In this document: one piece after another, positions 1 through 64,000 of the stretch
How the letters are laid out: each line of letters starts with the position of its first letter
How positions within the stretch are numbered: position 1 is the stretch's first letter
DNA from: Pseudodesulfovibrio profundus
Lineage (GTDB): Bacteria; Desulfobacterota; Desulfovibrionia; Desulfovibrionales; Desulfovibrionaceae
Assembly: GCF_900217235.1 (NCBI RefSeq)
Contig: NZ_LT907975.1
Coordinates: forward strand, 558,001-622,000
Direction: 5' to 3'
DNA: 64,000 nt
The notes under the pieces: model-generated
Databases searched by the model: none
Told to the model about the DNA's origin: nothing
What the model saw: the letters and a program-made list of their open reading frames with translations, nothing else
Made by a program: the position numbers and the translations under genes

Positions 1-199
1 GATGCGCATCGAGGAACGGGCAGCCTGAACACGTAACGACCTGAACCCTTAGACACTGGACAACAAGCTGGACGCATGGCGGAGGCTGTTGTGGGTGTCG
101 CCGAGCCGAATACGGCAATTGGCGGCGTACCTACGACCCCTTCGCCCACGCGACAGCTTTGTCCTGTGATCTGGCCCGTGCCGACACCCACGCGGACCT
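1..199. other. Leader region before the sigma-like gene, no clear gene
   Basis: No convincing gene is seen. An eight-codon plus-strand reading ends in TGA at 26-28 and could be the 3' end of a gene that begins before the window; this cannot be confirmed. Open frames that start around position 76 run through the sigma-like gene in another frame and are judged to be shadows. No sigma-70-like promoter stands out. Confidence 0.4.
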
Positions 200-218
200 C
201 CTCCTCGCTCCGAGGAGG
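200..218 (+). promoter_or_regulatory. Perfect hairpin burying the Shine-Dalgarno of the sigma-like gene
   Basis: CCTCCTCG (200-207) and CGAGGAGG (211-218) form a perfect 8-bp stem with a 3-nt loop. The right arm is the ribosome binding site of the gene starting at 224, six bases before the ATG. In RNA the stem would hide the whole Shine-Dalgarno sequence, so translation of the sigma-like factor may be restricted until the stem is opened. The pairing is seen directly; its regulatory role is inferred. Confidence 0.55.
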
Positions 219-223
219 CCCCG

Positions 224-808
224 ATGGTTTCACAGAATTCTTACGACGGCATCGACAAGTATGCCGCCGACCTCATTCGGCACAAAGCACGTCAACTCGT
301 AGGCAAGGCCGGATTCACCGAGGACGACAGACCCGACCTCGAACAGGAACTGATGATCGATCTGCTGCAGCGGATGCGGCATTTCAATCCCGCCAAGGCC
401 AAGAAGACCACCTTCATGGCCCGGATCGTCGAACGTCACATCTCCACCATTCTGGAGGCCCGGTTCGCCCAATGCCGGGACTGGCGGCTCTGCCAAACCT
501 CACTCAACGAACCCCTCGACAACGGCGAAGGCGACACCACCGAGCGGATCGACTTCCTGGACAGCGAGGGCTCTCTGGGAAGCGGCACCCGCGAGACAAG
601 GGAGCGCCTCGCCCATGAGATCCGCATGGACCTCGACCGGGCCATCGCCTCGCTGCCGGAAGAGCTCCGGGATCTGTGCGTGCGCCTGCACGAAAGCACC
701 ATGGCCGAAATCGCCCGCGAGATGGGCATTCCCAGAACCACCCTCTACGACCGGCTGAGCAAGCTGCGCGAGGCTTTCAGCGAGTCTGGCCTGACCGACT
801 ACCTGTGA
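224..808 (+). CDS. Sigma-70-family-like RNA polymerase sigma factor
   Basis: 194 residues. An acidic helical segment at about residues 30-55 (PDLEQELMIDLLQRM) resembles sigma region 2, and a C-terminal helix-turn-helix at about 157-180 (MAEIAREMGIPRTTLYDRL) resembles region 4, preceded by a LPEELRDL linker typical of sigma-70 family members. It would direct host RNA polymerase to phage promoters. The start is set by GAGGAGG six bases upstream, which sits in a perfect hairpin. Three bases after its stop comes the first of nine copies of a bipartite promoter-like element, which makes this protein the obvious candidate reader of those elements; that link is inference. It could instead be a region-4-only activator, but the N-terminal half and overall length favour a small sigma factor. 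Confidence 0.75.
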   Translation: MVSQNSYDGIDKYAADLIRHKARQLVGKAGFTEDDRPDLEQELMIDLLQRMRHFNPAKAKKTTFMARIVERHISTILEARFAQCRDWRLCQTSLNEPLDNGEGDTTERIDFLDSEGSLGSGTRETRERLAHEIRMDLDRAIASLPEELRDLCVRLHESTMAEIAREMGIPRTTLYDRLSKLREAFSESGLTDYL

Positions 809-810
809 TC

Positions 811-843
811 TCCGACGCATCGGCCCCGGCTCCGGTAAGTAAG
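811..843 (+). promoter_or_regulatory. Bipartite promoter-like element, copy 1
   Basis: TCCGACGC at 811-818, a 15-bp spacer, then GGTAAGTAAG at 834-843. It begins three bases after the stop of the sigma-like gene and 70 bp before the next start. A hairpin (GCACC...GGTGC, about 843-861) follows immediately. Eight other copies in the window keep exactly the same spacer length. It would drive the replication operon. Promoter function is inferred from fixed spacing and position. Confidence 0.6.
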
Positions 844-912
844 CACCGTGCCGCATGGTGCGGCTATCCGGGGCCTCGGAAATCAGAACCTGAACAAAAG
901 AGGAGTTCAACC

Positions 913-1251
913 ATGACTCACGACACCTACAAGTACCGTTTTGACGAGTCGGTCCCGGCCCAGGAACTGGAAGACACTTTCATGCTGGCGATGCTGGCCG
1001 TCGAAAGCCTGCATGGCCGTTCCCGTGTGCGGATGGAGAGCCGGTTCAATTTGGACAAGGCCCGCCGTACCTGCGTGATCGACGCCTCCACCGATGTCGG
1101 CAGCGACCTCGCCCGCATTTTCACCGGTTTCGCCACCAAGGAATACGGCGAACGCTCGGTCCTGATCGAACGATCTCAGCCGACGGGCTGCGCCTGCGCC
1201 TCCAAACATCGCGCAGCGCCCGCCGCCGCTACAGCGGGGGTGGCGGTATGA
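913..1251 (+). CDS. Small conserved-looking phage protein, unknown function
   Basis: 112 residues, start ATG preceded by AGAGGAG. No family is recognised. The first 90 residues look like a compact globular domain with mixed charge; the last 25 are alanine-rich with CACASKH and may be disordered. It is the first gene after bipartite element 1 and overlaps the following nuclease gene by ATGA, so it is translationally coupled to the replication block. A role in replication or recombination is suggested only by this position. Confidence 0.6.
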   Translation: MTHDTYKYRFDESVPAQELEDTFMLAMLAVESLHGRSRVRMESRFNLDKARRTCVIDASTDVGSDLARIFTGFATKEYGERSVLIERSQPTGCACASKHRAAPAAATAGVAV

Positions 1252-2264
1252 GCGAGCTGATGACCACCACCTATTCCATGTGGCGGCTGTTCCGCAACTG
1301 CCGCATGGCCTGCAAGTGGCGCTACATCGACGAGCTGGTGCCGCTCGAGCGCGACCCCAATCTGGCCTTCGGCTCGGTCATTCACGATTGCCTGGAGTGC
1401 TGGCACGGCGAGCGGGATCTGGCCAAGGTCCTCGACCACATCGACCGGACCTATCCGAACCGGGCGCAGGACGATCATCAACAGGCCGACTGGCATCTCG
1501 CCCGAGCCATGATGAGCGCCTATGCGGAACACTACCCGGCTGAAGACTTCGAGGTCGTCGCGCTCGAAAAGACCTTCGAAGGTCCCATCGTCAACCCGGC
1601 GACCGGCGCGACCTCGCGCAGTTTCATTCTCGCCGGGAAGGTGGACGGCATCGTCCGTCAGGATGGCCAGTATTTCCTGCTGGAACACAAAACCGCCTCG
1701 CAGATCGATGCCAGTTACCTGGAGCGGCTGTGGACCGATTTCCAGATCATCCTCTACGCCTGGTACCTGGAGCAGACCCTCGGCATCACGGTCAGCGGCA
1801 TCATCTACAACGTCCTGGTCAAGGCCAAGCTGCGCCAGGGCAAGGGTGAAACCGAGGCCGAATTCGAGGCCCGCCGGGCGGAGCTGATCGCCAAGTCGAA
1901 AACCGGCAAGAGCAGCGCCAAGCGCAAGTTGCCCGAGGACGACGACACCTTCCAGCAGCGGCTTCAGGAGAAGTACCTCGAGCCGGGCATGTTCCACCGC
2001 GAGGTGCTCTACATCTCCCGCGACCAGTTCGAGGAACTGCGGGCGGAGCTGTGGGAACTCTCCAAGGCCATGCTCGACGCCCGTCGGCGCGACACCTTCT
2101 ACCGCAACACCAGCTACTGCTTCCAGTACGGAAGGCCCTGCGCCTACTTCCAGCTCTGCCGCTCGGGCGGCAACCCCAACGTCATCGAAAACCATTTCCA
2201 ACGGATCGCCCCGCACGAAGAGCTGCGGGACGGAGCCGGTGAAGACGCCGCTCCGGTGTTTTAA
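1248..2264 (+). CDS. PD-(D/E)XK nuclease, RecB/Cas4-like, with probable Fe-S cysteines
   Basis: 338 residues. The core motif of the PD-(D/E)XK superfamily is visible: an aspartate in GKVDGIV (about residue 131), then LLEHKTA (about 143-149) supplying E-x-K. Upstream, FGSVIHDCLE (about 43-52) looks like the RecB-family histidine motif. Two cysteines near the N terminus (18, 22) and three near the C terminus (about 291, 298, 304) resemble the split cysteine set that holds an Fe-S cluster in AddB and Cas4-type exonucleases. It probably resects DNA ends for phage recombination with the Sak4-like ATPase that follows. Overlaps the previous gene by ATGA. Whether all four ligands are present is inferred from spacing only. 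Confidence 0.75.
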   Translation: MSELMTTTYSMWRLFRNCRMACKWRYIDELVPLERDPNLAFGSVIHDCLECWHGERDLAKVLDHIDRTYPNRAQDDHQQADWHLARAMMSAYAEHYPAEDFEVVALEKTFEGPIVNPATGATSRSFILAGKVDGIVRQDGQYFLLEHKTASQIDASYLERLWTDFQIILYAWYLEQTLGITVSGIIYNVLVKAKLRQGKGETEAEFEARRAELIAKSKTGKSSAKRKLPEDDDTFQQRLQEKYLEPGMFHREVLYISRDQFEELRAELWELSKAMLDARRRDTFYRNTSYCFQYGRPCAYFQLCRSGGNPNVIENHFQRIAPHEELRDGAGEDAAPVF

Positions 2265-2289
2265 ATCCCAACCATAAGGAGACGAAGCC

Positions 2290-3060
2290 ATGCTTCCCAA
2301 GACCAAAAGCAAACCCAAACACACGCTCTCGGACCTCACCGCCCTGGTGTACGGCCCGAGCAAGATCGGCAAGAGCACCTGGTGTTCCAAGGCCGATGAC
2401 GCACTGTTCCTGGCGACCGAGCCGGGTCTGAACGCCCTGGAGGTGTTTCAGACCCCGATCACCTGCTGGGACGATCTTCTGCAAGCCTGCGCGGAAATCG
2501 CCGAGGGCAAGCACGAGTTCAAGACCATCGTCGTCGACACGGTGGATAACGCCTACAAGATGTGCTCGGACTACGTCTGCAAGAAATTCAAGATCGAGCA
2601 CGAGTCCGACCTGGGCTACGGCAAGGGCTACGCGCTGATCAACAACGAGTTCCAGCGCGTCATCAACAAGCTGGCCTTTCTGCCCTATGGGCTGATCCTG
2701 ATCTCCCACTCCCAGGAGCGGGACATCGAGACCCGGACCGGCAAACACACCCGCATCGTGCCGACGCTGCCGGAAAAGGCGCGGAAACTGGTCACCGGCC
2801 TGGTGGACCTGATCCTGTTCTGCGACCTGGACATGAAAACCGGCGAGGACGGCAAGCCTGTCTGGCAGCGCGTGATGCGCACCAAGCCCAGTCCCAACTA
2901 CGACGCCGGTGACCGCACCGGCCGACTCCCCGAAGTCATCCCCCTCGATTTTCCGAGCTTCATGAAAGCGTTCAACAACACGGCAGCCGGAGCTGCGGCG
3001 AGTGCCGCCCGGCCGAAGCCGGAGCCGACCGCGAGTGCGGCGGCGAAACCCCAACAGTAA
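2290..3060 (+). CDS. Sak4-like RecA-fold ATPase (phage recombination)
   Basis: 256 residues. Walker A GPSKIGKST (about residues 22-30) and a Walker B-like TIVVDTVDN (about 79-87) define a single RecA-type nucleotide-binding domain, as in the AAA_24/Sak4 group of phage proteins. The C terminus is an alanine/proline-rich tail. Sak4-family ATPases are known to support single-strand annealing or strand exchange, usually beside an SSB-like gene; the next gene fits. AAGGAGACGAAGCC precedes the start. Function is assigned from the motifs plus the gene neighbourhood (nuclease before, DUF669 and ERCC4 nuclease after). Confidence 0.75.
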   Translation: MLPKTKSKPKHTLSDLTALVYGPSKIGKSTWCSKADDALFLATEPGLNALEVFQTPITCWDDLLQACAEIAEGKHEFKTIVVDTVDNAYKMCSDYVCKKFKIEHESDLGYGKGYALINNEFQRVINKLAFLPYGLILISHSQERDIETRTGKHTRIVPTLPEKARKLVTGLVDLILFCDLDMKTGEDGKPVWQRVMRTKPSPNYDAGDRTGRLPEVIPLDFPSFMKAFNNTAAGAAASAARPKPEPTASAAAKPQQ

Positions 3061-3072
3061 GGAGATCCGACC

Positions 3073-3546
3073 ATGGAACACTACGAAAACCAATCCAACA
3101 GCAACCTCGACCTGGCGCAGTTCGACGACGCCTTCGAAACCGCCGAAGTCGAGGAGCGTGAGTTCGAGGCCGTTCCCGACGGCAAATACCAGGTCAACGT
3201 CGACCGGGTCGAACTGACCCGCGCCCAGACCTCGGGCAATCCCATGCTCAAGTGGACCCTGCGCATTCTCGCGCCGACCCACAAGGGCCGTCTGCTCTGG
3301 CGCAATAACGTCATGGCCAGCAATGAGAACATCAAGTGGCTCAAACAGGACCTCTACACCTGCGGGCTGCAGCTTCAGAAGCTCTCCGACCTGCCGGGCC
3401 ACCTTGAGCAGCTTCTCAACATCAAGCTGGAGGTGACCAAACGCACTCGCGGTGAAAACGAGAACATCTACTTCAACCGTCGCATTGTCATGGCCGACGA
3501 TGCCGGGGCTCCCGGCGCGGCGATGGACGACATGATCCCGTTCTGA
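3073..3546 (+). CDS. DUF669-like protein with an SSB-type C-terminal tail
   Basis: 157 residues. The middle (about 35-135), with KWTLRILAPTHKGRLLWRN and an IKWLKQDLYTCGL helix, matches the general look of DUF669 phage proteins that sit with recombination genes. The C terminus is acidic and ends in DDMIPF, almost the DDDIPF tip by which bacterial SSB recruits partner enzymes. I infer a single-stranded-DNA-binding role in the recombination/replication complex. It follows the Sak4-like gene by 12 bases with a good AAGGAG site, and its stop overlaps the next start by one base. Confidence 0.65.
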   Translation: MEHYENQSNSNLDLAQFDDAFETAEVEEREFEAVPDGKYQVNVDRVELTRAQTSGNPMLKWTLRILAPTHKGRLLWRNNVMASNENIKWLKQDLYTCGLQLQKLSDLPGHLEQLLNIKLEVTKRTRGENENIYFNRRIVMADDAGAPGAAMDDMIPF

Positions 3547-4028
3547 TGATGGACCGGATCACCGTTGTCGTCGACACCCGCGAACAGGAGCCCTACAGCT
3601 TCGATAGTGACAAGGTTTCGGCGGTTCGCAAGGCGCTGCCCGCCGGTGATTACTCACTGGTCGGCCTTGAGGAACGGGTGGCGGTGGAGCGCAAATCCCT
3701 GACGGATTTCGTCTCCACCGTCATCCGGGGGCGAAAGCGGTTTCACCGCGAGCTAGAAAAGCTCTCCGCCTACGAATCCGCCTGCGTGGTTGTCGAGTGC
3801 AACTTTCGCGATCTGGTCGATGGCCGCTACCGCAGCGATGCCCACCCGCATGCGCTGATTGGAACGGTCGCCTCCATCGTCGTCGACTTCGGTGTCCCCG
3901 TCTACTTCTGCTCGGACCGGCAGGCCGCCTGCCGTTTTGTCGAGGAGTACCTGACACGTTTTCACCGGAGGATCGCGAGATGCCAAAAAGAAATGAGAGT
4001 AACCCGGCGCGACTCCGGGGAAGAATAG
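3546..4028 (+). CDS. ERCC4-type nuclease
   Basis: 160 residues. VVVDTREQEPY (about residues 7-17) and VERKSLTDF (about 46-54) give the D...E-R-K-x3-D signature of the XPF/MUS81 ERCC4 nuclease fold, so the metal-binding active site appears intact. There is no helix-hairpin-helix at the C terminus, so this is a stand-alone nuclease domain, as often found in phage replication modules, where it may process branched DNA. Two adjacent ATG codons compete as the start; the first overlaps the previous stop. The 3' end overlaps the next gene by 49 bases. Confidence 0.75.
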   Translation: MMDRITVVVDTREQEPYSFDSDKVSAVRKALPAGDYSLVGLEERVAVERKSLTDFVSTVIRGRKRFHRELEKLSAYESACVVVECNFRDLVDGRYRSDAHPHALIGTVASIVVDFGVPVYFCSDRQAACRFVEEYLTRFHRRIARCQKEMRVTRRDSGEE

Positions 4029-6208
4029 AGCGCGTTTACTATGCCGGACCCAAGTTTTCCGCAGGCCGACTGCTCACCCCGACCGGTGAGGAAGTCCAGT
4101 TCGCGGGCAATTTGTTCGCCCGGGAAAATCAGCCTGTGGTCCTGCTCGGGTCGTGGTCCACCCATCCCAAATACGGCCGTCAGTTCAAGGTCGACGGCAT
4201 GGAGCACGATCTCGAACTCGATCCGGAGGGGCTGATCCACTATCTGGCTAACCATCCGGAGATCAAGGGCATTGGTCCGGCCAAGGCCAGATTGATCGTC
4301 GAGAGTTTCGGCGACGCCTTTGAAGAAACCCTTCTGAATGACCCCGAACGCATCGCGCTCAAGGCTCGACTGCCTCTGGACGCGGCCCGGCGGCTGCGTG
4401 ACGAATGGTTGAAGAACCGCAGCGTCAACACCGTCATGGCCTGGCTGTCGGCATTCGGCCTGACCCATCATCAGGTCACCACTCTGGTCGAAAGACTCGG
4501 CGGCAACTGCCTCGATATCCTGAAGGAAGACCCGTACATCCTCATTCGGGAGATCCGGGGATTCGGCTTCAAGAAGGTCGACAAGATTGCCCGCAAGCTG
4601 GGCACACCCAAGGACCACGTTCCCCGTATCCGGGCCGGTCTGCTGTTTTGCATCCGTGAAGCCCTGGACAATGGCCACTGCTGGATCGAATACGAGGATC
4701 TGGTCGACCAGGCCAATCTGCTGCTGGTCATGGATGCCCTGGACAGCCGGGTTCGTATCGAGAGCGCCCTCGATGCGCTCATCGGAGAACAGGCGCTTGC
4801 CTGCGATTCCCACGGCGGACGTTTCGTGGTCGCTCTGCCGGAGATCGTCCGCATGGAGCGGGAGCTGGCTGCGCTGTTCGGCCAAGCCGAAACACCCAAT
4901 CCGCATTTCCATTCCATCAAAAAACTCGACGCCCTGATTCGGCGCTGCGCAGCGACGCTGAACGAGAAGCAGCTTGAAGCGGTGCGCTCGGCCCTCCAGC
5001 ACAGCATCAGCCTGATTTCGGGTGGAGCCGGTTCGGGCAAGAGCTACACCATTTCGGTCATCAACACGATCTGCGAGGAGAGCGATCTGGAGGTCGTGCT
5101 CGCCGCACCGACCGGCAAGGCAGCAAAGCGCCTGGAAGAAGTCAGCGGTCGCAGCGGCACCACCATCCACCGCCTGCTCGGCTATGACGGCAAGGGTTTC
5201 TCGCGTAGCAAGGAGAACCCCATCGATGCCGATGTTCTGGTGGTAGACGAGTTTTCGATGGTCGACGTGCCGCTGGCCTGGCACCTGTTCGAGGCGGTTG
5301 ACCTGTCGCGGACCACGGTGTTGTTGGTCGGAGACCACAACCAGCTTCCGCCGGTTGGGCCAGGAAACATCTTGCGTGATCTGATCCAGACACGCGCCAT
5401 TCCCACGGTCATCCTCGACAAGGTCGTGCGTCAGGCTGGCGTCCTCAAGGAGAACTGCACCGCCGTTCTCAAGGGCGAGGTGCGCAAGACCAGCGAGGCG
5501 TCAGTATCCGGATGCCGGGATTGGTATCTGGTGGATCAGTTTACCGATCCGATGGCGGCACGCTCGTTCCTGCTGGAGCTGTTTCAGGAGCGGCTCGATG
5601 CCCTGGGTTTCGACATCATCAAGGACGTGCAGGTGCTGACGCCGACCCACAAGGGTCCGCTCGGCACCAAGGAACTGAACGAGGAACTGCAGCGGCTCAT
5701 CCAGCGCAAGCTCTGGAACACAGAGGTGCCGCCGGTCGCCATGGGCCGCCGCGCTCCGTTTCTCAAGCACGACAAGGTGATCCAGACCCGGAACAACTAC
5801 GACCTGAACGTGATGAACGGTGCTATCGGCTATGTGGTCGATGTCCTCGCGAACGGCACCTTGGTCATCGATTTCGACGGCATGCCGGTGGAGCTGGAGA
5901 AAGGGTCGCCCGACCTTCAAGACCTGCAGCTCGCCTATGCGCTCACCATTCACAAAACCCAGGGTTCCGAGTTCCCCTGCGCCGTGGTGGTGGTCCACAA
6001 GGCACATTCCTTCATGCACCACCGCAATCTGCTCTACACCGGGGTGACCCGCGCCCGGCGCACCGCCATTGTCCTGGGTGATCACTGGGGCATCCAGAAC
6101 TGCGCCAAGCGGTGCCAGGTGGATGACCGCCGGACCTTCCTGCCCCTGTTCCTGGACGCCGCCCAGCACGCGGAAGACGACTTCGCCCGTGTCGCGGAGG
6201 CCGAATGA
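3980..6208 (+). CDS. RecD2-like superfamily 1B DNA helicase
   Basis: 742 residues. An N-terminal beta-rich region is followed by helix-hairpin-helix KGIGPAKARLIV (about 96), then the motor: Walker A GGAGSGKS (about 347), Walker B VLVVDEFS (about 418), motif III GDHNQLPP (about 451), motif V IHKTQGSE (about 657) and motif VI LYTGVTRAR (about 685). This order and length match RecD2 5'-3' helicases. It probably unwinds DNA in phage replication or recombination. The start ATG is chosen over an earlier in-frame one because CCGGAG lies nine bases upstream and the N terminus then matches a sensible domain start. It overlaps the ERCC4 gene and couples by ATGA to the primase. Confidence 0.8.
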   Translation: MPKRNESNPARLRGRIERVYYAGPKFSAGRLLTPTGEEVQFAGNLFARENQPVVLLGSWSTHPKYGRQFKVDGMEHDLELDPEGLIHYLANHPEIKGIGPAKARLIVESFGDAFEETLLNDPERIALKARLPLDAARRLRDEWLKNRSVNTVMAWLSAFGLTHHQVTTLVERLGGNCLDILKEDPYILIREIRGFGFKKVDKIARKLGTPKDHVPRIRAGLLFCIREALDNGHCWIEYEDLVDQANLLLVMDALDSRVRIESALDALIGEQALACDSHGGRFVVALPEIVRMERELAALFGQAETPNPHFHSIKKLDALIRRCAATLNEKQLEAVRSALQHSISLISGGAGSGKSYTISVINTICEESDLEVVLAAPTGKAAKRLEEVSGRSGTTIHRLLGYDGKGFSRSKENPIDADVLVVDEFSMVDVPLAWHLFEAVDLSRTTVLLVGDHNQLPPVGPGNILRDLIQTRAIPTVILDKVVRQAGVLKENCTAVLKGEVRKTSEASVSGCRDWYLVDQFTDPMAARSFLLELFQERLDALGFDIIKDVQVLTPTHKGPLGTKELNEELQRLIQRKLWNTEVPPVAMGRRAPFLKHDKVIQTRNNYDLNVMNGAIGYVVDVLANGTLVIDFDGMPVELEKGSPDLQDLQLAYALTIHKTQGSEFPCAVVVVHKAHSFMHHRNLLYTGVTRARRTAIVLGDHWGIQNCAKRCQVDDRRTFLPLFLDAAQHAEDDFARVAEAE

Positions 6209-9200
6209 GTATGGGCGGAACGGATAACGTCAGGGAGTACTATCGGCTCGTCACCGAGATGGACATCGGTGAGGTGGGCCGGGAACTCCTGCCGGGACGG
6301 ATCACCCAGGAGACCGGCCAGCGCTTGATGTGTGACTGCCCCAATCATCAGAGCCAGTCTCGTCTGTCGCTGCACGTGATGCTCGACAAGCAGGGCTGGT
6401 ACTGCTTCGGCTGCGGGGTCGGCGGCGACGTGCTGCAGCTCGTGGAGTTCATTCAGACGGGCTCGGTCACCGCCGGACAATCTGGTCCGATGCCGGACAG
6501 CCACCGCCAGGCCAGGGACTATCTCGCCAAGAAGGCGGGCTTGCCGCCGCTGTCGCGCTATGGCCTCAGCCAGGAGCGTCTGGCCCAGACAGAGGCCGAC
6601 CGTGCCTTCGAACTGAGGGTCAAGGACGCGCTGACCGCGCTGGCCAGGCTTTACCATGCCAGGCTCAAGGAGTCGCCAGAGGTCCTCGACTGGCTGAAAT
6701 CCAAATACGCCCTGAGCGAGGAGACCATCGACGATATCCTGATCGGCTACGCGGACAACGCGTCCGGCGCGGTCGCCCAACTGACCGGGGGTGAAGACGG
6801 CTTCTCCAAGCGGGAGCTCGCCGCCACCGGCGCTTTCCGCCCCACGAGCCAGGACGGCCTGACGCCATTTTTCGAGCGCCGCATCGTCTTTCCCTACTGG
6901 AGCCGTGGCCGGGTGGTGTTCATGATCGGCCGTAAAACGCCGTGGACCCCGGACGTGGGCTGGGAGCAAGGGAAATACAAGAAGCTGCCGGTTCACGACG
7001 AGCACCAGCGACCCTACGTCGCCGATTTCATCAACAACGCGCTGCTGTTCAACGAGGACTGCCTGCTCGCCAGGCCCGGCAAGGTGATCATCACCGAGGG
7101 GGTGACCGATTGCCTGGCGCTGATGCAACTGGGCCTGCCCACCGTATCTCCGGTCACCGTCCGCATCCGGGCCGCCGATTGGGAGCGCCTGATCCCCAAG
7201 CTGCGCGGCGTCGAAACAGTCTATATCTGTCAGGACAACGAACTCTCCCAGGCCGGTCTCAAAGGGGCGCTGCAAACCGCTCGCACCCTGGCCGAACACA
7301 AGATCGACACCCGCCTGGTGACGCTGCCCTTGTCGGAGACACAAATCTCGGCCCGGCAGGAGCTGACCGAACGCTTTGGCCTGACGGCGAGCGTGGGGCC
7401 GAAGGAGCTGGCCAAGCTGCTGGCGGGACGGCCCGTCGAAGAGATTCAGGCGGCCGAGGCGCTTCTCGCCACCGCCAAGATCGACGTCAACGATTACATT
7501 GCCGCCGGGCATACCCGGGAGGATTTCGAACGCCTGCTCGCCGAAGCCAGCACGCCCATCGAGTTCGGCGTGCGCTCGCTGCCCGAGGGCGCTGAAGAAG
7601 AGGAGCGCAACCGCCTGCTCGAGCCGATCCTCGGGGAGATTTCCGAGCAGTCGCCGCTGGAACAGGCCCGCCTGCTGAAGCTTGTGCAGGAGCGCATCGG
7701 CGGTGGCGTTTCGATGGCCACCCTGAAAGAGCAGATCCGCGCCATCCAGAAGGACCGCAAGGTCGAGTTCCGCAACGAAAAGAAGAAGGCCAAGCGGATG
7801 TCCGGCGCGATGCCCGGATCATGCCGCGCCCGGGTCGACGAGGTGCTGATCGACACGGAACTGGAGAACGGCGCTCCCGACTACACACTGGCCGCCGAGG
7901 CCGCTTACGACTGGTTCACCGCCAACGGTGCCCAGTTCTTTCACACCCTGCAGGGCGAGCCGTTCATGTATTTCGACAACGCCATCTACTGGATGGATTC
8001 GCCGGACCGGGGCCGCAAACGCCATTACGCGGCCATGCTCTACAAGCACACGGGCATGGTGCCGACCTCCAACGGCGGACGGACATTTTTCGAGGTACTG
8101 CCCAGCCTGGCGATGATCCGTGGCCAGGTGCGCGACCATTTTTCCTGGCTGCACACCGATGTGGCTTCCTACACCGTCTATTTCAACCTGAACAATCCGG
8201 AGCACGAGATCGCCAAGATCACCCCGGACGAGATTCAGATCATGAAGAACGGCGGCAACGAGGACGGCATCATCCTGGATGGCTCGCGCAAGATGAAGCC
8301 GCTGAAATTCCTGCCCGATGCCGACCTCGAAGAGGCGGACCGGCTTCTGGTCGATCTGCTGGTGGGCAACATGACCTGTCCGCAGGGGGATCGCTTTCTC
8401 ATCCTTTCCTGGCTCTCCTGTTTCCTGCTGATCGACTTCGCCGGGACGCGGCCCATGACCCGCTTCGAGGGTTCGGCCGGATCGGGCAAGACCACCGCCA
8501 GCAAGATCACGTCGACGCTGCTTTACGGCGAGCCCCAGCACAAGAAAGCCACCGACGCGGCGAACTACACCGATGGCTCGCAGAACCCGCTCATCGTCCT
8601 CGACAACATCGAGGTCAAGCAGATGACCGAGGATCTCACTACCTTCATGCTGACCAGCATCACCGGCATCGCCAAAGAGAAGCGCAAGAGCGGCACTGAC
8701 AGCGAGACCATCACCGAGCGGACCAAGTGCCTGCTGAACACCACCGGCATCGAGCCGCTGTGCGGAGAGCTTTCGGAGATCCTGTCGAGGTCCTTCGTCA
8801 TCAACTTCGACCTGGCTAACCAGGCCAGCGACTGCTTTCTAGAGTCGGAGGTCATCTCCGCCATCCAGCAGAACCGGGACCTGATCATCTCGGCCATTAT
8901 GAAGCGGACCAGCCATGTGTTGGCGATGATCCGGGACGGAGCCCAGAAACAGGTCATGCGCCTGCTGCACCGAACCATGCCGACCCATGGCAAGCGCCGG
9001 TGCAACGATTATCTGAGCCTGATGTACCTGATGATGCTGGCCGGGTCCGAGGAACACGAGGTGACCACCGGACTCGAGGATCTGAGCCCGCTGTTCATCG
9101 AGCAGATCCATTCCATCAACGACACCAGCCAGGAGATGGCGCGGGAGTCAAACCCCATCGCAACGGCGCTGGCATCGCTCTTCCATTCCTACCGGAACGC

Positions 9201-9516
9201 GGTGGAGCTGGACGAGAAAGCCCGCTACGGCGAGGACGACCGGGCAAACCACGTGGTGGGGTTCATCGAACGCTACCAGGTGAGGTTCGAGAACGAGAAC
9301 ACCATGGAGCCGGTGTCGGCGGGACGGCTGCTCGCGGCGCTGCGCAGGGTCGGCCGGGAATTCAACCTCGAATTCGAATACAAGAAGCCCGCCCAGCTCG
9401 GTCGGCGCATCAGCAACGACCTGGACGTCATCCGGGACGCCGGGTTCGACATCGACCGGCAGCGCAACGCCCACACCAAGAACTTCGAGTACCGCATCGG
9501 CTGCAGAGGTGTTTAA
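6205..9516 (+). CDS. Primase-helicase: zinc finger, TOPRIM and C-terminal ATPase
   Basis: 1103 residues. A CHC2-type zinc site (CDCPNH near residue 43, CFGCG near 67) leads into a DnaG-like primase with TOPRIM motifs VIITEGVTDCLAL (about 294) and YICQDNE (about 341). A long linker is followed by a P-loop ATPase with Walker A GSAGSGKTT (about 756) and LIVLDN (about 796). It should prime and perhaps unwind DNA at the phage origin. The ATPase half is not an obvious DnaB RecA core and looks more like a superfamily 3 or AAA-type motor; that is uncertain. It overlaps the helicase gene by ATGA and ends the replication operon. Confidence 0.75.
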   Translation: MSMGGTDNVREYYRLVTEMDIGEVGRELLPGRITQETGQRLMCDCPNHQSQSRLSLHVMLDKQGWYCFGCGVGGDVLQLVEFIQTGSVTAGQSGPMPDSHRQARDYLAKKAGLPPLSRYGLSQERLAQTEADRAFELRVKDALTALARLYHARLKESPEVLDWLKSKYALSEETIDDILIGYADNASGAVAQLTGGEDGFSKRELAATGAFRPTSQDGLTPFFERRIVFPYWSRGRVVFMIGRKTPWTPDVGWEQGKYKKLPVHDEHQRPYVADFINNALLFNEDCLLARPGKVIITEGVTDCLALMQLGLPTVSPVTVRIRAADWERLIPKLRGVETVYICQDNELSQAGLKGALQTARTLAEHKIDTRLVTLPLSETQISARQELTERFGLTASVGPKELAKLLAGRPVEEIQAAEALLATAKIDVNDYIAAGHTREDFERLLAEASTPIEFGVRSLPEGAEEEERNRLLEPILGEISEQSPLEQARLLKLVQERIGGGVSMATLKEQIRAIQKDRKVEFRNEKKKAKRMSGAMPGSCRARVDEVLIDTELENGAPDYTLAAEAAYDWFTANGAQFFHTLQGEPFMYFDNAIYWMDSPDRGRKRHYAAMLYKHTGMVPTSNGGRTFFEVLPSLAMIRGQVRDHFSWLHTDVASYTVYFNLNNPEHEIAKITPDEIQIMKNGGNEDGIILDGSRKMKPLKFLPDADLEEADRLLVDLLVGNMTCPQGDRFLILSWLSCFLLIDFAGTRPMTRFEGSAGSGKTTASKITSTLLYGEPQHKKATDAANYTDGSQNPLIVLDNIEVKQMTEDLTTFMLTSITGIAKEKRKSGTDSETITERTKCLLNTTGIEPLCGELSEILSRSFVINFDLANQASDCFLESEVISAIQQNRDLIISAIMKRTSHVLAMIRDGAQKQVMRLLHRTMPTHGKRRCNDYLSLMYLMMLAGSEEHEVTTGLEDLSPLFIEQIHSINDTSQEMARESNPIATALASLFHSYRNAVELDEKARYGEDDRANHVVGFIERYQVRFENENTMEPVSAGRLLAALRRVGREFNLEFEYKKPAQLGRRISNDLDVIRDAGFDIDRQRNAHTKNFEYRIGCRGV

Positions 9517-9537
9517 AGAGATATTTTCTCTTTTAGA

Positions 9538-9575
9538 TTGACTTTCAGACCGCCCATGCCTATATTAAAGGCATG
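9538..9575 (+). promoter_or_regulatory. Sigma-70-type promoter with operator-like dyad, for the RloAB cassette
   Basis: TTGACT (9538-9543), 17 bp, TATATT (9561-9566) make a near-consensus promoter. CATGCC (9555-9560) and GGCATG (9570-9575) form a 6-bp inverted repeat that brackets the -10 box, where a repressor would block polymerase. The surrounding 90 bp is clearly AT-richer than the flanking genes. The cassette can therefore be expressed by the host polymerase, independent of the phage elements seen elsewhere. Confidence 0.7.
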
Positions 9576-9609
9576 ATAAAGCGAATATTTCACTTTAGGA
9601 GACGGTAAG

Positions 9610-10956
9610 ATGATAGTCAGTTTCTCACTCGAAAACTGGATGTCCTTCCGCAACCAGGTCACATTTTCGATGGTCGCCAGCAGGGAGCGCCAACATGGAG
9701 ACAGGGTTCCCAAGCTCGGCAAGTACCAGACGAGAGTTCTTCCGGTTGCGGCAATTTATGGCGGCAACGCGTCGGGCAAGACCAATTTTTTCAAGGCCCT
9801 GAGTTTCGCCAAGGCGCTGGTCGTCAAGGGCACCCAGCCCGACAGCCTGATTCCTGTCGAGCCGTTCCGGCTGGACGCCAAGGTGGCCGATCAGCCGTCA
9901 CGGTTTGGCTTCGAGCTGCTGATCGACGAGATCATTTACGAGTTCAGCTTCGCGGTGACCCGCAAGGCGGTTCTGGAAGAGAAGCTGGTGGTCATAACCA
10001 GCACCAGTGAAAAGGTGCTCTACCACCGTCGGGACGGAAAGCCCAACTTCGATGATTCCCTGGCCAAGGACCAGTTCCTCCAGTTCGCCTTCAAAGGGAC
10101 CCGGGACAACCAACTCTTTCTGACCAACTCGGTCTCCCAGAAGGTCGACAATTTCCGGCCGGTCTACGACTGGTTCAAGGACACGCTCGAGCTGGTCGCG
10201 CCCGATTCCCGCTTCGAGCCTTTCGAGCAGTTCCTCGACGAGGGGCATCCGCTCTACTCGACCATGAACGAGATGCTGCCGCAACTCGACACCGGCATCG
10301 CGCATCTGGGCGGCGAGGAGATCCCTTTCGAGAACATTCCGTTGCCCGAGCCACTGAAGACCAAGCTGCAGGAAGACGTCAAGGAAGGCATGACCGTTCG
10401 TCTGCTGACCGAGCCGATCAACGAACGATTCGTGGTGACCCGCAAAGGTGGTGAATTGATCGCCAAGAAGCTGGTGACCTATCATCCGAAGGCGGACGGC
10501 ACGGAAGCCAAGTTCGAGATCCGCCAGGAGTCGGACGGCTCACAGCGGGTGATCGATCTGCTGCCCGCGTTTCTTGAGCTGTCGGCCCAGGTCTCGAAGA
10601 AGGTCTACGTGATCGACGAGGTCGACCGTAGCCTGCACACGCTGCTGACACGCAGATTGCTCGAAGCGTACCTCGCCAATTGCTCCACGGAAACCAGAAC
10701 GCAGTTACTGTTGACCACCCATGACGTGCTGCTCATGGATCAGCAACTGCTGCGCCGTGACGAGATGTGGGTAGCCGAAAGAGACGCCACCGGAGCTTCG
10801 AACCTGCTCTCTTTCAGCGAGTACAAGGATGTCCGGTACGACAAGGACATTCGCAAGAGCTACCTGCAGGGACGACTGGGTGGAATTCCCCGGATTCTGT
10901 TGGGAGGCGCTTTGACCAATCCCTGCCTCACCGAAGAAAGTGAGGGGGATGACTGA
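9610..10956 (+). CDS. RloA/AbiLi-like AAA15-family ATPase (defence)
   Basis: 448 residues. The start [15 protein letters not shown] is typical of the SMC/ABC-like AAA15 ATPases of anti-phage systems. Walker A is [10 protein letters not shown] (about 51-60); the distal ABC half has [18 protein letters not shown] (about 334, Walker B) and TTHD (about 370, H-loop). Partnered with the RloB-like gene that overlaps its stop (TGATG), it matches RloA-RloB and the AbiL pair, where the ATPase senses infection and controls an effector. AGGAG lies eight bases before the ATG. It sits behind its own host-type promoter, so it is a phage-borne defence module that may exclude rival phages. Confidence 0.75.
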
Positions 10957-11552
10957 TGCCACCGAAGAGACGCAGATTCCAGAGACCCCTTGGCGAGCGT
11001 CGCTACCGCAAACTGTTCGTGATCGCGGTGGAAGGCGTGAAGACCGAGCCGCAGTATTTCGCCATCTTCAATGACCAGCAATCGGTGATCCGGGTGAACT
11101 GTCTCAAAGGTAGCCATGATAGCTCCCCGCCACAGGTACTGAAACGGATGGAGGACCATCTCCGGCAGGAGGAGCTGAGATCCTCCGACGAAGCCTGGCT
11201 CGTGGTGGACAAGGATCAGTGGACCGACGAACAGTTGGACCAGCTTCATGCCTGGGCTCAGGCACGCAACAATTACGGTTTCGCCCTCAGCAACCCCAAG
11301 TTCGAATACTGGCTGCTGCTTCATTTCGAGGACGGCACCGGCATCGCATCGTCACGGGATTGCAGCGACCGGCTGAAGCGGCATCTTCCCGGTTACGACA
11401 AGGGGATCGACGCACGCAAGATCACCCGCGACCGAATCGATGAAGCCATCCGCCGCGCCAGGCTGCGCGACAATCCTCCTTGTGCCGACTGGCCACGAGC
11501 CCTTGGCGGCACCACGGTTTACAAGCTGGTCGAAAACATTCTCCAGGTCTGA
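10956..11552 (+). CDS. RloB/AbiLii-like effector, TOPRIM-like
   Basis: 198 residues. AVEGVKTEPQYF (about 24-35) and LVVDKDQW (about 82-89) give the E...DxD pattern expected of a TOPRIM-like metal site, and NPKFEYWLLLHFE (about 113-125) is characteristic of the RloB family, which includes the abortive-infection protein AbiLii. By analogy with AAA15 plus TOPRIM pairs such as PARIS and OLD-like systems, it is likely the toxic nuclease-type effector activated by the upstream ATPase. The start overlaps the upstream stop, and a strong terminator follows 30 bases after its stop. Confidence 0.7.
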   Translation: MPPKRRRFQRPLGERRYRKLFVIAVEGVKTEPQYFAIFNDQQSVIRVNCLKGSHDSSPPQVLKRMEDHLRQEELRSSDEAWLVVDKDQWTDEQLDQLHAWAQARNNYGFALSNPKFEYWLLLHFEDGTGIASSRDCSDRLKRHLPGYDKGIDARKITRDRIDEAIRRARLRDNPPCADWPRALGGTTVYKLVENILQV

Positions 11553-11582
11553 ACCTCAACCAATTCGATCCACAATCATCCA

Positions 11583-11609
11583 GGACGCTCTCGGGCGTCC
11601 TTTTCTTTT
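11583..11609 (+). terminator. Rho-independent terminator after RloAB
   Basis: GGACGC (11583-11588) and GCGTCC (11595-11600) form a 6-bp GC stem with a 6-nt loop, followed by TTTTCTTTT. This is a textbook intrinsic terminator and closes the defence cassette. Confidence 0.85.
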
Positions 11610-12226
11610 GCGGTGGTGCGGTGATCACCGCTGTCCCTTGCGGTGGATGACCACCGCACACCAAACCCTTGCCAGACAAGGCTTTCATGGCCTTTGCGGT
11701 GGTTGCGGTGGTAAATCCAGAGGTCTCACCCCCTATGGGCTGAAATATTTTTTCTTCCTACTAAACCCGACATCCCACGCCAGGGAAATTCCGGCCCAGC
11801 GTGAGAGACATTCCCCAAATACCACCGCAACCACCGCACTCTCTCTTCTCTTTCTTCATAACTATCTAAAAACAAATAACAAACAAAGAACTACCCCCTG
11901 CGGTGGGACGAGAAAATCTTCCACCGCACGACCACCGCAGCCACCGCACATATCCACCGCAGAACCTGCCAGTTTCTCGAAAAGCGTTTAGAGACCTCAA
12001 AAAACAGTTACAAAACGGCCTCTCGCTCAAAAAACGATTACAAGCGAAGGCATCGGTCCGCCGTCATCTGGCTTTGGGCTCCGGTAAGTAACGGGAAAAG
12101 CGATTAACCCGCATTTCTGGAGCCTGAAACCATGAGCCTTCTGAAAACCATGATCAAGCACACCGCAGGAGGGCGGGAAGCCTCGGCAGGATGTGAAACC
12201 CCATCATTACCACCGCAACCACCGCA
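11609..12226. repeat. Iteron-like array of CCACCGCA, candidate replication origin
   Basis: The octamer TGCGGTGG/CCACCGCA occurs exactly 14 times: TGCGGTGG at 11609, 11639, 11695, 11704, 11899 and CCACCGCA at 11651, 11822, 11831, 11921, 11932, 11941, 11954, 12210, 12219. Near copies are at 11617 and 12160. Neighbouring copies are often 9-13 bp apart, close to one helical turn. The stretch between about 11740 and 11900 is AT-rich with homopyrimidine runs, a possible unwinding element. No gene fits 11610-12059. Clustered direct and inverted short repeats beside an AT-rich tract and downstream of primase/helicase genes are the signature of an iteron origin; alternatively they are operator sites of a phage regulator. 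The last two copies lie inside the next gene. Confidence 0.7.
12060..12092 (+). promoter_or_regulatory. Bipartite promoter-like element, copy 2 (degenerate left box)
   Basis: GCCGTCAT at 12060-12067, 15-bp spacer, GGTAAGTAAC at 12083-12092. The left box keeps only the CCG.CA core, but at the exact shared distance. CGGG...CCCG (12092-12111) can form a stem just after it. It lies 40 bp before the next start codon. Confidence 0.5.
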
Positions 12227-12902
12227 GCCCGCCATCTATGTCTCCACCGGGCTCGACGTTCACAAGATCGAAGACGCCCGCGACTGGCCTGAAGACAGGG
12301 AGATCAACGGCACGCTGTGTCGCTGTCTGTCGCCTGAATACTTTGCCTGGCTACGTTCCCGCATGGTCACGGCCCAAGCCGCGCACAAGGCCGGAAAGCT
12401 CCCCGAGGATGCCTGGAACACGCTGCGGCAGCGATTCAACGCCATGCAGGAGCTGGCCATCCGGGAGTTCGGCAAGGAAAGCCTCCAGGAGGTCCTGCAG
12501 TCCTTTTCCCCGAAGAACTACCAGCCACCCGCGCTTCGTCCCGATCCCCAGAAGAAACCCGCCGAAGTTCCCAGAAAGGACTGGATTTATCCCGGGAACC
12601 AAGCTTGGAAATGTAAGCAGCCGGTGACTTCCCAGGCTGTCGCCAAGGTAGACGCCATCCGTGAGGAGGCCAAGGCCAAGGGTTGGTCCGAGGCACGCCT
12701 CTATCAGAACCAGGGCCGCTTCCGGTTTCCCTGCGGCGAGGACTACGGCCTGGTCTGTTTCGTTGATGGCGATCAGGAGATTGGCGAGGTCACCGAGCGT
12801 TCTATCGAAATTATCCATGGGCAGAAGTCCGGGCGTCCCAGCACGCTGCGGTTCTACAACCCGGAGGTGCCGCAGCCGTGGATGAAGAAAGTGGAGGATT
12901 GA
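12132..12902 (+). CDS. Unknown protein beside the iteron array
   Basis: 256 residues, no family recognised. The N terminus carries a proline/glutamine-rich stretch (PPQPPQP) encoded by two CCACCGCA repeats, followed by a mixed helical domain and a C-terminal half rich in basic residues and aromatic pairs. The start is supported by GGAG about ten bases upstream, which could pair with GGCTCC in the preceding element. Its position next to the repeat array makes an initiator or iteron-binding protein possible, but no DNA-binding motif is evident, so this is only a suggestion. Confidence 0.6.
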   Translation: MSLLKTMIKHTAGGREASAGCETPSLPPQPPQPAIYVSTGLDVHKIEDARDWPEDREINGTLCRCLSPEYFAWLRSRMVTAQAAHKAGKLPEDAWNTLRQRFNAMQELAIREFGKESLQEVLQSFSPKNYQPPALRPDPQKKPAEVPRKDWIYPGNQAWKCKQPVTSQAVAKVDAIREEAKAKGWSEARLYQNQGRFRFPCGEDYGLVCFVDGDQEIGEVTERSIEIIHGQKSGRPSTLRFYNPEVPQPWMKKVED

Positions 12903-12905
12903 GCC

Positions 12906-13184
12906 GTGAAGAAAAAGAAACGCTACGCCAACGCCAAGGATGTCCTGCCCGAGGAACTCTTCGAGCAGATCCAGAAGCACTACACCGGAATTCTCTGGGT
13001 CCCGGCACCGAGCCGGTTTTACCAGGAACGTCGCGACCTGGTGCTTGCCCTTCATCTGCAGGGGATCAGCAGCCAGGAGATCTCCAACCTCGCCGGTGTG
13101 ACCACCCGCCGGGTCAATCAGATCATCGCCGCCGAACGAAAACAGGATCGGGACCGACAGTTTAGCGCCGCTTCCGGTAAGTAA
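12906..13184 (+). CDS. Small helix-turn-helix regulator (CD3324/Mor-like)
   Basis: 92 residues with a GTG start preceded by GGAGG. A lysine-rich start leads to DVLPEELFEQIQKHYTG, then a helix-turn-helix EISNLAGVTTRRVNQIIAAE (about 60-80). The layout resembles CD3324-like proteins and the C-terminal domain of Mor-type phage activators. It may control the packaging or late genes just downstream. Its stop codon is the TAA inside GGTAAGTAAC of bipartite element 3, so promoter and coding sequence overlap and constrain each other. Confidence 0.65.
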   Translation: MKKKKRYANAKDVLPEELFEQIQKHYTGILWVPAPSRFYQERRDLVLALHLQGISSQEISNLAGVTTRRVNQIIAAERKQDRDRQFSAASGK

Positions 13185-13185
13185 C
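13153..13185 (+). promoter_or_regulatory. Bipartite promoter-like element, copy 3, inside a coding end
   Basis: ACCGACAG at 13153-13160, 15-bp spacer, GGTAAGTAAC at 13176-13185. The element is embedded in the last codons of the HTH gene and supplies its TAA stop. The boxes and spacer length persist despite the coding constraint, which argues against chance. It would drive the small-terminase-like gene 91 bp downstream. Confidence 0.6.
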
Positions 13186-13194
13186 CCCTGAACC

Positions 13195-13232
13195 GGCGGG
13201 AGCGCGTTTGGAGGCTAAATCGGCCTCCCGCC
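13195..13232 (+). promoter_or_regulatory. Two mutually exclusive leader hairpins before the terminase-like gene
   Basis: GGCGGGAG (13195-13202) pairs perfectly with CTCCCGCC (13225-13232). A second stem, GGAGGC (13210-13215) with GCCTCC (13223-13228), uses part of the same right arm, so only one can form at a time. The arrangement could be a switchable leader or only a stable 5' end of the transcript starting at element 3. Confidence 0.45.
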
Positions 13233-13275
13233 CCGTATCCCGGCTTGGGAAAACAATATTCGGCAGGATTTCCAC

Positions 13276-13776
13276 GTGGCACTGAACAAACCGGACAAAG
13301 AGACGCTGGACCGCTGGCACCGCAACGAGGGCAAGACCGAACCGCCCTGGCGCGGGCCTGGTGCGCCCGAGGGCAACCAGAACCGGCTGCGTCACGGCAT
13401 CTTCGCCGACCGCTGCCTGACCCCGGAAGAGAAGGACATGTTCGACGCGATCATCGACCGCCTCAACCAGGATTTCGAGTTCAACAAGTCCAGTGACTTC
13501 CTGCAGGTGGAGCTGGTGGGCGTCTACTCGGTGAAGCTGGTCCGCGCCCAGATCGAGGGGAACACGGACGCCGCCGAAAAGCTCGACCGGATGATCCGCT
13601 GCCACATGAAGGATCTCAAGACCACCAAGATTGCCCGCGAGGGTGAGGAGCCGAAAGGCCCGCAGACCTCTCCGGCGGAATGGGCGGCGGCGCTGCTCGA
13701 GAAGGTGGCCGAGGCCGCCAACGCACCGGGCGCGAAACCCTCCGGCCGCAAGAAACGCGGAAAGAATTGCGGATAA
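13276..13776 (+). CDS. Putative terminase small subunit
   Basis: 166 residues from a GTG start. The N-terminal GAPEGNQNRLRHGIF motif (about 32-46) is the G-A-P-x-G-N-x-N-x-x-x-H-G pattern common in small-terminase-like phage proteins. The centre is helical and the C terminus is alanine-rich then basic (KKRGKNCG). It would recognise the packaging site for the large terminase at 16561, from which it is unusually separated by the recombinase cluster. The ribosome binding site is weak (AGGAT). The gene's last 13 bases are repeated 76 bp downstream. Confidence 0.55.
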   Translation: MALNKPDKETLDRWHRNEGKTEPPWRGPGAPEGNQNRLRHGIFADRCLTPEEKDMFDAIIDRLNQDFEFNKSSDFLQVELVGVYSVKLVRAQIEGNTDAAEKLDRMIRCHMKDLKTTKIAREGEEPKGPQTSPAEWAAALLEKVAEAANAPGAKPSGRKKRGKNCG

Positions 13777-13852
13777 CACCATGGAGGGCTTTTCCGATGA
13801 CCCCGGCTCACGGCGACTTGCGGCAGACAGCTTCACCAGGAATTGCGGATAA
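13764..13852 (+). repeat. 13-bp direct repeat at the terminase-like gene end
   Basis: GAATTGCGGATAA occurs at 13764-13776, covering the gene's stop, and again at 13840-13852. A perfect 13-mer only 76 bp apart is very unlikely by chance. It may mark a duplication scar or a recombination site, given the tyrosine recombinase that ends at 14377. The same 600-bp stretch (13777-14376) contains no gene I can support. Confidence 0.55.
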
Positions 13853-13935
13853 GACGTGTTCCTTGCACTTTCGGAATCGGCATTCTCCGGCGGTCGATCA
13901 TCATTACCACTCCTCGATTTCTTCCTGCAGCTCTC

Positions 13936-14177
13936 GATATCCGCTTGGCATGTGTGCGCATAAGCCGAGCCGCATAACCCAAGTAGATATTGGCATGTTC
14001 ACGCCGGGGCTCTCTCACACAACCCAAGTAAATATGGGCATGTCGAGCCCCAGGCAGAACCGGCCAAGCCCCGCAAACAGCCATTCCTTCGCCAGCGGCC
14101 ATCGCATAAGCCAAGCAGATATTGCCATGTGTGTTCCGCGCCCGGAGCGCATAAGCCAAGCAGTTATAGCCATGTGC
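13936..14177. repeat. Array of about 29-bp dyad repeats with 45-bp period
   Basis: Four clear units start near 13972, 14017, 14104 and 14149, built on the pattern GCATAAGCCAAG, then CAGATATT, then GCCATGTG. Units 1-2 and 3-4 are 45 bp apart. The gap between 2 and 3 is 87 bp and contains a decayed unit; another partial unit lies at about 13936-13957. Each unit is an imperfect inverted repeat (GCATAAG against CATGTGC). The period is a multiple of three, so frames on both strands stay open through it. Position beside the recombinase 3' end suggests accessory binding sites for recombination. A plus-strand ORF from 13797 with a good GGAGGG would read the units as 15-residue repeats, but its composition is poor for a protein. 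Confidence 0.65.
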
Positions 14178-14376
14178 GGCCGACAAACAGAAAAGGAGAA
14201 ATTCCGGTCAATCGATATTTCCCGCTCTGCCAGGGAGGCTGAGAACCATCGTCATGATCATTCATCATCGGCAGATGTGTTCTTCTGCGGGCACTGTCAT
14301 TCACTGTCTTCGACACTGTCTCGGCCGACGAAAACAGGAGCAGCCGAGGCCGCTCCCATCGTCGGGTCCGGAAGGA

Positions 14377-15291
14377 TCAGAGGCGTTCGAGGGCTTCCTC
14401 GAGCTGGCCGTCCACGAGGTGGGTATAGATCTGGGTGGTGGACACGTCGCGATGCCCCAAGGCCCGCTGCACCACGAGCAGGTCGTTGGTCGCGCCGTAG
14501 AGGTGGGTGGTGAAGGTGTGCCGCAGCCCGTGCGGCGTCAATTCCTTTTCGATCCCGGCCTTCCGCAGCCAGTGGGCGAGCCGGTTTGCAATCTGCCGCT
14601 GGCAGAGTCTGCCGTCCCGGTTCGACAGGAACAGGGCTTCCATTTCCGGGCGGCCGTGTCGACGGCGCTCCGCCAGGTAACGGCGAAGCAATGTGCGGAG
14701 GTCGGTCTTGATGAACTTGACCTGCGGCACATTCCCCTTGGCCCGCACCCGCAGATGTTTGGCGTCGAGGTCGATGTCATCCATGTCGAGCGCGGCCAGC
14801 TCTCCAAGCCTGATCCCGGTGCCCAGCAGCACCTCGATCATGGCGCGGTCGCGCAGAGTGGAGAAATCGGTCCGCCCCTTGAGCTCCTTGAGCAGACGTT
14901 TCTTTTCGGCGGTAGTCAGGAAGACCGGCAGCTTTCTCGGCAGCCGATGCATGCGGATGGACCGGGCCGGGTTGTCACCGACCACGCCCGTCTCGGCGGC
15001 CCAGGCGAAAAAGGCCCGCACCGCCGCCTTCATCCGATGGAGCGAGGCCGCCGAGCGTGGGCCTCGCTCACTCTCAGTGACCGCCCCGGCGGAAAGCACC
15101 TGGTCAATGAGCCCAGCCGTGACCGCCCGGCAGACGATGCCCGGGGCCAACGCCCCGGCCACGCGGGCCACCAGGGCGAGGTCCCGGCGGTATGCGGCTA
15201 TGGTCGCAGGGGAGCGGCCTTCCGCCGACAGGCGGGCACAGAACGCCTCCGTTGCGCCCGTCAGATCGAGGTCAGCCGTTCGGTTGCTCAT
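14377..15291 (-). CDS. Tyrosine recombinase (XerC/D or phage integrase type)
   Basis: 304 residues. An N-terminal core-binding domain (SPATIAAYRRDL) is followed by the catalytic domain with the complete set: Arg in GTGIRLGEL (about 157), Lys in the following beta-hairpin, HGLRHTF (about 253-259) for His-x-x-Arg, LGHRDVSTTQIYTH (about 277-290) for the second His and the nucleophilic Tyr. The short, Xer-like size lacks an arm-binding domain. GGAG lies seven bases before the ATG, and the start overlaps the preceding small gene. It lies between the small- and large-terminase genes, so it may resolve phage or plasmid multimers rather than integrate at a genome end. Confidence 0.85.
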   Translation of the reverse strand: MSNRTADLDLTGATEAFCARLSAEGRSPATIAAYRRDLALVARVAGALAPGIVCRAVTAGLIDQVLSAGAVTESERGPRSAASLHRMKAAVRAFFAWAAETGVVGDNPARSIRMHRLPRKLPVFLTTAEKKRLLKELKGRTDFSTLRDRAMIEVLLGTGIRLGELAALDMDDIDLDAKHLRVRAKGNVPQVKFIKTDLRTLLRRYLAERRRHGRPEMEALFLSNRDGRLCQRQIANRLAHWLRKAGIEKELTPHGLRHTFTTHLYGATNDLLVVQRALGHRDVSTTQIYTHLVDGQLEEALERL

Positions 15292-15646
15292 CGCTGGACT
15301 CCTTCACCCGGCTGTGGCCCATGGGCGTGCTCTTGGGCAGCGGCAGCTCCTCGATTCGCCCCGACTCCCTGGCCCAGACCATCATCATGCGGAACACCCG
15401 GACGGTCTTGGCAATGGTGCGCTCAGCCCGCTCCTTGCCGTCGGGGAGTTTGAGCAGCAGGTCGGACTTGTAGAACTTTCCGACCTGGGGAAGCCGGATC
15501 TCGGCGAGCTGGCGATCCGCGCCGAAGAAGGACTCAACCACGTCGAGGTCCTTCCGGTAGGTGTAGAGGGTCCGCTCTTTCTTTCCGGATTCCCGCAGGT
15601 GGCCGATGAAAGCCTCGGCGGCTTGATGCACGGTGCATTCGGTCAT
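15272..15646 (-). CDS. Stand-alone recombinase core-binding (SAM-like) domain
   Basis: 124 residues. ECTVHQAAEAFIGHL and KERTLYTYRKDLDVVESFF are the hallmarks of the phage-integrase N-terminal SAM-like DNA-binding domain, but no catalytic domain follows: the frame ends after a proline/serine-rich tail. It overlaps the full recombinase by 20 bases and has a good AAGGAG site, so it seems to be an expressed gene, not decay. It could bind the same DNA sites and modulate the recombinase. Confidence 0.65.
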   Translation of the reverse strand: MTECTVHQAAEAFIGHLRESGKKERTLYTYRKDLDVVESFFGADRQLAEIRLPQVGKFYKSDLLLKLPDGKERAERTIAKTVRVFRMMMVWARESGRIEELPLPKSTPMGHSRVKESSDEQPNG

Positions 15647-15679
15647 GTCGATGTCTCCTTTGTCGGTGGCCCGGTGTGT

Positions 15680-15874
15680 TCAGGACAGGAACTCGTCCAG
15701 CTCCCGCAGCAGTTCTTCGACGTGGCCGAGGGAGCCGACGCTCGCCCAGGTGATGTCCGGCTGCTTCGCGTCCGCTTCGAGCTTGCCGCGAATGCCCTCG
15801 ATCAGCCGGGCGATGTTCTCCTGCTTTTCTCGGTACGCCTTGAGTGCCTGCTGGCGGTTTCTGTCGTAGGTCAT
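15680..15874 (-). CDS. Small coiled-coil-like protein, first gene of the recombinase operon
   Basis: 64 residues, ATG preceded by GGAGG. Highly charged and helical (YDRNRQQALKAYREKQEN), no family recognised. It is read leftward 33 bases before the SAM-like gene, so it is likely co-transcribed with the recombinase and may act as an accessory or directionality factor. The 139 bp between this start and the rightward gene at 16014 must hold promoters for both directions; none is convincing. Confidence 0.55.
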   Translation of the reverse strand: MTYDRNRQQALKAYREKQENIARLIEGIRGKLEADAKQPDITWASVGSLGHVEELLRELDEFLS

Positions 15875-16013
15875 GGCCTGCCTCCGGTTCCGGTTTTCGT
15901 GGATGCGGGACCATCCCGCGTCACATCCAATGACGCTTCTATTTCGTTGGAAATCAAGTGTTTGCAGAGATCTTTCTGCATGTTCCCCAAACCCATAACC
16001 AAAGGAGATCAAC

Positions 16014-16286
16014 ATGTTGAAGAAGACCCTCGAATGGACCATCCCGCTGGCCCTGGCCGGGATCATGACCGGCTGCGCCACCTACCGGCCTCCGGCCCAG
16101 ATCCAGTCGGCGGTGGCCACCGTCAACCGCCACACACCCGAGTATGTGACCGAGGCCAACAAGGCGCTGCGCGAGGTCGGTCACCCGGACGCCGAGCGCC
16201 TGACCGGTGTCGGCCTGCGCCTGCAGTCCGCCGTGGACGCCCTTGACCAGTGGGCCAATGGCTCGAACCAGGAGTCAGGCCAATGA
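16014..16286 (+). CDS. Small lipoprotein, unknown role (possible o-spanin)
   Basis: 90 residues. A short basic start and a hydrophobic stretch lead to GIMTGCATY, a lipobox-like signal with Cys at about residue 21; the -3 position is Met, not the usual Leu. The mature part is helical and polar. A small phage lipoprotein next to another small gene could be an outer-membrane spanin for lysis, but it is far from the peptidase at 44404, so this is unproved. A good AAAGGAGATCAAC site precedes it. Confidence 0.6.
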   Translation: MLKKTLEWTIPLALAGIMTGCATYRPPAQIQSAVATVNRHTPEYVTEANKALREVGHPDAERLTGVGLRLQSAVDALDQWANGSNQESGQ

Positions 16287-16561
16287 AAGAGATCCTTCAG
16301 GAAAACAGCGATGCCGTCCGCCAGGCCGGTGAGGCGCTGGTCGAAATCGGCACCGAACTGGCGGCGGGACGGATCGAGAATGCCCTCGGCCGTCTGGAAG
16401 CGGCTCAGCAGCAGTACCGGGCCTGGGCGGAGTTGGACCAGGCCATCATCGACATTCAGGAGGCTGTCCACGACCGGAAGAACACCCTGGCCGTGCAGCA
16501 GATCCTGACGGAACTGGTGGGCACCATCCTCGGCAGCGCCTTGAGGACGGGAATGCACTGA
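16283..16561 (+). CDS. Small helical protein before the large terminase
   Basis: 92 residues. It starts at an ATG overlapping the lipoprotein stop (ATGA) with GGAG upstream. The sequence is almost wholly helical and heptad-like (ENALGRLEAAQQQYRAW), ending in a hydrophobic LVGTILGSAL. No family is recognised. The stop overlaps the terminase start, so lipoprotein, this protein and terminase form one translationally coupled unit. Confidence 0.6.
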   Translation: MKEILQENSDAVRQAGEALVEIGTELAAGRIENALGRLEAAQQQYRAWAELDQAIIDIQEAVHDRKNTLAVQQILTELVGTILGSALRTGMH

Positions 16562-18084
16562 TGGCGGTAACCGACAAGGAGCGCAAACTTGCGGCGACCC
16601 TGAGCGATCCCGTGTTGTGGGGGCAAGCCTACCTCTACAACCGGGATGGCTCAGGCCGCGACTACTGGCCGCATCAGGTGGAGGACCTGCGCTGCCCGGC
16701 CAAGAACATCATCCACCTCGACGGACGGGACGTGGGTAAGTCCATCGTGCTCTCGACCGACGCGCTCCATTACGCTTTCACCACCCGGGGCGGTCAGGGC
16801 CTCATCGCGGCTCCGCACCAGGGGCACCTCGACACCATCATCGAGGAGATCGAGTTCCAGCTCGACAGCAACCCGGATCTGATGAACAGCATCGCTCTGA
16901 CCAAGTACGGCAAGCCAAAGATCCACCGCAAACCCTATTTCCGGCTGGAGTTCACCAACGGTTCGGTGCTCTATTTCCGCCCGGCCGGGGCCTATGGTGA
17001 CGCCTTTCGGTCCCTGCATGTTGGCCGTGTCTGGGTCGATGAAGGAGCCTGGCTGACCGAACGGGCCTGGAAGGCGCTGCGCCAGTGCCTCAAGGCCGGG
17101 GGGACGCTACGCATCTACTCCACGCCCAACGGCCTGCGCGACACCACCTATTACCGGCTCACCTCGTCGGAGCAGTTCCATGTGTTCCGCTGGCCGTCTT
17201 GGCTCAATCCCCTGTGGACCGAAGATCGCGAGGCCGAACTGCTGGAGTTCTACGGCGGCCGCGACAGTTCCGGCTGGCAGCACGAGGTGGCCGGTGAACA
17301 CGGCAAGCCCTCCTATGGGGCCTTCAATGTCGAACAGTTCAACCTCTGTAGGCAGGATCTGCTGGAGTATCAGAAGATCGTCATCACCGATTCCGAGCTG
17401 CGCGATTGCGACACTGAGGAAGCGGCCCACGACCGGCTGGAGATGCTGCTCAACCTCACGCCCCGCAGCGGGCAGTTCTGGGTTGGCGGCGACCTGGGCT
17501 ACACCAACGACCCCACCGAGATCGTCGTATTCCAGGAGACGGAGATCGGCGAGCGGACGCTGCTGAAGATGATCCTGCGCGTGCATCTTGAACACGTTTC
17601 CTATCCGCACATCGCCCAGATCATCGCGCTGCTGGAGCGTTACTACACCCCGGCGGGCATCGGCGTGGACAACGGCGGAAACGGTCTGGCCGTGGTTCAG
17701 GAGCTGCTCACCCTGGACAAGTACAAAGGGCTGGAGCTGGAAGGCAGGCTCAAGGGATACGACTTCGGCGGCATGACCCGGCTGGCGGTGCGGGACGGCA
17801 AGGAAATCAAGAAGCGAACCAAGGAGCTGATGACCAGCCTCATCAACGGAGCCCTACAGCGTAAGCAGGTCATTTTCCCCTCGGACGACCTGGAGGTGGA
17901 AGACCAGTTCACCACCCACACCTACACCCTGCGGGACGGCAAGATCATCTATTCCAAGGGCAACGACCACATCATCGACGCGGTGCGCTGCGCCATGCTG
18001 ATCCGGGAAGAAGGTAATCTCGACCCGGTCGGCGAAGAGGTGGTTTCGCTCAAACCCGTGCTCACCAATCCGGTCTTCATCTGA
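16561..18084 (+). CDS. terL: Terminase large subunit
   Basis: 507 residues. The ATPase half has an LDGRDVGKSI Walker A-like loop (about 53-62) and VWVDEGAW Walker B (about 157-164). The C-terminal RNase H-like nuclease half has GGDLGYTND (about 309), GVDNGGNG (about 369) and HIIDAVRC (about 470), giving the acidic metal ligands. This motor cuts and pumps DNA into the prohead through the portal encoded next. Bipartite element 4 begins nine bases after its stop. Confidence 0.85.
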   Translation: MAVTDKERKLAATLSDPVLWGQAYLYNRDGSGRDYWPHQVEDLRCPAKNIIHLDGRDVGKSIVLSTDALHYAFTTRGGQGLIAAPHQGHLDTIIEEIEFQLDSNPDLMNSIALTKYGKPKIHRKPYFRLEFTNGSVLYFRPAGAYGDAFRSLHVGRVWVDEGAWLTERAWKALRQCLKAGGTLRIYSTPNGLRDTTYYRLTSSEQFHVFRWPSWLNPLWTEDREAELLEFYGGRDSSGWQHEVAGEHGKPSYGAFNVEQFNLCRQDLLEYQKIVITDSELRDCDTEEAAHDRLEMLLNLTPRSGQFWVGGDLGYTNDPTEIVVFQETEIGERTLLKMILRVHLEHVSYPHIAQIIALLERYYTPAGIGVDNGGNGLAVVQELLTLDKYKGLELEGRLKGYDFGGMTRLAVRDGKEIKKRTKELMTSLINGALQRKQVIFPSDDLEVEDQFTTHTYTLRDGKIIYSKGNDHIIDAVRCAMLIREEGNLDPVGEEVVSLKPVLTNPVFI

Positions 18085-18092
18085 TCGCATCC

Positions 18093-18125
18093 TCCGACGC
18101 TTTCCACCCCGCTCCGGTAAGTAAC
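18093..18125 (+). promoter_or_regulatory. Bipartite promoter-like element, copy 4
   Basis: TCCGACGC at 18093-18100, 15-bp spacer, GGTAAGTAAC at 18116-18125. Two hairpins follow: CCGGC...GCCGG (18125-18139) and GGCCC...GGGCC (about 18145-18158). It lies 74 bp before the portal start. Confidence 0.6.
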
Positions 18126-18198
18126 CGGCATCGAGCCGGGTTCGGCCCACACGGGCCGGATGTGCGGCTGTCATGGCAGAAACTACCGAGAGGATCAC

Positions 18199-19707
18199 GT
18201 GGAAAGCACCGCCCATCAGGACGAACAACCAGAAAGCCTGGACACCACCGGCTTTGTCATCGCGCCGCTGGCCGCAGCGGCAGCGCTCGACTCGGCCGCC
18301 TTCGCCAAGGTGAACGCCGCCGAAGCGATTCCTGCCACCTGGGAAGAACGCGCCCGTAAGGCCTGGGAATACTACGTCGAGGAGCCGCTGGTGAAGAACT
18401 GCGTCAACTCCTGGCGCACCTTCGCCGTGGGCGACGAGATCAAGATCACCAGCGATGACGAGAACCTCAAGGAGCAGGCTCTGGAGGCCGCCTGGCGGTT
18501 GAACGTCACGCAATTCATCAAGGACATGGTTCTTCAGCTCCTGGTGAAAGGTGACGCCATCGGCTTCAAGCGCTTCACCAAGTCCGGCCAGGACATCGAG
18601 GAACTGGTCTGCGTCAACCCGGTCTCGGTCAAGGTCAAATACGCCCAGGGCGAGCTGATCGAGGCCCGGCAATTTCCCGAGGACACCCCCGGCGGCGGGG
18701 AATCTATCCCGCTGCCCGTCGAACAGGTGGTCCACCTCAAATGGGATGCTCCAGCCTTCTCGCCCCGGGGCAACTCCCTCGTGCTTCCCGCCTTTCAAGC
18801 CATCGAACTGTTGCGCGACTACCGCCGAGCCGAACAGGCCATCGCCAAGCGCTGGGCCACGCCGTTCCGCCTGCTCAAGGTGGGCGGCGCGTTCGGCCAG
18901 AAGATGGTGATGCCGGACCAGCGGATGCTCGAACAGGTCCGCGACATGGTCAACAAGATGGACATGAAAAGCGGCCTGGTGGTCCCGTTCTACGTCAATG
19001 TCGAAACCCACGGCACCGATGGTCAGGTCCTCAACGTCGAGGACAAGGTCAAGGAGGTGAAGGAAGACATCGTGGTGGCCCTGGGTCTGTCACGCTCGCT
19101 GGTGACCGGCGACGGCCCGAATTTCGCCACCGCCTCGGTGAGCATGCAGAAGATGATGGTCATGATCCGCGAGATCAAACAGGCCGCACGCAAGCTCCTC
19201 GACTGGGTGTTCGACGACTGGATGGAGCTGAACGGCCACGGCGACAAGAGCATCCAGTTTATCTTCAACGACCTCGACCCCAGCGACGCGGTCGATTTCA
19301 AGAAGCTTCTCATCGAACTCTACGACCGCAAACTCATCAGCCGCTCCAGCCTTCAGCTCAAGATGGACCTGGACCCGGACATCGAGGCTGCCAACCGCGA
19401 GACCGAACGCAAGCAGATCGACCTGATGGACGAGAAACAGGTGAAGCCGGTGGTGGATATGGTCGTCTCCGGCATCCTCAGCGTGCCTCGCGCCCGGAAG
19501 ATGCTCGGAATTCCGGCCGAAGACGATGAACCCACGGCGGAGGCGGCATTGGTCTGGTCGGGCGACCTGGAGTCCACCGGCGATGCGGCCGTGTGCGACG
19601 AGTGCAGCCACTTCATTGCTGACACCAACCACTGCCGGGTCCACAACAGCGAGCGCACCTTCGACGCCCCGGCCTGTCGCTTCATCGACCGCCGGGAGCC
19701 CCGCTGA
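18199..19707 (+). CDS. Portal protein with an extra cysteine-rich tail
   Basis: 502 residues from GTG (GAGAGGA upstream). The order (directly after terL, directly before the MuF-type gene) and features such as EEPLVKNCVNSWRTFA, GDAIGFKRF and GLSRSLVTGDGPNFA fit phage portal proteins, the dodecameric DNA gate of the capsid. Unusual: the last about 38 residues hold four cysteines spaced like a zinc ribbon (CDEC, then NHC, then PAC) with nearby histidines. It ends in ATG overlap with the MuF gene. Confidence 0.8.
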   Translation: MESTAHQDEQPESLDTTGFVIAPLAAAAALDSAAFAKVNAAEAIPATWEERARKAWEYYVEEPLVKNCVNSWRTFAVGDEIKITSDDENLKEQALEAAWRLNVTQFIKDMVLQLLVKGDAIGFKRFTKSGQDIEELVCVNPVSVKVKYAQGELIEARQFPEDTPGGGESIPLPVEQVVHLKWDAPAFSPRGNSLVLPAFQAIELLRDYRRAEQAIAKRWATPFRLLKVGGAFGQKMVMPDQRMLEQVRDMVNKMDMKSGLVVPFYVNVETHGTDGQVLNVEDKVKEVKEDIVVALGLSRSLVTGDGPNFATASVSMQKMMVMIREIKQAARKLLDWVFDDWMELNGHGDKSIQFIFNDLDPSDAVDFKKLLIELYDRKLISRSSLQLKMDLDPDIEAANRETERKQIDLMDEKQVKPVVDMVVSGILSVPRARKMLGIPAEDDEPTAEAALVWSGDLESTGDAAVCDECSHFIADTNHCRVHNSERTFDAPACRFIDRREPR

Positions 19708-22700
19708 TGCCATCGGACCTCAAGCAGCGCATCCAGGCGGCCACACTGAAAAGCCTGACGGCCCGCAACCGCTACAACGACCAGGTCACGGCCCAACTCA
19801 CCCAGGCGCTGAAACAGGCCGAAGACGAGGTCGCCCGCGCCATCCTTCAGTACCGCTCCCTCGGCTCCCTGCCGGACAACAAGCTCGCCGCGCTCAAGGG
19901 GCTGGAAAAGCTCCAGCTCGAACTCGACGACACCATGAAGCGGCTCAAGCGGGAGCAGACCCTGGTCTTTCGCAAGACGACCAAGGACTCCTTCAAGCTC
20001 GGCATCCAGCAGGGAATCGGAGAGCTCGCCGACGCCGCGCTGCCGTTCTACGCCGACCTCAAGCCCGAAGGCATCGATAAGCTGGCCACCAAGGTGTTCA
20101 CCATCGTCGACACCAATGCCCTCGACTTCATGGCGCAGTACAACCTCACACTCGCCGGTGACGTTCATCGCGAACTCGCAGGCGGGATCAAGCGCACCAT
20201 CCTGAACGGCATCGCCACGGGCAAGGGAGCCGACGACATCGTCCGGGACATGGGGAAGGTAATCGTCGACAAGGATTCCTTTCGCCAGGCCGGAAGCCGG
20301 GTGTTCAGCAAGGCCCAGTACCGCATGGAGATGATCGCCCGCACCGAGGTCCTCCGCGCCCACAACATGGGCAGGCTCAAGTTCCACGAGCGGGTCGGCA
20401 TCCAGAAACTGGAATGGCTGGCCATGGAGGACGAGCGCATGTGCCCGGTCTGCGGCGGCCTGGACGGCAAGACTTTTCCCATCGACAAGTTCCCCCAGCA
20501 ACCCGCGCATCCGCACTGCCGCTGCACAAATATCGTGGCCTGGCCGATGACCGTCTGCGGCAGCGAGATGGTCGCCAAGGCCGCCACCCAGGCATCGCAG
20601 GGGGACGCCTGCATTCTCCCGCCCCACGTGCTGGAAGGCATGGCCGACGCCCAGGCCAAGGAGAACGCCAAGCTCAAGAGCGCCTTTGAAAACGGCGACA
20701 TCGCCGACCTCGGCTCGCTGACGGTCAAACAGCTCCAGACCCTGGCGAAACAGAACGGCGTGGCCATCGCCCGGACCAAGGCCGATTTCATCAAGCTGCT
20801 CGATCTGGCCGAACCCGGGATCGATCACGGTGACCTGGCCGGAGCGGCACTCAGCGCCAAGCTCAAGGAACACAAGATCGGCCTGCTGCGGACCAAGGAA
20901 GAACTGGTCGATTTGCTCGGGCTGAAGCAGACGGAACTCAAACAGGCCAAGCTGCTCGCCGCCCAGATGGCAAAGATCCCTCCCGCCGAGGGGCTGGAGG
21001 GCATGACCGCCCAGCAGCTCAATGAGATGGCGAAGGAGAACGGCATCTCCCTCAATATGACCAAACAGGAGACCATCGAGCTGCTCGACAAGCTGGAGCC
21101 CGGCGTGGATCACAACGGCCTGATGGGCAAGGAACTCGCGGCGGCCAAACAGAAGCACGGTATCGGCATTCTCAAGAACAAACAGCAGCTCGTCGAGGCG
21201 CTGCAGAAGAAGGCCGGTACTGACATGGCTGAGTCGGTCAAGAAAAAGGCGGTCGACGAGGCCAAGCAGAAGTTGATCCTGAAACAGAAAACGGCCCTCG
21301 AAGACGCCGCCAAGGCCGTGGTCGTTCCCGACACGCCGACCGGCTACAAGGATTTCCTCGACGCGATTGCCAAGGCGGAACAGGCGGTTTCCGGCGGCAC
21401 CGATCTACCCCAGGATCTGCTGGCGGCCCACAGCAAGGAAATCGCCCTCAAGAAACAGCTCTTCCAGGACCAGGTCGGCAAGCTGAAATCGACGGAGCTC
21501 AAGACCCTCGCCAAGGAGACCAAGGTTCAATATTGGCAGTGGGCCAACAAAGACGAGCTGACCACGCTCTTCACCGAGACCGATCCCGCGAAAATCAAGG
21601 CGGTTCAGGCCAGCATCGACACCAAGCACGCAGCCTGGGCCGAAAAACATGGCGGCAAGAAGAAAACCGCTTCTGCCAAGCCCGCCACGACGAAGAAAGA
21701 GCCGCCGAAACCGGCTCCACAACCGAGTCCGGTCAAGCCGCCCGAGCCCAAGATCGTCAAGAAAGGCGCGGAGTTCGCCACCGACGATAACGCATGGCAG
21801 CAGAAGGGTTTGCCTTCGAAGTTCAAGAAATCCGGCAAGGCCGCTGTCGGCGGCGCACACGAAAAGGAGTTCTGGACCGACGAAAACGGCGACAAATGGC
21901 TGTTCAAGCCCATTGGCCGCAAGGATGATGAGTTCATCGCCTTCGGAGAGGAAGCCGCCTACAAGATTGGCCGCCTGATCGACCCCCATTCCATCGAGGT
22001 GCGCACCATCCAATTGAACGGCCGCACCGGCTCCATCCAGAAATGGCGTACCGATCTGCGGGACGACTTCGATTTTCGTAACATCCTGCCACAGGATCTG
22101 ACCACCATCGAACTGGAGCAGATCCAGCGCGAGCATGTGGTCGACTGGCTGATCGCTAACCACGACGGACATTCCAAGCAGTTCATCCGCGCCCGGGACG
22201 GTCGCGTCTACGGCATCGACAAAGGCCAGGCATTCAAGTTTCTGGGGCAGGACAAGCTCTCGCTCGACTATCACCCCAACGGTGTCTGCGGCGAGGAAGA
22301 GCCGTTTTACAACAAGGTCTTCCGGGCGGCCAAGGAAGGGAAGGTACGGGTCGATCCGAACGCGACCTTTCGCTACATCCAGGAAGTCGAAAAGATCGCC
22401 GACGAGGATTACCTCGATCTGCTGCGGCCCTACGCCGAGGGACGGTTTTCCAAGGACCCGGCCGGGCTGCGGCATTTCTATGATCTGGCCTTGGAGCGGA
22501 AACACAATCTCAGGCGGGACTTCGAAGGCTATTACGCCGATGTGCTGGGGGATCGGGGCTTCCGTTTCGACAAGCTGAGCGCCGCCACCGGGAAGAAAAA
22601 GTTGCTCTCCTCCGCCGAAGAGACCCTGGTCGAGGAGGCCCGCAAACTCGGCTGGCAGGGCAAGACGCTGCCCTTCGACAGCGGCGACGTGGAGGACCAG

Positions 22701-24296
22701 AACGCGCTGATCTTCACCGAGAGCTTCAAGGGGGAGAAGCGCACCGTGGTCAAGATGAAGATCCGGCCGGACACCGACCGCCGCATCGACGAGGTGCTGC
22801 GCAGGTATGTGCAGACGGCGGCCGGGGAAAAGGGACAACCGCTGGTCGAAGACAGCTTCTTTCCGACGATTCTGGACGCCGTCAAAAACGTCAACTTCCA
22901 CGTGGGCGACGGCAAGTACAACCGGACCAAGATCGACAAGGCCCTGCGCCTGCGCAAGAAACTGGAGACCCTGCAAAAGAGCGCCGACCCCAAGGTCAAG
23001 GAGATGGCGGACCACTATCTGAAATGGGTCAAGGAGATCGAAGAGTCCGTCGACTGGGACCGGGCCACCAACGGCGTATTCGATCAGTACTTGCCCAAGC
23101 TCGACGCGCAGAAACCCAAGGAGAAACCGCCGTTCAAGGTGGAACGTGGCAAGGTGACCCATACCAAGCGCAGGATCGGGTCCGGCACCATCACCGTCGA
23201 GGCCGACGACATCGACAACCGGACGCTGTTCAATCACAACTCCCGCATGCAGGACGGGCACCAGTACACCGTGACCTTTGAGGACGGCACCCGGGTCCGC
23301 TATCGCCCCTGGTCCGACACCAACCTCTATGCCCAGCGCGGCGAGCTGGAAATGATCCTGGACGGCGACGCCACCCCTGGACGGGTCGAGGCGATGCTGG
23401 AAAAGCTCGAACAGCTTGGGATCGATACCCGGGTGGCCACGGCGGAAAACGCCGAGCAGATGTATCTCGAAAAGCTCGCCTACATCCGCAAGACCGACAA
23501 GAGCGCCGACTACAAACGACTGCAGAAATCCCTCGACGACCGCAATGCCACCACCACCGAGCGGGTCCAGGCTCTGCGCGGCTATTGGCAAAAGGAACTG
23601 GGAGTTCAGGACATCACCCAGCTTTCCGGATACAACCCGCTGGGCGAATACCAGGCGGGTTTTCTGGACCGCGACGCCAAGGGCGGATACCGGCACCAGT
23701 TCCGGTTCGACATCACCGATGAGGAGCTGGAAAAACAGATGAAGGGCTATTCGCTGGTCCACGATCTGACCAACGGCGAGAGCATGTCCGGCTTCATCGA
23801 CTTGATCATGGAGAACAACGGAGCCATGGTCAGCACGGTCGAGAAGATGCGCATGGGCGTGGCTCCGGGCGGAATGTCCCCGGTGGCCGACATGCAGACC
23901 GGCGGCGCGAGCTATTTCTTCACCCGAATCAAGAAGCAACCGGCCAGCGACGCCTCACCGGCCCTCTACTTCAAGAAACAGATGCTGCGGCGCATGGACG
24001 CCATCAGCTATGACCACGACGCCTACGGCAAGGTGATCGACGACTACGTGCAGCGCAACCGGGGGGCCAGCATCGACGACTGGAAGCGATTCTCGCAGCG
24101 CCATGGCAACGAGACCATCTTCAAATACTCGGTGACGCTGCTGGACAACATCGAGTTCATCGTGGCCAGAAGCGACAACGAACGTCGGGAGATCATCCAG
24201 AGTTTCACCCGGCGCGGCATCAAGAAACTGCCCGACGGGCGCAAGGTGGAGGACATCGTCCATACCCCGCAAAGCTGGAGCAAACGCAAACAATGA
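19707..24296 (+). CDS. Giant MuF-type head protein with kinase-like and ART-like domains
   Basis: 1529 residues, several times the length of a usual minor head protein. Residues 1 to about 290 are a Mu gpF/SPP1 gp7-like morphogenesis domain with its metal-type motif (CPVCGGLDGKTF near 246, HPHCRC near 268). About 334-503 are two copies of a roughly 100-residue LEM/SAP-like helical module. About 690-960 look like a HipA or PI3/4-kinase fold: Lys730/734 in DKWLFKP, NHDGHSKQF (Asp820) and GIDKGQAF (Asp838). The C-terminal domain has His1352 (LVHDLTN), Tyr1403 (ASYFFTRI) and Glu1469 (NETIF), a possible H-Y-E ADP-ribosyltransferase set. MuF polymorphic toxins of phages share this head-domain-plus-toxin logic, so the extra parts may be ejected into the host. 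The MuF call is firm; kinase and ART calls are motif readings. Confidence 0.75.
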   Translation: MPSDLKQRIQAATLKSLTARNRYNDQVTAQLTQALKQAEDEVARAILQYRSLGSLPDNKLAALKGLEKLQLELDDTMKRLKREQTLVFRKTTKDSFKLGIQQGIGELADAALPFYADLKPEGIDKLATKVFTIVDTNALDFMAQYNLTLAGDVHRELAGGIKRTILNGIATGKGADDIVRDMGKVIVDKDSFRQAGSRVFSKAQYRMEMIARTEVLRAHNMGRLKFHERVGIQKLEWLAMEDERMCPVCGGLDGKTFPIDKFPQQPAHPHCRCTNIVAWPMTVCGSEMVAKAATQASQGDACILPPHVLEGMADAQAKENAKLKSAFENGDIADLGSLTVKQLQTLAKQNGVAIARTKADFIKLLDLAEPGIDHGDLAGAALSAKLKEHKIGLLRTKEELVDLLGLKQTELKQAKLLAAQMAKIPPAEGLEGMTAQQLNEMAKENGISLNMTKQETIELLDKLEPGVDHNGLMGKELAAAKQKHGIGILKNKQQLVEALQKKAGTDMAESVKKKAVDEAKQKLILKQKTALEDAAKAVVVPDTPTGYKDFLDAIAKAEQAVSGGTDLPQDLLAAHSKEIALKKQLFQDQVGKLKSTELKTLAKETKVQYWQWANKDELTTLFTETDPAKIKAVQASIDTKHAAWAEKHGGKKKTASAKPATTKKEPPKPAPQPSPVKPPEPKIVKKGAEFATDDNAWQQKGLPSKFKKSGKAAVGGAHEKEFWTDENGDKWLFKPIGRKDDEFIAFGEEAAYKIGRLIDPHSIEVRTIQLNGRTGSIQKWRTDLRDDFDFRNILPQDLTTIELEQIQREHVVDWLIANHDGHSKQFIRARDGRVYGIDKGQAFKFLGQDKLSLDYHPNGVCGEEEPFYNKVFRAAKEGKVRVDPNATFRYIQEVEKIADEDYLDLLRPYAEGRFSKDPAGLRHFYDLALERKHNLRRDFEGYYADVLGDRGFRFDKLSAATGKKKLLSSAEETLVEEARKLGWQGKTLPFDSGDVEDQNALIFTESFKGEKRTVVKMKIRPDTDRRIDEVLRRYVQTAAGEKGQPLVEDSFFPTILDAVKNVNFHVGDGKYNRTKIDKALRLRKKLETLQKSADPKVKEMADHYLKWVKEIEESVDWDRATNGVFDQYLPKLDAQKPKEKPPFKVERGKVTHTKRRIGSGTITVEADDIDNRTLFNHNSRMQDGHQYTVTFEDGTRVRYRPWSDTNLYAQRGELEMILDGDATPGRVEAMLEKLEQLGIDTRVATAENAEQMYLEKLAYIRKTDKSADYKRLQKSLDDRNATTTERVQALRGYWQKELGVQDITQLSGYNPLGEYQAGFLDRDAKGGYRHQFRFDITDEELEKQMKGYSLVHDLTNGESMSGFIDLIMENNGAMVSTVEKMRMGVAPGGMSPVADMQTGGASYFFTRIKKQPASDASPALYFKKQMLRRMDAISYDHDAYGKVIDDYVQRNRGASIDDWKRFSQRHGNETIFKYSVTLLDNIEFIVARSDNERREIIQSFTRRGIKKLPDGRKVEDIVHTPQSWSKRKQ

Positions 24297-24805
24297 CCAT
24301 GAAGGACTTTATCGAACAGGAGAAAAGACGGCTGCAGGAAGCGCTGCACTGGTTCAACAACCGGGGCAGTCGCATGACCGTCAGAGAATCCGGGGATCTC
24401 TTTCTGGACGCCCTGGTGGACAGCTTCACCGTCACCCGGATCACTCCCCATTTCGACACCGCTGGAAACCATCTGCGCACCGATTTCTGGCTGTTGTGGA
24501 AGGCACTCGGTTACGACGAGGGCTTCCAGCACGCCCACACCGTCAAGGTGGTGGATGTCCGGGTGGAAGACACCCTGACGGCCGAACATGACGGCAAGGA
24601 GGACGAAGGCTGGCTGATTGTCGAGCTGACCGACGACCTGGGCCGCATTCACCATGTCGAAATGATCGAGCCGGTGTCGGAGCCCGAACTCGCGGCGGAC
24701 TGGCAACGCTGGATCGCCTACCGCCGGAAAAACGCCGAGAGATTCCGCCGAATTGATGCCCAGCTTCTGGCCGAGCATCTCCGGATCGCGGAGGACTGGT
24801 CATGA
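24293..24805 (+). CDS. Unknown protein after the MuF gene (immunity candidate)
   Basis: 170 residues, overlapping the MuF stop (ATGA). Acidic, mixed alpha/beta, no family recognised; an internal VDVRVEDTLTA and GWLIVELTDD suggest a beta-rich core. In MuF polymorphic toxin loci an immunity gene normally follows the toxin, so this gene and the next are the natural candidates. It could as well be a head accessory protein. Confidence 0.6.
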   Translation: MTMKDFIEQEKRRLQEALHWFNNRGSRMTVRESGDLFLDALVDSFTVTRITPHFDTAGNHLRTDFWLLWKALGYDEGFQHAHTVKVVDVRVEDTLTAEHDGKEDEGWLIVELTDDLGRIHHVEMIEPVSEPELAADWQRWIAYRRKNAERFRRIDAQLLAEHLRIAEDWS

Positions 24806-25149
24806 AGCTGCGCTATATGCTCGACTCGATAATCGCAGACCGGCAAGCCACCGTGCCGGAATACTTGCCCGTGGGCGTCTGGGTTCAGGGGCCGGGTCCC
24901 GGTCTGGATGTGGAGATGTACTACCTCGACCGGGGGCCGAGCGGGCTTGCCGACCGCAAAGACGAAGCCGCCTGGGTGGTCAACCGTCTGGTCGAGGCCG
25001 GGGCCACCTCGCTTCCGGTGGATTTTCTCGAATACCACCGGCTGTCCCGCTCTCCTTACGACGGGGTCTTTTCCGAGATCACCGAGACCGGTGAATACCC
25101 TTACCTCGACGCCTGCGGCAAGGCCGTTCTGGCCCGGCTGAGAAAATAA
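24802..25149 (+). CDS. Unknown small protein, 3' end duplicated across the cargo
   Basis: 115 residues, coupled to the previous gene by ATGA. No family is recognised; PVGVWVQGPGPGLDVEMYYL suggests a compact beta-rich fold. Its last codons (YLDACGKAVLARL) recur at 29163-29214 on the far side of the leftward cargo, so the locus was either split or partly duplicated when the cargo arrived. A second immunity-type or head protein is possible. Confidence 0.6.
   Translation: MKLRYMLDSIIADRQATVPEYLPVGVWVQGPGPGLDVEMYYLDRGPSGLADRKDEAAWVVNRLVEAGATSLPVDFLEYHRLSRSPYDGVFSEITETGEYPYLDACGKAVLARLRK
25104..25141 (+). repeat. Left 38-bp direct repeat flanking the cargo
   Basis: This segment matches 29163-29200 at 36 of 38 positions in the same orientation (CCTCGACGCCTGCGG, then AAGGCCGTTCTGGCC). 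Here it is the 3' end of the gene ending at 25149. It marks the left edge of the inserted block. Confidence 0.8.
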
Positions 25150-25187
25150 CTGGCCCTGACAGAAAGTGTTTTTCCCTCGGTGAGATC

Positions 25188-25994
25188 TTATTTGCCCCCT
25201 CTCGAGTTGTCTTTGGCTATTTTGATAGCGAGGCAATCGTAGGTGACACGCCCTCCCGGATAGTTCACCGTTGCCCGACGCAGAAGCCGCCAGTCCCCGG
25301 TTTGGTATACGCCAACCGCTGCCATCTTTTCGATCACATCACTTGCGGAGTCTAGCCGTTCCGCCAGTTCGCCGTTTTGGGTGAGGGCGATATGCAAAGC
25401 CGAACCGGCGGCCGCCACCAGCGTTACTGGCTCGCAAATCAGATTTGAGAGGTCGCGAAACGAAAATTTTTCAAGCGTTTCCCTGGTCTGCAACCGGATC
25501 ATCTTGGCCCGGGCATCCGGACCAACCGCACCCTTGGCCGTTTCAACAAGATCGAGCAGATAGTGGCGGACATCGTCCAGGTTTTTCGCCTGACAGAGTT
25601 TCTCGAGCCCTGGCTGCGCGTCGATGGTTTTGGCAAGTATCGACACCTCGCGCAGGTAATGATTCCGCTGGTTGTCCGGCACCATGTACATGACGACGAG
25701 CGACACAGGGATACCGTCCGGAGCGCCGTAATCGATTCCCTTGGGACTCCAGCCGATGACACACATCAGGTCTTCTTCATAGCTCAGACGTGCATGGGGG
25801 CAGGCCCAGCCCTTGCCGATGGCGGTATTTGTCGCTTCTTCCCTTTTAGCGACCAGTCCGACCACATCGGTTCCGGCGGTTGTCTCGGGGAAGGCTTCGA
25901 TGATGTGCGCCAGAAATTGCAGTGCGTGCCATTTGTCATTCTCCGGCAGTTCGAACAACCGGCCTTCCTGAATGGCGTCCAGTATCGTGTCCAT
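25188..25994 (-). CDS. PTS EIIA-like (type 2) protein with extra C-terminal domain
   Basis: 268 residues. GKGWACPHARL (His near 67) is the phosphorylation-site motif of fructose/mannitol-type EIIA domains, and the first about 150 residues fit that fold. The last about 110 residues (from KMIRLQTRETLEKF) match nothing I know. The start ATG overlaps the ATPase stop (TGATG) with GGAGGTGATTG before it, so the protein is made in step with the transporter. EIIA-like proteins often regulate partner proteins; here it may sense or control the Mg2+ pump. Confidence 0.65.
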   Translation of the reverse strand: MDTILDAIQEGRLFELPENDKWHALQFLAHIIEAFPETTAGTDVVGLVAKREEATNTAIGKGWACPHARLSYEEDLMCVIGWSPKGIDYGAPDGIPVSLVVMYMVPDNQRNHYLREVSILAKTIDAQPGLEKLCQAKNLDDVRHYLLDLVETAKGAVGPDARAKMIRLQTRETLEKFSFRDLSNLICEPVTLVAAAGSALHIALTQNGELAERLDSASDVIEKMAAVGVYQTGDWRLLRRATVNYPGGRVTYDCLAIKIAKDNSRGGK

Positions 25995-28651
25995 CAATCA
26001 CCTCCATATCGGTTGAAAAACCAGCTCTTTACCATGTGGGTCAGAACGGCGTACGTGGCAAGGAACAGCCCTATCCAGGCCCAATAGATCGGCGGCAGCG
26101 GGACCATCCCCAGGTCAGCGGCAAAGGGCGAGTACGGCAGCCACGCACCGATGGCCATGATGAGCAGGGTAGTCATGGTCATGTGGATCGAAGCCCTGCT
26201 CTCGAAAAAAGGTATCCGTCTGGTCCTGATGATGTGGACAATCAAGGTCTGGGTCAGCAGGGATTCAACAAACCATCCGGTTTGAAAGAGGCTTGCCAAC
26301 GATTCTTTCTGAACGGCGGTGGTTGCAGGGTTGAGATAATCGCTGCAATGAAAGAAAAACCACATCAGGGCGAAGGTGGCGTAATCGAATATCGAGCTGA
26401 TCGGCCCGACCCAGACCATGAAACGCTTGATGTTGTCGATATTCCATTTCAGGGGTTTGTCGACGAGTTCCTCGTCGACCCTGTCCGTGGGGATGCCGGT
26501 TTGCGAAAAATCGTAGAGCAGATTGTTGGTGAGAATCTGCACCGGCAGCATCGGCAGGAAAGGCAGCAGATAGCTTGCGCCCACCACACTGAACATGTTG
26601 CCGAAATTGGAGCTTGCCCCCATGCGGATGTACTTGACAATATTCGCGAAAACCTTCCGACCCTCGAGGATGCCTTCCTCCAGGACCAGCAGGTTTTTTT
26701 CGAGCAGCACGATGTCTGCGGCTTCCTTGGCCACATCAACCGCCGTATCCACCGAGATACCCACATCCGCCGCCTTCAGCGCGGGCGCGTCATTGATGCC
26801 GTCGCCCATGAAGCCCACGACATGGCCGCTAGCGCGCAGTGCCATGACGATCTGCTCTTTCTGCGCGGGCGACAGCTTGACGAATACGTTGGCGTCCTGG
26901 ACCGTTTTCGAGAAATCATCCGGCGGAAGCTGAGCCAGATCCGAGCCGGTGACCATCCGGCCCACGGCGAGCCCCACATCCCGGCAGACCTTTTCGGTCA
27001 CCAGGCCATTGTCGCCGGTCAGAACCTTAACCTGAACCCCGGCTTTGGCCATGAGCTCAATCGCCTCCATGGCCGATACCTTGGGTGGATCGTAAAATGC
27101 AATGTAGCCGAGCAGGATCAGCTTTTCTTCGTCGGCAACGGTGAACTCCTTTTTGGCCCGTGGGAATTCGCGATAGGCGATGCCAAGTACCCTGAACCCG
27201 TCGCGATTGAGTTTCTCGACCTCCTCGAACAGATCGGAGCGAATCATGTCGATCAGAGGATAGACCTCTTCATCGATCTGGTAATGAGTGCAGCATTGAT
27301 AGATTTCCTCGGCCGCGCCTTTGCAGATCAGGACGTGATCCCCCTCGAAATCCACCACCACGGACATCCGGCGGCGTTGAAAGTCAAAGGGCAATTCATC
27401 CACCAGGCGGCAGTCCCGTTCCACGTTCAGATCGGCGTGTTCGAGCACGGCCCGGTCGAGCAGGTTGCGCAGCCCGGTCTGGAAGTAGCTGTTGAGATAG
27501 GCGTAACTGAGAACGTCCTCGCTGCTGTTGCCGAGGATATCGACGTGGCGCTCCATGACCACCCGGTCCTGGGTCAGGGTTCCCGTCTTGTCGGTGCACA
27601 GGATATCGATTGCGCCGAAATTCTGGATCGACGGCAGCCTTTTGACGATAACCTTCTTCCCGGCCATGGTCAGCGCCCCCTTGGCCAGGTTGACGGTGAC
27701 GATCATCGGCAGCATCTCGGGGGTGAGTCCGACGGCTATGGAGAGGCCGAACAGCAGCGCCTCAAGCCAGTTCCCCTTGGTCAGACCGACAATGAAAAAG
27801 ACCGCCATGACCATCACCAGCATGAAGCGAATCATCAACCAGGTGAAGGAACGAACACCCTTGTCGAAACTGGTTTCCTCGCGCTTTTCGTTCAGCCGTT
27901 CGGAAAGGGCTCCGAACAAGGTGCTGGTCCCGGTGTTCACGACCACGCCCCGCGCCGTGCCGCTGGTTACCGAGGTGCCGAAAAAACAGACGTTCGGCAG
28001 ATCCATGACCGACTGGACGTCCGTGGCGCACGTATCCACCTTTTTTTCAACAGGCATCGATTCGCCGGTGAGCGCGGACTGACTGACGAAGAAGTCCTTG
28101 GCGGCCAGCAGCCGCAGATCCGCCGGAATGATGGAGCCCGCCTGCAGGAGAACGATATCGCCAGGAACGATTTCCGATATCCTGACCTCGGTTTCCGCTC
28201 CATCCCTCAGCACGAAGGTGCGGGATTGAACGCGCTTGCCCAGCGAATCGACGGTACTGGTCGAGCGCCGGTCAAGAATGTAGGACAGGCCCACGCTCAG
28301 AACAATCATCGCTGAGACGATGACGGTGGATTTCAATTCGCCGATGATCGCCGAAACCAGGGCGATGATGAGGAGTTGAACAACCAGCGGGCTTTTGAGC
28401 CGGTTAAACATGTCGGCCAAGAAACCCAGGCGTTTCAGGTGGGTCAATTCATTCGGACCATACTGGTCCAGGCGTTTTTCCGCCTCCTTGGATCTCAGCC
28501 CGTCAAGCGAGGCGTCAAGCGAATCGATAGCATTCTGGACAGGCGCGTTACAGAGATCCGCCAATCTCCGTTCATGGTCATTCAAAGAGCTCCGGGTGGA
28601 CGATTGCGCCCCCGAACCATTTGCGGCGGTTTTGAACAGTCCTTTAATCAT
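25994..28651 (-). CDS. mgtA: Magnesium-importing P-type ATPase
   Basis: 885 residues with the P-type plan: an actuator loop with LTGESMPVEK (about 194), the phosphorylation site DKTGTLT (about 353), GDGIND hinge motif (about 617) and about ten membrane segments, including SIAVGLTPEMLPMIV, typical of P3B Mg2+ pumps (MgtA/MgtB). The N-terminal extension is polar. It imports Mg2+ across the inner membrane. Two short leader ORFs precede it and an EIIA-like gene follows. A P-type Mg2+ pump is unusual cargo in a phage head operon. Confidence 0.85.
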   Translation of the reverse strand: MIKGLFKTAANGSGAQSSTRSSLNDHERRLADLCNAPVQNAIDSLDASLDGLRSKEAEKRLDQYGPNELTHLKRLGFLADMFNRLKSPLVVQLLIIALVSAIIGELKSTVIVSAMIVLSVGLSYILDRRSTSTVDSLGKRVQSRTFVLRDGAETEVRISEIVPGDIVLLQAGSIIPADLRLLAAKDFFVSQSALTGESMPVEKKVDTCATDVQSVMDLPNVCFFGTSVTSGTARGVVVNTGTSTLFGALSERLNEKREETSFDKGVRSFTWLMIRFMLVMVMAVFFIVGLTKGNWLEALLFGLSIAVGLTPEMLPMIVTVNLAKGALTMAGKKVIVKRLPSIQNFGAIDILCTDKTGTLTQDRVVMERHVDILGNSSEDVLSYAYLNSYFQTGLRNLLDRAVLEHADLNVERDCRLVDELPFDFQRRRMSVVVDFEGDHVLICKGAAEEIYQCCTHYQIDEEVYPLIDMIRSDLFEEVEKLNRDGFRVLGIAYREFPRAKKEFTVADEEKLILLGYIAFYDPPKVSAMEAIELMAKAGVQVKVLTGDNGLVTEKVCRDVGLAVGRMVTGSDLAQLPPDDFSKTVQDANVFVKLSPAQKEQIVMALRASGHVVGFMGDGINDAPALKAADVGISVDTAVDVAKEAADIVLLEKNLLVLEEGILEGRKVFANIVKYIRMGASSNFGNMFSVVGASYLLPFLPMLPVQILTNNLLYDFSQTGIPTDRVDEELVDKPLKWNIDNIKRFMVWVGPISSIFDYATFALMWFFFHCSDYLNPATTAVQKESLASLFQTGWFVESLLTQTLIVHIIRTRRIPFFESRASIHMTMTTLLIMAIGAWLPYSPFAADLGMVPLPPIYWAWIGLFLATYAVLTHMVKSWFFNRYGGD

Positions 28652-28850
28652 GGCGCACCCCTCCCTCGAACGGCTGGAAGGGCGACTGACCCAAGATGGA
28701 AGGTTTGAATGGAATTAGTGAAGCGGCAGGTGCGGCCAGTCCCCTGGCCACCACAGCGAGATGTTCCGCCTCGCAGATCTCGCGCAGGGCTTCGATGCTA
28801 TTGTGGGAGAGATATTCCCGGAATTCCGGGACAAGAATGGGATTTTTCAT
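28644..28850 (-). CDS. Small leader ORF before mgtA, MgtE-N-like and proline-rich
   Basis: 68 residues. It starts at ATG after a GGAGG site (ACAGGAGGTGAACC). Residues 1-35 (PEFREYLSHNSIEALREIC) resemble the helical start of the MgtE cytoplasmic N domain; the rest is proline-rich. The stop overlaps the mgtA start by eight bases, so translation is coupled. Known mgtA genes of enterobacteria have a proline-rich leader peptide (MgtL) whose translation sets Mg2+-dependent read-through; this ORF could play that part or be a truncated MgtE-like fragment. Confidence 0.55.
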   Translation of the reverse strand: MKNPILVPEFREYLSHNSIEALREICEAEHLAVVARGLAAPAASLIPFKPSILGQSPFQPFEGGVRHD

Positions 28851-28911
28851 GGTTCACCTCCTGTCCGGCCGCACTTGTGAAGGAGCGGCCCGAGGCGAAC
28901 CCAGTCTCAGC

Positions 28912-29037
28912 TCAATCGAGGAGGGATGAGTACGTCAATATGACCGCCCCGCAGCACTGGTGAGGGCCGGGGTCTTCTGGTTCGTGTTCGACAACGGTTT
29001 GAGTCACAGTCGGGCTACTACTGCCATCGGTACTCAT
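28912..29037 (-). CDS. 41-residue leader-type ORF of the cargo
   Basis: ATG with an excellent TTTGGAGGAATAC site. The peptide is Ser/Thr/Pro-rich and ends in a short hydrophobic stretch with a CC pair; no family is recognised. It is the first ORF after the leftward promoter at 29098-29126. Between its stop and the next leader ORF, GGCCGC...GCGGCC can form a 6-bp stem (plus-strand about 28865-28890). A regulatory leader role for mgtA is plausible. Confidence 0.5.
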   Translation of the reverse strand: MSTDGSSSPTVTQTVVEHEPEDPGPHQCCGAVILTYSSLLD

Positions 29038-29097
29038 GTATTCCTCCAAAAAAGGGTTATTCTTCGGGCCGACAAGGGTGGCCCACAAAACCGCGTT

Positions 29098-29126
29098 AAT
29101 TTACATTTTTGCCGCCTGTTTTGCAA
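29098..29126 (-). promoter_or_regulatory. Candidate leftward promoter of the cargo
   Basis: On the minus strand, TTGCAA (29126-29121), 17 bp, TAAATT (29103-29098). It lies 60 bases before the 41-residue leader ORF in AT-rich DNA. Correct spacing and fair box matches; no experimental support. Confidence 0.5.
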
Positions 29127-29162
29127 GAGAAAACTCGAAAAACACTCCGGTTTCACCAACCC

Positions 29163-29214
29163 CCTCGACGCCTGCGGGAAGGCCGTTCTGGCCAGGCTGA
29201 ATCCCGCCCGCTGA
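29163..29214 (+). pseudogene. Right direct repeat: remnant of the 24802-25149 gene or a paralogue
   Basis: In frame this reads SGFTNPLDACGKAVLARL and ends at a TGA, close to the last residues of the gene at 24802-25149, which ends in GEYPYLDACGKAVLARL. Upstream of it the sequence no longer matches. It is therefore either the displaced original 3' end or the tail of a lost tandem paralogue. 36 of 38 bases match the left repeat. Confidence 0.65.
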
Positions 29215-29229
29215 AATTCGCCGTCACCC

Positions 29230-29262
29230 TCCGACACATCGCCGACGCTTCCGGTAAGTAAC
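29230..29262 (+). promoter_or_regulatory. Bipartite promoter-like element, copy 5
   Basis: TCCGACAC at 29230-29237, 15-bp spacer, GGTAAGTAAC at 29253-29262. A GC stem (CTCC.CGC...GCG.GAG, about 29270-29290) follows, then ACCGGAG as the ribosome site. It lies 56 bp before the head-protease gene and directly after the cargo edge. Confidence 0.6.
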
Positions 29263-29317
29263 CGCTGAACGCTCCCCGCAGGTCGCGGAGAGCACAGCAA
29301 ACTGACCGGAGACGTTG

Positions 29318-31714
29318 ATGGAACTGTTCGCCACAGACCTGGAAAGGCTGGCGTTTCTACTGGAGGCCGATGCGGCGTTGACTCTCGATCCCGATGCGCT
29401 TGGGACCGAGGCCGCCGAACAGTCCGCTCCTGAAGAGCTCCCTCCCGAGAAACGCCCCAAGTACATCACCAACTACATCGGCAGTAAGCAGAAGCTCGTC
29501 GACTGGATCTGGAAGCATACCCCGGAAGGCGTTGGCACCGTGCTCGACGCCTTTTCGGGGTCTGCGGTCGTGGCCTACATGTACAAGACCAAGGGCCTCC
29601 AGGTCATCGCCAACGACCGGCTGCGCTACTGCCACCACGCCGCCAGGGCGATCATCGAGAACAACTCGGTTCGCCTGAGCGAGGACGAAATTGAAGCGCT
29701 CATGGCCGACAACGCCAAGGCTGGCAGCTTCGTTCAGGACAATTTCAAGGGGATCTTTTTTGCCAAAGGCGTCCATGCTCTGATCGATACGATCCGCGCC
29801 AACTGCGACAAACTCTCCGGCATCAAAAAGGACATCGCCCTGTTTGGCCTGGGCAAGACCTGCATGAGCGGCAAAGGTGGTTTCGGGCATTTTTCATCCT
29901 CGACCGATTACGGTCGACGCAAGGACACGCCCGAGGAATTCAAAGAGCGTCTGCGCAAAAACCTGCAACGCATCAACGCCCTGGTCTTTGACAACGGCAA
30001 GGAGAACAAGGCTCACCGTCACGACATCAACGACCTGCTGCCGAAAGCCAAGGCGGATCTGGCCTATTTCGACCCGCCCTACGCCACCGAATTTTCCACC
30101 ACCAATTACGAGCGAGCCTACCACTTCGTGGAGGGGCTCATGACCTATTGGGACGGCCTCGAGATCAAGGCCGACACCAAGGTCAAGTATTACGAGACCG
30201 ACCACAAGACGGTCACCAAGAGTAATGCCAGCGAGTTTTTCCAGACCTTTCTCGGCAATGCCAAGCACATCCGACACTGGCTGATCTCCTACCGCGATCA
30301 CGCTTATCCGAATGAGCAGGAGATGAAGAAAATCATCGGTTCATTCGGCAAGCAAAGCCAGATGAAATCGAAAGATCACCATTACGTCATCACCTCCCGG
30401 CACGGAGATGCCTCGAACGCCAAGGAACGGCTGTTCGTCTGCATCCCCGGCTCAACAGCCAAAGCGGAGCAAGAGATGAAACCGGTGCCGCTGGCCGCTG
30501 CCGCGAACTTCCACACCAGTATTCCCGTGGACATTCGCTTGGGTGAGGCGGAACGCTTGAGCGCCGAGGGTATGGATGTCGGGGCACCGGGCGACCCCCA
30601 GTTCAGTTTCGTGCTCTGCCGCACCGGCACCAACAAAAACGGCGATCACTTCACTGCCGATGAACTCTCCGGACGGCACATGACAGCCGTAAACAAGAAG
30701 GTCGATCTGCAGCACTCTCAGGAGTTCAACGATATCGTGGGTGGTGTCGTCGCCGCCGATTATCTGGAAGACGACAACGGCGGCCGGGTGGAATGCGTCG
30801 GGGAGCTTTATGTCCACGACACCCCGGCGGCTCGACTCGCTTACAAGCTGATGAAGCGCGGGATCATCTCCCAGGTTTCCATGGAATGTGACTACCAGGA
30901 AGGCGAATGTTCGGTCTGCCACAAACGCTTCCAAAACAAGGCCGACTACTGCACGCACCTGCGCAAGTTCAAGGGTCGTGATTTCAACGGCCAACCCGTC
31001 TTCGAAATTCTGCAGGGTGTCACCTTTACCGGACTGGGCTTGCTCGACCGCAAGGGTGCGGATGAGAACGCCCGAATTCTGCAGGTAGCATCGATTCAGA
31101 GCCAACCCGACCAATCCCAACACGAAGGAGATTCCACGATGGAAGACAAAAACAAACCCAACGATGACCCGGCCGCCAAGACTGAATCAGACGCGGCCAA
31201 GAAAAAACCGGTGCAGCAAGAGACCGACCCGGCCCGTGTTTCCGACCTGGAAAAGGAAAACCGGCAGCTCAAAGCCCAGGTGGCCGAGCTGCAGAAACGC
31301 GTCCAGGAACTGGAGGCTGAGCAAAAAGCCGCCGCCTGCCGTTCCCGGGCGAAGAAGCTCCTGACCCGTCTGGTGGAGAAGCAAGGACTCTCCTTTGCCT
31401 CCGAGGCGGACCGTGACGCCGAACTCAAGCGACTCGCGGAACTTTCCGACGAAGCCTTCACCGCCACTGAGGCGGCCTACGAGCGCCTGCCCAAATCGGC
31501 CAAGGAGGAGAAACTCGCCGCCAGCGACCCGGGGGACAAGCCCGCCGCCAAAGCATCGACGGAACAACCGCTGCGCAGCGACGCTGGTGTCCGTCCCCAC
31601 GATGTGGATGACCGCAAGGTGTCGCTCGAGGATCGTCTGCGCGACGGGTTCATGGCCGCTTACCGCAACCGTGTCGGCGAGGACTCTCCCGAACACTCGG
31701 AACACAACGCATAA
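29318..31714 (+). CDS. Fusion: D12-class adenine methylase, prohead protease, scaffold
   Basis: 798 residues. Residues about 40-375 form a D12-class (Dam-type) N6-adenine methyltransferase: YIGSKQKLVDW (about 53), DAFSGSAVVAY motif I (about 77), FDPPYA motif IV (about 250). From about 387 the sequence becomes a capsid maturation protease with KNGDHF, VDLQHSQEF (His near 465) and SQVSMECDY (Ser near 520), plus a C-x2-C...C-x2-H zinc-knuckle insert (CSVCHKRF, YCTHL). From about 608 a charged coiled coil matches scaffolding proteins. No stop or shift separates the parts. Internal starts with good ribosome sites (see next two entries) suggest the fusion yields several products. ATG at 29318 is preferred over the adjacent TTG. 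Confidence 0.8.
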   Translation: MELFATDLERLAFLLEADAALTLDPDALGTEAAEQSAPEELPPEKRPKYITNYIGSKQKLVDWIWKHTPEGVGTVLDAFSGSAVVAYMYKTKGLQVIANDRLRYCHHAARAIIENNSVRLSEDEIEALMADNAKAGSFVQDNFKGIFFAKGVHALIDTIRANCDKLSGIKKDIALFGLGKTCMSGKGGFGHFSSSTDYGRRKDTPEEFKERLRKNLQRINALVFDNGKENKAHRHDINDLLPKAKADLAYFDPPYATEFSTTNYERAYHFVEGLMTYWDGLEIKADTKVKYYETDHKTVTKSNASEFFQTFLGNAKHIRHWLISYRDHAYPNEQEMKKIIGSFGKQSQMKSKDHHYVITSRHGDASNAKERLFVCIPGSTAKAEQEMKPVPLAAAANFHTSIPVDIRLGEAERLSAEGMDVGAPGDPQFSFVLCRTGTNKNGDHFTADELSGRHMTAVNKKVDLQHSQEFNDIVGGVVAADYLEDDNGGRVECVGELYVHDTPAARLAYKLMKRGIISQVSMECDYQEGECSVCHKRFQNKADYCTHLRKFKGRDFNGQPVFEILQGVTFTGLGLLDRKGADENARILQVASIQSQPDQSQHEGDSTMEDKNKPNDDPAAKTESDAAKKKPVQQETDPARVSDLEKENRQLKAQVAELQKRVQELEAEQKAAACRSRAKKLLTRLVEKQGLSFASEADRDAELKRLAELSDEAFTATEAAYERLPKSAKEEKLAASDPGDKPAAKASTEQPLRSDAGVRPHDVDDRKVSLEDRLRDGFMAAYRNRVGEDSPEHSEHNA
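30476..31714 (+). CDS. Probable internal start: protease-scaffold product
   Basis: ATG at 30476 is in frame with the fusion and has GGAG (30466-30469) six bases upstream, exactly at the methylase/protease junction. Starting here gives 412 residues of protease plus scaffold, the usual size of a phage protease gene that includes its scaffold. Internal initiation is inferred from the site and the domain boundary. Confidence 0.5.
   Translation: MKPVPLAAAANFHTSIPVDIRLGEAERLSAEGMDVGAPGDPQFSFVLCRTGTNKNGDHFTADELSGRHMTAVNKKVDLQHSQEFNDIVGGVVAADYLEDDNGGRVECVGELYVHDTPAARLAYKLMKRGIISQVSMECDYQEGECSVCHKRFQNKADYCTHLRKFKGRDFNGQPVFEILQGVTFTGLGLLDRKGADENARILQVASIQSQPDQSQHEGDSTMEDKNKPNDDPAAKTESDAAKKKPVQQETDPARVSDLEKENRQLKAQVAELQKRVQELEAEQKAAACRSRAKKLLTRLVEKQGLSFASEADRDAELKRLAELSDEAFTATEAAYERLPKSAKEEKLAASDPGDKPAAKASTEQPLRSDAGVRPHDVDDRKVSLEDRLRDGFMAAYRNRVGEDSPEHSEHNA
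31139..31714 (+). CDS. Probable nested scaffold protein
   Basis: ATG at 31139 follows AAGGAG (31125-31130) by eight bases, an ideal site in the middle of the reading frame. The 191-residue product is acidic then coiled-coil (VSDLEKENRQLKAQVAEL) and fits a scaffold. Lambda makes its scaffold Nu3 from an in-frame start inside the protease gene C; the arrangement here is the same. The next gene is the decoration protein and then the major capsid protein. Confidence 0.65.
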   Translation: MEDKNKPNDDPAAKTESDAAKKKPVQQETDPARVSDLEKENRQLKAQVAELQKRVQELEAEQKAAACRSRAKKLLTRLVEKQGLSFASEADRDAELKRLAELSDEAFTATEAAYERLPKSAKEEKLAASDPGDKPAAKASTEQPLRSDAGVRPHDVDDRKVSLEDRLRDGFMAAYRNRVGEDSPEHSEHNA

Positions 31715-31726
31715 GGAGGAAACACC

Positions 31727-32089
31727 ATGTCATTCATTAATCCGTGTCACCGCAGCCTCGCCTACGGCGATGGCCACATCCAGGGCGACGGGCAGCTCGG
31801 TCAGATGGTCCGCGTAGTCGGCAACGACCTGTTCGCCGTCAACACCGATCCCACCAAGCGCTCCTTCGGCATCCTGATCAAGGACTACGCCGGTGGAGAG
31901 ATGCCCGGCATCTACTGCGACGGCGGCGTTTACGAGACCGACGCCTTCGAAGGGACTATCGCCGCAGGAGACGACCTGAAAGTCTCCGCCAACGGCCGAC
32001 TGACCAACGGTATCGCAGCGGGAGAACGCCTGGTCGCCCAGGCCATCTCCGTACAGAGCGGCGTTCTCAAATTCCGTCTGTTCGTCTAA
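31727..32089 (+). CDS. Head decoration / capsid stabilisation protein
   Basis: 120 residues, AAGGAGGAAACACC upstream. Glycine-rich beta pattern with no membrane segment; TIAAGDDLKVSANGRLTNG resembles small capsid cement proteins of the DUF2190 or lambda gpD-like kind. It lies between scaffold and major capsid genes, the standard place for a decoration protein. Confidence 0.65.
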   Translation: MSFINPCHRSLAYGDGHIQGDGQLGQMVRVVGNDLFAVNTDPTKRSFGILIKDYAGGEMPGIYCDGGVYETDAFEGTIAAGDDLKVSANGRLTNGIAAGERLVAQAISVQSGVLKFRLFV

Positions 32090-32107
32090 CCCAAGGAGCC
32101 AACGCAC

Positions 32108-32971
32108 ATGAAAACCAATCAGTTGAAGATTCATTCCCAGGAATACATGGAAACCATGGCGCGGCTCATGAGCGAGGCTCTCGAGTCGCCGGAAGGCATG
32201 CGGGCATTGGCCGCCGCCATTGCCGCGCCTATCGAACAGGAGATCAAGCGCAAGGAGATCTCCTCGCTGTTGCTCACCAAGCACACGCTACCCAAGGGCG
32301 AACGGCCGGTCTACCAGAAGAAACCGACCGTCAAGGCCCACTGGATCAGCAAGGATGGCGACGCCCAGGAGCAGGAGGTGGGCAAGGACGAGGTCGAGTT
32401 CCCCACCAACCGTATCCACTCCAATCCGATGGTGGATGTTTCCGTCCTCAAGAATGGCAACATCGGCACGCTGATGGACATCCAGACCAGCGCCGCCGAC
32501 GCCATCCGCAAGGAGATGGACCGCCGTACCATCTCGGTGTTGTCCTCGGCCATCCCGGCGTCCAACATCATCGAGGTCACCGGTGACGTGCTCACCGAAG
32601 AGGCGCTGAACGAGGCCATCTCGATCATCGAGGACCTGGAGCTTTCGGTGAAGTACATCGTCATGCGCGGCCGCCGGTTCAACGACATGCGCGGCTGGAA
32701 TCTCGATCCCCAGACCAAGCTCGAGCTGCGTCAGAAGGGTGTCATCAAAAACTACGGCACCGGCGGCATTCTGCTGACCGCCTCCATGCCGTTGGACGAG
32801 ATCATCATCGTCCCGGATGAAGAGGTCGGAAAGATGCCGGTTCGCGAGAACCTGAAGACGGAGTCCATCGACCAGAAGACCCGCTTTAAAACCGGTTGGC
32901 TGGTGTGGTCCGAGATCGGCCAGGGCATTACCCGTCCCGACGTCATGGCCAAAATCAAACTGGTTCCATAA
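32108..32971 (+). CDS. Major capsid protein (HK97 fold)
   Basis: 287 residues. A helical N-terminal arm leads into a mixed domain with conserved-looking stretches typical of phage major capsid proteins (DRRTISVLSSAIPASN, YIVMRGRRFNDMRGW, ENLKTESIDQ). Position after protease, scaffold and decoration genes and before connectors supports it. It forms the icosahedral shell. AAGGAGCCAACGCAC is its ribosome site. Confidence 0.8.
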   Translation: MKTNQLKIHSQEYMETMARLMSEALESPEGMRALAAAIAAPIEQEIKRKEISSLLLTKHTLPKGERPVYQKKPTVKAHWISKDGDAQEQEVGKDEVEFPTNRIHSNPMVDVSVLKNGNIGTLMDIQTSAADAIRKEMDRRTISVLSSAIPASNIIEVTGDVLTEEALNEAISIIEDLELSVKYIVMRGRRFNDMRGWNLDPQTKLELRQKGVIKNYGTGGILLTASMPLDEIIIVPDEEVGKMPVRENLKTESIDQKTRFKTGWLVWSEIGQGITRPDVMAKIKLVP

Positions 32972-32989
32972 TCCCGGAGGTAATGCGTT

Positions 32990-33349
32990 ATGAATCGAAT
33001 CAAAAACATCCGGCCCGGTATCTTGGTCATTCCTGATGCCGGGCTGAAACTGAAGCCCGGACAGGTCGTCGAGGTGGAACACTTTACCAAACAAATCCAG
33101 GCTGCCCTGAAAAACGGACGCCTGGCCATGGCAGACAAACCGAAGCAGGAACCGGTCGTGAGTCCCGAGCCCGACCAGGACGCGGAGCCGGTGGACCTGA
33201 GCAAGCTCTCCGCCACAGACGCCATCTCCAAGGTCAACGAGGAGGCCAATCCCGAGACCCTCAAGGGCTACATGGAAACCGAAAAACGCCGCACGGTGAT
33301 CGACGCGCTCAAGAGCCGTCTGGAGGGCATGCAAGGTGCTGCTGAGTGA
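32990..33349 (+). CDS. Small head-associated protein, unknown
   Basis: 119 residues. The first about 45 residues form a beta-rich patch (IRPGILVIPDAGLKLKPGQ), then a Pro/Glu-rich linker and a helical C terminus. No family is recognised. It lies between the major capsid and connector genes and overlaps the next gene by 14 bases. Confidence 0.6.
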   Translation: MNRIKNIRPGILVIPDAGLKLKPGQVVEVEHFTKQIQAALKNGRLAMADKPKQEPVVSPEPDQDAEPVDLSKLSATDAISKVNEEANPETLKGYMETEKRRTVIDALKSRLEGMQGAAE

Positions 33350-33800
33350 TCTGATCGCCGACCTGCGGCTCGATCTTTCCGATCCGGGCGCATCTCTCTT
33401 CGAGGACCTGACTCTGGATAGATGCGTCCGGAAGGCCGTTTTTCGAGTCGGCCGCGATCTTGACCAAACACTGACGGTAACGGCCGGAGAGATCATCCCC
33501 GATCCCTCCGGAGAGGTTCGGGAGCTCCTGGTGATCATGGCGCAGATCCACGCCTGCCAGGTCATGCGCTCGGCCACCGCCAACGCCTTTTCTTTTTCCA
33601 GCGGCGACAAGCGGGTGGACAAAACCGGCCAGCCTGGCCATTGGGCCAAGCTCGAAGCCGATCTGCTCGCGGACTACCGCCAGCGGCTCACCGAGTTGCG
33701 CCCGGCCACCCAGCTCGATCAGGAAGCCTACATTCTGACCCCGAGCGGCCTTGCGCCGGTAATCTACGAACAAGGGATCGATCTCGATGTTGTTGAATGA
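33336..33800 (+). CDS. Head-tail connector / adaptor protein
   Basis: 154 residues from GTG, with GGAGGG about eight bases before it. A mostly helical N terminus (LIADLRLDLSDPGASLFED) recalls gp6-like head-tail adaptor proteins. The position after the capsid gene and before neck genes fits. It overlaps both neighbours. Confidence 0.65.
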   Translation: MLLSDLIADLRLDLSDPGASLFEDLTLDRCVRKAVFRVGRDLDQTLTVTAGEIIPDPSGEVRELLVIMAQIHACQVMRSATANAFSFSSGDKRVDKTGQPGHWAKLEADLLADYRQRLTELRPATQLDQEAYILTPSGLAPVIYEQGIDLDVVE

Positions 33801-34146
33801 CCGGGAACGCGCCGAAGCCGTGGCCGACGTCGCCCGGCTGATCCTCTCCTCGGGCCAGACCGCACGCGTCCTGCGCGTGGTTCCCGGCGAACGGCTCTAC
33901 GGCACCGACGATGCCGAATATGCTGAAGTCTCTGTCATCCCCCTCGAACTGAACGAAACCCCGCCGGAGGAGCTGAGCGGCAAAATCGACGCGCTCGCCT
34001 GTGTCCTTCCCGATGCCGACGTCCAGGGTGAAGACCGCCTGGTCGCAGACAGGGAAAACTATCGCATACAGAGTGTAGAAGAAGAACACTTCTTCGGCAC
34101 CATCACCCACAAGAACCTGCAACTGGTGAAACTCAATGGGCGTTAG
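33787..34146 (+). CDS. Head-tail joining protein
   Basis: 119 residues, start overlapping the preceding stop by 14 bases. Mixed alpha/beta; RLYGTDDAEYAEVSVIPLEL suggests a beta-sandwich stopper or joining protein. Assigned by position between adaptor and tail-completion genes; family not recognised with certainty. Confidence 0.5.
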   Translation: MLLNDRERAEAVADVARLILSSGQTARVLRVVPGERLYGTDDAEYAEVSVIPLELNETPPEELSGKIDALACVLPDADVQGEDRLVADRENYRIQSVEEEHFFGTITHKNLQLVKLNGR

Positions 34147-34621
34147 GCGAACCGGTGACTGGGACAAGGCCCGCGCCAAACTGACCTCCGGCATGGGGCC
34201 GCGCCTGGCCACGGCACTGCGTCAGGCCACGATCCGCAACGTCCTTTTTCTGGTACGCGAGATTCAGCGGGGGATTCGCTCCCAGGCCCCGGGCGGACAG
34301 GCCTTTGTCAAACTCGCCGAGAGCACCATCGAGCGCAAAGGCTCAAGCAAGGCGCTCATCGACACCGGCTTTCTCGTCAACGCCATCACCCAGAAGATCA
34401 TGGCCGACAAGGCGTTCGTCGGCCTGCTGCGCGGCACCGTCAACAAGGACGGGGAAGACATGGTGAACATCGGTGCCGTCATGGAGTACGGGGCCACCAT
34501 CAAACATCCGAACGGCGCGACCATCGTCATCCCCGCTAGACCCTTTCTGCATCCGGTGATGGAGAAGTACCGCGAGCAAATCCTCCAGAACTATCGCGAG
34601 GCGATCCGCTCCGCGCTTTGA
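34136..34621 (+). CDS. Tail completion protein (HK97 gp10 / Mu gpG-like)
   Basis: 161 residues. AVMEYGATIKHPNGA and IPARPFLHPVMEKY are the signature of the HK97-gp10/virion morphogenesis family, which finishes the neck end of the tail. It overlaps the joining gene by 11 bases and is followed at once by bipartite element 6. Confidence 0.75.
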   Translation: MGVRRTGDWDKARAKLTSGMGPRLATALRQATIRNVLFLVREIQRGIRSQAPGGQAFVKLAESTIERKGSSKALIDTGFLVNAITQKIMADKAFVGLLRGTVNKDGEDMVNIGAVMEYGATIKHPNGATIVIPARPFLHPVMEKYREQILQNYREAIRSAL

Positions 34622-34624
34622 GCC

Positions 34625-34657
34625 TCCGACACATCGCCAGCGCTTCCGGTAAGTAAC
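34625..34657 (+). promoter_or_regulatory. Bipartite promoter-like element, copy 6
   Basis: TCCGACAC at 34625-34632, 15-bp spacer, GGTAAGTAAC at 34648-34657, four bases after the previous stop and 24 bp before a TTG start. Alone among the intergenic copies it has no obvious hairpin after it, but GCTTCCG in the spacer can pair with CGGAGGC, the ribosome site of the next gene. Confidence 0.6.
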
Positions 34658-34680
34658 CAGGCAGAAAACGGAGGCGTCCC

Positions 34681-35229
34681 TTGAGCACGATACAGACCGT
34701 CACAGAAATCCTGATCCGCCTGGCCAAACAGGCCATCCACCCGGACACCGTGCTGGTGTTCCCGGATGACCTGTTCGAGGTCCAGCGTACCCCCAGCGTC
34801 ATCCTCCAGGGGCCGAAGCTGGCGGAAGACCGTTTCCGCCGCAGCCAGAGCCGCCTGTTCGAGAAGAATGTCGCGGAGCTGAGTTTCGAGGAGTGCCGGT
34901 TTCCCCGTCTCTATCACCTCGATTTCGACCTGGTGGTGACCGTGGACCGGGAGGCCGAACTGCTTGGTTTTCACGAATCGGTGTCGCGGTTCCTCCAGCT
35001 TTACCCGGAGATCGCCATCGCCGACCAGGGCAGCCTGAACCTTACCGAACTGGTTCCTTTGGGTGGCCTGGCCCGGGTGAACCTCTCAAATCTCCGGCAG
35101 AGCTCCGGACGCATCCGCATCGAATCCTGCCCGGTGTACGACGGCGACCTGCGCGACGGTCGGCTGATCCGGGACCGGACCTTCCAATTTCACGGCGACG
35201 TGACAGAGCAACGAACCATTCAACCGTAA
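34681..35229 (+). CDS. Tail terminator-like protein, first gene of the tail operon
   Basis: 182 residues from a TTG start with CGGAGGC upstream. Beta-rich with no recognised family. Its place between tail completion and sheath genes is where tail terminator proteins usually lie. The rare start codon right behind a promoter element may keep the level low. Confidence 0.5.
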   Translation: MSTIQTVTEILIRLAKQAIHPDTVLVFPDDLFEVQRTPSVILQGPKLAEDRFRRSQSRLFEKNVAELSFEECRFPRLYHLDFDLVVTVDREAELLGFHESVSRFLQLYPEIAIADQGSLNLTELVPLGGLARVNLSNLRQSSGRIRIESCPVYDGDLRDGRLIRDRTFQFHGDVTEQRTIQP

Positions 35230-35241
35230 AGGAGAACAACC

Positions 35242-35499
35242 GTGATCGAGATCAGAAACCTGAAGTTCCAACCCCTGACGTTCAACCTCTCCGGCCAGGG
35301 AACCCTCCACCTCGGACCGCGAGAGCGCAAGAGCATCGCCCGCAAGGATCTCTCCGCCGAGATCCAGACCGCCGGAAAACGCGGCCTGGTGCGCATCACC
35401 GACCTGACCGGCGGCGCGGCACCGGAACCGGAAACGCCTACTGCGACCGAGGACACCGGAAACGATGAGGCCAAGACCACCAGCAAGCGGAGGAAATAA
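35242..35499 (+). CDS. Small tail-region protein, unknown
   Basis: 85 residues from GTG with AAGGAG upstream. The first half is a small beta domain (NLSGQGTLHLGPRE), the C terminus an acidic then lysine-rich tail. No family is recognised; two bases separate it from the sheath gene, so it is surely expressed with the tail. Confidence 0.6.
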   Translation: MIEIRNLKFQPLTFNLSGQGTLHLGPRERKSIARKDLSAEIQTAGKRGLVRITDLTGGAAPEPETPTATEDTGNDEAKTTSKRRK

Positions 35500-35501
35500 C
35501 C

Positions 35502-37031
35502 ATGCCGACCTATCTATCGCCCGGGATTTACACCCGGGAAACGGATTTCAGTTTCTATGTGAAGCAGATCTCGACCTCGTCGGCTGCCATGGTCGGAGTG
35601 GCCGAGAAAGGCCCGATCAACAAGCCCGTGCTGGTGACGAGCTGGGAACAGTTTATCAACCGTTTCGGCTCCTATATCAACGAAAGCTATCTGGCCTACG
35701 CCGCACGGGCGTTTTTCGACAACGGCGGGTCGGTCCTCTACGTCACCCGCATCGCCCATCTCACCGACTCCACCGACCGGGACACCCTGACGGCGCTCAA
35801 ATCTTCCATCGTGCTGCAGAACCGGGAGGCGACGCCCGCCGACGCCCTGCGGATCGAGGCCGTGAACGAAGGCGTCTGGGGCGACCGACTCTCCATCTCC
35901 ATCGAGGACGGTTCTCTCGATCCGGCCCACCATTTCAACCTGGTGGTCCGGCACAAAGGCGATGTGGTCGAGGTGTTCAAGGATCTGAGCATGGACGAGA
36001 CGCTGCCGAACCATGTGGAGCTGGCGATCAACGACCGCTCGGATTTCATCTTGGTCCAGGATCTGGCCGCAGCAATGGGAACGCCCAGCGACCGTCCGGC
36101 ATTGGGCGTGTTCACGCTCAGCGGCGGCGACAATGGTCTGACCGATCTGGCCGATGCGGACTTCATCGGCGATCCCTCGCAGCATACCGGCCTCTATGGC
36201 TTTGACGAGATCGACGCCCTGAACCTGCTGATGGTCCCCGGCGTCACCACAGTGCCGGTGATCAACGCCGGAATCGCCTATGCCGAGGGGCGCAAGGATC
36301 TGCTGTTCATCGCCGACACGCCCATGCACCTGGAGCCGCTCGAAGCGGTCGACTTCCGCAAGGGACAAGGGATGTACAGCCACGCGGCCTTCAACTCCTC
36401 CTACGCGGCGCTCTACTACCCCTGGCTGGAGATCAGCGATCCGGTCAACTCGCGCAAGAAGCTGGTGCCGCCCTGCGGCGCGGTGGCGGGATGCATCGCC
36501 CGCAGCGACCAGAAGACCAACGTCTGGAACGCGCCCGCCGGTATCGACCGTGGCCGCATCTTCAACACGCTCTCCCTGGCCTACAAGACCAGCCGTGGCG
36601 AGCGCGATGTGCTCTATCCGGAAGGGGTCAACGTCATCGCCGTGTTCCCCGACACCGGCATCAACATCTGGGGCCAGAAGACGCTGCAAAGCCAGCCCTC
36701 GGCCGTGGACCGCATCAACGTGCGCCGTCTGATGATGTTCATGGAGGAAGCCATCTCGGAATCCTCCCGCTTCGTGGTGTTCGAGCCGAATCATCCCCAG
36801 ACCTGGCGTGCCCTCGGCCGCCTGATCAACCCCTTCCTGCAGGACATCAAGGACAAGGGTGGCCTCTACGACTTCGCATTCCAGTGCGACGAGGAGACCA
36901 ATACCCCGGCGGTCATCGACCGCAACGAAATGGTGGCCCGCGTGTTCGTCAAGCCGACCAAGACGGCGGAGTTCATCGAGCTGAACTTCATCCTGACCAG
37001 CACCGGCGCGGACTTCAAAGAAATCATCTAA
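35502..37031 (+). CDS. Tail sheath protein
   Basis: 509 residues. The N terminus YLSPGIYTRE, followed by GVAEKGPINKPVLVTSWE, is typical of contractile sheath proteins, as is the C-terminal domain with EPNHPQTWRALGRLINPFL. Sheath subunits contract to drive the tube through the envelope. It sets the class of the phage as contractile. Confidence 0.9.
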   Translation: MPTYLSPGIYTRETDFSFYVKQISTSSAAMVGVAEKGPINKPVLVTSWEQFINRFGSYINESYLAYAARAFFDNGGSVLYVTRIAHLTDSTDRDTLTALKSSIVLQNREATPADALRIEAVNEGVWGDRLSISIEDGSLDPAHHFNLVVRHKGDVVEVFKDLSMDETLPNHVELAINDRSDFILVQDLAAAMGTPSDRPALGVFTLSGGDNGLTDLADADFIGDPSQHTGLYGFDEIDALNLLMVPGVTTVPVINAGIAYAEGRKDLLFIADTPMHLEPLEAVDFRKGQGMYSHAAFNSSYAALYYPWLEISDPVNSRKKLVPPCGAVAGCIARSDQKTNVWNAPAGIDRGRIFNTLSLAYKTSRGERDVLYPEGVNVIAVFPDTGINIWGQKTLQSQPSAVDRINVRRLMMFMEEAISESSRFVVFEPNHPQTWRALGRLINPFLQDIKDKGGLYDFAFQCDEETNTPAVIDRNEMVARVFVKPTKTAEFIELNFILTSTGADFKEII

Positions 37032-37046
37032 CGGGAGAACACGGCT

Positions 37047-37508
37047 ATGAGAAGCGGAAACATGCCCAAGAGCCTTTACCAGAACTGGCAATTCGCCATC
37101 GAGGTAAATGGCTTCGACGTGGCCCTGTTCCACAAGGGACAGGAGCCAAAAACAGAATTCGAGGAAGTGGCCTTTGCCCCGGCCGGTTCGATGTTCGACC
37201 AGAAGGTGGCGGGGCGGGTCAAGTTCGAGGACATCACCCTCGAGAAAGGCAACCTGCAGGACGGCTCCGACGAGGCGGCCCGCGAATGGATCAAGAAACA
37301 GGTGGACGTGAACGCCGTCACCGGCGGTCTTCCGGCCGACTACATGCGCGACATCGACGTTGTCCGCTACGACCGCACCGGCAACGAGACCCGCCGCTGG
37401 ACCCTGCACGGGGCCTGGGTGAAGGCGCTCGAATACGACGAGCTCGAGGGCGGCAACACCGAGAACACCATCGAGAAGCTCACCATCTGCTTCCAATACT
37501 GGACCTAA
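37047..37508 (+). CDS. Tail tube protein (T4 gp19-like)
   Basis: 153 residues. NWQFAIEVNGFDVALF, FDQKVAGRVKFEDITL and RRWTLHGAWVKALEYDEL are the usual features of gp19-family tube proteins that stack inside the sheath. CGGGAG precedes ATG at 37047; an in-frame ATG at 37062 is an alternative. Directly after the sheath gene. Confidence 0.85.
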   Translation: MRSGNMPKSLYQNWQFAIEVNGFDVALFHKGQEPKTEFEEVAFAPAGSMFDQKVAGRVKFEDITLEKGNLQDGSDEAAREWIKKQVDVNAVTGGLPADYMRDIDVVRYDRTGNETRRWTLHGAWVKALEYDELEGGNTENTIEKLTICFQYWT

Positions 37509-37523
37509 ACCGGAGGATCGACC

Positions 37524-38201
37524 ATGTACAGCTTTGAACTGCCAAGCGGCATTGAACTCGAGCTCCGGGAAATGACCGGGGCCGAGGAAGAACTGCTCAC
37601 CAACCAGCGCCTGATCCGTTCCGGAGAGGCGATCAACCAGGTGCTCCGCAACTGTTTCGTGAAGCTAGGCGACAAGACCGATCCGGATATCGGCGAGGTG
37701 ATGAACCTGCTCTCGGGTGACCGGCTGTTCGCCCTGGTCCGCCTGCGCCAGATTTCCCTCGGCGACGAGGTGGAGCTGGAGCTGAGCTGCCCGAACAGCT
37801 CCTGCCGCATGACCAACTTTGTGACCATCAATCTCGAGGATCTCAAGGTCACCCCCTACGGCGAGGAGCGGGAGTTCGCCTTCAAGCTGCCAGGCTCGAA
37901 GAAAACCGTGCGCTTCGGATATCTCGATGGCCACAAGGAAAAGCGTCTGGCCAGCCTGCGCGAGCCCAACATCACCTCGGCCATGCTCATCCGCGTCCTC
38001 GACATCGACGGCAAGGCTCCCTCCAAGAAGAGCCTGGCGGAAATGTCGATGCGCGACCGCAACGCGCTGCGGCAGGAGATGTCGCGGGTCGACGCGGGAA
38101 TCGACACCTCGGTCGAAACCGAATGCGATGGCTGCGGCACCAAGATCCGCACCCGTCTGGAGGCCGAACCGGCTTTTTTGTTCCCCGGAGTTCGCTTGTA
38201 A
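37524..38201 (+). CDS. Tail assembly chaperone, zero-frame product
   Basis: 225 residues. ELREMTGAEEELL at the start and two CxxC-type pairs (CPNSSC, CDGCGT) make a likely zinc-binding tail assembly chaperone related to T4 gp26-like/gpG-type proteins. It sits just before the tape measure, as such chaperones do, and carries a slippery site near its 3' end that would fuse it to the overlapping downstream frame. Confidence 0.75.
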   Translation: MYSFELPSGIELELREMTGAEEELLTNQRLIRSGEAINQVLRNCFVKLGDKTDPDIGEVMNLLSGDRLFALVRLRQISLGDEVELELSCPNSSCRMTNFVTINLEDLKVTPYGEEREFAFKLPGSKKTVRFGYLDGHKEKRLASLREPNITSAMLIRVLDIDGKAPSKKSLAEMSMRDRNALRQEMSRVDAGIDTSVETECDGCGTKIRTRLEAEPAFLFPGVRL

Positions 38202-38205
38202 GCGA
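38159..38205 (+). promoter_or_regulatory. Programmed -1 ribosomal frameshift site
   Basis: The heptamer T TTT TTG (38174-38180) is in the correct zero-frame register (GCT TTT TTG). A Shine-Dalgarno-like GGAGG (38159-38163) lies ten bases upstream, the distance known to stimulate -1 shifting in dnaX. A small stem TCGCT/AGCGA (38192-38205) follows. After the slip, reading continues at GTT (38180) in the frame that ends at 38344. Confidence 0.85.
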
Positions 38206-38344
38206 CGCATTCTTTCTCGCTTACGGCGGACTGCACTGGGGCTGGTCGGAAACCCGCTCGCTGCCGCTCAGGGTCCGGCGTCAGTTCGTCGAGGCCCTCG
38301 AGCGGCAACTTGATTTTGAACGTGAGCAAACGGAACGGCGATAG
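38180..38344 (+). CDS. Tail assembly chaperone, -1 frame extension
   Basis: In the -1 frame from the slip site the protein continues VPRSSLVSDAFFLAYGG, then a Trp-rich HWGWSE and an arginine-rich helix, 54 residues to TAG at 38342-38344. With the 219 zero-frame codons this gives a 273-residue fusion, matching the lambda G-GT design. The frame has no good start of its own at this point. The stop abuts the tape measure ATG. Confidence 0.75.
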   Translation, partial: VPRSSLVSDAFFLAYGGLHWGWSETRSLPLRVRRQFVEALERQLDFEREQTERR

Positions 38345-41300
38345 ATGAACGGCGATCTCGGACTGGGCATAGTGGTATCGATGAAGGATGCGTTCTCGCA
38401 GAACGCGCAGCGCATCCGTGGTTCCATGATGGACCTCGATTCCACCGTGGCCGATGCCAGCGAGCGGATGACCCGCAACATGGACCGCATCCAGCAAGGC
38501 ACCATGATGCTGGGGGCGGGTTTGGCCCTGATGGCCGCGCCCGCAGTTCTAGTCGCCTCCACCGCCGCGACCCAAAAGGCCCTTGGCGAGCTGGCGTCCC
38601 TCGGCGTGCAGGACCTCCGGGCCATCGAGGACGCCGCCGAATCCTTCACCAACCAGTGGTCCGGTGCCGACAAGGCCGCTTTCATCACCGCCACCTATGA
38701 CGTGAAATCGGCACTGTCCAACCTGAGCGACGAGGCCGTGGGTGTTTTCACCTCCATGGCCGCAATGACCGCAAAGGCAACCAAGGCCACCACCCAGGAA
38801 ATGGTCGGCACCTTCACCACGGCCTACGGGATATTCAAGCCCATCATGGCCGACATGAACGACATGGAATGGGCGACCGCCTTTTCCGGAGCCATGGCGC
38901 AGACCGTGGCCTCGTTCAAGACCAACGGCACCCAGATGGCCGACGCCATCAAGAACATCGGCGCGGTGGCGGCTGCGAGCAACATTCCGCTGAACGAGCA
39001 GCTCGCCGTGCTTGGCCAGCTTCAGACCACCATGCCCGGCTCCGAGGCGGGCACGCTGTACAAGGCGTTCATCATGAAGGCGGCCGAGGCCGGGGACGAG
39101 CTGGGGCTGTCCTTCACCGACACCAGCGGCCGTCTCAAGGGCGTGGTTCCCATCCTGCAGGAGATCAAGCGCCAGTTCCCCGACCTCTCCAACGCCGCCG
39201 CCCAAGTGAAGCTGAAGAAGGCCTTCGGCTCCGACGAGGCGGTCAAGTTCCTGCTACAGATGTCGGCGGGCATGGAGAGCCTCGAAGGCAATATCCAGTC
39301 GGTGGGCCGAGCCATGAAGACCGGCACGGCGGTCACCGAACAGATGGCCGACGCCATGAACCAGGACATCGGAGCCCGGTTCCTGCTTCTGCGCCAGCAG
39401 ATGGCCAACCTCAGCGAAATCCTGGGTCGCACCTTGTTGCCGGTGGTCACGCCGGTGATCAACGGCGTCTCCCGCGTCATTCTGTTCCTGCAGCGCATGG
39501 CCAAATCGATGCCGGGCGTGACCCGGGTGGTCCTTGGACTATCCATGGCCCTCGGCACCATTCTGGTCGTGGCCGGAGCCGTCACCGCCGCCGTGGGCAT
39601 GGTGGGACTCATGCTGCCCGCCATCAAGGCCGGGTTCGTGGCCATCAGCGCCGCGCTCGCCGGGGTGGGTTCGGCGGTTGCGACCTATTTTTTGCCCGTC
39701 ACCGCGATCATCGCGGGCGTGATCTTGTCGGTATATCTGCTCAAACGTGCCTGGGAAACCAACTTCGGCGGCATTCAGGAAATCATCACCGGGGCCTGGA
39801 ACAAGGTCTCGCTGGTCTTCCAGGGGATCAGAGAGCTGGTGGGTTCGCTCAGCGGCGGCGTCGGGCAGATGTCGGCCGAACTGGCCCAGAAGCTCGAATC
39901 CGCCGGGCTGTTGGGCTTCGTGGTCACCGTTTTCAAGGCCTATTACCGGGTTCGTGAGGCCATGGCCGGATTGTGGGGCGCTTTTTCCCATGCCTTTGAC
40001 CGCATCCGCGCCATCCTCGAACCCACCGTCCGCACCCTGATGAGTGCCTATGCGGCGCTGGCCAGCGCAGTCTTTTCGGTGGTGGAGATCTTCGGCGTGG
40101 CCGCCAGCGCCACCGATGGGTCGTCCTGGCGCACCTTCGGCACGGTTATCGGCATCGTCGCCGGTGTGCTTCTGCAGGGGTTGGCGTTCGCGCTGAAGAT
40201 CGTGGCCTGGAACCTGTCGCTCATCGTGCGAGCCCTGGCGGTGGTGGTGCGCAGCGTGGGCTGGGTCGGCAAGGCCATCGTCGGATCACTGATCGGAGCG
40301 ACCAAGTTCATCTACAAGTTCCTGTTGCCTGTGCGCATGATCGGCGAGGCCTTCATGGCCGCCGGGAAGATCGTCTATGCGGTCTGGCAGGTGCTGAGCG
40401 GCGACATCTCCCTGCTGGACGGTCTCAAGGCCATCGGCGGCGCGGTCTACGATTTTCTTGCCACCCCGTTCCGCTGGGCGCGGGATGTGGTGGTCGGGGT
40501 CTGGAATTTCATTTCCGGGATATTCACCTCCATCGGACGCCTGGTGGCCGACGCCGCTGGACAGATCGGCCAGGCGATTCTGAATCTGCCGATTATCAGC
40601 ACCCTGCGTGAGCTGTTTGCCACCGTGCGCTCCTTCTTCGCCGGGGACACCACCTTCTTCGAGGCGGGCAAAAAGCTGCTGATCACCCTGGGCGAAGGGA
40701 TCTGGTCGGCGGTGACCTATCCCTTCACCATGCTCAAGAACGCCCTGGGCAAGCTGCGCAATCTGCTGCCGTTCTCCGATGCCCGCGAGGGACCACTCGC
40801 CAGCCTGACCGCCTCCGGTTCCGCGCTGCTCAAGACCCTTGCCGACGGCATGAGCCTTACCCAGTCGCTGCCCGCGAAAGTGTTCGGCTTCGCCACTCGC
40901 GGGATTCTCACAGCCGCTGCGGGAGCCTGGCAGCAGATCAAGACGGCGGGCGGCAACCTCATGGACGCCGCCTCGGCTCCCTTCCGCATGGCTGGAAAAC
41001 TCTGGGATGGGTTGACCTCCGGGGCTCAAACCGTCGCGGCCAAGGCCGGTGCCATCTTCGGCGGTCTCAAACAATCCCTGTTTGGCGACACGCCCGTATT
41101 GGCGCTCAAACCGCCCCAGGTCAATGCTTGGGACGCGCTGGCCACGGGAGCCGTCAATCTCCGCAACCGGATCGTTGCCACGCTGTCGGCCGTCCCCGGC
41201 GCTGTCGGTCGAATCTTTGCCAACGCCGGTGCCGAGGGGCAAACCCTCTGGCAGAGGCTTTCCAGTGGCGCGAGCGCGGGCATTCAGGCGATCAAGGATC

Positions 41301-41980
41301 GCAGTGCCGGGATCGCCAACGGTTTGCTCTCATCCGCTCGCGCCATGCTGGGAGTCCAGACCCCGATTCTGCAGGTGGCCGAGCAGAAGCAACCGCTCGA
41401 GACCGTGCAGCCCGCTGAATCGATTGGGCAACGCATCATCGAAAGCGTGCTGAGTCTCGTGCCGCGTCTGGACGAGCGCCTGGTGCTCAAGGCCCTGAGC
41501 GCCATGCTGATGCTCCAGCCGGTCATGGCCACTGCCGCGCCGCCTCCGCAACCGATGAACGGCCTCGTGCAGACCGTCGCGGCGGCCGTCGAGCCGGTAA
41601 GTAAGAGCTATATCCAGCCGTTCGCGGTGGAACCGGCACTGGAAAACGGAGATGCCTCTCTGGCTCCGGCCGGGATCGAGCGGCCCAAGACAACCGCGCC
41701 GACTCCGATAGCGAAGCCCTTGCAATCGGGACTCGCCGAGACAGTGCCTTCCGAGCGGTTGATCGCTCCGGCTCGCACCGCTCCCGCGACACCCATGCAC
41801 GGAGAGGACGCCGGTCCGGGGCTGCGCGAACTGCTGGAATCGCTGCTCTCGCGCCTCAATGGCTTGGCCGACCGACCGGTGGAACTGAGCGTGACCACCA
41901 ACATCGATGGCCGGAAGGTGGCCGAGGCCGTCTACAAGGATCTTCGGGAGCGGAAGATCAGAAACTACGAAACCCTTTGA
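38345..41980 (+). CDS. Tail tape measure protein
   Basis: 1211 residues, the longest tail gene. The first about 350 residues carry the TP901-type tape measure domain (SMKDAFSQNAQRIRGSM, VAAASNIPLNEQLAVLGQL), followed by long hydrophobic and helical stretches (about 380-700) and an alanine/proline-rich C terminus. It sets tail length and is ejected with the DNA. Near its 3' end a copy of GGTAAGTAAG lies at 41596. Confidence 0.85.
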   Translation: MNGDLGLGIVVSMKDAFSQNAQRIRGSMMDLDSTVADASERMTRNMDRIQQGTMMLGAGLALMAAPAVLVASTAATQKALGELASLGVQDLRAIEDAAESFTNQWSGADKAAFITATYDVKSALSNLSDEAVGVFTSMAAMTAKATKATTQEMVGTFTTAYGIFKPIMADMNDMEWATAFSGAMAQTVASFKTNGTQMADAIKNIGAVAAASNIPLNEQLAVLGQLQTTMPGSEAGTLYKAFIMKAAEAGDELGLSFTDTSGRLKGVVPILQEIKRQFPDLSNAAAQVKLKKAFGSDEAVKFLLQMSAGMESLEGNIQSVGRAMKTGTAVTEQMADAMNQDIGARFLLLRQQMANLSEILGRTLLPVVTPVINGVSRVILFLQRMAKSMPGVTRVVLGLSMALGTILVVAGAVTAAVGMVGLMLPAIKAGFVAISAALAGVGSAVATYFLPVTAIIAGVILSVYLLKRAWETNFGGIQEIITGAWNKVSLVFQGIRELVGSLSGGVGQMSAELAQKLESAGLLGFVVTVFKAYYRVREAMAGLWGAFSHAFDRIRAILEPTVRTLMSAYAALASAVFSVVEIFGVAASATDGSSWRTFGTVIGIVAGVLLQGLAFALKIVAWNLSLIVRALAVVVRSVGWVGKAIVGSLIGATKFIYKFLLPVRMIGEAFMAAGKIVYAVWQVLSGDISLLDGLKAIGGAVYDFLATPFRWARDVVVGVWNFISGIFTSIGRLVADAAGQIGQAILNLPIISTLRELFATVRSFFAGDTTFFEAGKKLLITLGEGIWSAVTYPFTMLKNALGKLRNLLPFSDAREGPLASLTASGSALLKTLADGMSLTQSLPAKVFGFATRGILTAAAGAWQQIKTAGGNLMDAASAPFRMAGKLWDGLTSGAQTVAAKAGAIFGGLKQSLFGDTPVLALKPPQVNAWDALATGAVNLRNRIVATLSAVPGAVGRIFANAGAEGQTLWQRLSSGASAGIQAIKDRSAGIANGLLSSARAMLGVQTPILQVAEQKQPLETVQPAESIGQRIIESVLSLVPRLDERLVLKALSAMLMLQPVMATAAPPPQPMNGLVQTVAAAVEPVSKSYIQPFAVEPALENGDASLAPAGIERPKTTAPTPIAKPLQSGLAETVPSERLIAPARTAPATPMHGEDAGPGLRELLESLLSRLNGLADRPVELSVTTNIDGRKVAEAVYKDLRERKIRNYETL
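41573..41605 (+). promoter_or_regulatory. Bipartite promoter-like element, copy 7, inside the tape measure gene
   Basis: ACCGTCGC at 41573-41580, 15-bp spacer, GGTAAGTAAG at 41596-41605. Six of eight left-box positions match TCCGACGC at the shared spacing. It lies within coding sequence, 384 bp before the DUF4406-like gene. It could feed the hub genes or be chance. Confidence 0.35.
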
Positions 41981-41988
41981 GAGAACCG

Positions 41989-42300
41989 ATGAAACGCATC
42001 TTTGTCTGCAGCCCGTTCGCGGGCGACATAGCCCGAAACGTCAGGGTCGCCGAGGCGCTTTGCCGTCGGGTCATGAGAAGCGGTCACGCGCCGTTCGCGC
42101 CGCATCTGCTGTATCCGACCTTCACCGACGACAGCGTTCCCGAGCAGCGGGAGACGGGCATCGCCTGCGGCCTGGCCTACATGGAATGTTGCGACGAGGT
42201 GTGGGCGTTTACCGGCAAGGGCATTTCCAACGGCATGCGGCGGGAACTGGACCGGGCCGGACAACTGGGCAAGCCGATCCTCGAGATCGCCGAGGTGTAA
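41989..42300 (+). CDS. DUF4406 / nucleoside 2-deoxyribosyltransferase-like protein
   Basis: 103 residues. KRIFVCSPFAGD at the start, LYPTFTDD, and a central CDEVWAF, SNGMRRELDRA motif match the deoxyribosyltransferase-like DUF4406 family, a Rossmann-like fold that binds nucleotides. It interrupts the tail genes between tape measure and hub, where no enzyme is needed, so it is likely a moron for nucleotide metabolism or counter-defence. ATG with GAGAG upstream is chosen over TTG at 41977. Confidence 0.65.
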   Translation: MKRIFVCSPFAGDIARNVRVAEALCRRVMRSGHAPFAPHLLYPTFTDDSVPEQRETGIACGLAYMECCDEVWAFTGKGISNGMRRELDRAGQLGKPILEIAEV

Positions 42301-42303
42301 GCA

Positions 42304-42774
42304 ATGGCCTGGGATCAACAGCCCATCAAGGGATATCTGGTGGACGCCGACACGGGGGAGCGGCTCGAATTCCAGTACAACCCCAACTCCATCAGCGACG
42401 AGAAGTCGACCGACTACGCGACGATCAAGATCCCCGGCATGAGCCATCCCCGCTACCAGTACGTCGCCGGGGAACCGCGCCGGATCGCCTTCAAGGTCGA
42501 GCTGTTCAAGGGGCCGGTCAAACAGAAGGTCGACTGGCTCCGCTCGCTGCAATATCCGGAACACGCCGGAACCATGCTCAAGAACGCGCCGCACCGTGTG
42601 CTGCTCATCTTCGGCGATCTCTACCCCGGCGTGACCTGCATCGTCCGGCAGGTGAAGGCGCGGTTCTTCGGCCTGTTCGACCGGGACAACCTGCTGCCGC
42701 AACGGGCCGAGGTGGACATCGTCCTCGAAGAATATGTGGACCGTTCCATCAACTGGTCGGAGGTACGTTCATGA
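42304..42774 (+). CDS. Baseplate/tube initiator protein (CIS tube-like)
   Basis: 156 residues. KGYLVDADTGERLEFQYNPN at the start, then PRRIAFKVELF and RAEVDIVLEEYV, match the CIS-tube/gp53-like N-domain that links tube to hub in contractile tails and injection machines. Located between tape measure and hub genes. Its stop overlaps the next start (ATGA). Confidence 0.7.
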   Translation: MAWDQQPIKGYLVDADTGERLEFQYNPNSISDEKSTDYATIKIPGMSHPRYQYVAGEPRRIAFKVELFKGPVKQKVDWLRSLQYPEHAGTMLKNAPHRVLLIFGDLYPGVTCIVRQVKARFFGLFDRDNLLPQRAEVDIVLEEYVDRSINWSEVRS

Positions 42775-43061
42775 TTGGTCGCGATTCCCGCTACGCCCAC
42801 AGCATTCTCTACCGGGACAGCGACGGCACCTCCGTCGGCATGCGCCAGCGCATCGACACCACCCCCAGACACGACGACCGCCTGCACACCGTGGTCGAAG
42901 GCGACCGTCTGGATCTGCTCGCGCACCGCTATCTGGGTGACGCCCGGCTCTGGTGGATCATCTGCGACTACAACGACCTCTTTTTCCCGTTGGCGCTCGA
43001 GCCGGGTCTGGCGCTGCGCATTCCCTCCCGCGAACACGTCCAGATGCGCCTGCTCGACTGA
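42771..43061 (+). CDS. LysM/P2 gpX-like tail protein
   Basis: 96 residues. TVVEGDRLDLLAHRYLGDA and the following WWIICDYND, ALRIPSREHV form one LysM-like unit as in P2 gpX and related hub adaptors. ATG at 42771 overlaps the preceding stop. Bipartite element 8 begins five bases after its stop. Confidence 0.75.
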   Translation: MIGRDSRYAHSILYRDSDGTSVGMRQRIDTTPRHDDRLHTVVEGDRLDLLAHRYLGDARLWWIICDYNDLFFPLALEPGLALRIPSREHVQMRLLD

Positions 43062-43065
43062 AGCG

Positions 43066-43098
43066 TCCGACACCTCGCCATGCCTTCCGGTAAGTAAG
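43066..43098 (+). promoter_or_regulatory. Bipartite promoter-like element, copy 8
   Basis: TCCGACAC at 43066-43073, 15-bp spacer, GGTAAGTAAG at 43089-43098. A small GCAG/CTGC hairpin (43098-43109) follows, then CCGGAG as ribosome site; the start codon is 30 bp away. Confidence 0.6.
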
Positions 43099-43127
43099 CA
43101 GGGAACTGCGAACCGCCGGAGATACGC

Positions 43128-44411
43128 ATGGATCTGGATACCTTCAAACCGACATTTCTGATTCAGATCGAGGGGCAAGACCTCTCGAAGGACATCACCC
43201 AGGAAATCACCTCGTTCGTCTTCACCGACAACGAGGAGGAGCTGGATGTCCTCGAACTGTCGGTGACCGACCACAACCTGCAGTTCGTCGACGATCCGCT
43301 GTTCCAGGAAGGCAACGAGATCGTGGCCCGCTTCGGCTACGTGGGGAACCTCTCTCCGCGCAAGAAGGCGGTCATCAAGGACATCGATTACGACTTCCCG
43401 GAAAACGGCGATCCGACCATCCGCATCAAGGCCTACGACAAGGGCTTCAAGCTCGCGGGCAAGGAGAACCAAAAAGTCTGGCAGAAACCCGCTCCCGGCA
43501 TCCTTTATTCGGAAATCGCCGAACAGATCGCCGCCGCCAACGGCCTCACCCCGGTGGTCACGGCCACCAAGGGGACCCATCTCCGCGTCACCCAAAGCAA
43601 CATCTCGGATGCCCAGTTCCTCAAGGAGCTGGCGGAAAAGGCCCGCGACCGCGATGGCGACGGCGTGAGCGGCTATGTCTTCTACATCCAGGACGACGAA
43701 CTCCATTTCCATCCCCGCGAGCTCGATCAGACGCCGCTTCTGACCCTCGAATATTTCACCGACACCAAGGGCCTGCTGCGCTCGTTCCGCCCCAGCACCC
43801 AATCCCAGGGAGCCAAGGGCGCGGGTGTCGAGACCAAGACGGTCGGCATCGATCCGCGCAAGAAGGACGTGGTCGAGCACAAGGCCAACAACGCCACCAC
43901 GCCCGAGCGGACGGCCCTGGGCAAGCAGACCTATCTGGTCGACGGCAACACCGGCGAAGGCAGCTTCAAGGAACAGGAGACGGGGCAGATCGTGCCCAGC
44001 TTCGACCGTTCCGAAGGTTTTCACGAAGAGCCGCGCCAGGAGCCCGCCCAGGACAGCGCCGAGGGCAAATTCCGCGAGGCCGAGCTGCGCCAGGTCGAGG
44101 CGGATGCCGCCACCATCGGCATTCCCCAGCTACGCGCCAAGAAGAACGTCGAGATCAAGGGCGTGGGACGGAAGTTTTCCGGCATCTACTACTGCCACTC
44201 GGTGCGCCACAGCATCAGCGGCGCTGGCTACCTCTGCGAACTCAAACTCAAGAAGAACGCCCTCGGCAAGGGCGCGGGCGACAAGTCCGCCGAGTCCCAG
44301 GGCAAACCCAACGACAAGGAGGCCCCGCCCACGCCGCAAAACGAGCCGCCAGCCATGGTGACCATCGACGCGGATTCCGGCGCGGTCACACAAGGAGGCG
44401 GCAATGGGTGA
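43128..44411 (+). CDS. Baseplate hub protein (P2 gpD / late-control D-like)
   Basis: 427 residues. DVLELSVTDHNLQF, GNEIVARFGY and DAQFLKELAEKARDRDGD belong to the gpD/gp27-like hub family that forms the ring at the tube tip. The C-terminal about 60 residues are charged and proline-rich. It is the first gene of the baseplate operon behind element 8. Confidence 0.8.
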   Translation: MDLDTFKPTFLIQIEGQDLSKDITQEITSFVFTDNEEELDVLELSVTDHNLQFVDDPLFQEGNEIVARFGYVGNLSPRKKAVIKDIDYDFPENGDPTIRIKAYDKGFKLAGKENQKVWQKPAPGILYSEIAEQIAAANGLTPVVTATKGTHLRVTQSNISDAQFLKELAEKARDRDGDGVSGYVFYIQDDELHFHPRELDQTPLLTLEYFTDTKGLLRSFRPSTQSQGAKGAGVETKTVGIDPRKKDVVEHKANNATTPERTALGKQTYLVDGNTGEGSFKEQETGQIVPSFDRSEGFHEEPRQEPAQDSAEGKFREAELRQVEADAATIGIPQLRAKKNVEIKGVGRKFSGIYYCHSVRHSISGAGYLCELKLKKNALGKGAGDKSAESQGKPNDKEAPPTPQNEPPAMVTIDADSGAVTQGGGNG

Positions 44412-44778
44412 TCTCAGCAAGAATTTCAACCGTTCGGAATTCGCCTGCAAAGGCACGAACTGTTGCGGCCATTCGGCTGCAGTCCATCCCGACCTGGTCG
44501 ACGCCCTGCAGACGCTGCGCGACCGCATCGGCAAACCGCTGTCCATCACCAGCGGCTTCCGCTGCAACAGGCACAACAAGGCGGTGGGCGGCGCGGAGCA
44601 GAGTTTCCACACGCTGGGCATGGCGGCCGACGTGAGCTGTCCCGCAGGCGTTTCACCCGAGGAACTGGCGGTCATCGCCGAGGAGATTCCACTCTTTTGC
44701 GAGGGCGGCATCGGCGTCTACGCCTCCTGGGTCCATCTCGACGTGCGCCAGTCGGGCAAGGCGAGGTGGCGGTCATGA
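44404..44778 (+). CDS. M15-family D-Ala peptidase (cell-wall hydrolase)
   Basis: 124 residues. NFNRSEFAC at the start, SGFRCNRHN, the metal-ligand motif SFHTLGMAADV (His near 78, Asp near 85) and WVHLDVR (His near 115) define the M15A/VanY-like zinc peptidase, which cuts peptidoglycan cross-bridges. Nested between hub and spike genes, it may be tail-associated or the endolysin. Overlaps the hub gene by eight bases. Confidence 0.85.
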   Translation: MGDLSKNFNRSEFACKGTNCCGHSAAVHPDLVDALQTLRDRIGKPLSITSGFRCNRHNKAVGGAEQSFHTLGMAADVSCPAGVSPEELAVIAEEIPLFCEGGIGVYASWVHLDVRQSGKARWRS

Positions 44779-45194
44779 GCGCCGAAACCAAGTCCCTGTT
44801 TTCGGGCACCGCGCTGGGTCTCTCCGGACCTCTTCGGGTGGAGATTCTGCCCAATGGAATGACCGCGAGGCTGACCCAGCCGTTCCGTGTCCGCACCGGC
44901 GCTGGCCGCATCATCGAAGTGCCCGCCGGGTTCGAGACCGACTTCGCCTCGGTGCCGCGCCTGTTTTGGCGCGTGGTGCCGCCTTGGGGACGATATTCCC
45001 CGGCGGCCGTCGTTCACGACTACCTCTACCACACCGGCAAGGTCTCGCGGCTTGCGGCCGACCGCCTCTTTCTCGAACTGATGGCGGCCCTGGGCGTGCC
45101 TCTGTGGAAAAGGCAGGTCATGTATTGGGCGGTTCGCCTGGGCGGCTGGCTGGCCTGGGACGCCAGTCGAAAGCGGGAGGCGGAGCATGCTTGA
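44775..45194 (+). CDS. DUF1353-family protein
   Basis: 139 residues. The family signature FETDFASVPRLFWRVVPPW and PAAVVHDYLYHTGKV is clear. DUF1353 proteins are common in phage lysis and tail regions and their role is unknown. ATG at 44775 overlaps the peptidase stop (ATGA), and its stop overlaps the spike gene start. Confidence 0.8.
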   Translation: MSAETKSLFSGTALGLSGPLRVEILPNGMTARLTQPFRVRTGAGRIIEVPAGFETDFASVPRLFWRVVPPWGRYSPAAVVHDYLYHTGKVSRLAADRLFLELMAALGVPLWKRQVMYWAVRLGGWLAWDASRKREAEHA

Positions 45195-46236
45195 AACCCG
45201 CGACCGTCAATCCGAAGAGCGCTACCGCAACCGCTGGTACGGCAAGTACCGGGCCTTCGTGCGCGACAACAACGACCCCGAACGCCTTGGCCGGGTCCGG
45301 CTGGAAATCCCCGCCGTGCTCGGCAGCGGGCGGGAGAACTGGTCCGAATGGGCCGCGCCCTGTTTTCCCTACGGCGGCAACGACGACACCGGCATGTTCC
45401 TGGTCCCCGAGGAAGGAGCCTCGGTCTGGGCCGAGTTCGAGGGCGGCGTCGTCCAGCATCCGATCTGGACCGGGGTCTGGCTGGCCAAGAGCAATCCCGG
45501 TGAGCAGCCCGAGGAATCGGAGCGCACCTGCGCGAATGCCTTCTGTCATGACTGCGAGGACAAGGTCGAGCATCAGGCCAACAGGCATGACGATCTCGAA
45601 CACAAGAAGTACCACGGCCATCCGCCGTATTACTGTCCGCGCCTGAAGGTTCTGCTCAAGACCGAAACCGGCCATACCATCCTGGCCGATGACCGCGACG
45701 GCGACGAGCTGCTGCGGATCATCGACCGCGCCGGACAGATCCTCACCATGGAAGGGAAGGTGAAGCCGGAGATGCAGAGCGGCAACGCCCTGCGCCGAGG
45801 CACGAAGGACGCCGAGAAAGGCGACCAGCTCGACATCGCCTCGCAGATCGTCGGCTCCCGCGCCCGCATCCAGCTCACAGACCTCTGCCGCCAGCAGGTG
45901 ATCCTCGAAGCCTGGCAGGACAAGGAGAAGGTCCACATCCTTTCCTGCGACAAGGGCCGCTCCCGCTGGCAGAAAATCCTCATCGACACCACTAAGGGCC
46001 GGGAGAAGGTTCACATCTGGGGACTCAACGGCACCCAGGAAATCCTCGTCGATTCCACCGCCGCCGCCGAACAGATCCGGCTCACCGACAAGTCCGGTCA
46101 GGTGGTGCGCATGAACGCCGCGCCCGGCCAGGAGAGCATCAGCGCCACCGACAAGTCCGGCAGCCTCGTGTTCATGGATGGGGTGGCCGGAAACATCATC
46201 ATTCGCTCGACAAACACCGTCTTGATCAACACCTGA
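45187..46236 (+). CDS. Baseplate spike (gpV/gp5-like OB-fold protein)
   Basis: 349 residues. RAFVRDNNDPERLGRVRL, then YGGNDDTGMFLVPEEGASVW and HPIWTGVW, form the OB-fold gp5/gpV N domain. A Cys/His cluster (about 120-150) follows, and the C-terminal part carries repeated LTDKSG-type segments suited to a beta-helix spike. It pierces the outer membrane, tipped by the PAAR protein encoded two genes on. Confidence 0.8.
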   Translation: MLETRDRQSEERYRNRWYGKYRAFVRDNNDPERLGRVRLEIPAVLGSGRENWSEWAAPCFPYGGNDDTGMFLVPEEGASVWAEFEGGVVQHPIWTGVWLAKSNPGEQPEESERTCANAFCHDCEDKVEHQANRHDDLEHKKYHGHPPYYCPRLKVLLKTETGHTILADDRDGDELLRIIDRAGQILTMEGKVKPEMQSGNALRRGTKDAEKGDQLDIASQIVGSRARIQLTDLCRQQVILEAWQDKEKVHILSCDKGRSRWQKILIDTTKGREKVHIWGLNGTQEILVDSTAAAEQIRLTDKSGQVVRMNAAPGQESISATDKSGSLVFMDGVAGNIIIRSTNTVLINT

Positions 46237-46248
46237 AGGAAGCATTGC

Positions 46249-46623
46249 ATGGGAGAAAGAACAACAACGCCCTCCGGACTCTCGGCCAGCGAGGAATTGC
46301 TGGCCCGGACCTTCGAGCATTGGCGGGAGGAATTCCGCAGTATCCTCGAAAACCACCGCCGGGAAATCCAGGATCGCCTCGAGAAGATCGAGCGTGAAAT
46401 CGAGAAGAAATCGGACAAGGAAAACGTCGAGGTGCTGGTCCGCTCGATCTATTCCGATCTGCACCGGCACGCCGAGGAGATCGACCGGCTGCATGCCCGG
46501 GTCGGCTCCAAGATGGGGACCGAGACCATGTGGAAGATCGTCGGCCTGGTATTGACCATCGGCAGCACCATCGGCGGACTCGTCGGCTTTCTGATCCATC
46601 TGTTGCTGAAGGTGAACCCATGA
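46249..46623 (+). CDS. Coiled-coil protein with C-terminal membrane segment (holin-like?)
   Basis: 124 residues. About 20-85 form a charged coiled coil (IQDRLEKIEREIEKKSDKE) and about 95-120 one membrane segment (IVGLVLTIGSTIGGLVGFL) ending in a short basic tail. A single membrane span next to the M15 peptidase may indicate a holin or pinholin, but topology alone is weak evidence. Confidence 0.55.
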   Translation: MGERTTTPSGLSASEELLARTFEHWREEFRSILENHRREIQDRLEKIEREIEKKSDKENVEVLVRSIYSDLHRHAEEIDRLHARVGSKMGTETMWKIVGLVLTIGSTIGGLVGFLIHLLLKVNP

Positions 46624-46883
46624 GCTCCCAGGCGCGACTCGGCGACATCAGCAGTCACGGCGGCGTCATCATCACCGGGGCGAGCCGGACGCTGGACAAC
46701 GGCATGCCTGTGGCCCGCATGGGGGATCTGCACGTCTGTCCCATCCCTGGGCATGGCGTGACGCCCATTGTGACCGGCAGCTTCGACACCATCACCGAAG
46801 GATTGCCCAACGCCCGCATCGGCGACATCACCGCCTGCGGAGCCATCATCGTCACCGGCAGTCCCGACACCATCGACAACTGA
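46620..46883 (+). CDS. PAAR-domain spike tip protein
   Basis: 87 residues. RLGDISSHGGVIITGASRTL, a repeated PVARMGDLHVCP, HGVTPIVTGSF and PNARIGDITACG match PAAR repeats, whose His/Cys ligands hold a zinc or iron at the sharp tip of the spike. Overlaps the previous gene's stop by ATGA. Confidence 0.9.
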   Translation: MSSQARLGDISSHGGVIITGASRTLDNGMPVARMGDLHVCPIPGHGVTPIVTGSFDTITEGLPNARIGDITACGAIIVTGSPDTIDN

Positions 46884-46893
46884 GGGGGCCGCC

Positions 46894-47202
46894 ATGAACA
46901 ATCTCGAACAGCCGCAGGAACCGCAATACTGGGATGTCTTCCCGAAACTGATCCGGGTCTCGCGATCCCCATTCGTCCAGCGCATTCCGCTCTCGATCCG
47001 TGGTCTACCCGAAGCGCCGGTGTTCGAATCGTCCAATCCCGACGTGGCCAGTGTCGATGAGGACGGCAATGTCGAGTGCGGCTTCGTTCCCGGGGCGGCC
47101 ATGATCCTGGTCTGGGATTCGCCCGAGCGGCTCAGCCTGCGTCACGTCCAGGTCGAGGTCTATGGCGGCGGCGTCTCCGCACCGGTGGAGGTTCCTTCAT
47201 GA
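46894..47202 (+). CDS. Single BIG2-like Ig domain protein
   Basis: 102 residues forming one bacterial Ig-like (BIG2) domain: FESSNPDVASVDEDGNVEC is the classic strand pair. It closely resembles the first domain of the next gene, so the two arose by tandem duplication. It may decorate the baseplate or fibre. Confidence 0.7.
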   Translation: MNNLEQPQEPQYWDVFPKLIRVSRSPFVQRIPLSIRGLPEAPVFESSNPDVASVDEDGNVECGFVPGAAMILVWDSPERLSLRHVQVEVYGGGVSAPVEVPS

Positions 47203-48209
47203 CGGATACCGCGTCAGACTACAGCCACTGGGAGGTTCAGCCGCGCTCCATCCGCCTCTCCGCTGGCGAGTTCGAGCAACGGGTTCCGCTCTCCCTGCGC
47301 GGCGACGTGGACGCCCCGGTCTTTACCTCCAGCAATCCGGAGGTCGCGGAGATCGGGCCGGACGGTGTCGTTCGCTGCGGCTGGACCATCGGCAATGCCG
47401 TGCTCATGGTCTGGCGATCCTCGGTCCGGGACAGCCTCCGTCATGTACTGGTGGAGGTTCGCGATCCGTCCTGGTTCGCCGACCATCCGGACTTTGCCAG
47501 CGGAGCATCGGTCTTCCTCAGCGGCATGGTGGTCAACGCCCTCAACACCAGCGGTGTCGGCAACGCGCTGATCGAATTCCGCCGCTCGGAAACCGGCCCG
47601 GCGGCGTTCCAGACCTTTGCCAACGCCTATGGCAGGTTCGAGCTGTCCGTGCCCGAGGGATTCTATTACGTGGAGGTCACCGCGCCGGGATACATCGCCT
47701 GGCATGGCTGGGTGAACGCCGACCCCAACACCTCCGGCGACATCCAGATCGTTCTCTCGCCCGAACTCGACGGCCAGGTCGCCCGCATCGTGTTGCAGTG
47801 GGGGCTCAACCCCCGGGATCTTGATTCCCATCTCACCGGACCGACGCCATCGGGCGACCGCTTCCATGTGTTCTATTCCCACACCATCGAAAACGAGGCG
47901 GCGGAATTGGACGTGGACGACACCAGTTCCTACGGGCCGGAGACCATCACCATCCATCGGCTCATCCCCGGCGTCTACCGTTACGCGGTCCACGACTACA
48001 CCAACCGCAACGCCAATCCGAGTACCGGCCTGGCGCAGTCCGGAGCATCGGTGAAGGTATTCCTGAGCGATGGCCGTGAGCAGACCTTCACCGTTCCCAA
48101 CGCCCCGGGCACGGTCTGGACTGTCTTCGAAATCGACGGCACGACCGGGACAGTGACGCCGGTCAACGCCATGAGCTATCAATCCCAACCCGCCAACGTC
48201 GGCATGTAA
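47199..48209 (+). CDS. Multidomain surface protein: BIG2, regulatory-like, YfaP-like
   Basis: 336 residues. About 1-90: BIG2 domain (FTSSNPEVAEIGPDGVV) paralogous to the preceding gene. About 100-190: carboxypeptidase-regulatory-like beta sandwich (VVNALNTSGVGNALIEFRR, GFYYVEVTAPGYIAW). About 200-300: YfaP/DUF2135-like domain (WGLNPRDLDSHLTGP, GVYRYAVHDYTNR). Likely displayed on the virion and able to bind carbohydrate or host surface. Start ATG overlaps the previous stop. Confidence 0.7.
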   Translation: MTDTASDYSHWEVQPRSIRLSAGEFEQRVPLSLRGDVDAPVFTSSNPEVAEIGPDGVVRCGWTIGNAVLMVWRSSVRDSLRHVLVEVRDPSWFADHPDFASGASVFLSGMVVNALNTSGVGNALIEFRRSETGPAAFQTFANAYGRFELSVPEGFYYVEVTAPGYIAWHGWVNADPNTSGDIQIVLSPELDGQVARIVLQWGLNPRDLDSHLTGPTPSGDRFHVFYSHTIENEAAELDVDDTSSYGPETITIHRLIPGVYRYAVHDYTNRNANPSTGLAQSGASVKVFLSDGREQTFTVPNAPGTVWTVFEIDGTTGTVTPVNAMSYQSQPANVGM

Positions 48210-48221
48210 CGGAGGCTGTCC

Positions 48222-49109
48222 ATGATTTCCGAAGAACCCGCCGATTTGCAGGCCACCATCGAACAGACCGATTCCGGAGAACAGCAGTATGTGCTACGGG
48301 CGCTCTGCGATCACCTGTCCGGCATCCGTGAGGAGCTTTCCGGCATCCGCACGCTGCTGGAGGCCGGTCACGCCGCCTCGGAGGCGATGCGTGGCCAGGC
48401 CCAGGCCTATCTGGAGGCCCAGCAGGCCAAGACCCAGGAGTATTTGGATCAGGTACAGGTCGAGCCGGAGCCCGATTTCTATCCCTTCGTCGAACTGCCT
48501 GCGGGCACCGAACCCAGGGATCTGCCGGACGGCAACCGGTTCTTCACCTTGCCCGACGGCATGATCCTGCGGACCACGGACGACCAGCGAATCTGCGTTA
48601 TCGACGGAGGGGAACAGCAGGTCATCACCCCCGGACCCGGCACGGCCATCGAGGTCGCCCCGGGACGCCTCTACACCCTGGTCGAGTCCTATCTGCGTTC
48701 GACCCAGGAGGCAGCCGGTATCAGCGGACTGCCTGCCGGGATCGAGCCGACCGCAATGGGCGCGGAACGCTTCGCGGTGGTTCTGCCCGAGGGCATCCGT
48801 CTCGACGTCGATCACCGGGAGCGGTTTATCAGCCTGATTAATCCGGCCGGGCCAATCGACATCATCGGCATCGGCCGTATCGAGGGCATCGGTGAAACCA
48901 TCGCCGTCCGTTTGCTCTCCGGCGGAGCCAAGGGATTCCAGTGCGGCCAGTCCGGCCACGGCGGGCTGATCGAGGCGGACGGCACCATCCATCTGGGACT
49001 CAAGAGCGGTCTGGATCTGGTGGTCCGGTTCCAGGGAGAAGCTATCGACGACAGTTCGGAAAATGGCTGCTCAGGTCAATGCGGCATCGACTGCGAGGAG
49101 CGTACCTGA
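48222..49109 (+). CDS. Unknown baseplate-region protein
   Basis: 295 residues. A helical N terminus (EELSGIREELSGIRTLLEA has an internal repeat of ELSGIR) leads into beta-rich sequence (FVELPAGTEPRDLPDG, ERFAVVLPEGIRLDVD) with two similar halves, ending in a Cys-rich CSGQCGIDC. No family is recognised. It overlaps the gp25-like gene start by one base. Confidence 0.6.
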   Translation: MISEEPADLQATIEQTDSGEQQYVLRALCDHLSGIREELSGIRTLLEAGHAASEAMRGQAQAYLEAQQAKTQEYLDQVQVEPEPDFYPFVELPAGTEPRDLPDGNRFFTLPDGMILRTTDDQRICVIDGGEQQVITPGPGTAIEVAPGRLYTLVESYLRSTQEAAGISGLPAGIEPTAMGAERFAVVLPEGIRLDVDHRERFISLINPAGPIDIIGIGRIEGIGETIAVRLLSGGAKGFQCGQSGHGGLIEADGTIHLGLKSGLDLVVRFQGEAIDDSSENGCSGQCGIDCEERT

Positions 49110-50026
49110 TGAGCTATGACTTTCTCGGCAAGGGATTGCGCTACCCGTTCCGGTTTCAGTCGGTATCCGGCGGCACCCAGATTTCGACCGCCACCTCGCG
49201 GGAGCACGAGCATATCCGCGAAAGCATCCTGCAGATCCTCGGCACCCGGATCGGCGAACGGTTCATGAATCCGGAGTTCGGCTCCCGGCTGAAGGATCTG
49301 GTGTTCGAACAGAACGACGAGGTGCTCAAGGGCCTGCTGCGCCATTACGTGATCGACGCCATCAAGCGCTGGGAAAAGCGGGTGATCATCACGGAGGTGC
49401 GCTTCGACGACCGGCCGCTGAACATCGACGGCAATCTGCTACTGGTACATATTGCCTACCGGGTGATCCAGAGCCAGGTTGACGGCAACCTGGTCTATCC
49501 CTTCTACAGAGAAAACCCGAACAATCCCGCGCCCAGCTATCCCCAGCCGGAGCCCGAGCCGGAACCGCCGCCGGTGCGCACAGTGCGCCTGTCGCCGGAC
49601 GTGCGCTCGCTGTTTAATCTGCTCTGGTTCGACGCGGCCGAGATGAGCCCCGATCCGGACGATTCCTTCATCTGGCCAGCGGGAGAATACGAAGTCACCT
49701 ACATCGAGGGAGCCTTTCAGGACCGCAACGGCAAGTGGATTGTCAGCGATCCGGGTGACAACCACGGCCATTATCTGGTCTTCGAGGGAGCGCCCGAAAC
49801 CGAAGCGCCCCAGGCCGAGCACGCCCTCTATTTGGCCGCGAGCGGTCTGGGCTTCGACACCCAGAGTCAGGCGGAAGACAACGCCGCTGGCACCGTTCAC
49901 CGGATCACCACCCTGGAGCCGGGCCGCATCGGTCTGTTCTATTTCGAGGGCAAGAAGGAATCCCACTACCTCAACAACACCTCCGGGCAGCCCAATCCCG
50001 TCTGGCAACTGCGCGGCCCGATCTGA
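49109..50026 (+). CDS. Baseplate wedge protein (gpW/gp25-like) with C-terminal extension
   Basis: 305 residues. The first about 130 residues are gp25/gpW: FLGKGLRYPFRF, HIRESILQILGTRIGERFMN, PEFGSRLKDLVF. A proline-rich linker (PQPEPEPEPPP) joins an about 170-residue extension without a known family. Wedge gp25 starts sheath assembly at the baseplate. Element 9 follows after the stop. Confidence 0.85.
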   Translation: MSYDFLGKGLRYPFRFQSVSGGTQISTATSREHEHIRESILQILGTRIGERFMNPEFGSRLKDLVFEQNDEVLKGLLRHYVIDAIKRWEKRVIITEVRFDDRPLNIDGNLLLVHIAYRVIQSQVDGNLVYPFYRENPNNPAPSYPQPEPEPEPPPVRTVRLSPDVRSLFNLLWFDAAEMSPDPDDSFIWPAGEYEVTYIEGAFQDRNGKWIVSDPGDNHGHYLVFEGAPETEAPQAEHALYLAASGLGFDTQSQAEDNAAGTVHRITTLEPGRIGLFYFEGKKESHYLNNTSGQPNPVWQLRGPI

Positions 50027-50037
50027 GGCTGCCCGCC

Positions 50038-50070
50038 TCCGACACATCCAGGTCCCTTCCGGTAAGTAAC
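50038..50070 (+). promoter_or_regulatory. Bipartite promoter-like element, copy 9
   Basis: TCCGACAC at 50038-50045, 15-bp spacer, GGTAAGTAAC at 50061-50070. A perfect 8-bp hairpin GCGAGAGC/GCTCTCGC (50078-50100) follows within eight bases. The gpJ-type gene starts 56 bp downstream. Confidence 0.65.
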
Positions 50071-50125
50071 CGGCGTGGCGAGAGCATCAGGAGCTCTCGC
50101 ATAACCGTCGAAAACCGGAGAGACC

Positions 50126-51535
50126 ATGGGCCGCGCAAGCATCGGATACATCAACAAGGATTACGAATCGATCCGTCAGGAGCTGCTGGCGAAGATCCCG
50201 CAGCTCACCGACCGCTGGACCGATTTCAATCACTCCGATCTCGGTGTCGTCCTGCTCGATCTGTTCTGCGGCGTGGGCGACATGCTGGCCTACTACCTGG
50301 ACGCCCAGGCGGCGGAGGCTTTCCTGCCCACGGCCCGCCAGCGCCAGAACGTCATCAACCTCTGCAAACTCATCGGCTACCGGCTGGATTCGCCGGTGGC
50401 CTCCACCACCACGCTGCGCTTCCGGCTATCCGCCCCGCTCGGCAAGGACCTGATCATTCCGGCGGGGACGGCCTGCCGCGCCTTGCTGAGTGACGGCGAA
50501 GCGGATTTCGAGACGGTCGAGGACGGCCTGATCCCGCGAGGCGTGCTCTCGGTGGACATCCCGGCCCGGCAAGGCGTGCGCCGCACCGAGACCTTCACTT
50601 CGACGGGACTGCCGTTCCAGCGCATCCGCCTGACCGGCGACGTCATCGCCCAGGGCACCATCACCGTTTCGGTGGGAGACGACGCCTGGAGCGAGGTCGA
50701 TCACTTCCAGGACAGCCTGGCCGACAGCCGTCATTTCATGGCAGATCTCGACGCCCTCGACATCTCCACCCTGATTTTCGGCGACGGGCAAAGCGGCGCT
50801 GTGCCCGCTCAGGGAAGCGCCATCGCTGTCAGCTATCTGCAGACCATCGGGGACCAGGGAAACCTCGGACCGAACCGGATCACTCAACTGCTGAGCCCGA
50901 TCTACCTTGACGGAGGCCAGGTTTCCCTGACCGTCACCAATCCTGTGCCCGCCACCGGCGGCGCTTCGCGGGAAGCCCTCGAACACGCCCGCCGACAGGC
51001 ACCGGCGGAGCTGCGCAGTCTCTGGAAAGCCGTCACCCTGGAGGATTACCAGGCGCTCGCCGAAGGTTACCCCGGCGTCGCCAAGGCCAAGGTGCTCGAC
51101 ACCAATGCCTGTCAGAACATCCGCTATTACAACGTCCAACTGTCCATCGCCCCCAATGGCGGCGGAATGCCCTCGGCGCTGCTCAAGCGGGACCTCGCCG
51201 AGTTTCTCGAACGCCGCAAGGTCATCACGGTCGAGATTAACCTGTTCGACCCGATCTACCGCCCCGTTTCCATCGACGCCGAGGTCTACATCTGGCCCGG
51301 CGAACCGCTGGAAAACGTGCGCAGCCGCATCGAAGCCGCACTTTCCGATTTCTTTTCTTTCGACCAGGTCTCCTTCGGCCAGACCATTCACTTCTCCGAC
51401 CTGGTCGCCCTGATCGACGGCGTGCGCGGTGTCAGCCACATGCATCTGTACGCGCCGCAGCAGGACATCGAACTGCGCCACGGCGAAATTCCGGTTCTCG
51501 GCAGCGTCAACCTCGATCTGCGGAGGGCCGGTTGA
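50126..51535 (+). CDS. Baseplate wedge protein J-like
   Basis: 469 residues. INKDYESIRQELLAKIPQL, FNHSDLGVVLLDLFCGVGDM and a C-terminal FFSFDQVSFGQTIHFSDL are characteristic of the Mu gp47/P2 gpJ/T4 gp6 wedge family, which builds the baseplate ring. It is first in the operon behind element 9, and its stop overlaps the next start. Confidence 0.85.
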   Translation: MGRASIGYINKDYESIRQELLAKIPQLTDRWTDFNHSDLGVVLLDLFCGVGDMLAYYLDAQAAEAFLPTARQRQNVINLCKLIGYRLDSPVASTTTLRFRLSAPLGKDLIIPAGTACRALLSDGEADFETVEDGLIPRGVLSVDIPARQGVRRTETFTSTGLPFQRIRLTGDVIAQGTITVSVGDDAWSEVDHFQDSLADSRHFMADLDALDISTLIFGDGQSGAVPAQGSAIAVSYLQTIGDQGNLGPNRITQLLSPIYLDGGQVSLTVTNPVPATGGASREALEHARRQAPAELRSLWKAVTLEDYQALAEGYPGVAKAKVLDTNACQNIRYYNVQLSIAPNGGGMPSALLKRDLAEFLERRKVITVEINLFDPIYRPVSIDAEVYIWPGEPLENVRSRIEAALSDFFSFDQVSFGQTIHFSDLVALIDGVRGVSHMHLYAPQQDIELRHGEIPVLGSVNLDLRRAG

Positions 51536-53109
51536 TGTCGGATTGGTTCAAGGACAATCTGCTCGGCCTGCTGCCGCCGCTTTACGAGCACAACGACGAG
51601 GCCGGAGACCTGCGCACCTTCCTGAGTCTTCCGGCCGGGACGCTGGACGAACTCAAACACGCCATCGACGACTTCCCGACCATCTTCGATGTGGATCATT
51701 GCGACGAGCGCTTTCTGCCGCTGCTGGCAAGGCTCGTCGGCCTCGAGGTGGACGGCACCTGCTCGCTAGACTGCCAGCGCCGCCGCGTGCGGGAGGCGGT
51801 CGAAATCTATCGCCGCAAGGGGACCATTCCAGCCATCGAGCGCGACTTCAACGCGCTTGGTTGGCAGGGGGAGCTGCAGGAGACCTTCCGCTCGGCTCTG
51901 CGCCTCAATGCCCGTTCCAGGCTCAGCAATGCCAAACTGCCCGGGCTGGTGTTCAGCCTCGGGGTGTTTCGCGTGCTGTGTCTCAACCAGACCGAGGGGC
52001 TGCGCGACGCCTTGGTGTTTCATCACCCGGCGGGCACGCGCTGTTTCTGGCTCCAGTTTCTGCTCGAATGGATCGAAGGCGGCGCGATGCTCGACTTCGG
52101 GCACGCCAATGCCGTTCGTCGGATCGTGCTGGCCTTTCTCGACGAGACCTTCGTGCTTGGCCATTCCTACCTCGGCTCCTGCCGTCACCTGACCAACAAG
52201 CAGAAGGCCTGGGAGCTGCTGCAGCTCACCAGCACCACGGAGATGATTCCGGAGATCGACTGGGCCGCCGTTAAGGTTTCTCGTTTTCACGGCCGCCAGA
52301 ATCGGATGCGTCTGAACCACCGGACCCTCAACGACTGGCGGCTTCCGTACACCCGTGTCGGCGAGGACCGGGTTTCCTTCTGCACGCCCATCTACACCGG
52401 CCGCGATTTCGAAGGAGATGTGCTGGAGAGCGGTTTCGGGCTCGGCGAAAGCCATCTCAACCGTAAATCGCTGACCCATGGCGAGACCGAACTGCGCTAC
52501 TGCTTTCGGCAAAAGGATTTCTTTTTCAGCAACCAGACGGAACCGGCCGAGCGGGTGGAAGCCAAGTACGACCTGCATCTGCCGCTGGAATCTCGTCACC
52601 GTCTCTGCTTCCAGCTCGGCCGCGCCAGGCTCAACGCTGGTCTCGACCTCACCGCCAACCAGGGCGGTATCAGCAATCTGCTGCTCGCCTCCACCGCTGG
52701 CTGCGACGCGGACGTCACCCTGGCCGTCGACCGGATCGACCGATGGCGGCGGAGAGGGCCTGTGTTCCGGCTCAACGCGAACACCCTGAACACCCGGTAT
52801 CTGAGCAATGCGAATCTGGCCGGCGAACGGGCCTCGCTTGAAGTCTACGTGGACACGGGCTCTCTCCAGCGCCATCGGGTCGAGACCATGAAGCTGGGCG
52901 CGAGCCCGCTCAACACCACCGGTCTGCGCCTCTCCGTGGACCGGACCCGACCCATGCGCATCAGCCGCATGCGCCTCAACCAGGCCGGATTCCGCTGGTC
53001 GCGGCCTTCCTACCGCTGGCTGTTCCGTCAGCAGGATCTGCACGCACCGGCGCAGGCCGGGTTCGAGGCCGCCACCAACAACTATCGCGCCACCCAGTGG
53101 CCCACCTGA
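51535..53109 (+). CDS. Tail protein I-like baseplate protein with LN-rich repeats
   Basis: 524 residues. The first about 120 residues match P2 gpI/tail protein I (LPPLYEHNDEAGDLRTFLS, RRRVREAVEIYRRKGT), a wedge partner of gpJ. The rest is an unusual extension with repeated asparagine/leucine ladders (RLNARSRLSNAKLPG, RMRLNHRTLND, RLNANTLNTRYLSNANL, KLGASPLNTTGL), suggestive of a solenoid or short beta-helix that anchors fibres. ATG at 51535 overlaps the gpJ stop. Confidence 0.75.
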   Translation: MSDWFKDNLLGLLPPLYEHNDEAGDLRTFLSLPAGTLDELKHAIDDFPTIFDVDHCDERFLPLLARLVGLEVDGTCSLDCQRRRVREAVEIYRRKGTIPAIERDFNALGWQGELQETFRSALRLNARSRLSNAKLPGLVFSLGVFRVLCLNQTEGLRDALVFHHPAGTRCFWLQFLLEWIEGGAMLDFGHANAVRRIVLAFLDETFVLGHSYLGSCRHLTNKQKAWELLQLTSTTEMIPEIDWAAVKVSRFHGRQNRMRLNHRTLNDWRLPYTRVGEDRVSFCTPIYTGRDFEGDVLESGFGLGESHLNRKSLTHGETELRYCFRQKDFFFSNQTEPAERVEAKYDLHLPLESRHRLCFQLGRARLNAGLDLTANQGGISNLLLASTAGCDADVTLAVDRIDRWRRRGPVFRLNANTLNTRYLSNANLAGERASLEVYVDTGSLQRHRVETMKLGASPLNTTGLRLSVDRTRPMRISRMRLNQAGFRWSRPSYRWLFRQQDLHAPAQAGFEAATNNYRATQWPT

Positions 53110-53119
53110 AGGAGAACCC

Positions 53120-53713
53120 ATGGCGATTCATCTCTATCTTGACGAAGCGTTGATGCAGCAGATTTCAGAGGGGGATTTCAGCCGTCCCGAGGCCGAGAGC
53201 TACAACGGTACCGACGGCGACATCAAGGATCGGCAACTCCACGTCGCCAACGAGCAGACGAGCCTCGCCTCGGCCATCGACCTGGCGCAGACCAGCATCG
53301 CGCTGGTCGAACCGCGCTTTGCCGACGGCGAACTCATCATCATCGACGGCGAGCAGATGCTCATCGAAAGCGGCGGCGGCACTGTCAATCTCACCGTGCA
53401 ACGGGGCGTGGCCAACACCGCTTCGGCCGCGCACAACGCCGGGGCGACCGTCTATTCCGGTTACGACTACACCGGGCTGGTGCTCGATCCCATCGACGAG
53501 ACCGGCACCGACGAATCGGTGTGGTACCGCCTGGCTCTGACCCAGGTGGATCTCGACACCGCTATCCAGGGCGCACCGCTCAATCTCGGCGACAAGACCT
53601 TCCAGCAGACGTTGTCCTTCTGGCGACGCTGCACGGTGCTCCCGGGCACGCCGGTGCAGAACAAGCTCGATATCAAGCTGCGCCTGACCGGCACGGAAAA
53701 CCCGATCCTCTAA
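53120..53713 (+). CDS. Virion structural protein, unknown
   Basis: 197 residues, GGAG upstream. Beta-rich, Gly/Ala/Thr-rich with repeated short strands (ELIIIDGEQMLIESGGG, TVNLTVQRGVAN). No family is recognised. Placed between wedge and fibre genes, it is probably a fibre-attachment or baseplate protein. Confidence 0.6.
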   Translation: MAIHLYLDEALMQQISEGDFSRPEAESYNGTDGDIKDRQLHVANEQTSLASAIDLAQTSIALVEPRFADGELIIIDGEQMLIESGGGTVNLTVQRGVANTASAAHNAGATVYSGYDYTGLVLDPIDETGTDESVWYRLALTQVDLDTAIQGAPLNLGDKTFQQTLSFWRRCTVLPGTPVQNKLDIKLRLTGTENPIL

Positions 53714-53722
53714 GGAGCTCCG

Positions 53723-54184
53723 ATGGCAGCTATTACGATAGACATCGATATTTCCGCGAGGGTGACCCGGTCACGGGTGAGTGAGATGGACACCCGCCAG
53801 GTGCTCCTGCGCGGGATCTTCGCGGAGATGGATCTCTCCTGTCGCGTTCAGCGCTCCATTGAAGTTGCCACGCAGGCTCAAGCGGTTGTCCTCGCGGAAA
53901 TTGCAAGGATCATCAGGACCGGCCAAGTCATCCACAACCGCCTGAACCGGAGCGCCGACCTGTGGCTCGTCGTTCATGGCCGCCTGGGCATCGATGCCGA
54001 CGCGGCGGTGCGGGTGACGCGCCCCTGGCTGCGGAGCAACGACACCAGTGTCCGGACGTCCGGCGCACACATCAGCCGATCCGACACCGTTCAGCGCATC
54101 GCAATCCCGGCCGGGCTGCTGGCCGACACGCGCCAGATCCTGTTCGCGGTGCTCATCGATCAAGACCACGAAATTCAGACCTAA
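53723..54184 (+). CDS. Small protein in the fibre region, unknown
   Basis: 153 residues. A start with alternating strands (AAITIDIDISARVTRS), then a helical hairpin and a beta-rich C terminus (IAIPAGLLADTRQIL). No family is recognised. Expressed with the fibre genes by close spacing. Confidence 0.55.
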   Translation: MAAITIDIDISARVTRSRVSEMDTRQVLLRGIFAEMDLSCRVQRSIEVATQAQAVVLAEIARIIRTGQVIHNRLNRSADLWLVVHGRLGIDADAAVRVTRPWLRSNDTSVRTSGAHISRSDTVQRIAIPAGLLADTRQILFAVLIDQDHEIQT

Positions 54185-54196
54185 AGGAGAACAGCA

Positions 54197-54730
54197 ATGG
54201 CACTGGGACTCATCGTCAAAACCGGCCGGATACTGACGGCCAAACTCCTCCTCGGCCAGGCCGTGGACGGCATCACCCACTGCGCCATCGGCGACGGGGA
54301 TGCCAGCTTCACCGACCCGCAGAATCCGCCCGCGCCGGACATCGGCCAGACCGGACTCAGAAACGAACGCGCCCGCAAGCGCTACTACAAGCGGACCTTC
54401 CTCAAGGAGGACGCCGAAGGGGCGCTGCTGGTCAACGGCGTGCGCTACCTCGAAACCGGCGAGGAGACCAACACCATCGGTGTCTTCTTCCGCTTCGACG
54501 AGGCGGAGGCCAACGGCATCACCATCCGCGAATACGGCTTCTTCGGCGGCGACGTGCAGTACGTGGAAAGCGTCACCGGGGATCTCGCCATGGGCGGCGT
54601 GTTCCATCAGGACACCAATCCGACCGGCGAGGTGCTGCGCCCGGGCTACCTGTACGAGGTGAAGAACATTCCCGACTTCAACAAGATTTCCGACACCCGC
54701 GTGGAGCTGGTCGGGATCATCAAGATCTAA
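54197..54730 (+). CDS. Tail-collar fibre-type protein
   Basis: 177 residues. HCAIGDGDASFTDPQNPP and ITIREYGFFGGDVQY are typical of the phage tail-collar fibre family (DUF3751-like) that joins fibres to the baseplate. Between unknown fibre-region genes and the giant fibre gene. Confidence 0.7.
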   Translation: MALGLIVKTGRILTAKLLLGQAVDGITHCAIGDGDASFTDPQNPPAPDIGQTGLRNERARKRYYKRTFLKEDAEGALLVNGVRYLETGEETNTIGVFFRFDEAEANGITIREYGFFGGDVQYVESVTGDLAMGGVFHQDTNPTGEVLRPGYLYEVKNIPDFNKISDTRVELVGIIKI

Positions 54731-54745
54731 CTGGAGGATTCAAAC

Positions 54746-57700
54746 ATGAGCATCTCACGCGAGACATTCGACCCGACCAAGAACTACAAGCGCATCCGCT
54801 ACCATCAGGATCGCGACCTGCTGGATTCCGAACTCAACGAACAACAGGACATCATCAACCTGGAGCGGCGCAAGATCGCCGACATCCTGTTCAAGGAAGG
54901 CTCCATCATCATGGGCCTGGAGGTCAGCGCGGCCGCCAACGTCCTGACCCTGGCCCCGGGCGTGGTCTACATCGACGGCCATCTGGAACAGGTGAGCGGC
55001 GCGACCCTGACCTATGACCCGGCCACCACCAGCGGGGCCGATTACGTTTACGTGGAGCTGCTGAAGTACAACTACGGCTACACCCAGGACCCGGCCCTGA
55101 TCAATCCGGCCACCGGCGAGCCCACCGCCGAGCGGGAAAAATGGGTTCTCTCCCTCAAGGCGACGGACACCAGCGGCCAGACGCTGCCCAACAACGTGGC
55201 CGAGCGCCTGGTGATCCCGATCTACAAGTTCGACCGCGAGAGCGGCGACGTCACGCCCACGGTGCAGGAGAAGTCCAACCTCTACCTACGGGATCTGCTG
55301 GGCACACTGCCGGGCAGCCGGATCACCGTCTCCTCGATCACCGAGGACCAGCTCTCATTCGCCGCCGCCGAGGGTCTCAACTCACTGATTCAGAACCTGG
55401 CCGAGCGCACCTTCGACCAGGCCGGAAGCTACCTGGTGCGGGGCTTCGACACCTTCATCGGTGGCGTCGACGACGACAGCGTGGAGGCGATCACCAACGC
55501 CGGACGCGCCTACATCCAGGGCTTCCGGCATCAGCGCGATCTGCCCACCTCGACCCTGGTGCCCAAATCCATCGCCACCAAGTCGGTGCGCGGCGAGCAG
55601 AAGACCTTCGATATCAACAAGCGCCGCTATCCGGTCAACTCCACGCCGCTCAAGGAGACGACCCAGGTGGAAGCCATCGTCGAGATTACCCGCAACGTCA
55701 CTCGCGGCTCGGTGGGCGGCGGCGAAGACCTGCTCGACCCCAATCCCGTCGTGGACATCCTCGAGGTCAGCCAGGGAGCGACCATCTTCCAGGAGGGCGT
55801 GGACTGGCAGCAGTCGGGCAACCATGTCGACTGGCTCGGCTCCGGTAATGAACCAGCCATCGGCACCACCTACACGGTGCGCTGGACCTACACCAAGCAG
55901 ATGGTCAAGGGCACCGACTACGTGGACAGCGGCTGGTTCGGACAGCCCAACCATCCGGCGGCCGGAAACTATTTCTATCTGGTGACCGCCTACAACGCCA
56001 CGGGCGAGACGGCCTTCAACGCCGCTGCGGTCATTGCCCGGGCCACCGCCGCCGGTGAGATGAACAAGCTCTCGTGGCTGCCGGTCAGCGGCGCGACCGG
56101 CTATCGCGTCTACCGGGCCGCCACCAACGGCGCACGTACCGACTACAAGCGACTGATGGAACTGGGCAGCGAGGCGCTCTCCTATGTCGACGACGGTGTC
56201 GAGGAGATCGGCACCGCTTCGCCTCCGGCCACCAACACGGCCGGACTCACCATGTCGCCGGTGCAGCTCGAGCTGGGCAACCTCAACGTGATCAACTTCG
56301 GGCGCGGCAGCCTCGGCGACCAGCCGGTGAACGGCTCCAACTGCAGTCTGGACTACGACTATTACCTCGGCCGTCGCGACATCGTTTACGCCACCACCAC
56401 CGAGATCAAGCGGCTGGAAGGGGCTCCGGCCGATTTTCCGAAGCTGCCCATCGTGCCGGAAAACGCCCTGGGGCTGTGCAGCATCGACTGCCCGCCAAAC
56501 TCCACCGACATGGAGATCCGCAACTTCGGCCTGACTCGCATCACCATGGACCAGATCCACGACATCATCCAGGACGTCGAGGACCTGAAGTACAACGACG
56601 CCCAGTACCAGATGAACAACGAGCTGCAGAACCGGGACGCCCAGACCAAGAAAGGCATCTACTCGGACGACTTCTCGAACACCGCCCAGTCGGACATCTA
56701 CCACGCCGAATGGGATGCCCGGGTCAACGAGATCGCCCGTTTCGTCGCGCCGGACCGCATTCCGCACTCCACGGTGCTCTCGGTCGATCAGGCGGGCAGC
56801 AACGCCAGCTTCTTCGGCAGCCTGGCGCTGTTGCCGGGCAACGAGACCGTGCTGGTGGAGCAGAACGACTGGTCCGAGGAGCGCAACATCAACCCCTACG
56901 CGGTGTTTGACAAGCCCCCGGCCATGCTGCAGATCACGCCCAACCTCGGGCGGCGCGGCCAGACCGGCATCGCCGTCACCGGCATCAACTTCACCCCGAG
57001 CAAGTCCGGCATCGTGCTGCGCTGCGACGGCCAGGTGATGGCCAGCAACCTGATCAGCGACGAGGCCGGTCGGGTCAGCGCCTCCTTCACCATCCCGACC
57101 AACGCCCGCAACGGCAACCGCATCGTGGAGATGGCCGACGGCGTCTACTCGGCTCGGGCCAGCCTGCAGATCAACGATCCGCTGGTCATCACCCGCATCG
57201 AGCGCATCATCGAGAACCGCATCATCCGCGTGCCCGTGGTGCAGGTGGTCTGGCGCACCCAGACCATCTTCGTGCCCCGTGACCCGCTGGCCCAGACCTT
57301 CAGCTTCACCCAAAACCAGGTGATCTCCAGCATCGGATTGCAGTTTACCGCCAGGGACCCGAGTATCCCGGTTACGGTGCAGATTCGCGGCGTCACCACC
57401 GGTCTGCCCAACGGCGTGGTGTTCGCCGAGAAGGTGCTGGCCCCGAACGAGATCAGCCTGAGCGGCGAGACCCGCATTCGCTTCGACGACCCGTTCTACG
57501 CCGAGGCCAACACCAGCTATGCCGTGGTGCTGCTGACCAACAGCACTAATTACAAGGTCCGCACCGCCACCCTCGGCAAGATGGGCCGCTGGGGCATCAT
57601 CACCCAGCAGACCTACATGGAAGGCGTGCTGCTGGAGAGCTCCAACGCCGAAACCTGGACGCCGCTCAACGGCTCCGACCTGGCGATGAAGATCTACGGC

Positions 57701-58294
57701 TACAACTTTCAGTCCGAAGGGATGATTCGCTTCCAGCCGATCACCGGCGTGCAGTTCTCCGACATCAACCTCGACGAATACTCGGCCATCCCGCAGGGCA
57801 CCGGCCTCGACTGGGAATACTCCACCGACGGCGGCGTGACCTGGGACGCCATGGTTCCCGCCGAGGAGGAACGGCTGCCTAACCTCGCGACCCGGGTCCA
57901 GATCCGCGTGCGTCTGAGCAGCTCGCTTTCCAACGACACTCCAGCCATCAACTTCCGCGACGTCAACCTGGTGGGCTACCTCAACAAGACCACCGGGGCC
58001 TACCTGACCCGCGAGAACGAGCTGACCCAGGGAGTGGAATCGACCAAGGCCTATGTGCAGATGCAAATCCCCAGCGGCACCACCCTGCAATGGTTCGCCA
58101 GTAACGACGGCGGCCTGACCTGGGAGGCGATGACCATCCAGGACACCCGGCCCATCGACGAGAACTGGACCGAGTACACCCTGGTGCGCACCTTCACCGA
58201 CAACACCGGCAACAAGGTCCGCTACAAGGCCGAGATGACCGGCACGCCGCTGATCTACCCGCGCATCCATTCGCTGGGCGCGACCCTGAGCTAA
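54746..58294 (+). CDS. Large DUF4815-type tail fibre protein
   Basis: 1182 residues. The start FDPTKNYKRIRYHQDRDLLD, then NLERRKIADILFKEGSI, matches DUF4815 proteins. About 380-510 contain fibronectin-III-like strands (NKLSWLPVSGATGYRVYRA), about 730-810 an IPT/TIG-like domain (AMLQITPNLGRRGQTGIAV), followed by repeated beta-sandwich segments with DGGVTWDAM and DGGLTWEAM. It is the host-recognition or adhesion fibre. Confidence 0.75.
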   Translation: MSISRETFDPTKNYKRIRYHQDRDLLDSELNEQQDIINLERRKIADILFKEGSIIMGLEVSAAANVLTLAPGVVYIDGHLEQVSGATLTYDPATTSGADYVYVELLKYNYGYTQDPALINPATGEPTAEREKWVLSLKATDTSGQTLPNNVAERLVIPIYKFDRESGDVTPTVQEKSNLYLRDLLGTLPGSRITVSSITEDQLSFAAAEGLNSLIQNLAERTFDQAGSYLVRGFDTFIGGVDDDSVEAITNAGRAYIQGFRHQRDLPTSTLVPKSIATKSVRGEQKTFDINKRRYPVNSTPLKETTQVEAIVEITRNVTRGSVGGGEDLLDPNPVVDILEVSQGATIFQEGVDWQQSGNHVDWLGSGNEPAIGTTYTVRWTYTKQMVKGTDYVDSGWFGQPNHPAAGNYFYLVTAYNATGETAFNAAAVIARATAAGEMNKLSWLPVSGATGYRVYRAATNGARTDYKRLMELGSEALSYVDDGVEEIGTASPPATNTAGLTMSPVQLELGNLNVINFGRGSLGDQPVNGSNCSLDYDYYLGRRDIVYATTTEIKRLEGAPADFPKLPIVPENALGLCSIDCPPNSTDMEIRNFGLTRITMDQIHDIIQDVEDLKYNDAQYQMNNELQNRDAQTKKGIYSDDFSNTAQSDIYHAEWDARVNEIARFVAPDRIPHSTVLSVDQAGSNASFFGSLALLPGNETVLVEQNDWSEERNINPYAVFDKPPAMLQITPNLGRRGQTGIAVTGINFTPSKSGIVLRCDGQVMASNLISDEAGRVSASFTIPTNARNGNRIVEMADGVYSARASLQINDPLVITRIERIIENRIIRVPVVQVVWRTQTIFVPRDPLAQTFSFTQNQVISSIGLQFTARDPSIPVTVQIRGVTTGLPNGVVFAEKVLAPNEISLSGETRIRFDDPFYAEANTSYAVVLLTNSTNYKVRTATLGKMGRWGIITQQTYMEGVLLESSNAETWTPLNGSDLAMKIYGYNFQSEGMIRFQPITGVQFSDINLDEYSAIPQGTGLDWEYSTDGGVTWDAMVPAEEERLPNLATRVQIRVRLSSSLSNDTPAINFRDVNLVGYLNKTTGAYLTRENELTQGVESTKAYVQMQIPSGTTLQWFASNDGGLTWEAMTIQDTRPIDENWTEYTLVRTFTDNTGNKVRYKAEMTGTPLIYPRIHSLGATLS

Positions 58295-58306
58295 GGAGGC
58301 ACGGCC

Positions 58307-58564
58307 ATGATCGTTCGACGCAAAGGCGGCCTGACCGAGTTCATCCCCACGCCGCAGGAGAAGCGCGACGGCCTGATCCGCGACCACGCCCTGGGACTGC
58401 TGGAGAATCTGCACCAGCGCCTGGCGCGGCTGGAACGGGCATCAAAGCTCCCGGCCGACGAAGCCGAGGCCTTCACGGCGCTGCTGGCGCGGATGCGAGC
58501 CGACGAGTCGCGCAACCTCGAACTGCACGCCAGTCTGATCACCTCTGATACCGCCTCCGGCTGA
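58307..58564 (+). CDS. Small protein at the end of the tail operon
   Basis: 85 residues, helical and charged (RLARLERASKLPADEAEAF), no family recognised. GGAGG upstream. Possibly a fibre chaperone by size and position; this is a guess. A large terminator hairpin follows 25 bases after its stop. Confidence 0.55.
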   Translation: MIVRRKGGLTEFIPTPQEKRDGLIRDHALGLLENLHQRLARLERASKLPADEAEAFTALLARMRADESRNLELHASLITSDTASG

Positions 58565-58588
58565 CCGGCTCACTGCCACCGCCAACCC

Positions 58589-58626
58589 AGAAACCCCGGA
58601 TACGGCCAGCCCGTTCCGGGGTTTCT
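58589..58626 (+). terminator. Late-operon terminator hairpin
   Basis: AGAAACCCCGG (58589-58599) and CCGGGGTTTCT (58616-58626) form an 11-bp perfect stem, with a further ACGG/CCGT pairing inside the loop. No long T-run follows, so it may work in both directions or with Rho. It closes the structural gene block. The rest of 58627-58813 is AT-richer but shows no clear promoter. Confidence 0.7.
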
Positions 58627-58813
58627 GCCGTCTGTGCGCCGCCCAATCCGGCCAAGCTCGCAAGTCATTGAAAATAAAGGTGTTAAATGTCGTCTTCGGC
58701 TGTTCTTCTACTTGATTTGTGTCCGGAAAGAAGCATTCATTCATGGTGTAGCCAGAGGCTGAAAAGCCTTGCCAGACAACGACTTATAAGCGCCACGAAC
58801 GACGGAGGCACGC

Positions 58814-59773
58814 ATGAACCTGAAAGAGATCCACTACGGGATCGAGATCGAGACCGTAAAACGCACCCGGGAACAGATCGCCTGGGCCATCCACTCGGTG
58901 GTGGGCGGCACGGTCCGCCATGTCGGCATCCCCAGCAGCTATGACCCATGGGAGGTCGAGGACCTGCGCGGCCGCGTCTGGAAGGTGGTGGGGGACGCCT
59001 CCCTGACCAGCGTCCCGGCCCATCTGCGGGCCGAGGTGGTCAGCCCGGTGCTCGGCTACGACGACATCCCGCAACTGCAGGAGGTGGTCCGGGCCATCCG
59101 CCGCGCCGGAGGCAAGATCAACAGCCAGTGCGGCATTCACATCCATATCGACGCCGCGCCCTTCGACGGCAGACACCTGGGTAACCTGGCCAAGATCATC
59201 TACAAGCAGGAGCCGCTGATCCTCCACGCCCTCGGCATCAGCCGCGACCGTCTCAACCGCTACACCCGGCCGGTCAGCGACGAGCTGATCCAGCGCATCG
59301 AACAGCATCGCCCCCGCACCAAGGACCAGCTCAACCGCATCTGGTACGGCTACCACAACCGCCAGCCCCAGCACTACGACAACAGCCGCTACCACGGGGT
59401 CAACCTGCACAACGTCTGGTACCGGGGCACGGTGGAGTTCCGCTGGTTCGAGGCGACCCTCCACGCAGGGCGGATCAAGGCCTACCTGCAATTCTGCCTC
59501 GCCGTCGCCGCCAAGGCGCTCAATGGCCGGGCTGCCTCCAGCCGCAAGCGGGATTTCGATCCCCAGAGCGCCAAGTACGACTTCCGGGTCTTCCTGCTCC
59601 ACCTCGGCCTGATCGGCGACGAGTTCAAGACCGCCCGCAAGCATCTGATGGCCAACATGCCGGGCGACGCCGCCTTCAAGAACGGACGGCCCAAACCGGA
59701 GGACGTCCTCCCGGACGAAACAACCACCACTCTCACCAACGAGGCCGGGCAAGTTCCCGGCCTCACTGTTTAA
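58814..59773 (+). CDS. Amidoligase (Amidoligase_2 family)
   Basis: 319 residues, GGAGG upstream. HYGIEIETV near residue 7-15, EVVSPVL (about 75-81), CGIHIHID (about 109-116) and [10 protein letters not shown] (about 209-218) are the acidic and basic signature of the Amidoligase_2 branch of the glutamine-synthetase fold. Such ATP-dependent ligases join amino groups to carboxylates. With the amidotransferase and cyclotransferase genes that follow, it fits the peptide-modification operons predicted by Iyer, Aravind and colleagues. The substrate is unknown. Confidence 0.8.
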
Positions 59774-59784
59774 GGAGGTGCCCC

Positions 59785-60306
59785 ATGAAGATTCTGATCC
59801 GCTCCACCACGTTGGACGGCGAACCGATCCCCGGTAGCGGGGAAACCATCCAGGCCGCTGACTGCCTTGAGGTGGTCGAGCTGATGCGCGGCCAGACGCC
59901 GTTCACCGCCAGCCGAGCGCCCCGGGATTACATGACCGAGGTGCTCTCCGGCATCGAAGGCGGGCCGACCCAGCCATTGCCGGAGGATGCCGCCGCTGCG
60001 GCCGCCGAGTTTCTCACCCGTCTGGCCCGGCACGGCCTGATCGAGTTTCTGTCCGACGACAAGGCCAGCGATCCCTGGCCGGACCGCTTCCTCGAAGCCC
60101 TGGAGACGGTACGGCTCTCCGGGCGCACCAACATGCTCGACCACCCGGAGGTGACCCGGCTGACCGCCGAGATGGGTTACCCGGAGGTGGCCGAGTGGCT
60201 GGCGGACCACCGGCGCGAATACGCGGCCTTCGTCCTCGAAGGAACGAGACCGCTCGGCAAGAACTTCGGCGGCAAGGAGGACCCGGCTCCATGTGCGGAC
60301 AAGTAG
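59785..60306 (+). CDS. DUF5049-like protein, possible substrate or partner of the amidoligase
   Basis: 173 residues. The C-terminal half has RLSGRTNMLDHPEVTRLTAE and GYPEVAEWLADH, the N-M-x-D...x-G-Y pattern of DUF5049 phage proteins. The N-terminal half has no known family. It is translated between the amidoligase and the amidotransferase (AAGGAGGTG at the start, 16-base overlap at the end), so it may be the protein modified or an adaptor. Confidence 0.65.
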   Translation: MKILIRSTTLDGEPIPGSGETIQAADCLEVVELMRGQTPFTASRAPRDYMTEVLSGIEGGPTQPLPEDAAAAAAEFLTRLARHGLIEFLSDDKASDPWPDRFLEALETVRLSGRTNMLDHPEVTRLTAEMGYPEVAEWLADHRREYAAFVLEGTRPLGKNFGGKEDPAPCADK

Positions 60307-61088
60307 GCATAATCTTCGGCCGCAAGCGCAGACGGCCCGACGAGCGGGATTACCTGCGCGAACTCTTCATCCGCATGCTGCTGCACAGCGAGGAACGCGG
60401 TCCGCACGCCTCCGGTCTGGCCTGGCTCAAGACCGACGGTAGCCACCGGATCTTCAAACGGCCGATGCGGGCGCACGAGCTGGTCTACGAAAAACCGTTC
60501 CAGGAGCTGCTCGGACAGGTCGACAACGAGACCACCGTTCTCATGGGGCATACCCGCTGGCGCACCCGGGGCAACGAGCTCAACAACCGCAACAACCATC
60601 CCATCCGGGCCGGGATCGTCATCGGCACCCACAATGGCACCATCTACAACGCCGATTATCTGTTCCGCCGCCTCGGGCTGCCGCGCTACGCCGAGGTGGA
60701 CAGCGAGCTGATCTTCCGCCTGGCCGACCGTTTCGCACTCGAAGGCCCCATCGACCAGGAGGGGCTAAAGAAGGCGCTTGCCCTCTGTCGCGGTCAGATG
60801 AGCGCCGTGCTGGCCTCGCGGCTCGACCCCGGCACCATCACCGTGCTCAAGGGCAACAAGCCGCTCTGCCTGCTCATCCACCGCCAGCACCGGGTGGTGC
60901 TTTACGCCTCGGAGGCCGCCTTCATCGACTTTGCCGTGGACAACGAGAAGGGCTGGCGCGAGCTGGAAGTGCCGCCCATGACCATGCTCACCATCCGCCA
61001 CGAGGATGTGCGGGCCATCGAAAACAGCGAATTCCGCTTCATACCCCAGGAGCGCAAAGGGACACTGCCCGAAGGAGTGAATGCATGA
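60291..61088 (+). CDS. Class-II glutamine amidotransferase
   Basis: 265 residues, starting MCGQVGIIF so that Cys2 becomes the N-terminal nucleophile of the Ntn-hydrolase fold. RGPHASGLAW (about 36-45), GHTRWRTRG (about 86-94) and GTHNGTIYN (about 112-120) complete the glutamine pocket. It would free ammonia from glutamine and hand it to the amidoligase system. It overlaps both neighbouring genes. Confidence 0.85.
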   Translation: MCGQVGIIFGRKRRRPDERDYLRELFIRMLLHSEERGPHASGLAWLKTDGSHRIFKRPMRAHELVYEKPFQELLGQVDNETTVLMGHTRWRTRGNELNNRNNHPIRAGIVIGTHNGTIYNADYLFRRLGLPRYAEVDSELIFRLADRFALEGPIDQEGLKKALALCRGQMSAVLASRLDPGTITVLKGNKPLCLLIHRQHRVVLYASEAAFIDFAVDNEKGWRELEVPPMTMLTIRHEDVRAIENSEFRFIPQERKGTLPEGVNA

Positions 61089-61609
61089 ACATTGGAGACA
61101 CCGCGAAGCTGAACACAAACCCGGAAGACGCTCCCGAGACCATCCTCCGGCTGTTCGTCTACGGTACCCTGAAACGGGGCTACTGGAACCATCAACGCTT
61201 CTGCGCCCAGGCCCGCAGCATCGAACCGGCCGTTGTCTGGGGCAGGCTCTACCATCTCAACGCCGGGTTCCCGGCCCTGGAAGTGCCGGAAGGGCTGATC
61301 CTGGCCCGAGGCACCGCCGACCCACTGGCCGATGCTCGCAAGCAACAGGGAATCGGCGCGCCACGCTTTGGACGCCCGACCGGCGACTGGGATCTGATCC
61401 ATGGGGAGCTGATGACCTTCACCGACCCGCAGCGTGATCTGCCGCCCATCGACCGGCTGGAAGGTTTCCGGCCCGGCGGGCATAGCATGTACCAGCGGGT
61501 GATGGTGGCGGTGCTTTGCAAGCGCACCTCGATTCCAGCCTGGACCTACCGGATGCCCCGTGTTGAAACCGGCACTCGGCTTGACTCCGGCGTCTGGCAT
61601 CGAGCGTGA
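61085..61609 (+). CDS. Gamma-glutamylcyclotransferase-like protein
   Basis: 174 residues. RLFVYGTLKRGYWNH (about 22-36) is the GGCT/AIG2 active-site loop, and HGELMTF (about 104-110) probably holds the catalytic Glu. Family members cleave gamma-glutamyl amides by cyclisation, so this enzyme could remove or edit what the amidoligase adds. Start overlaps the amidotransferase stop (ATGA). Confidence 0.8.
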   Translation: MNIGDTAKLNTNPEDAPETILRLFVYGTLKRGYWNHQRFCAQARSIEPAVVWGRLYHLNAGFPALEVPEGLILARGTADPLADARKQQGIGAPRFGRPTGDWDLIHGELMTFTDPQRDLPPIDRLEGFRPGGHSMYQRVMVAVLCKRTSIPAWTYRMPRVETGTRLDSGVWHRA

Positions 61610-61643
61610 TAGAAAATAATCGGCTCAAATCGGTAAAGATCGT

Positions 61644-61673
61644 TTGACATAGCACATAGTGCCTTTGTATATT
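61644..61673 (+). promoter_or_regulatory. Sigma-70-type promoter with operator-like dyad for the type I R-M operon
   Basis: TTGACA (61644-61649), 18 bp, TATATT (61668-61673). The spacer holds GCAC-ATA-GTGC (61652-61662), a dyad that a repressor could bind; the HTH protein encoded next is the obvious candidate. A GGGAGAG/CTCTCCC stem lies in the leader. Confidence 0.75.
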
Positions 61674-61769
61674 GATGAAGTTTTTTAACTTGGGAGAGGT
61701 GCGCCCAGTCTCTCCCGTTTCGCCTCTGGCGGACGTGGCAAACAAACAAAGCGCCCGTGGAGCAAGAGA

Positions 61770-61985
61770 ATGAACGAGATGGAAGACCGCTGGTTATCAA
61801 TAATCGAGATTTGCAAGTACCTCGGGGTCAGCAATGACACCGTTTACAAGTGGATCGACAAGCATGGTATGCCCGCCCACCGCATGGGTCGTCTTTGGAA
61901 GTTCAAGAAAGATGAAGTGGACGCGTGGGTCAAGGCTGGCGGCGCGGCCGAGCCTGCGGAAACCGACAAGAAGCGTAAGGAGTAA
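61770..61985 (+). CDS. Excisionase-type helix-turn-helix protein
   Basis: 71 residues. WLSIIEICKYLGVSNDTVYK, then GRLWKFKKDEVDAWV, is the classic MerR/excisionase-like winged helix (HTH_17). It lies nine bases before hsdM; small HTH genes of this kind often precede type I methylase genes and tune their timing so that methylation is in place before cutting begins. Confidence 0.8.
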   Translation: MNEMEDRWLSIIEICKYLGVSNDTVYKWIDKHGMPAHRMGRLWKFKKDEVDAWVKAGGAAEPAETDKKRKE

Positions 61986-61994
61986 TAACGGGCT

Positions 61995-64000
61995 ATGAAC
62001 CATGTGATCCACAACAGCATCGTGAATTTTATCTGGGGTATCGCTGACGATGTGCTGCGCGATGTTTATGTGCGCGGCAAGTACCGTGACGTGATCCTGC
62101 CGATGACGGTCATCCGCCGTCTCGACGCGCTCTTGGAGCCGAGCAAGGAAAAGGTGCTCGGCATGAAGAAACAGCTTGACGGGGCCGGAATCGCCAACCA
62201 GCACGCCGCGCTCTGCCAGACCGCAGGCGAGGCCTTTTACAACGTCTCGCCCTTTACCCTGCGTGACCTGAAGAACCGCGCCAAGCAACAACAGCTCAAG
62301 GCCGATTTCGAAGCTTATCTGGACGGCTTTTCACCCAACGTCCAGGAGATCCTCGACAAGTTCAAGTTCCACAACCAGATACCTACGTTGATCGAGGCCG
62401 ACATCCTCGGCCACCTGATCGAGAAGTTTCTCGACGGCCGCGTCAATCTCAGCCCCAAGCCGGTGCAGGACGTGGACGGAAACGAACTTCTCCCGGCGCT
62501 CGACAACCACTCCATGGGCACCATCTTCGAGGAGCTGATCCGCCGCTTCAACGAGGAGAACAACGAAGAGGCCGGAGAGCACTTCACGCCCCGCGACGTG
62601 GTCAAGCTCATGGCCGATCTGATCTTCCTGCCGGTGGCCGACGATATCGAGTCGGGCACCTACCTTGTCTATGACGGAGCCTGCGGCACCGGCGGAATGC
62701 TGACAGTTGCTGAAGAGCGCTTGGCTGAATTGGCCGAAAGCCACGGCAAGGACGTCTCCATTCACCTGTTCGGCCAGGAGGTGCAGCCGGAAACCTACGC
62801 CATCTCCAAGGCCGACCTGCTCCTCAAAGGCGAAGGGGCCGAAGCGGAGAACATGAAGTACGGTTCCACGCTCTCCAGCGATGCCTTCCCGTCGCAGGAA
62901 TTCGATTTCATGCTCTCTAATCCGCCTTACGGCAAAAGCTGGAAAACCGACCTGGAGCGATTGGGTGGCAAGGGTGATATCAAGGACCCGCGCTTTGTCA
63001 CCCAGCACGGTGGCGACCCGGAATACAAGATGATCACCCGCTCCTCGGACGGGCAGCTCATGTTCCTGGTCAACAAGCTCTCCAAGATGAAGCACACCAC
63101 CCGCCTCGGCAGCCGCATCGCCGAGGTCCACAACGGCTCGTCGCTCTTTACCGGCGACGCTGGTCAGGGCGAGAGCAACATCCGCCGCTGGATCATCGAG
63201 AACGACTGGCTGGAGGCCATCATCGCCCTGCCGGAGAACATGTTCTACAACACCGGCATCGCCACCTACATCTGGGTCCTGACCAACCGCAAGTCTGATA
63301 CGCGCCGAGGCAAGGTCCAGCTCATCGACGCCACCGAATGGTACGTGCCGCTGCGCCGCAACCTCGGCAAGAAGAATTGCGAGTTCTCCGAGGAACACAT
63401 CCGCGCCATTTGCGACCTGGTGGTGAATCCGGTCGAAACCGAGAAATCCAAGATCTTCCCCAACGAGGCATTTGGCTATTGGAAGGTGACGGTGGATCGT
63501 CCGCTGCGTCTTGCCGTTGATCTGAGCCCGGCACGGCTGGGTCGGTTCGAGCGGGCCTGCGCCAAGGCCAAGGAAGAGCCGCTGGCCAACCTGGCCCGCC
63601 GCGTGGCCAAGACGCTTGGAGCCGGTCCGCACCTGGACTTCAACGCCTTCATGGACGCCTGTGAGATCGATGCCGACAAACACGGCGTCAAGCTCACCGC
63701 CAAGCGCAAGAAGCTGCTGCAGAGCGACCTCTGCGACACCAGCGAGGACGCCGCGCCGGTGCTGAAGAAGGTCCACAAGCCGGGCAAGACCACGCCCGAT
63801 TCCATTCACGGCCTGTTCGAGGCCGAGGTAAACGGCAAGACCTGTGTGGTCGAATACGAGCCGGATACCGCCCTGCGCGACAGCGAGCAGGTGCCGCTGC
63901 TGGAGGAAGGCGGCATCGAGGCATTCTTCCGGCGCGAGGTGCTGCCCTACACCCCGGATGCCTGGATCGACCCGGGCAAGACACTGGTGGGCTACGAAAT
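61995..64000 (+). CDS. hsdM: Type I restriction-modification methyltransferase subunit, 3'-truncated by window
   Basis: At least 668 residues; the frame is still open at the window end. An N-terminal HsdM-type helical domain (HNSIVNFIWGIADDVL) leads to the N6-adenine methylase core: EHFTPRDVVKLM, DGACGTGGML motif I (about 226) and SNPPYGKSW motif IV (about 309). It would partner HsdS and HsdR, not seen here. AAGGAG lies 12 bases before the ATG. It may be host genome or phage-borne; the promoter upstream is of the host type. Confidence 0.85.
   Translation, partial: MNHVIHNSIVNFIWGIADDVLRDVYVRGKYRDVILPMTVIRRLDALLEPSKEKVLGMKKQLDGAGIANQHAALCQTAGEAFYNVSPFTLRDLKNRAKQQQLKADFEAYLDGFSPNVQEILDKFKFHNQIPTLIEADILGHLIEKFLDGRVNLSPKPVQDVDGNELLPALDNHSMGTIFEELIRRFNEENNEEAGEHFTPRDVVKLMADLIFLPVADDIESGTYLVYDGACGTGGMLTVAEERLAELAESHGKDVSIHLFGQEVQPETYAISKADLLLKGEGAEAENMKYGSTLSSDAFPSQEFDFMLSNPPYGKSWKTDLERLGGKGDIKDPRFVTQHGGDPEYKMITRSSDGQLMFLVNKLSKMKHTTRLGSRIAEVHNGSSLFTGDAGQGESNIRRWIIENDWLEAIIALPENMFYNTGIATYIWVLTNRKSDTRRGKVQLIDATEWYVPLRRNLGKKNCEFSEEHIRAICDLVVNPVETEKSKIFPNEAFGYWKVTVDRPLRLAVDLSPARLGRFERACAKAKEEPLANLARRVAKTLGAGPHLDFNAFMDACEIDADKHGVKLTAKRKKLLQSDLCDTSEDAAPVLKKVHKPGKTTPDSIHGLFEAEVNGKTCVVEYEPDTALRDSEQVPLLEEGGIEAFFRREVLPYTPDAWIDPGKTLVGYE

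Follow-up and report, generated by a model that had tools for sequence, protein, structure and literature searches.

Genes and two-box elements in the window

The window, the whole 64-kb stretch of DNA that was analysed, is part of one of two tandem prophages. It contains a gene for a sigma-like protein and nine copies of a two-box element, all nine of which follow the consensus CCGWC-N15-CCGGTARGTAA. The features are listed below.

224..808, plus strand: phage-encoded ECF-like sigma factor, 194 aa, regions 2 and 4 (PHROG, Pfam, PDB profile, fold)
811..842, plus strand: motif copy 1, a predicted promoter expected to start transcription near 848-849; a called gene follows at 913
913..1251, plus strand: 112-aa gene after copy 1, without Pfam match
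1248..9516, plus strand: replication/recombination genes behind copy 1 (exonuclease, Sak4-like, SSB, ERCC4-type nuclease, helicase-like, primase)
12060..12091, plus strand: motif copy 2; next ATG at 12132 (ORF list)
13153..13184, plus strand: motif copy 3; next called start at 13276 (GTG)
18093..18124, plus strand: motif copy 4, with terminase (16561-18084) on one side and portal (ATG 18160) on the other
29230..29261, plus strand: motif copy 5, ahead of methyltransferase/major head genes (29318)
34625..34656, plus strand: motif copy 6, after a neck-type gene (stop 34621) and before genes toward the sheath (34681)
41573..41604, plus strand: motif copy 7, within the tape-measure gene (38345-41980); a baseplate gene lies downstream
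43066..43097, plus strand: motif copy 8, ahead of tail/baseplate genes (43128)
50038..50069, plus strand: motif copy 9, ahead of baseplate wedge genes (50126)

The initial annotation had reported nine plus-strand copies with a 15-bp spacing, and both the positions and the spacing were borne out (9/9). Searching both strands of the window with GGTAAGTAA at up to one mismatch gave nine matches, each one a known copy, whereas dinucleotide shuffles averaged 1.56 matches and never exceeded 5. None of the matches is on the minus strand, where an equal frequency had been named beforehand as counting against a promoter. The spacer length is equally invariant in a larger sample of 692,641 bases, which consists of loci picked by their sigma gene and not by the motif, together with the two prophages: CCGWC lies at the exact expected distance from all 49 distinct GGTARGTAA boxes. 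The site matrix was built from sites selected by the pattern and is therefore informative in the spacer and flank columns only. Purines occupy site positions 37, 38 and 39 in 37/49, 45/49 and 44/49 sites, respectively.

Seven of the nine copies are wholly intergenic in a window of which a crude gene caller marks 92.9 % as coding. Copy 3 overlaps a questionable ORF of 92 aa that uses the motif's own TAA as its stop codon. Copy 7 is intragenic, approximately 300-380 nt ahead of the next start, and is also present in the second prophage. The earlier count of eight copies at operon boundaries holds if copy 3 is included. For eight of the nine copies the distance from the predicted start to the start codon is 19-86 nt. 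In many relatives, as judged by eye, an ORF whose start resembles that of the 112-aa gene comes after the element.

Both prophages carry ten copies, nine on the plus strand and one on the minus strand. The tenth copy lies on the minus strand at C1:554239-554269, about 3.7 kb to the left of the window. At up to one mismatch there is no copy in the 4.2-Mb genome outside the two prophages; at this threshold a repeated promoter-like element stands ahead of phage operons and nowhere else in the host. When the prophages are compared with each other, 0 of 160 box positions differ, as against 44 of 750 in the spacers and flanks.

The phage sigma factor

A sigma-like gene had been placed directly before copy 1, and the protein encoded at 224..808 does match phrog_1740 (E 4.6e-25) and has an ECF-like fold. 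The Pfam matches fall just under the curated cut-offs (Sigma70_r2, E 7.8e-5, 22.8 bits against 24; Sigma70_r4_2, E 1.6e-5, 24.9 bits against 25.7). A PDB profile search matched RpoE/ECF SigE (8.8e-6). The AF2 model (pLDDT 78) has ECF sigma factors among its best Foldseek matches (E ~6e-4, with low whole-chain TM of 0.27-0.35) and indicates the two-domain sigma2-sigma4 fold of that family. PHROG, PDB profile and fold agree on a sigma-like phage protein that has both region 2 and region 4. It resembles bacterial ECF sigma factors (RpoE, SigH), which are its best PDB matches, in two-domain size and in fold. The -35 element of ECF sigma factors is of the GGAAC type, from which the boxes here differ.

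Co-occurrence of the element and the sigma gene

Among 297 genomes from the class to which the window belongs, with sigma presence scored at E ≤ 1e-10, the exact motif was found in 18, the sigma in 17 and both in 14 (Fisher p 6e-18). Where the sigma is at least 90 % identical (13 genomes), the motif always occurs four times or more, and it is absent from 276 of the 280 genomes without a sigma match. Two genomes have at least two copies without a sigma match, G268 (82 % complete) and G214 (seven copies on two contigs). Identical boxes separated by N17 were found in 0/297 genomes, and the pattern read backwards gave single matches in 2/297. In viral contigs the N15 pattern was present in at least 120 stretches, compared with 12 for N18. 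Element and sigma gene co-occur, as in a regulon of the 7-11 type (see below).

The scan of relatives envisaged in the initial annotation found the 15-bp element with the sigma gene in diverged lineages as well. In 49/53 representative lineages, down to 31 % sigma identity, the end of the sigma gene is marked by a two-box element with a 15-bp gap, six of the elements having been assigned by eye; no element was assigned at the other four loci (L188, L202, L225 and L245). It follows the sigma gene in 16/16 viral relatives and in 17/18 genome relatives with an untruncated gene. Cultured bacteria that have the sigma gene include Desulfosarcina alkanivorans and Desulfofustis glycolicus. At four loci tested later (those of the three sigma genomes that lack the exact motif, and the second sigma of a fourth genome) the element lies 2 nt past the sigma stop in every case.

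A matrix made from the ten own sites was used to score the site near the sigma stop within its locus. This site came first in 21 of the 52 diverged loci and was among the ten best in 34, compared with 76 and 470, respectively, of 10,400 random windows. The matrix missed the top ten in 18/52 loci; in some of these the cause is that the element, overlapping the end of the gene, fell outside the scanned stretch. The variant boxes belonging to a locus recur there at N15 34 times, in 22/49 loci, compared with 1, 2, 0 and 0 recurrences at N13, N14, N16 and N17. In the same count the variants of other lineages gave a mean of 10.5, or 2.9 when they differed by at least three bases. Variant boxes thus change together inside one contig.

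Interpretation as sigma-dependent promoters

The element is, with high probability, the -35 and -10 of promoters for host core RNA polymerase carrying the phage ECF-like sigma factor. The phage promoter family and regulon proposed in the initial annotation are strongly supported by comparison, though not proven, the support coming from motif-sigma co-occurrence, the element at the gene end, the unchanged gap and the joint box variants. From the motif, its spacing, position and conservation, its co-occurrence with the sigma gene and its lineage-specific recurrence we infer sigma binding, box-to-region pairing, start site and timing as follows. Box 1 (tCCGACAc) would be the -35 element, presumably touched by sigma region 4, and box 2 (CCGGTARGTAA) an extended -10 element recognized by region 2, with transcription starting 6-7 nt past box 2 on a conserved purine. 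Once the prophage is induced, the sigma factor would be made from a possible early promoter of sigma-70 type, which has a LexA-type operator and lies upstream of the sigma gene, outside the window, presumably by read-through into that gene. The sigma factor would then redirect host core RNA polymerase to the ten promoters of each prophage, driving replication, packaging, head, tail and baseplate genes rightward and the DUF2924/serine-recombinase pair leftward. The sigma regulon is probably under a LexA-type early switch. There is a separate palindrome adjoining the gene for a LexA-type DNA-binding protein. A promoter in the reverse orientation was rejected because the boxes would face away from the gene starts.

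An alternative is that the boxes are promoters at which a phage activator or a host sigma factor acts with host RNA polymerase, the sigma gene being coincidental or auxiliary. The initial annotation saw no likeness to sigma-70 promoters, but this is limited mainly to box 2 because CCGACA in box 1 matches the -35 hexamer TTGACA at 4/6 bases; this match would suit a host sigma or activator, as would the presence of further operon-leading genes of unknown function. However, the element tracks the sigma gene down to 31 % sigma identity, genomes without the sigma are almost without the element, the host chromosome has none outside the prophages at up to one mismatch and both DNA-reading regions are present in the sigma, all of which makes this alternative unlikely. 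Less likely again is that the sites are repressor-binding stoperators. Those of mycobacteriophage L5, which silence the prophage, are asymmetric, intergenic and oriented with transcription, and many sites here are the same in these respects. Nevertheless, a pair of boxes with a fixed 15-bp gap (31 bp in all), the predicted starts at short distances before eight start codons and the purines conserved at the expected start are at odds with this, and the repressor probably has its operator elsewhere, in the palindrome beside the LexA-type DNA-binding protein. An RNA-level leader acting in processing, antitermination or translation control is very improbable: the sites are just ahead of operon heads and hairpins are possible in some leaders (by eye), but no pairing between the boxes can be seen by eye, much of the spacer is free, and the fixed gap and the link with the sigma gene fit DNA reading better. 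A functionless repeat that arose by chance or by copying can practically be dismissed, as nothing was found in its favour and given the unchanged boxes between prophages in more variable surroundings, the single gap of all 49 boxes, the recurrence of own variants at N15 and the co-occurrence with the sigma.

Comparison with known systems

By analogy with phages 7-11 and phiEco32, the promoters and sigma factor would represent a mechanism of a known kind. In Salmonella phage 7-11, described as lytic in the available text of PMC4331800, the sigma factor SaPh711_gp47 acts with host core at late promoters of the form GTAAtg-(16)-aCTA, eight of which lie upstream of late genes, with starts 6-9 nt from the element (PMC8948821, available text). 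The phage described here is alike in having a sigma factor and a bipartite element ahead of phage genes, here predicted from sequence. In contrast with 7-11, the boxes are different, as is the sigma family as far as tested, and the elements are in prophages, ten copies in each, of which copy 1 immediately follows the sigma gene. According to the same text, phiEco32 gp36 drives middle and late genes from a single element, tAATGTAtA, with starts 6-8 nt after it, and is said to be without region 4 homology, whereas both boxes and both sigma regions are found here. Compared by eye with these two consensus sequences of PMC8948821, the boxes belong to neither. A tblastn search with three sigmas of this family against 50,697 phage records gave matches to Wolbachia phages only, and literature searches returned no account of this sigma-promoter family among the listed results.

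The sigma of Wolbachia phage WO is a distant homologue (~25 % identity). In WO, two-box elements with a gap of 14-15 bp adjoin the sigma gene and stand at the heads of modules; their second box, unlike the one here, is AT-rich (e.g. CCGTGTATATA). In the available text of a 2011 survey (PMC3173496) the sigma-70-like gene of WO is tied to replication, the word 'promoter' does not appear and the typical lysogeny-module regulators are called unidentified. Wolbachia Cappable-seq, in the part of PMC12558409 available, gave a TAAAAT motif alongside sigma-70-like ones, and no sign that WO turns lytic under heat. We lean slightly towards an old phage sigma-promoter family, extending from Desulfobacterota prophages to WO, with split specificities, a conserved gap of ~15 bp and a simple residue-base code on the helix that reads the -10, and with the lytic modules of WO run by the sigma. 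A slowly co-changing pairing of protein and signal would then exist in dozens of other phages, the Wolbachia phage included. A widespread, mostly uncultured phage group gains a predicted promoter and a candidate regulator, and WO a testable control scheme. With a predicted promoter of its own behind every sigma gene, the DNA itself would show which sigma reads which boxes and provide a ready collection of matched sigma-promoter pairs, useful for studying DNA choice by sigma factors and for orthogonal expression tools.

Co-change of box bases and sigma residues

A tree-aware test of co-change covered 2,134 base-residue pairs and was exploratory for box 2; most single p values, that of base 22 with E78 included, fail correction for this number of tests. 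For box 1 there was no enrichment of pairs in the helix of region 4, which took one of the 20 best-ranked pairs where 2.9 were expected. Judged by eye, A at base 4 goes with Y175 in 25/27 cases and G at base 1 with R176 in 8/9, a match that we do not rely on because it is unremarkable in the tree-aware test. The pairing of base 31 with Y175 (p 8.7e-6) was unexpected and is a poor fit to simple contacts. For box 2, helix 61-83 accounts for six of the 20 best-ranked pairs, where 2.4 would be expected (p 0.024), and their order along it is collinear (Spearman -0.87, examined after the helix was chosen). Base 28 co-changes with R67 (p 2e-6) and base 22 with E78 (p 5e-4), both residues being in this helix. 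Under the old-family reading, the code would pair E with C and R with G between residue 78 and base 22, and R67 with G at base 28. Where base 22 is C, residue 78 is E in 23/28, and where it is G, residue 78 is R in 20/20.

The element within the window and its genome

Scanning the window reproduces the nine two-box elements of the initial annotation in position, spacing and plus-strand orientation. We write the element as CCGWC-N15-CCGGTARGTAA (box 1 and box 2), which is the earlier form plus the constant bases adjoining box 2. With at most one mismatch, GGTAAGTAA has 9 matches in the window against a mean of 1.56 in shuffles. Seven of the nine copies are wholly intergenic in a window that our own gene caller gives as 92.9% coding, and for eight copies a start codon follows the predicted start after 19-86 nt. 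The copies, all on the plus strand, are arranged as follows.

Element copies in the window
811 (+), copy 1: ahead of replication genes
12060 and 13153 (+), copies 2 and 3: ahead of genes without assigned role; copy 3 overlaps a doubtful ORF, the end of which falls in the motif
18093 (+), copy 4: ahead of portal and head genes
29230 (+), copy 5: ahead of methyltransferase and major head genes
34625 (+), copy 6: ahead of genes leading to the sheath
41573 (+), copy 7: within the tape-measure gene
43066 and 50038 (+), copies 8 and 9: ahead of tail and baseplate genes

The 4.2 Mb genome carries two prophages in tandem (aligned pieces 94-96% identical), with left ends at approximately 462,699 and 550,859, 88 kb apart; the left end of the first overlaps the 3' end of the tmRNA gene. 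The window (558001-622000 of the contig) lies inside the second. Each prophage has ten element copies, nine on the plus strand and one on the minus strand; the minus-strand copy precedes the one adjoining the sigma gene by about 4.5 kb. A whole-genome search (at most one mismatch) found no element beyond these 20. Between the prophages, 0/160 box positions are changed, compared with 44/750 in the spacer and flanks (Fisher p 3e-4).

Several other genes of the prophages were recorded. A P-type cation ATPase and PTS EIIA-like genes (25188-28411, minus strand) lie just upstream of copy 5, in a stretch of about 4 kb (25141-29160) that is missing from the first prophage. An AAA_21 ATPase and RloB-like pair (9610-11552, plus strand), which looks like defence cargo, lies about 0.5 kb upstream of copy 2, and nothing in the first prophage aligns with this stretch of about 2 kb. 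A tyrosine integrase is encoded inside the prophage (14377-15291, minus strand).

The sigma factor

The gene immediately before copy 1 was annotated as sigma-like, and database comparison agrees: its 194 aa product matches phrog_1740 (sigma factor) with E 4.6e-25. Pfam regions 2 and 4 score slightly below their cut-offs, and a profile built from 48 relatives matches an ECF sigma among structures (8.8e-6). The best structural matches of the AlphaFold model (pLDDT 78, pTM 0.43) are ECF sigmas at E 6e-4 with low whole-chain TM. Directly behind the predicted sigma-linked promoter is a small gene (913-1251) whose product has no Pfam match; by eye, many lineages show ORFs with a similar start (like MTKELYRYSF) after the element.

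Co-occurrence of the element and the sigma factor

Among 297 genomes of the same class, the exact motif is present in 18 and the sigma (E<=1e-10) in 17, with both in 14 (Fisher p 6e-18). Where the sigma is at least 90% identical, the genome always has four or more copies (13/13), and the motif is absent from 276 of the 280 genomes without a sigma match. The remaining four are G124 and G191 (one copy each), G268 (two copies; genome 82% complete) and G214 (seven copies on two contigs). Boxes at N17 instead of N15 were found in 0/297 genomes, and the pattern read backwards matched once in each of two genomes.

Three of the 297 genomes have a 42-43% identical sigma and lack the exact motif. Their sigma loci, like the second such locus in a fourth genome, have CCGAC-N15-CCGGTACGTAT 2 nt past the sigma stop codon (4/4), and in the 18-19 kb retrieved each has two further copies with box 2 as CCGGTATGTAT. 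An element comes after the sigma gene in 16/16 close viral relatives and, excluding two truncated sigma genes, in 17/18 genome relatives down to 43% identity; none follows it in L188 (35% identity).

Of 98 relatives in a broader profile scan the best 80 were kept, 64 being new, and representatives at 90% identity make 53 sigma lineages. With a matrix built from our own ten sites only, the top-ranked site lay close to the sigma stop in 21/52 loci (76/10,400 random windows), and a site there was among the top ten in 34/52 (470/10,400). An element was assigned in 49/53 loci, the most distant having a sigma 31% identical to that of the window; six assignments were made by eye, and L188, L202, L225 and L245 were dropped. 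Box variants include CGCATATGTAG (L236) and TGCAAAGGTCT (L238 and L244). Further copies of a lineage's own variant in the same contig number 34 at N15, in 22/49 loci (26 without the window), as against 1, 2, 0 and 0 at N13, N14, N16 and N17; with variants taken from other lineages the average is 10.5, or 2.9 if they differ by three or more bases. Variants changing together at separate sites of one genome are the expected effect of a shared trans-acting reader.

Spacing is constant: in sigma-selected loci and prophages (692,641 bases), CCGWC lies at one same distance from 49/49 distinct GGTARGTAA boxes. A viral-contig scan gave at least 120 stretches at N15 and 12 at N18, the latter with a single match in each. 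Taken together, the motif and sigma comparisons across genomes and relatives strongly support the proposal that these elements are a real, functional-looking promoter family of the phage sigma factor.

Sigma genes 97-98% identical to that of the window occur in a gammaproteobacterium (L171, Ectothiorhodospira shaposhnikovii) and in Desulfo- genera (L169-L178), which may mean that the host range is very broad or that transfer was recent; a stray contig is possible.

Proposed promoter recognition

The spacing of the boxes fits a -35/-10 arrangement. Purines occupy positions 37, 38 and 39 (6-8 nt past box 2) in 37, 45 and 44 of 49 sites. Co-changing pairs of base and sigma residue are 28-67, 22-78, 23-74 and 30-63, with all the residues in model helix 61-83, although of 2,134 pairs tested only 28-67 would survive correction. 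Contrary to simple expectation, the region 4 helix is not a preferred partner in the co-changes of box 1, and Y175 co-changes with base 31.

Probable upstream control region

Near the minus-strand copy, in divergent orientation, is TTGACC-17-TATATT with the palindrome GACCTGAT-ATTC-ATCAGGTC inside; a single site of this type is not above chance (mean 1.5 in shuffles). The first gene behind it encodes a stand-alone 77-aa LexA DNA-binding domain (E 4.7e-13).

Divergent early control region (L015, a numbered stretch)
L015:14296-14614: promoter-like site of sigma-70 type, LexA-type palindrome, and a LexA DNA-binding domain that lacks the protease part

Elsewhere in the genome the palindrome recurs perfectly just once, ahead of the gene for a protein of 250 aa that has both LexA domains (DNA-binding 6e-13; peptidase S24 3e-33). 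The minus-strand element was found by pattern in 16 of 23 relatives scanned, 14 of which retain the palindrome, unchanged or as a variant; in L169 and L170 another palindrome is present, as if immunity had been exchanged. The palindrome and LexA-type gene suggest a likely order in which an SOS-like switch would lead to synthesis of the sigma, which would turn on the ten promoters, with about 3.9 kb of presumed read-through from the early promoter to the sigma gene.

A serine recombinase gene lies near the prophage left end, left of the minus-strand motif (L015:11706-13292, minus strand). One prophage also encodes a 700-aa protein with a QueC match, an amidoligase and a glutamine amidotransferase (L015:15426-17528; window 58814-61088), possibly a DNA or nucleotide modification set.

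Related phage systems

The proposed mechanism is of a known kind, and the family apparently undescribed and unusually broad and readable. Literature searches, with most subscription papers outside their coverage, found no published account of this sigma-promoter family. Phage 7-11 works alike, its sigma acting with host core at eight two-box promoters with a 16-bp gap and starts 6-9 nt away (PMC8948821), but the boxes and family membership differ. Searching 50,697 phage records by tblastn with three sigma queries gave no match to 7-11 or phiEco32 records and found sigma relatives in Wolbachia phages only (seven, seven and one records). Kent et al. noted the WO sigma gene and tied it to replication, the word promoter not being used in the accessible portion of their text (PMC3173496).

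Stretches of seven WO records, four of them covered in part, were examined. GGAC-N14/15-[TC]CGTRYATATA occurs three times in WOVitA1 (two records) and the wMel phage, behind the sigma gene and at the heads of modules; shuffling one WOVitA1 record and the wMel stretch, 50 times each, gave none. WOVitA4 has two elements. WOVitA2 and sr1WOdamA each have three GGAC-N15-CTTGTATAT, and the copy following their sigma gene has GAAC in place of GGAC; the Allonemobius record has a weaker variant. The WO gap is 14 or 15 rather than a strict 15.
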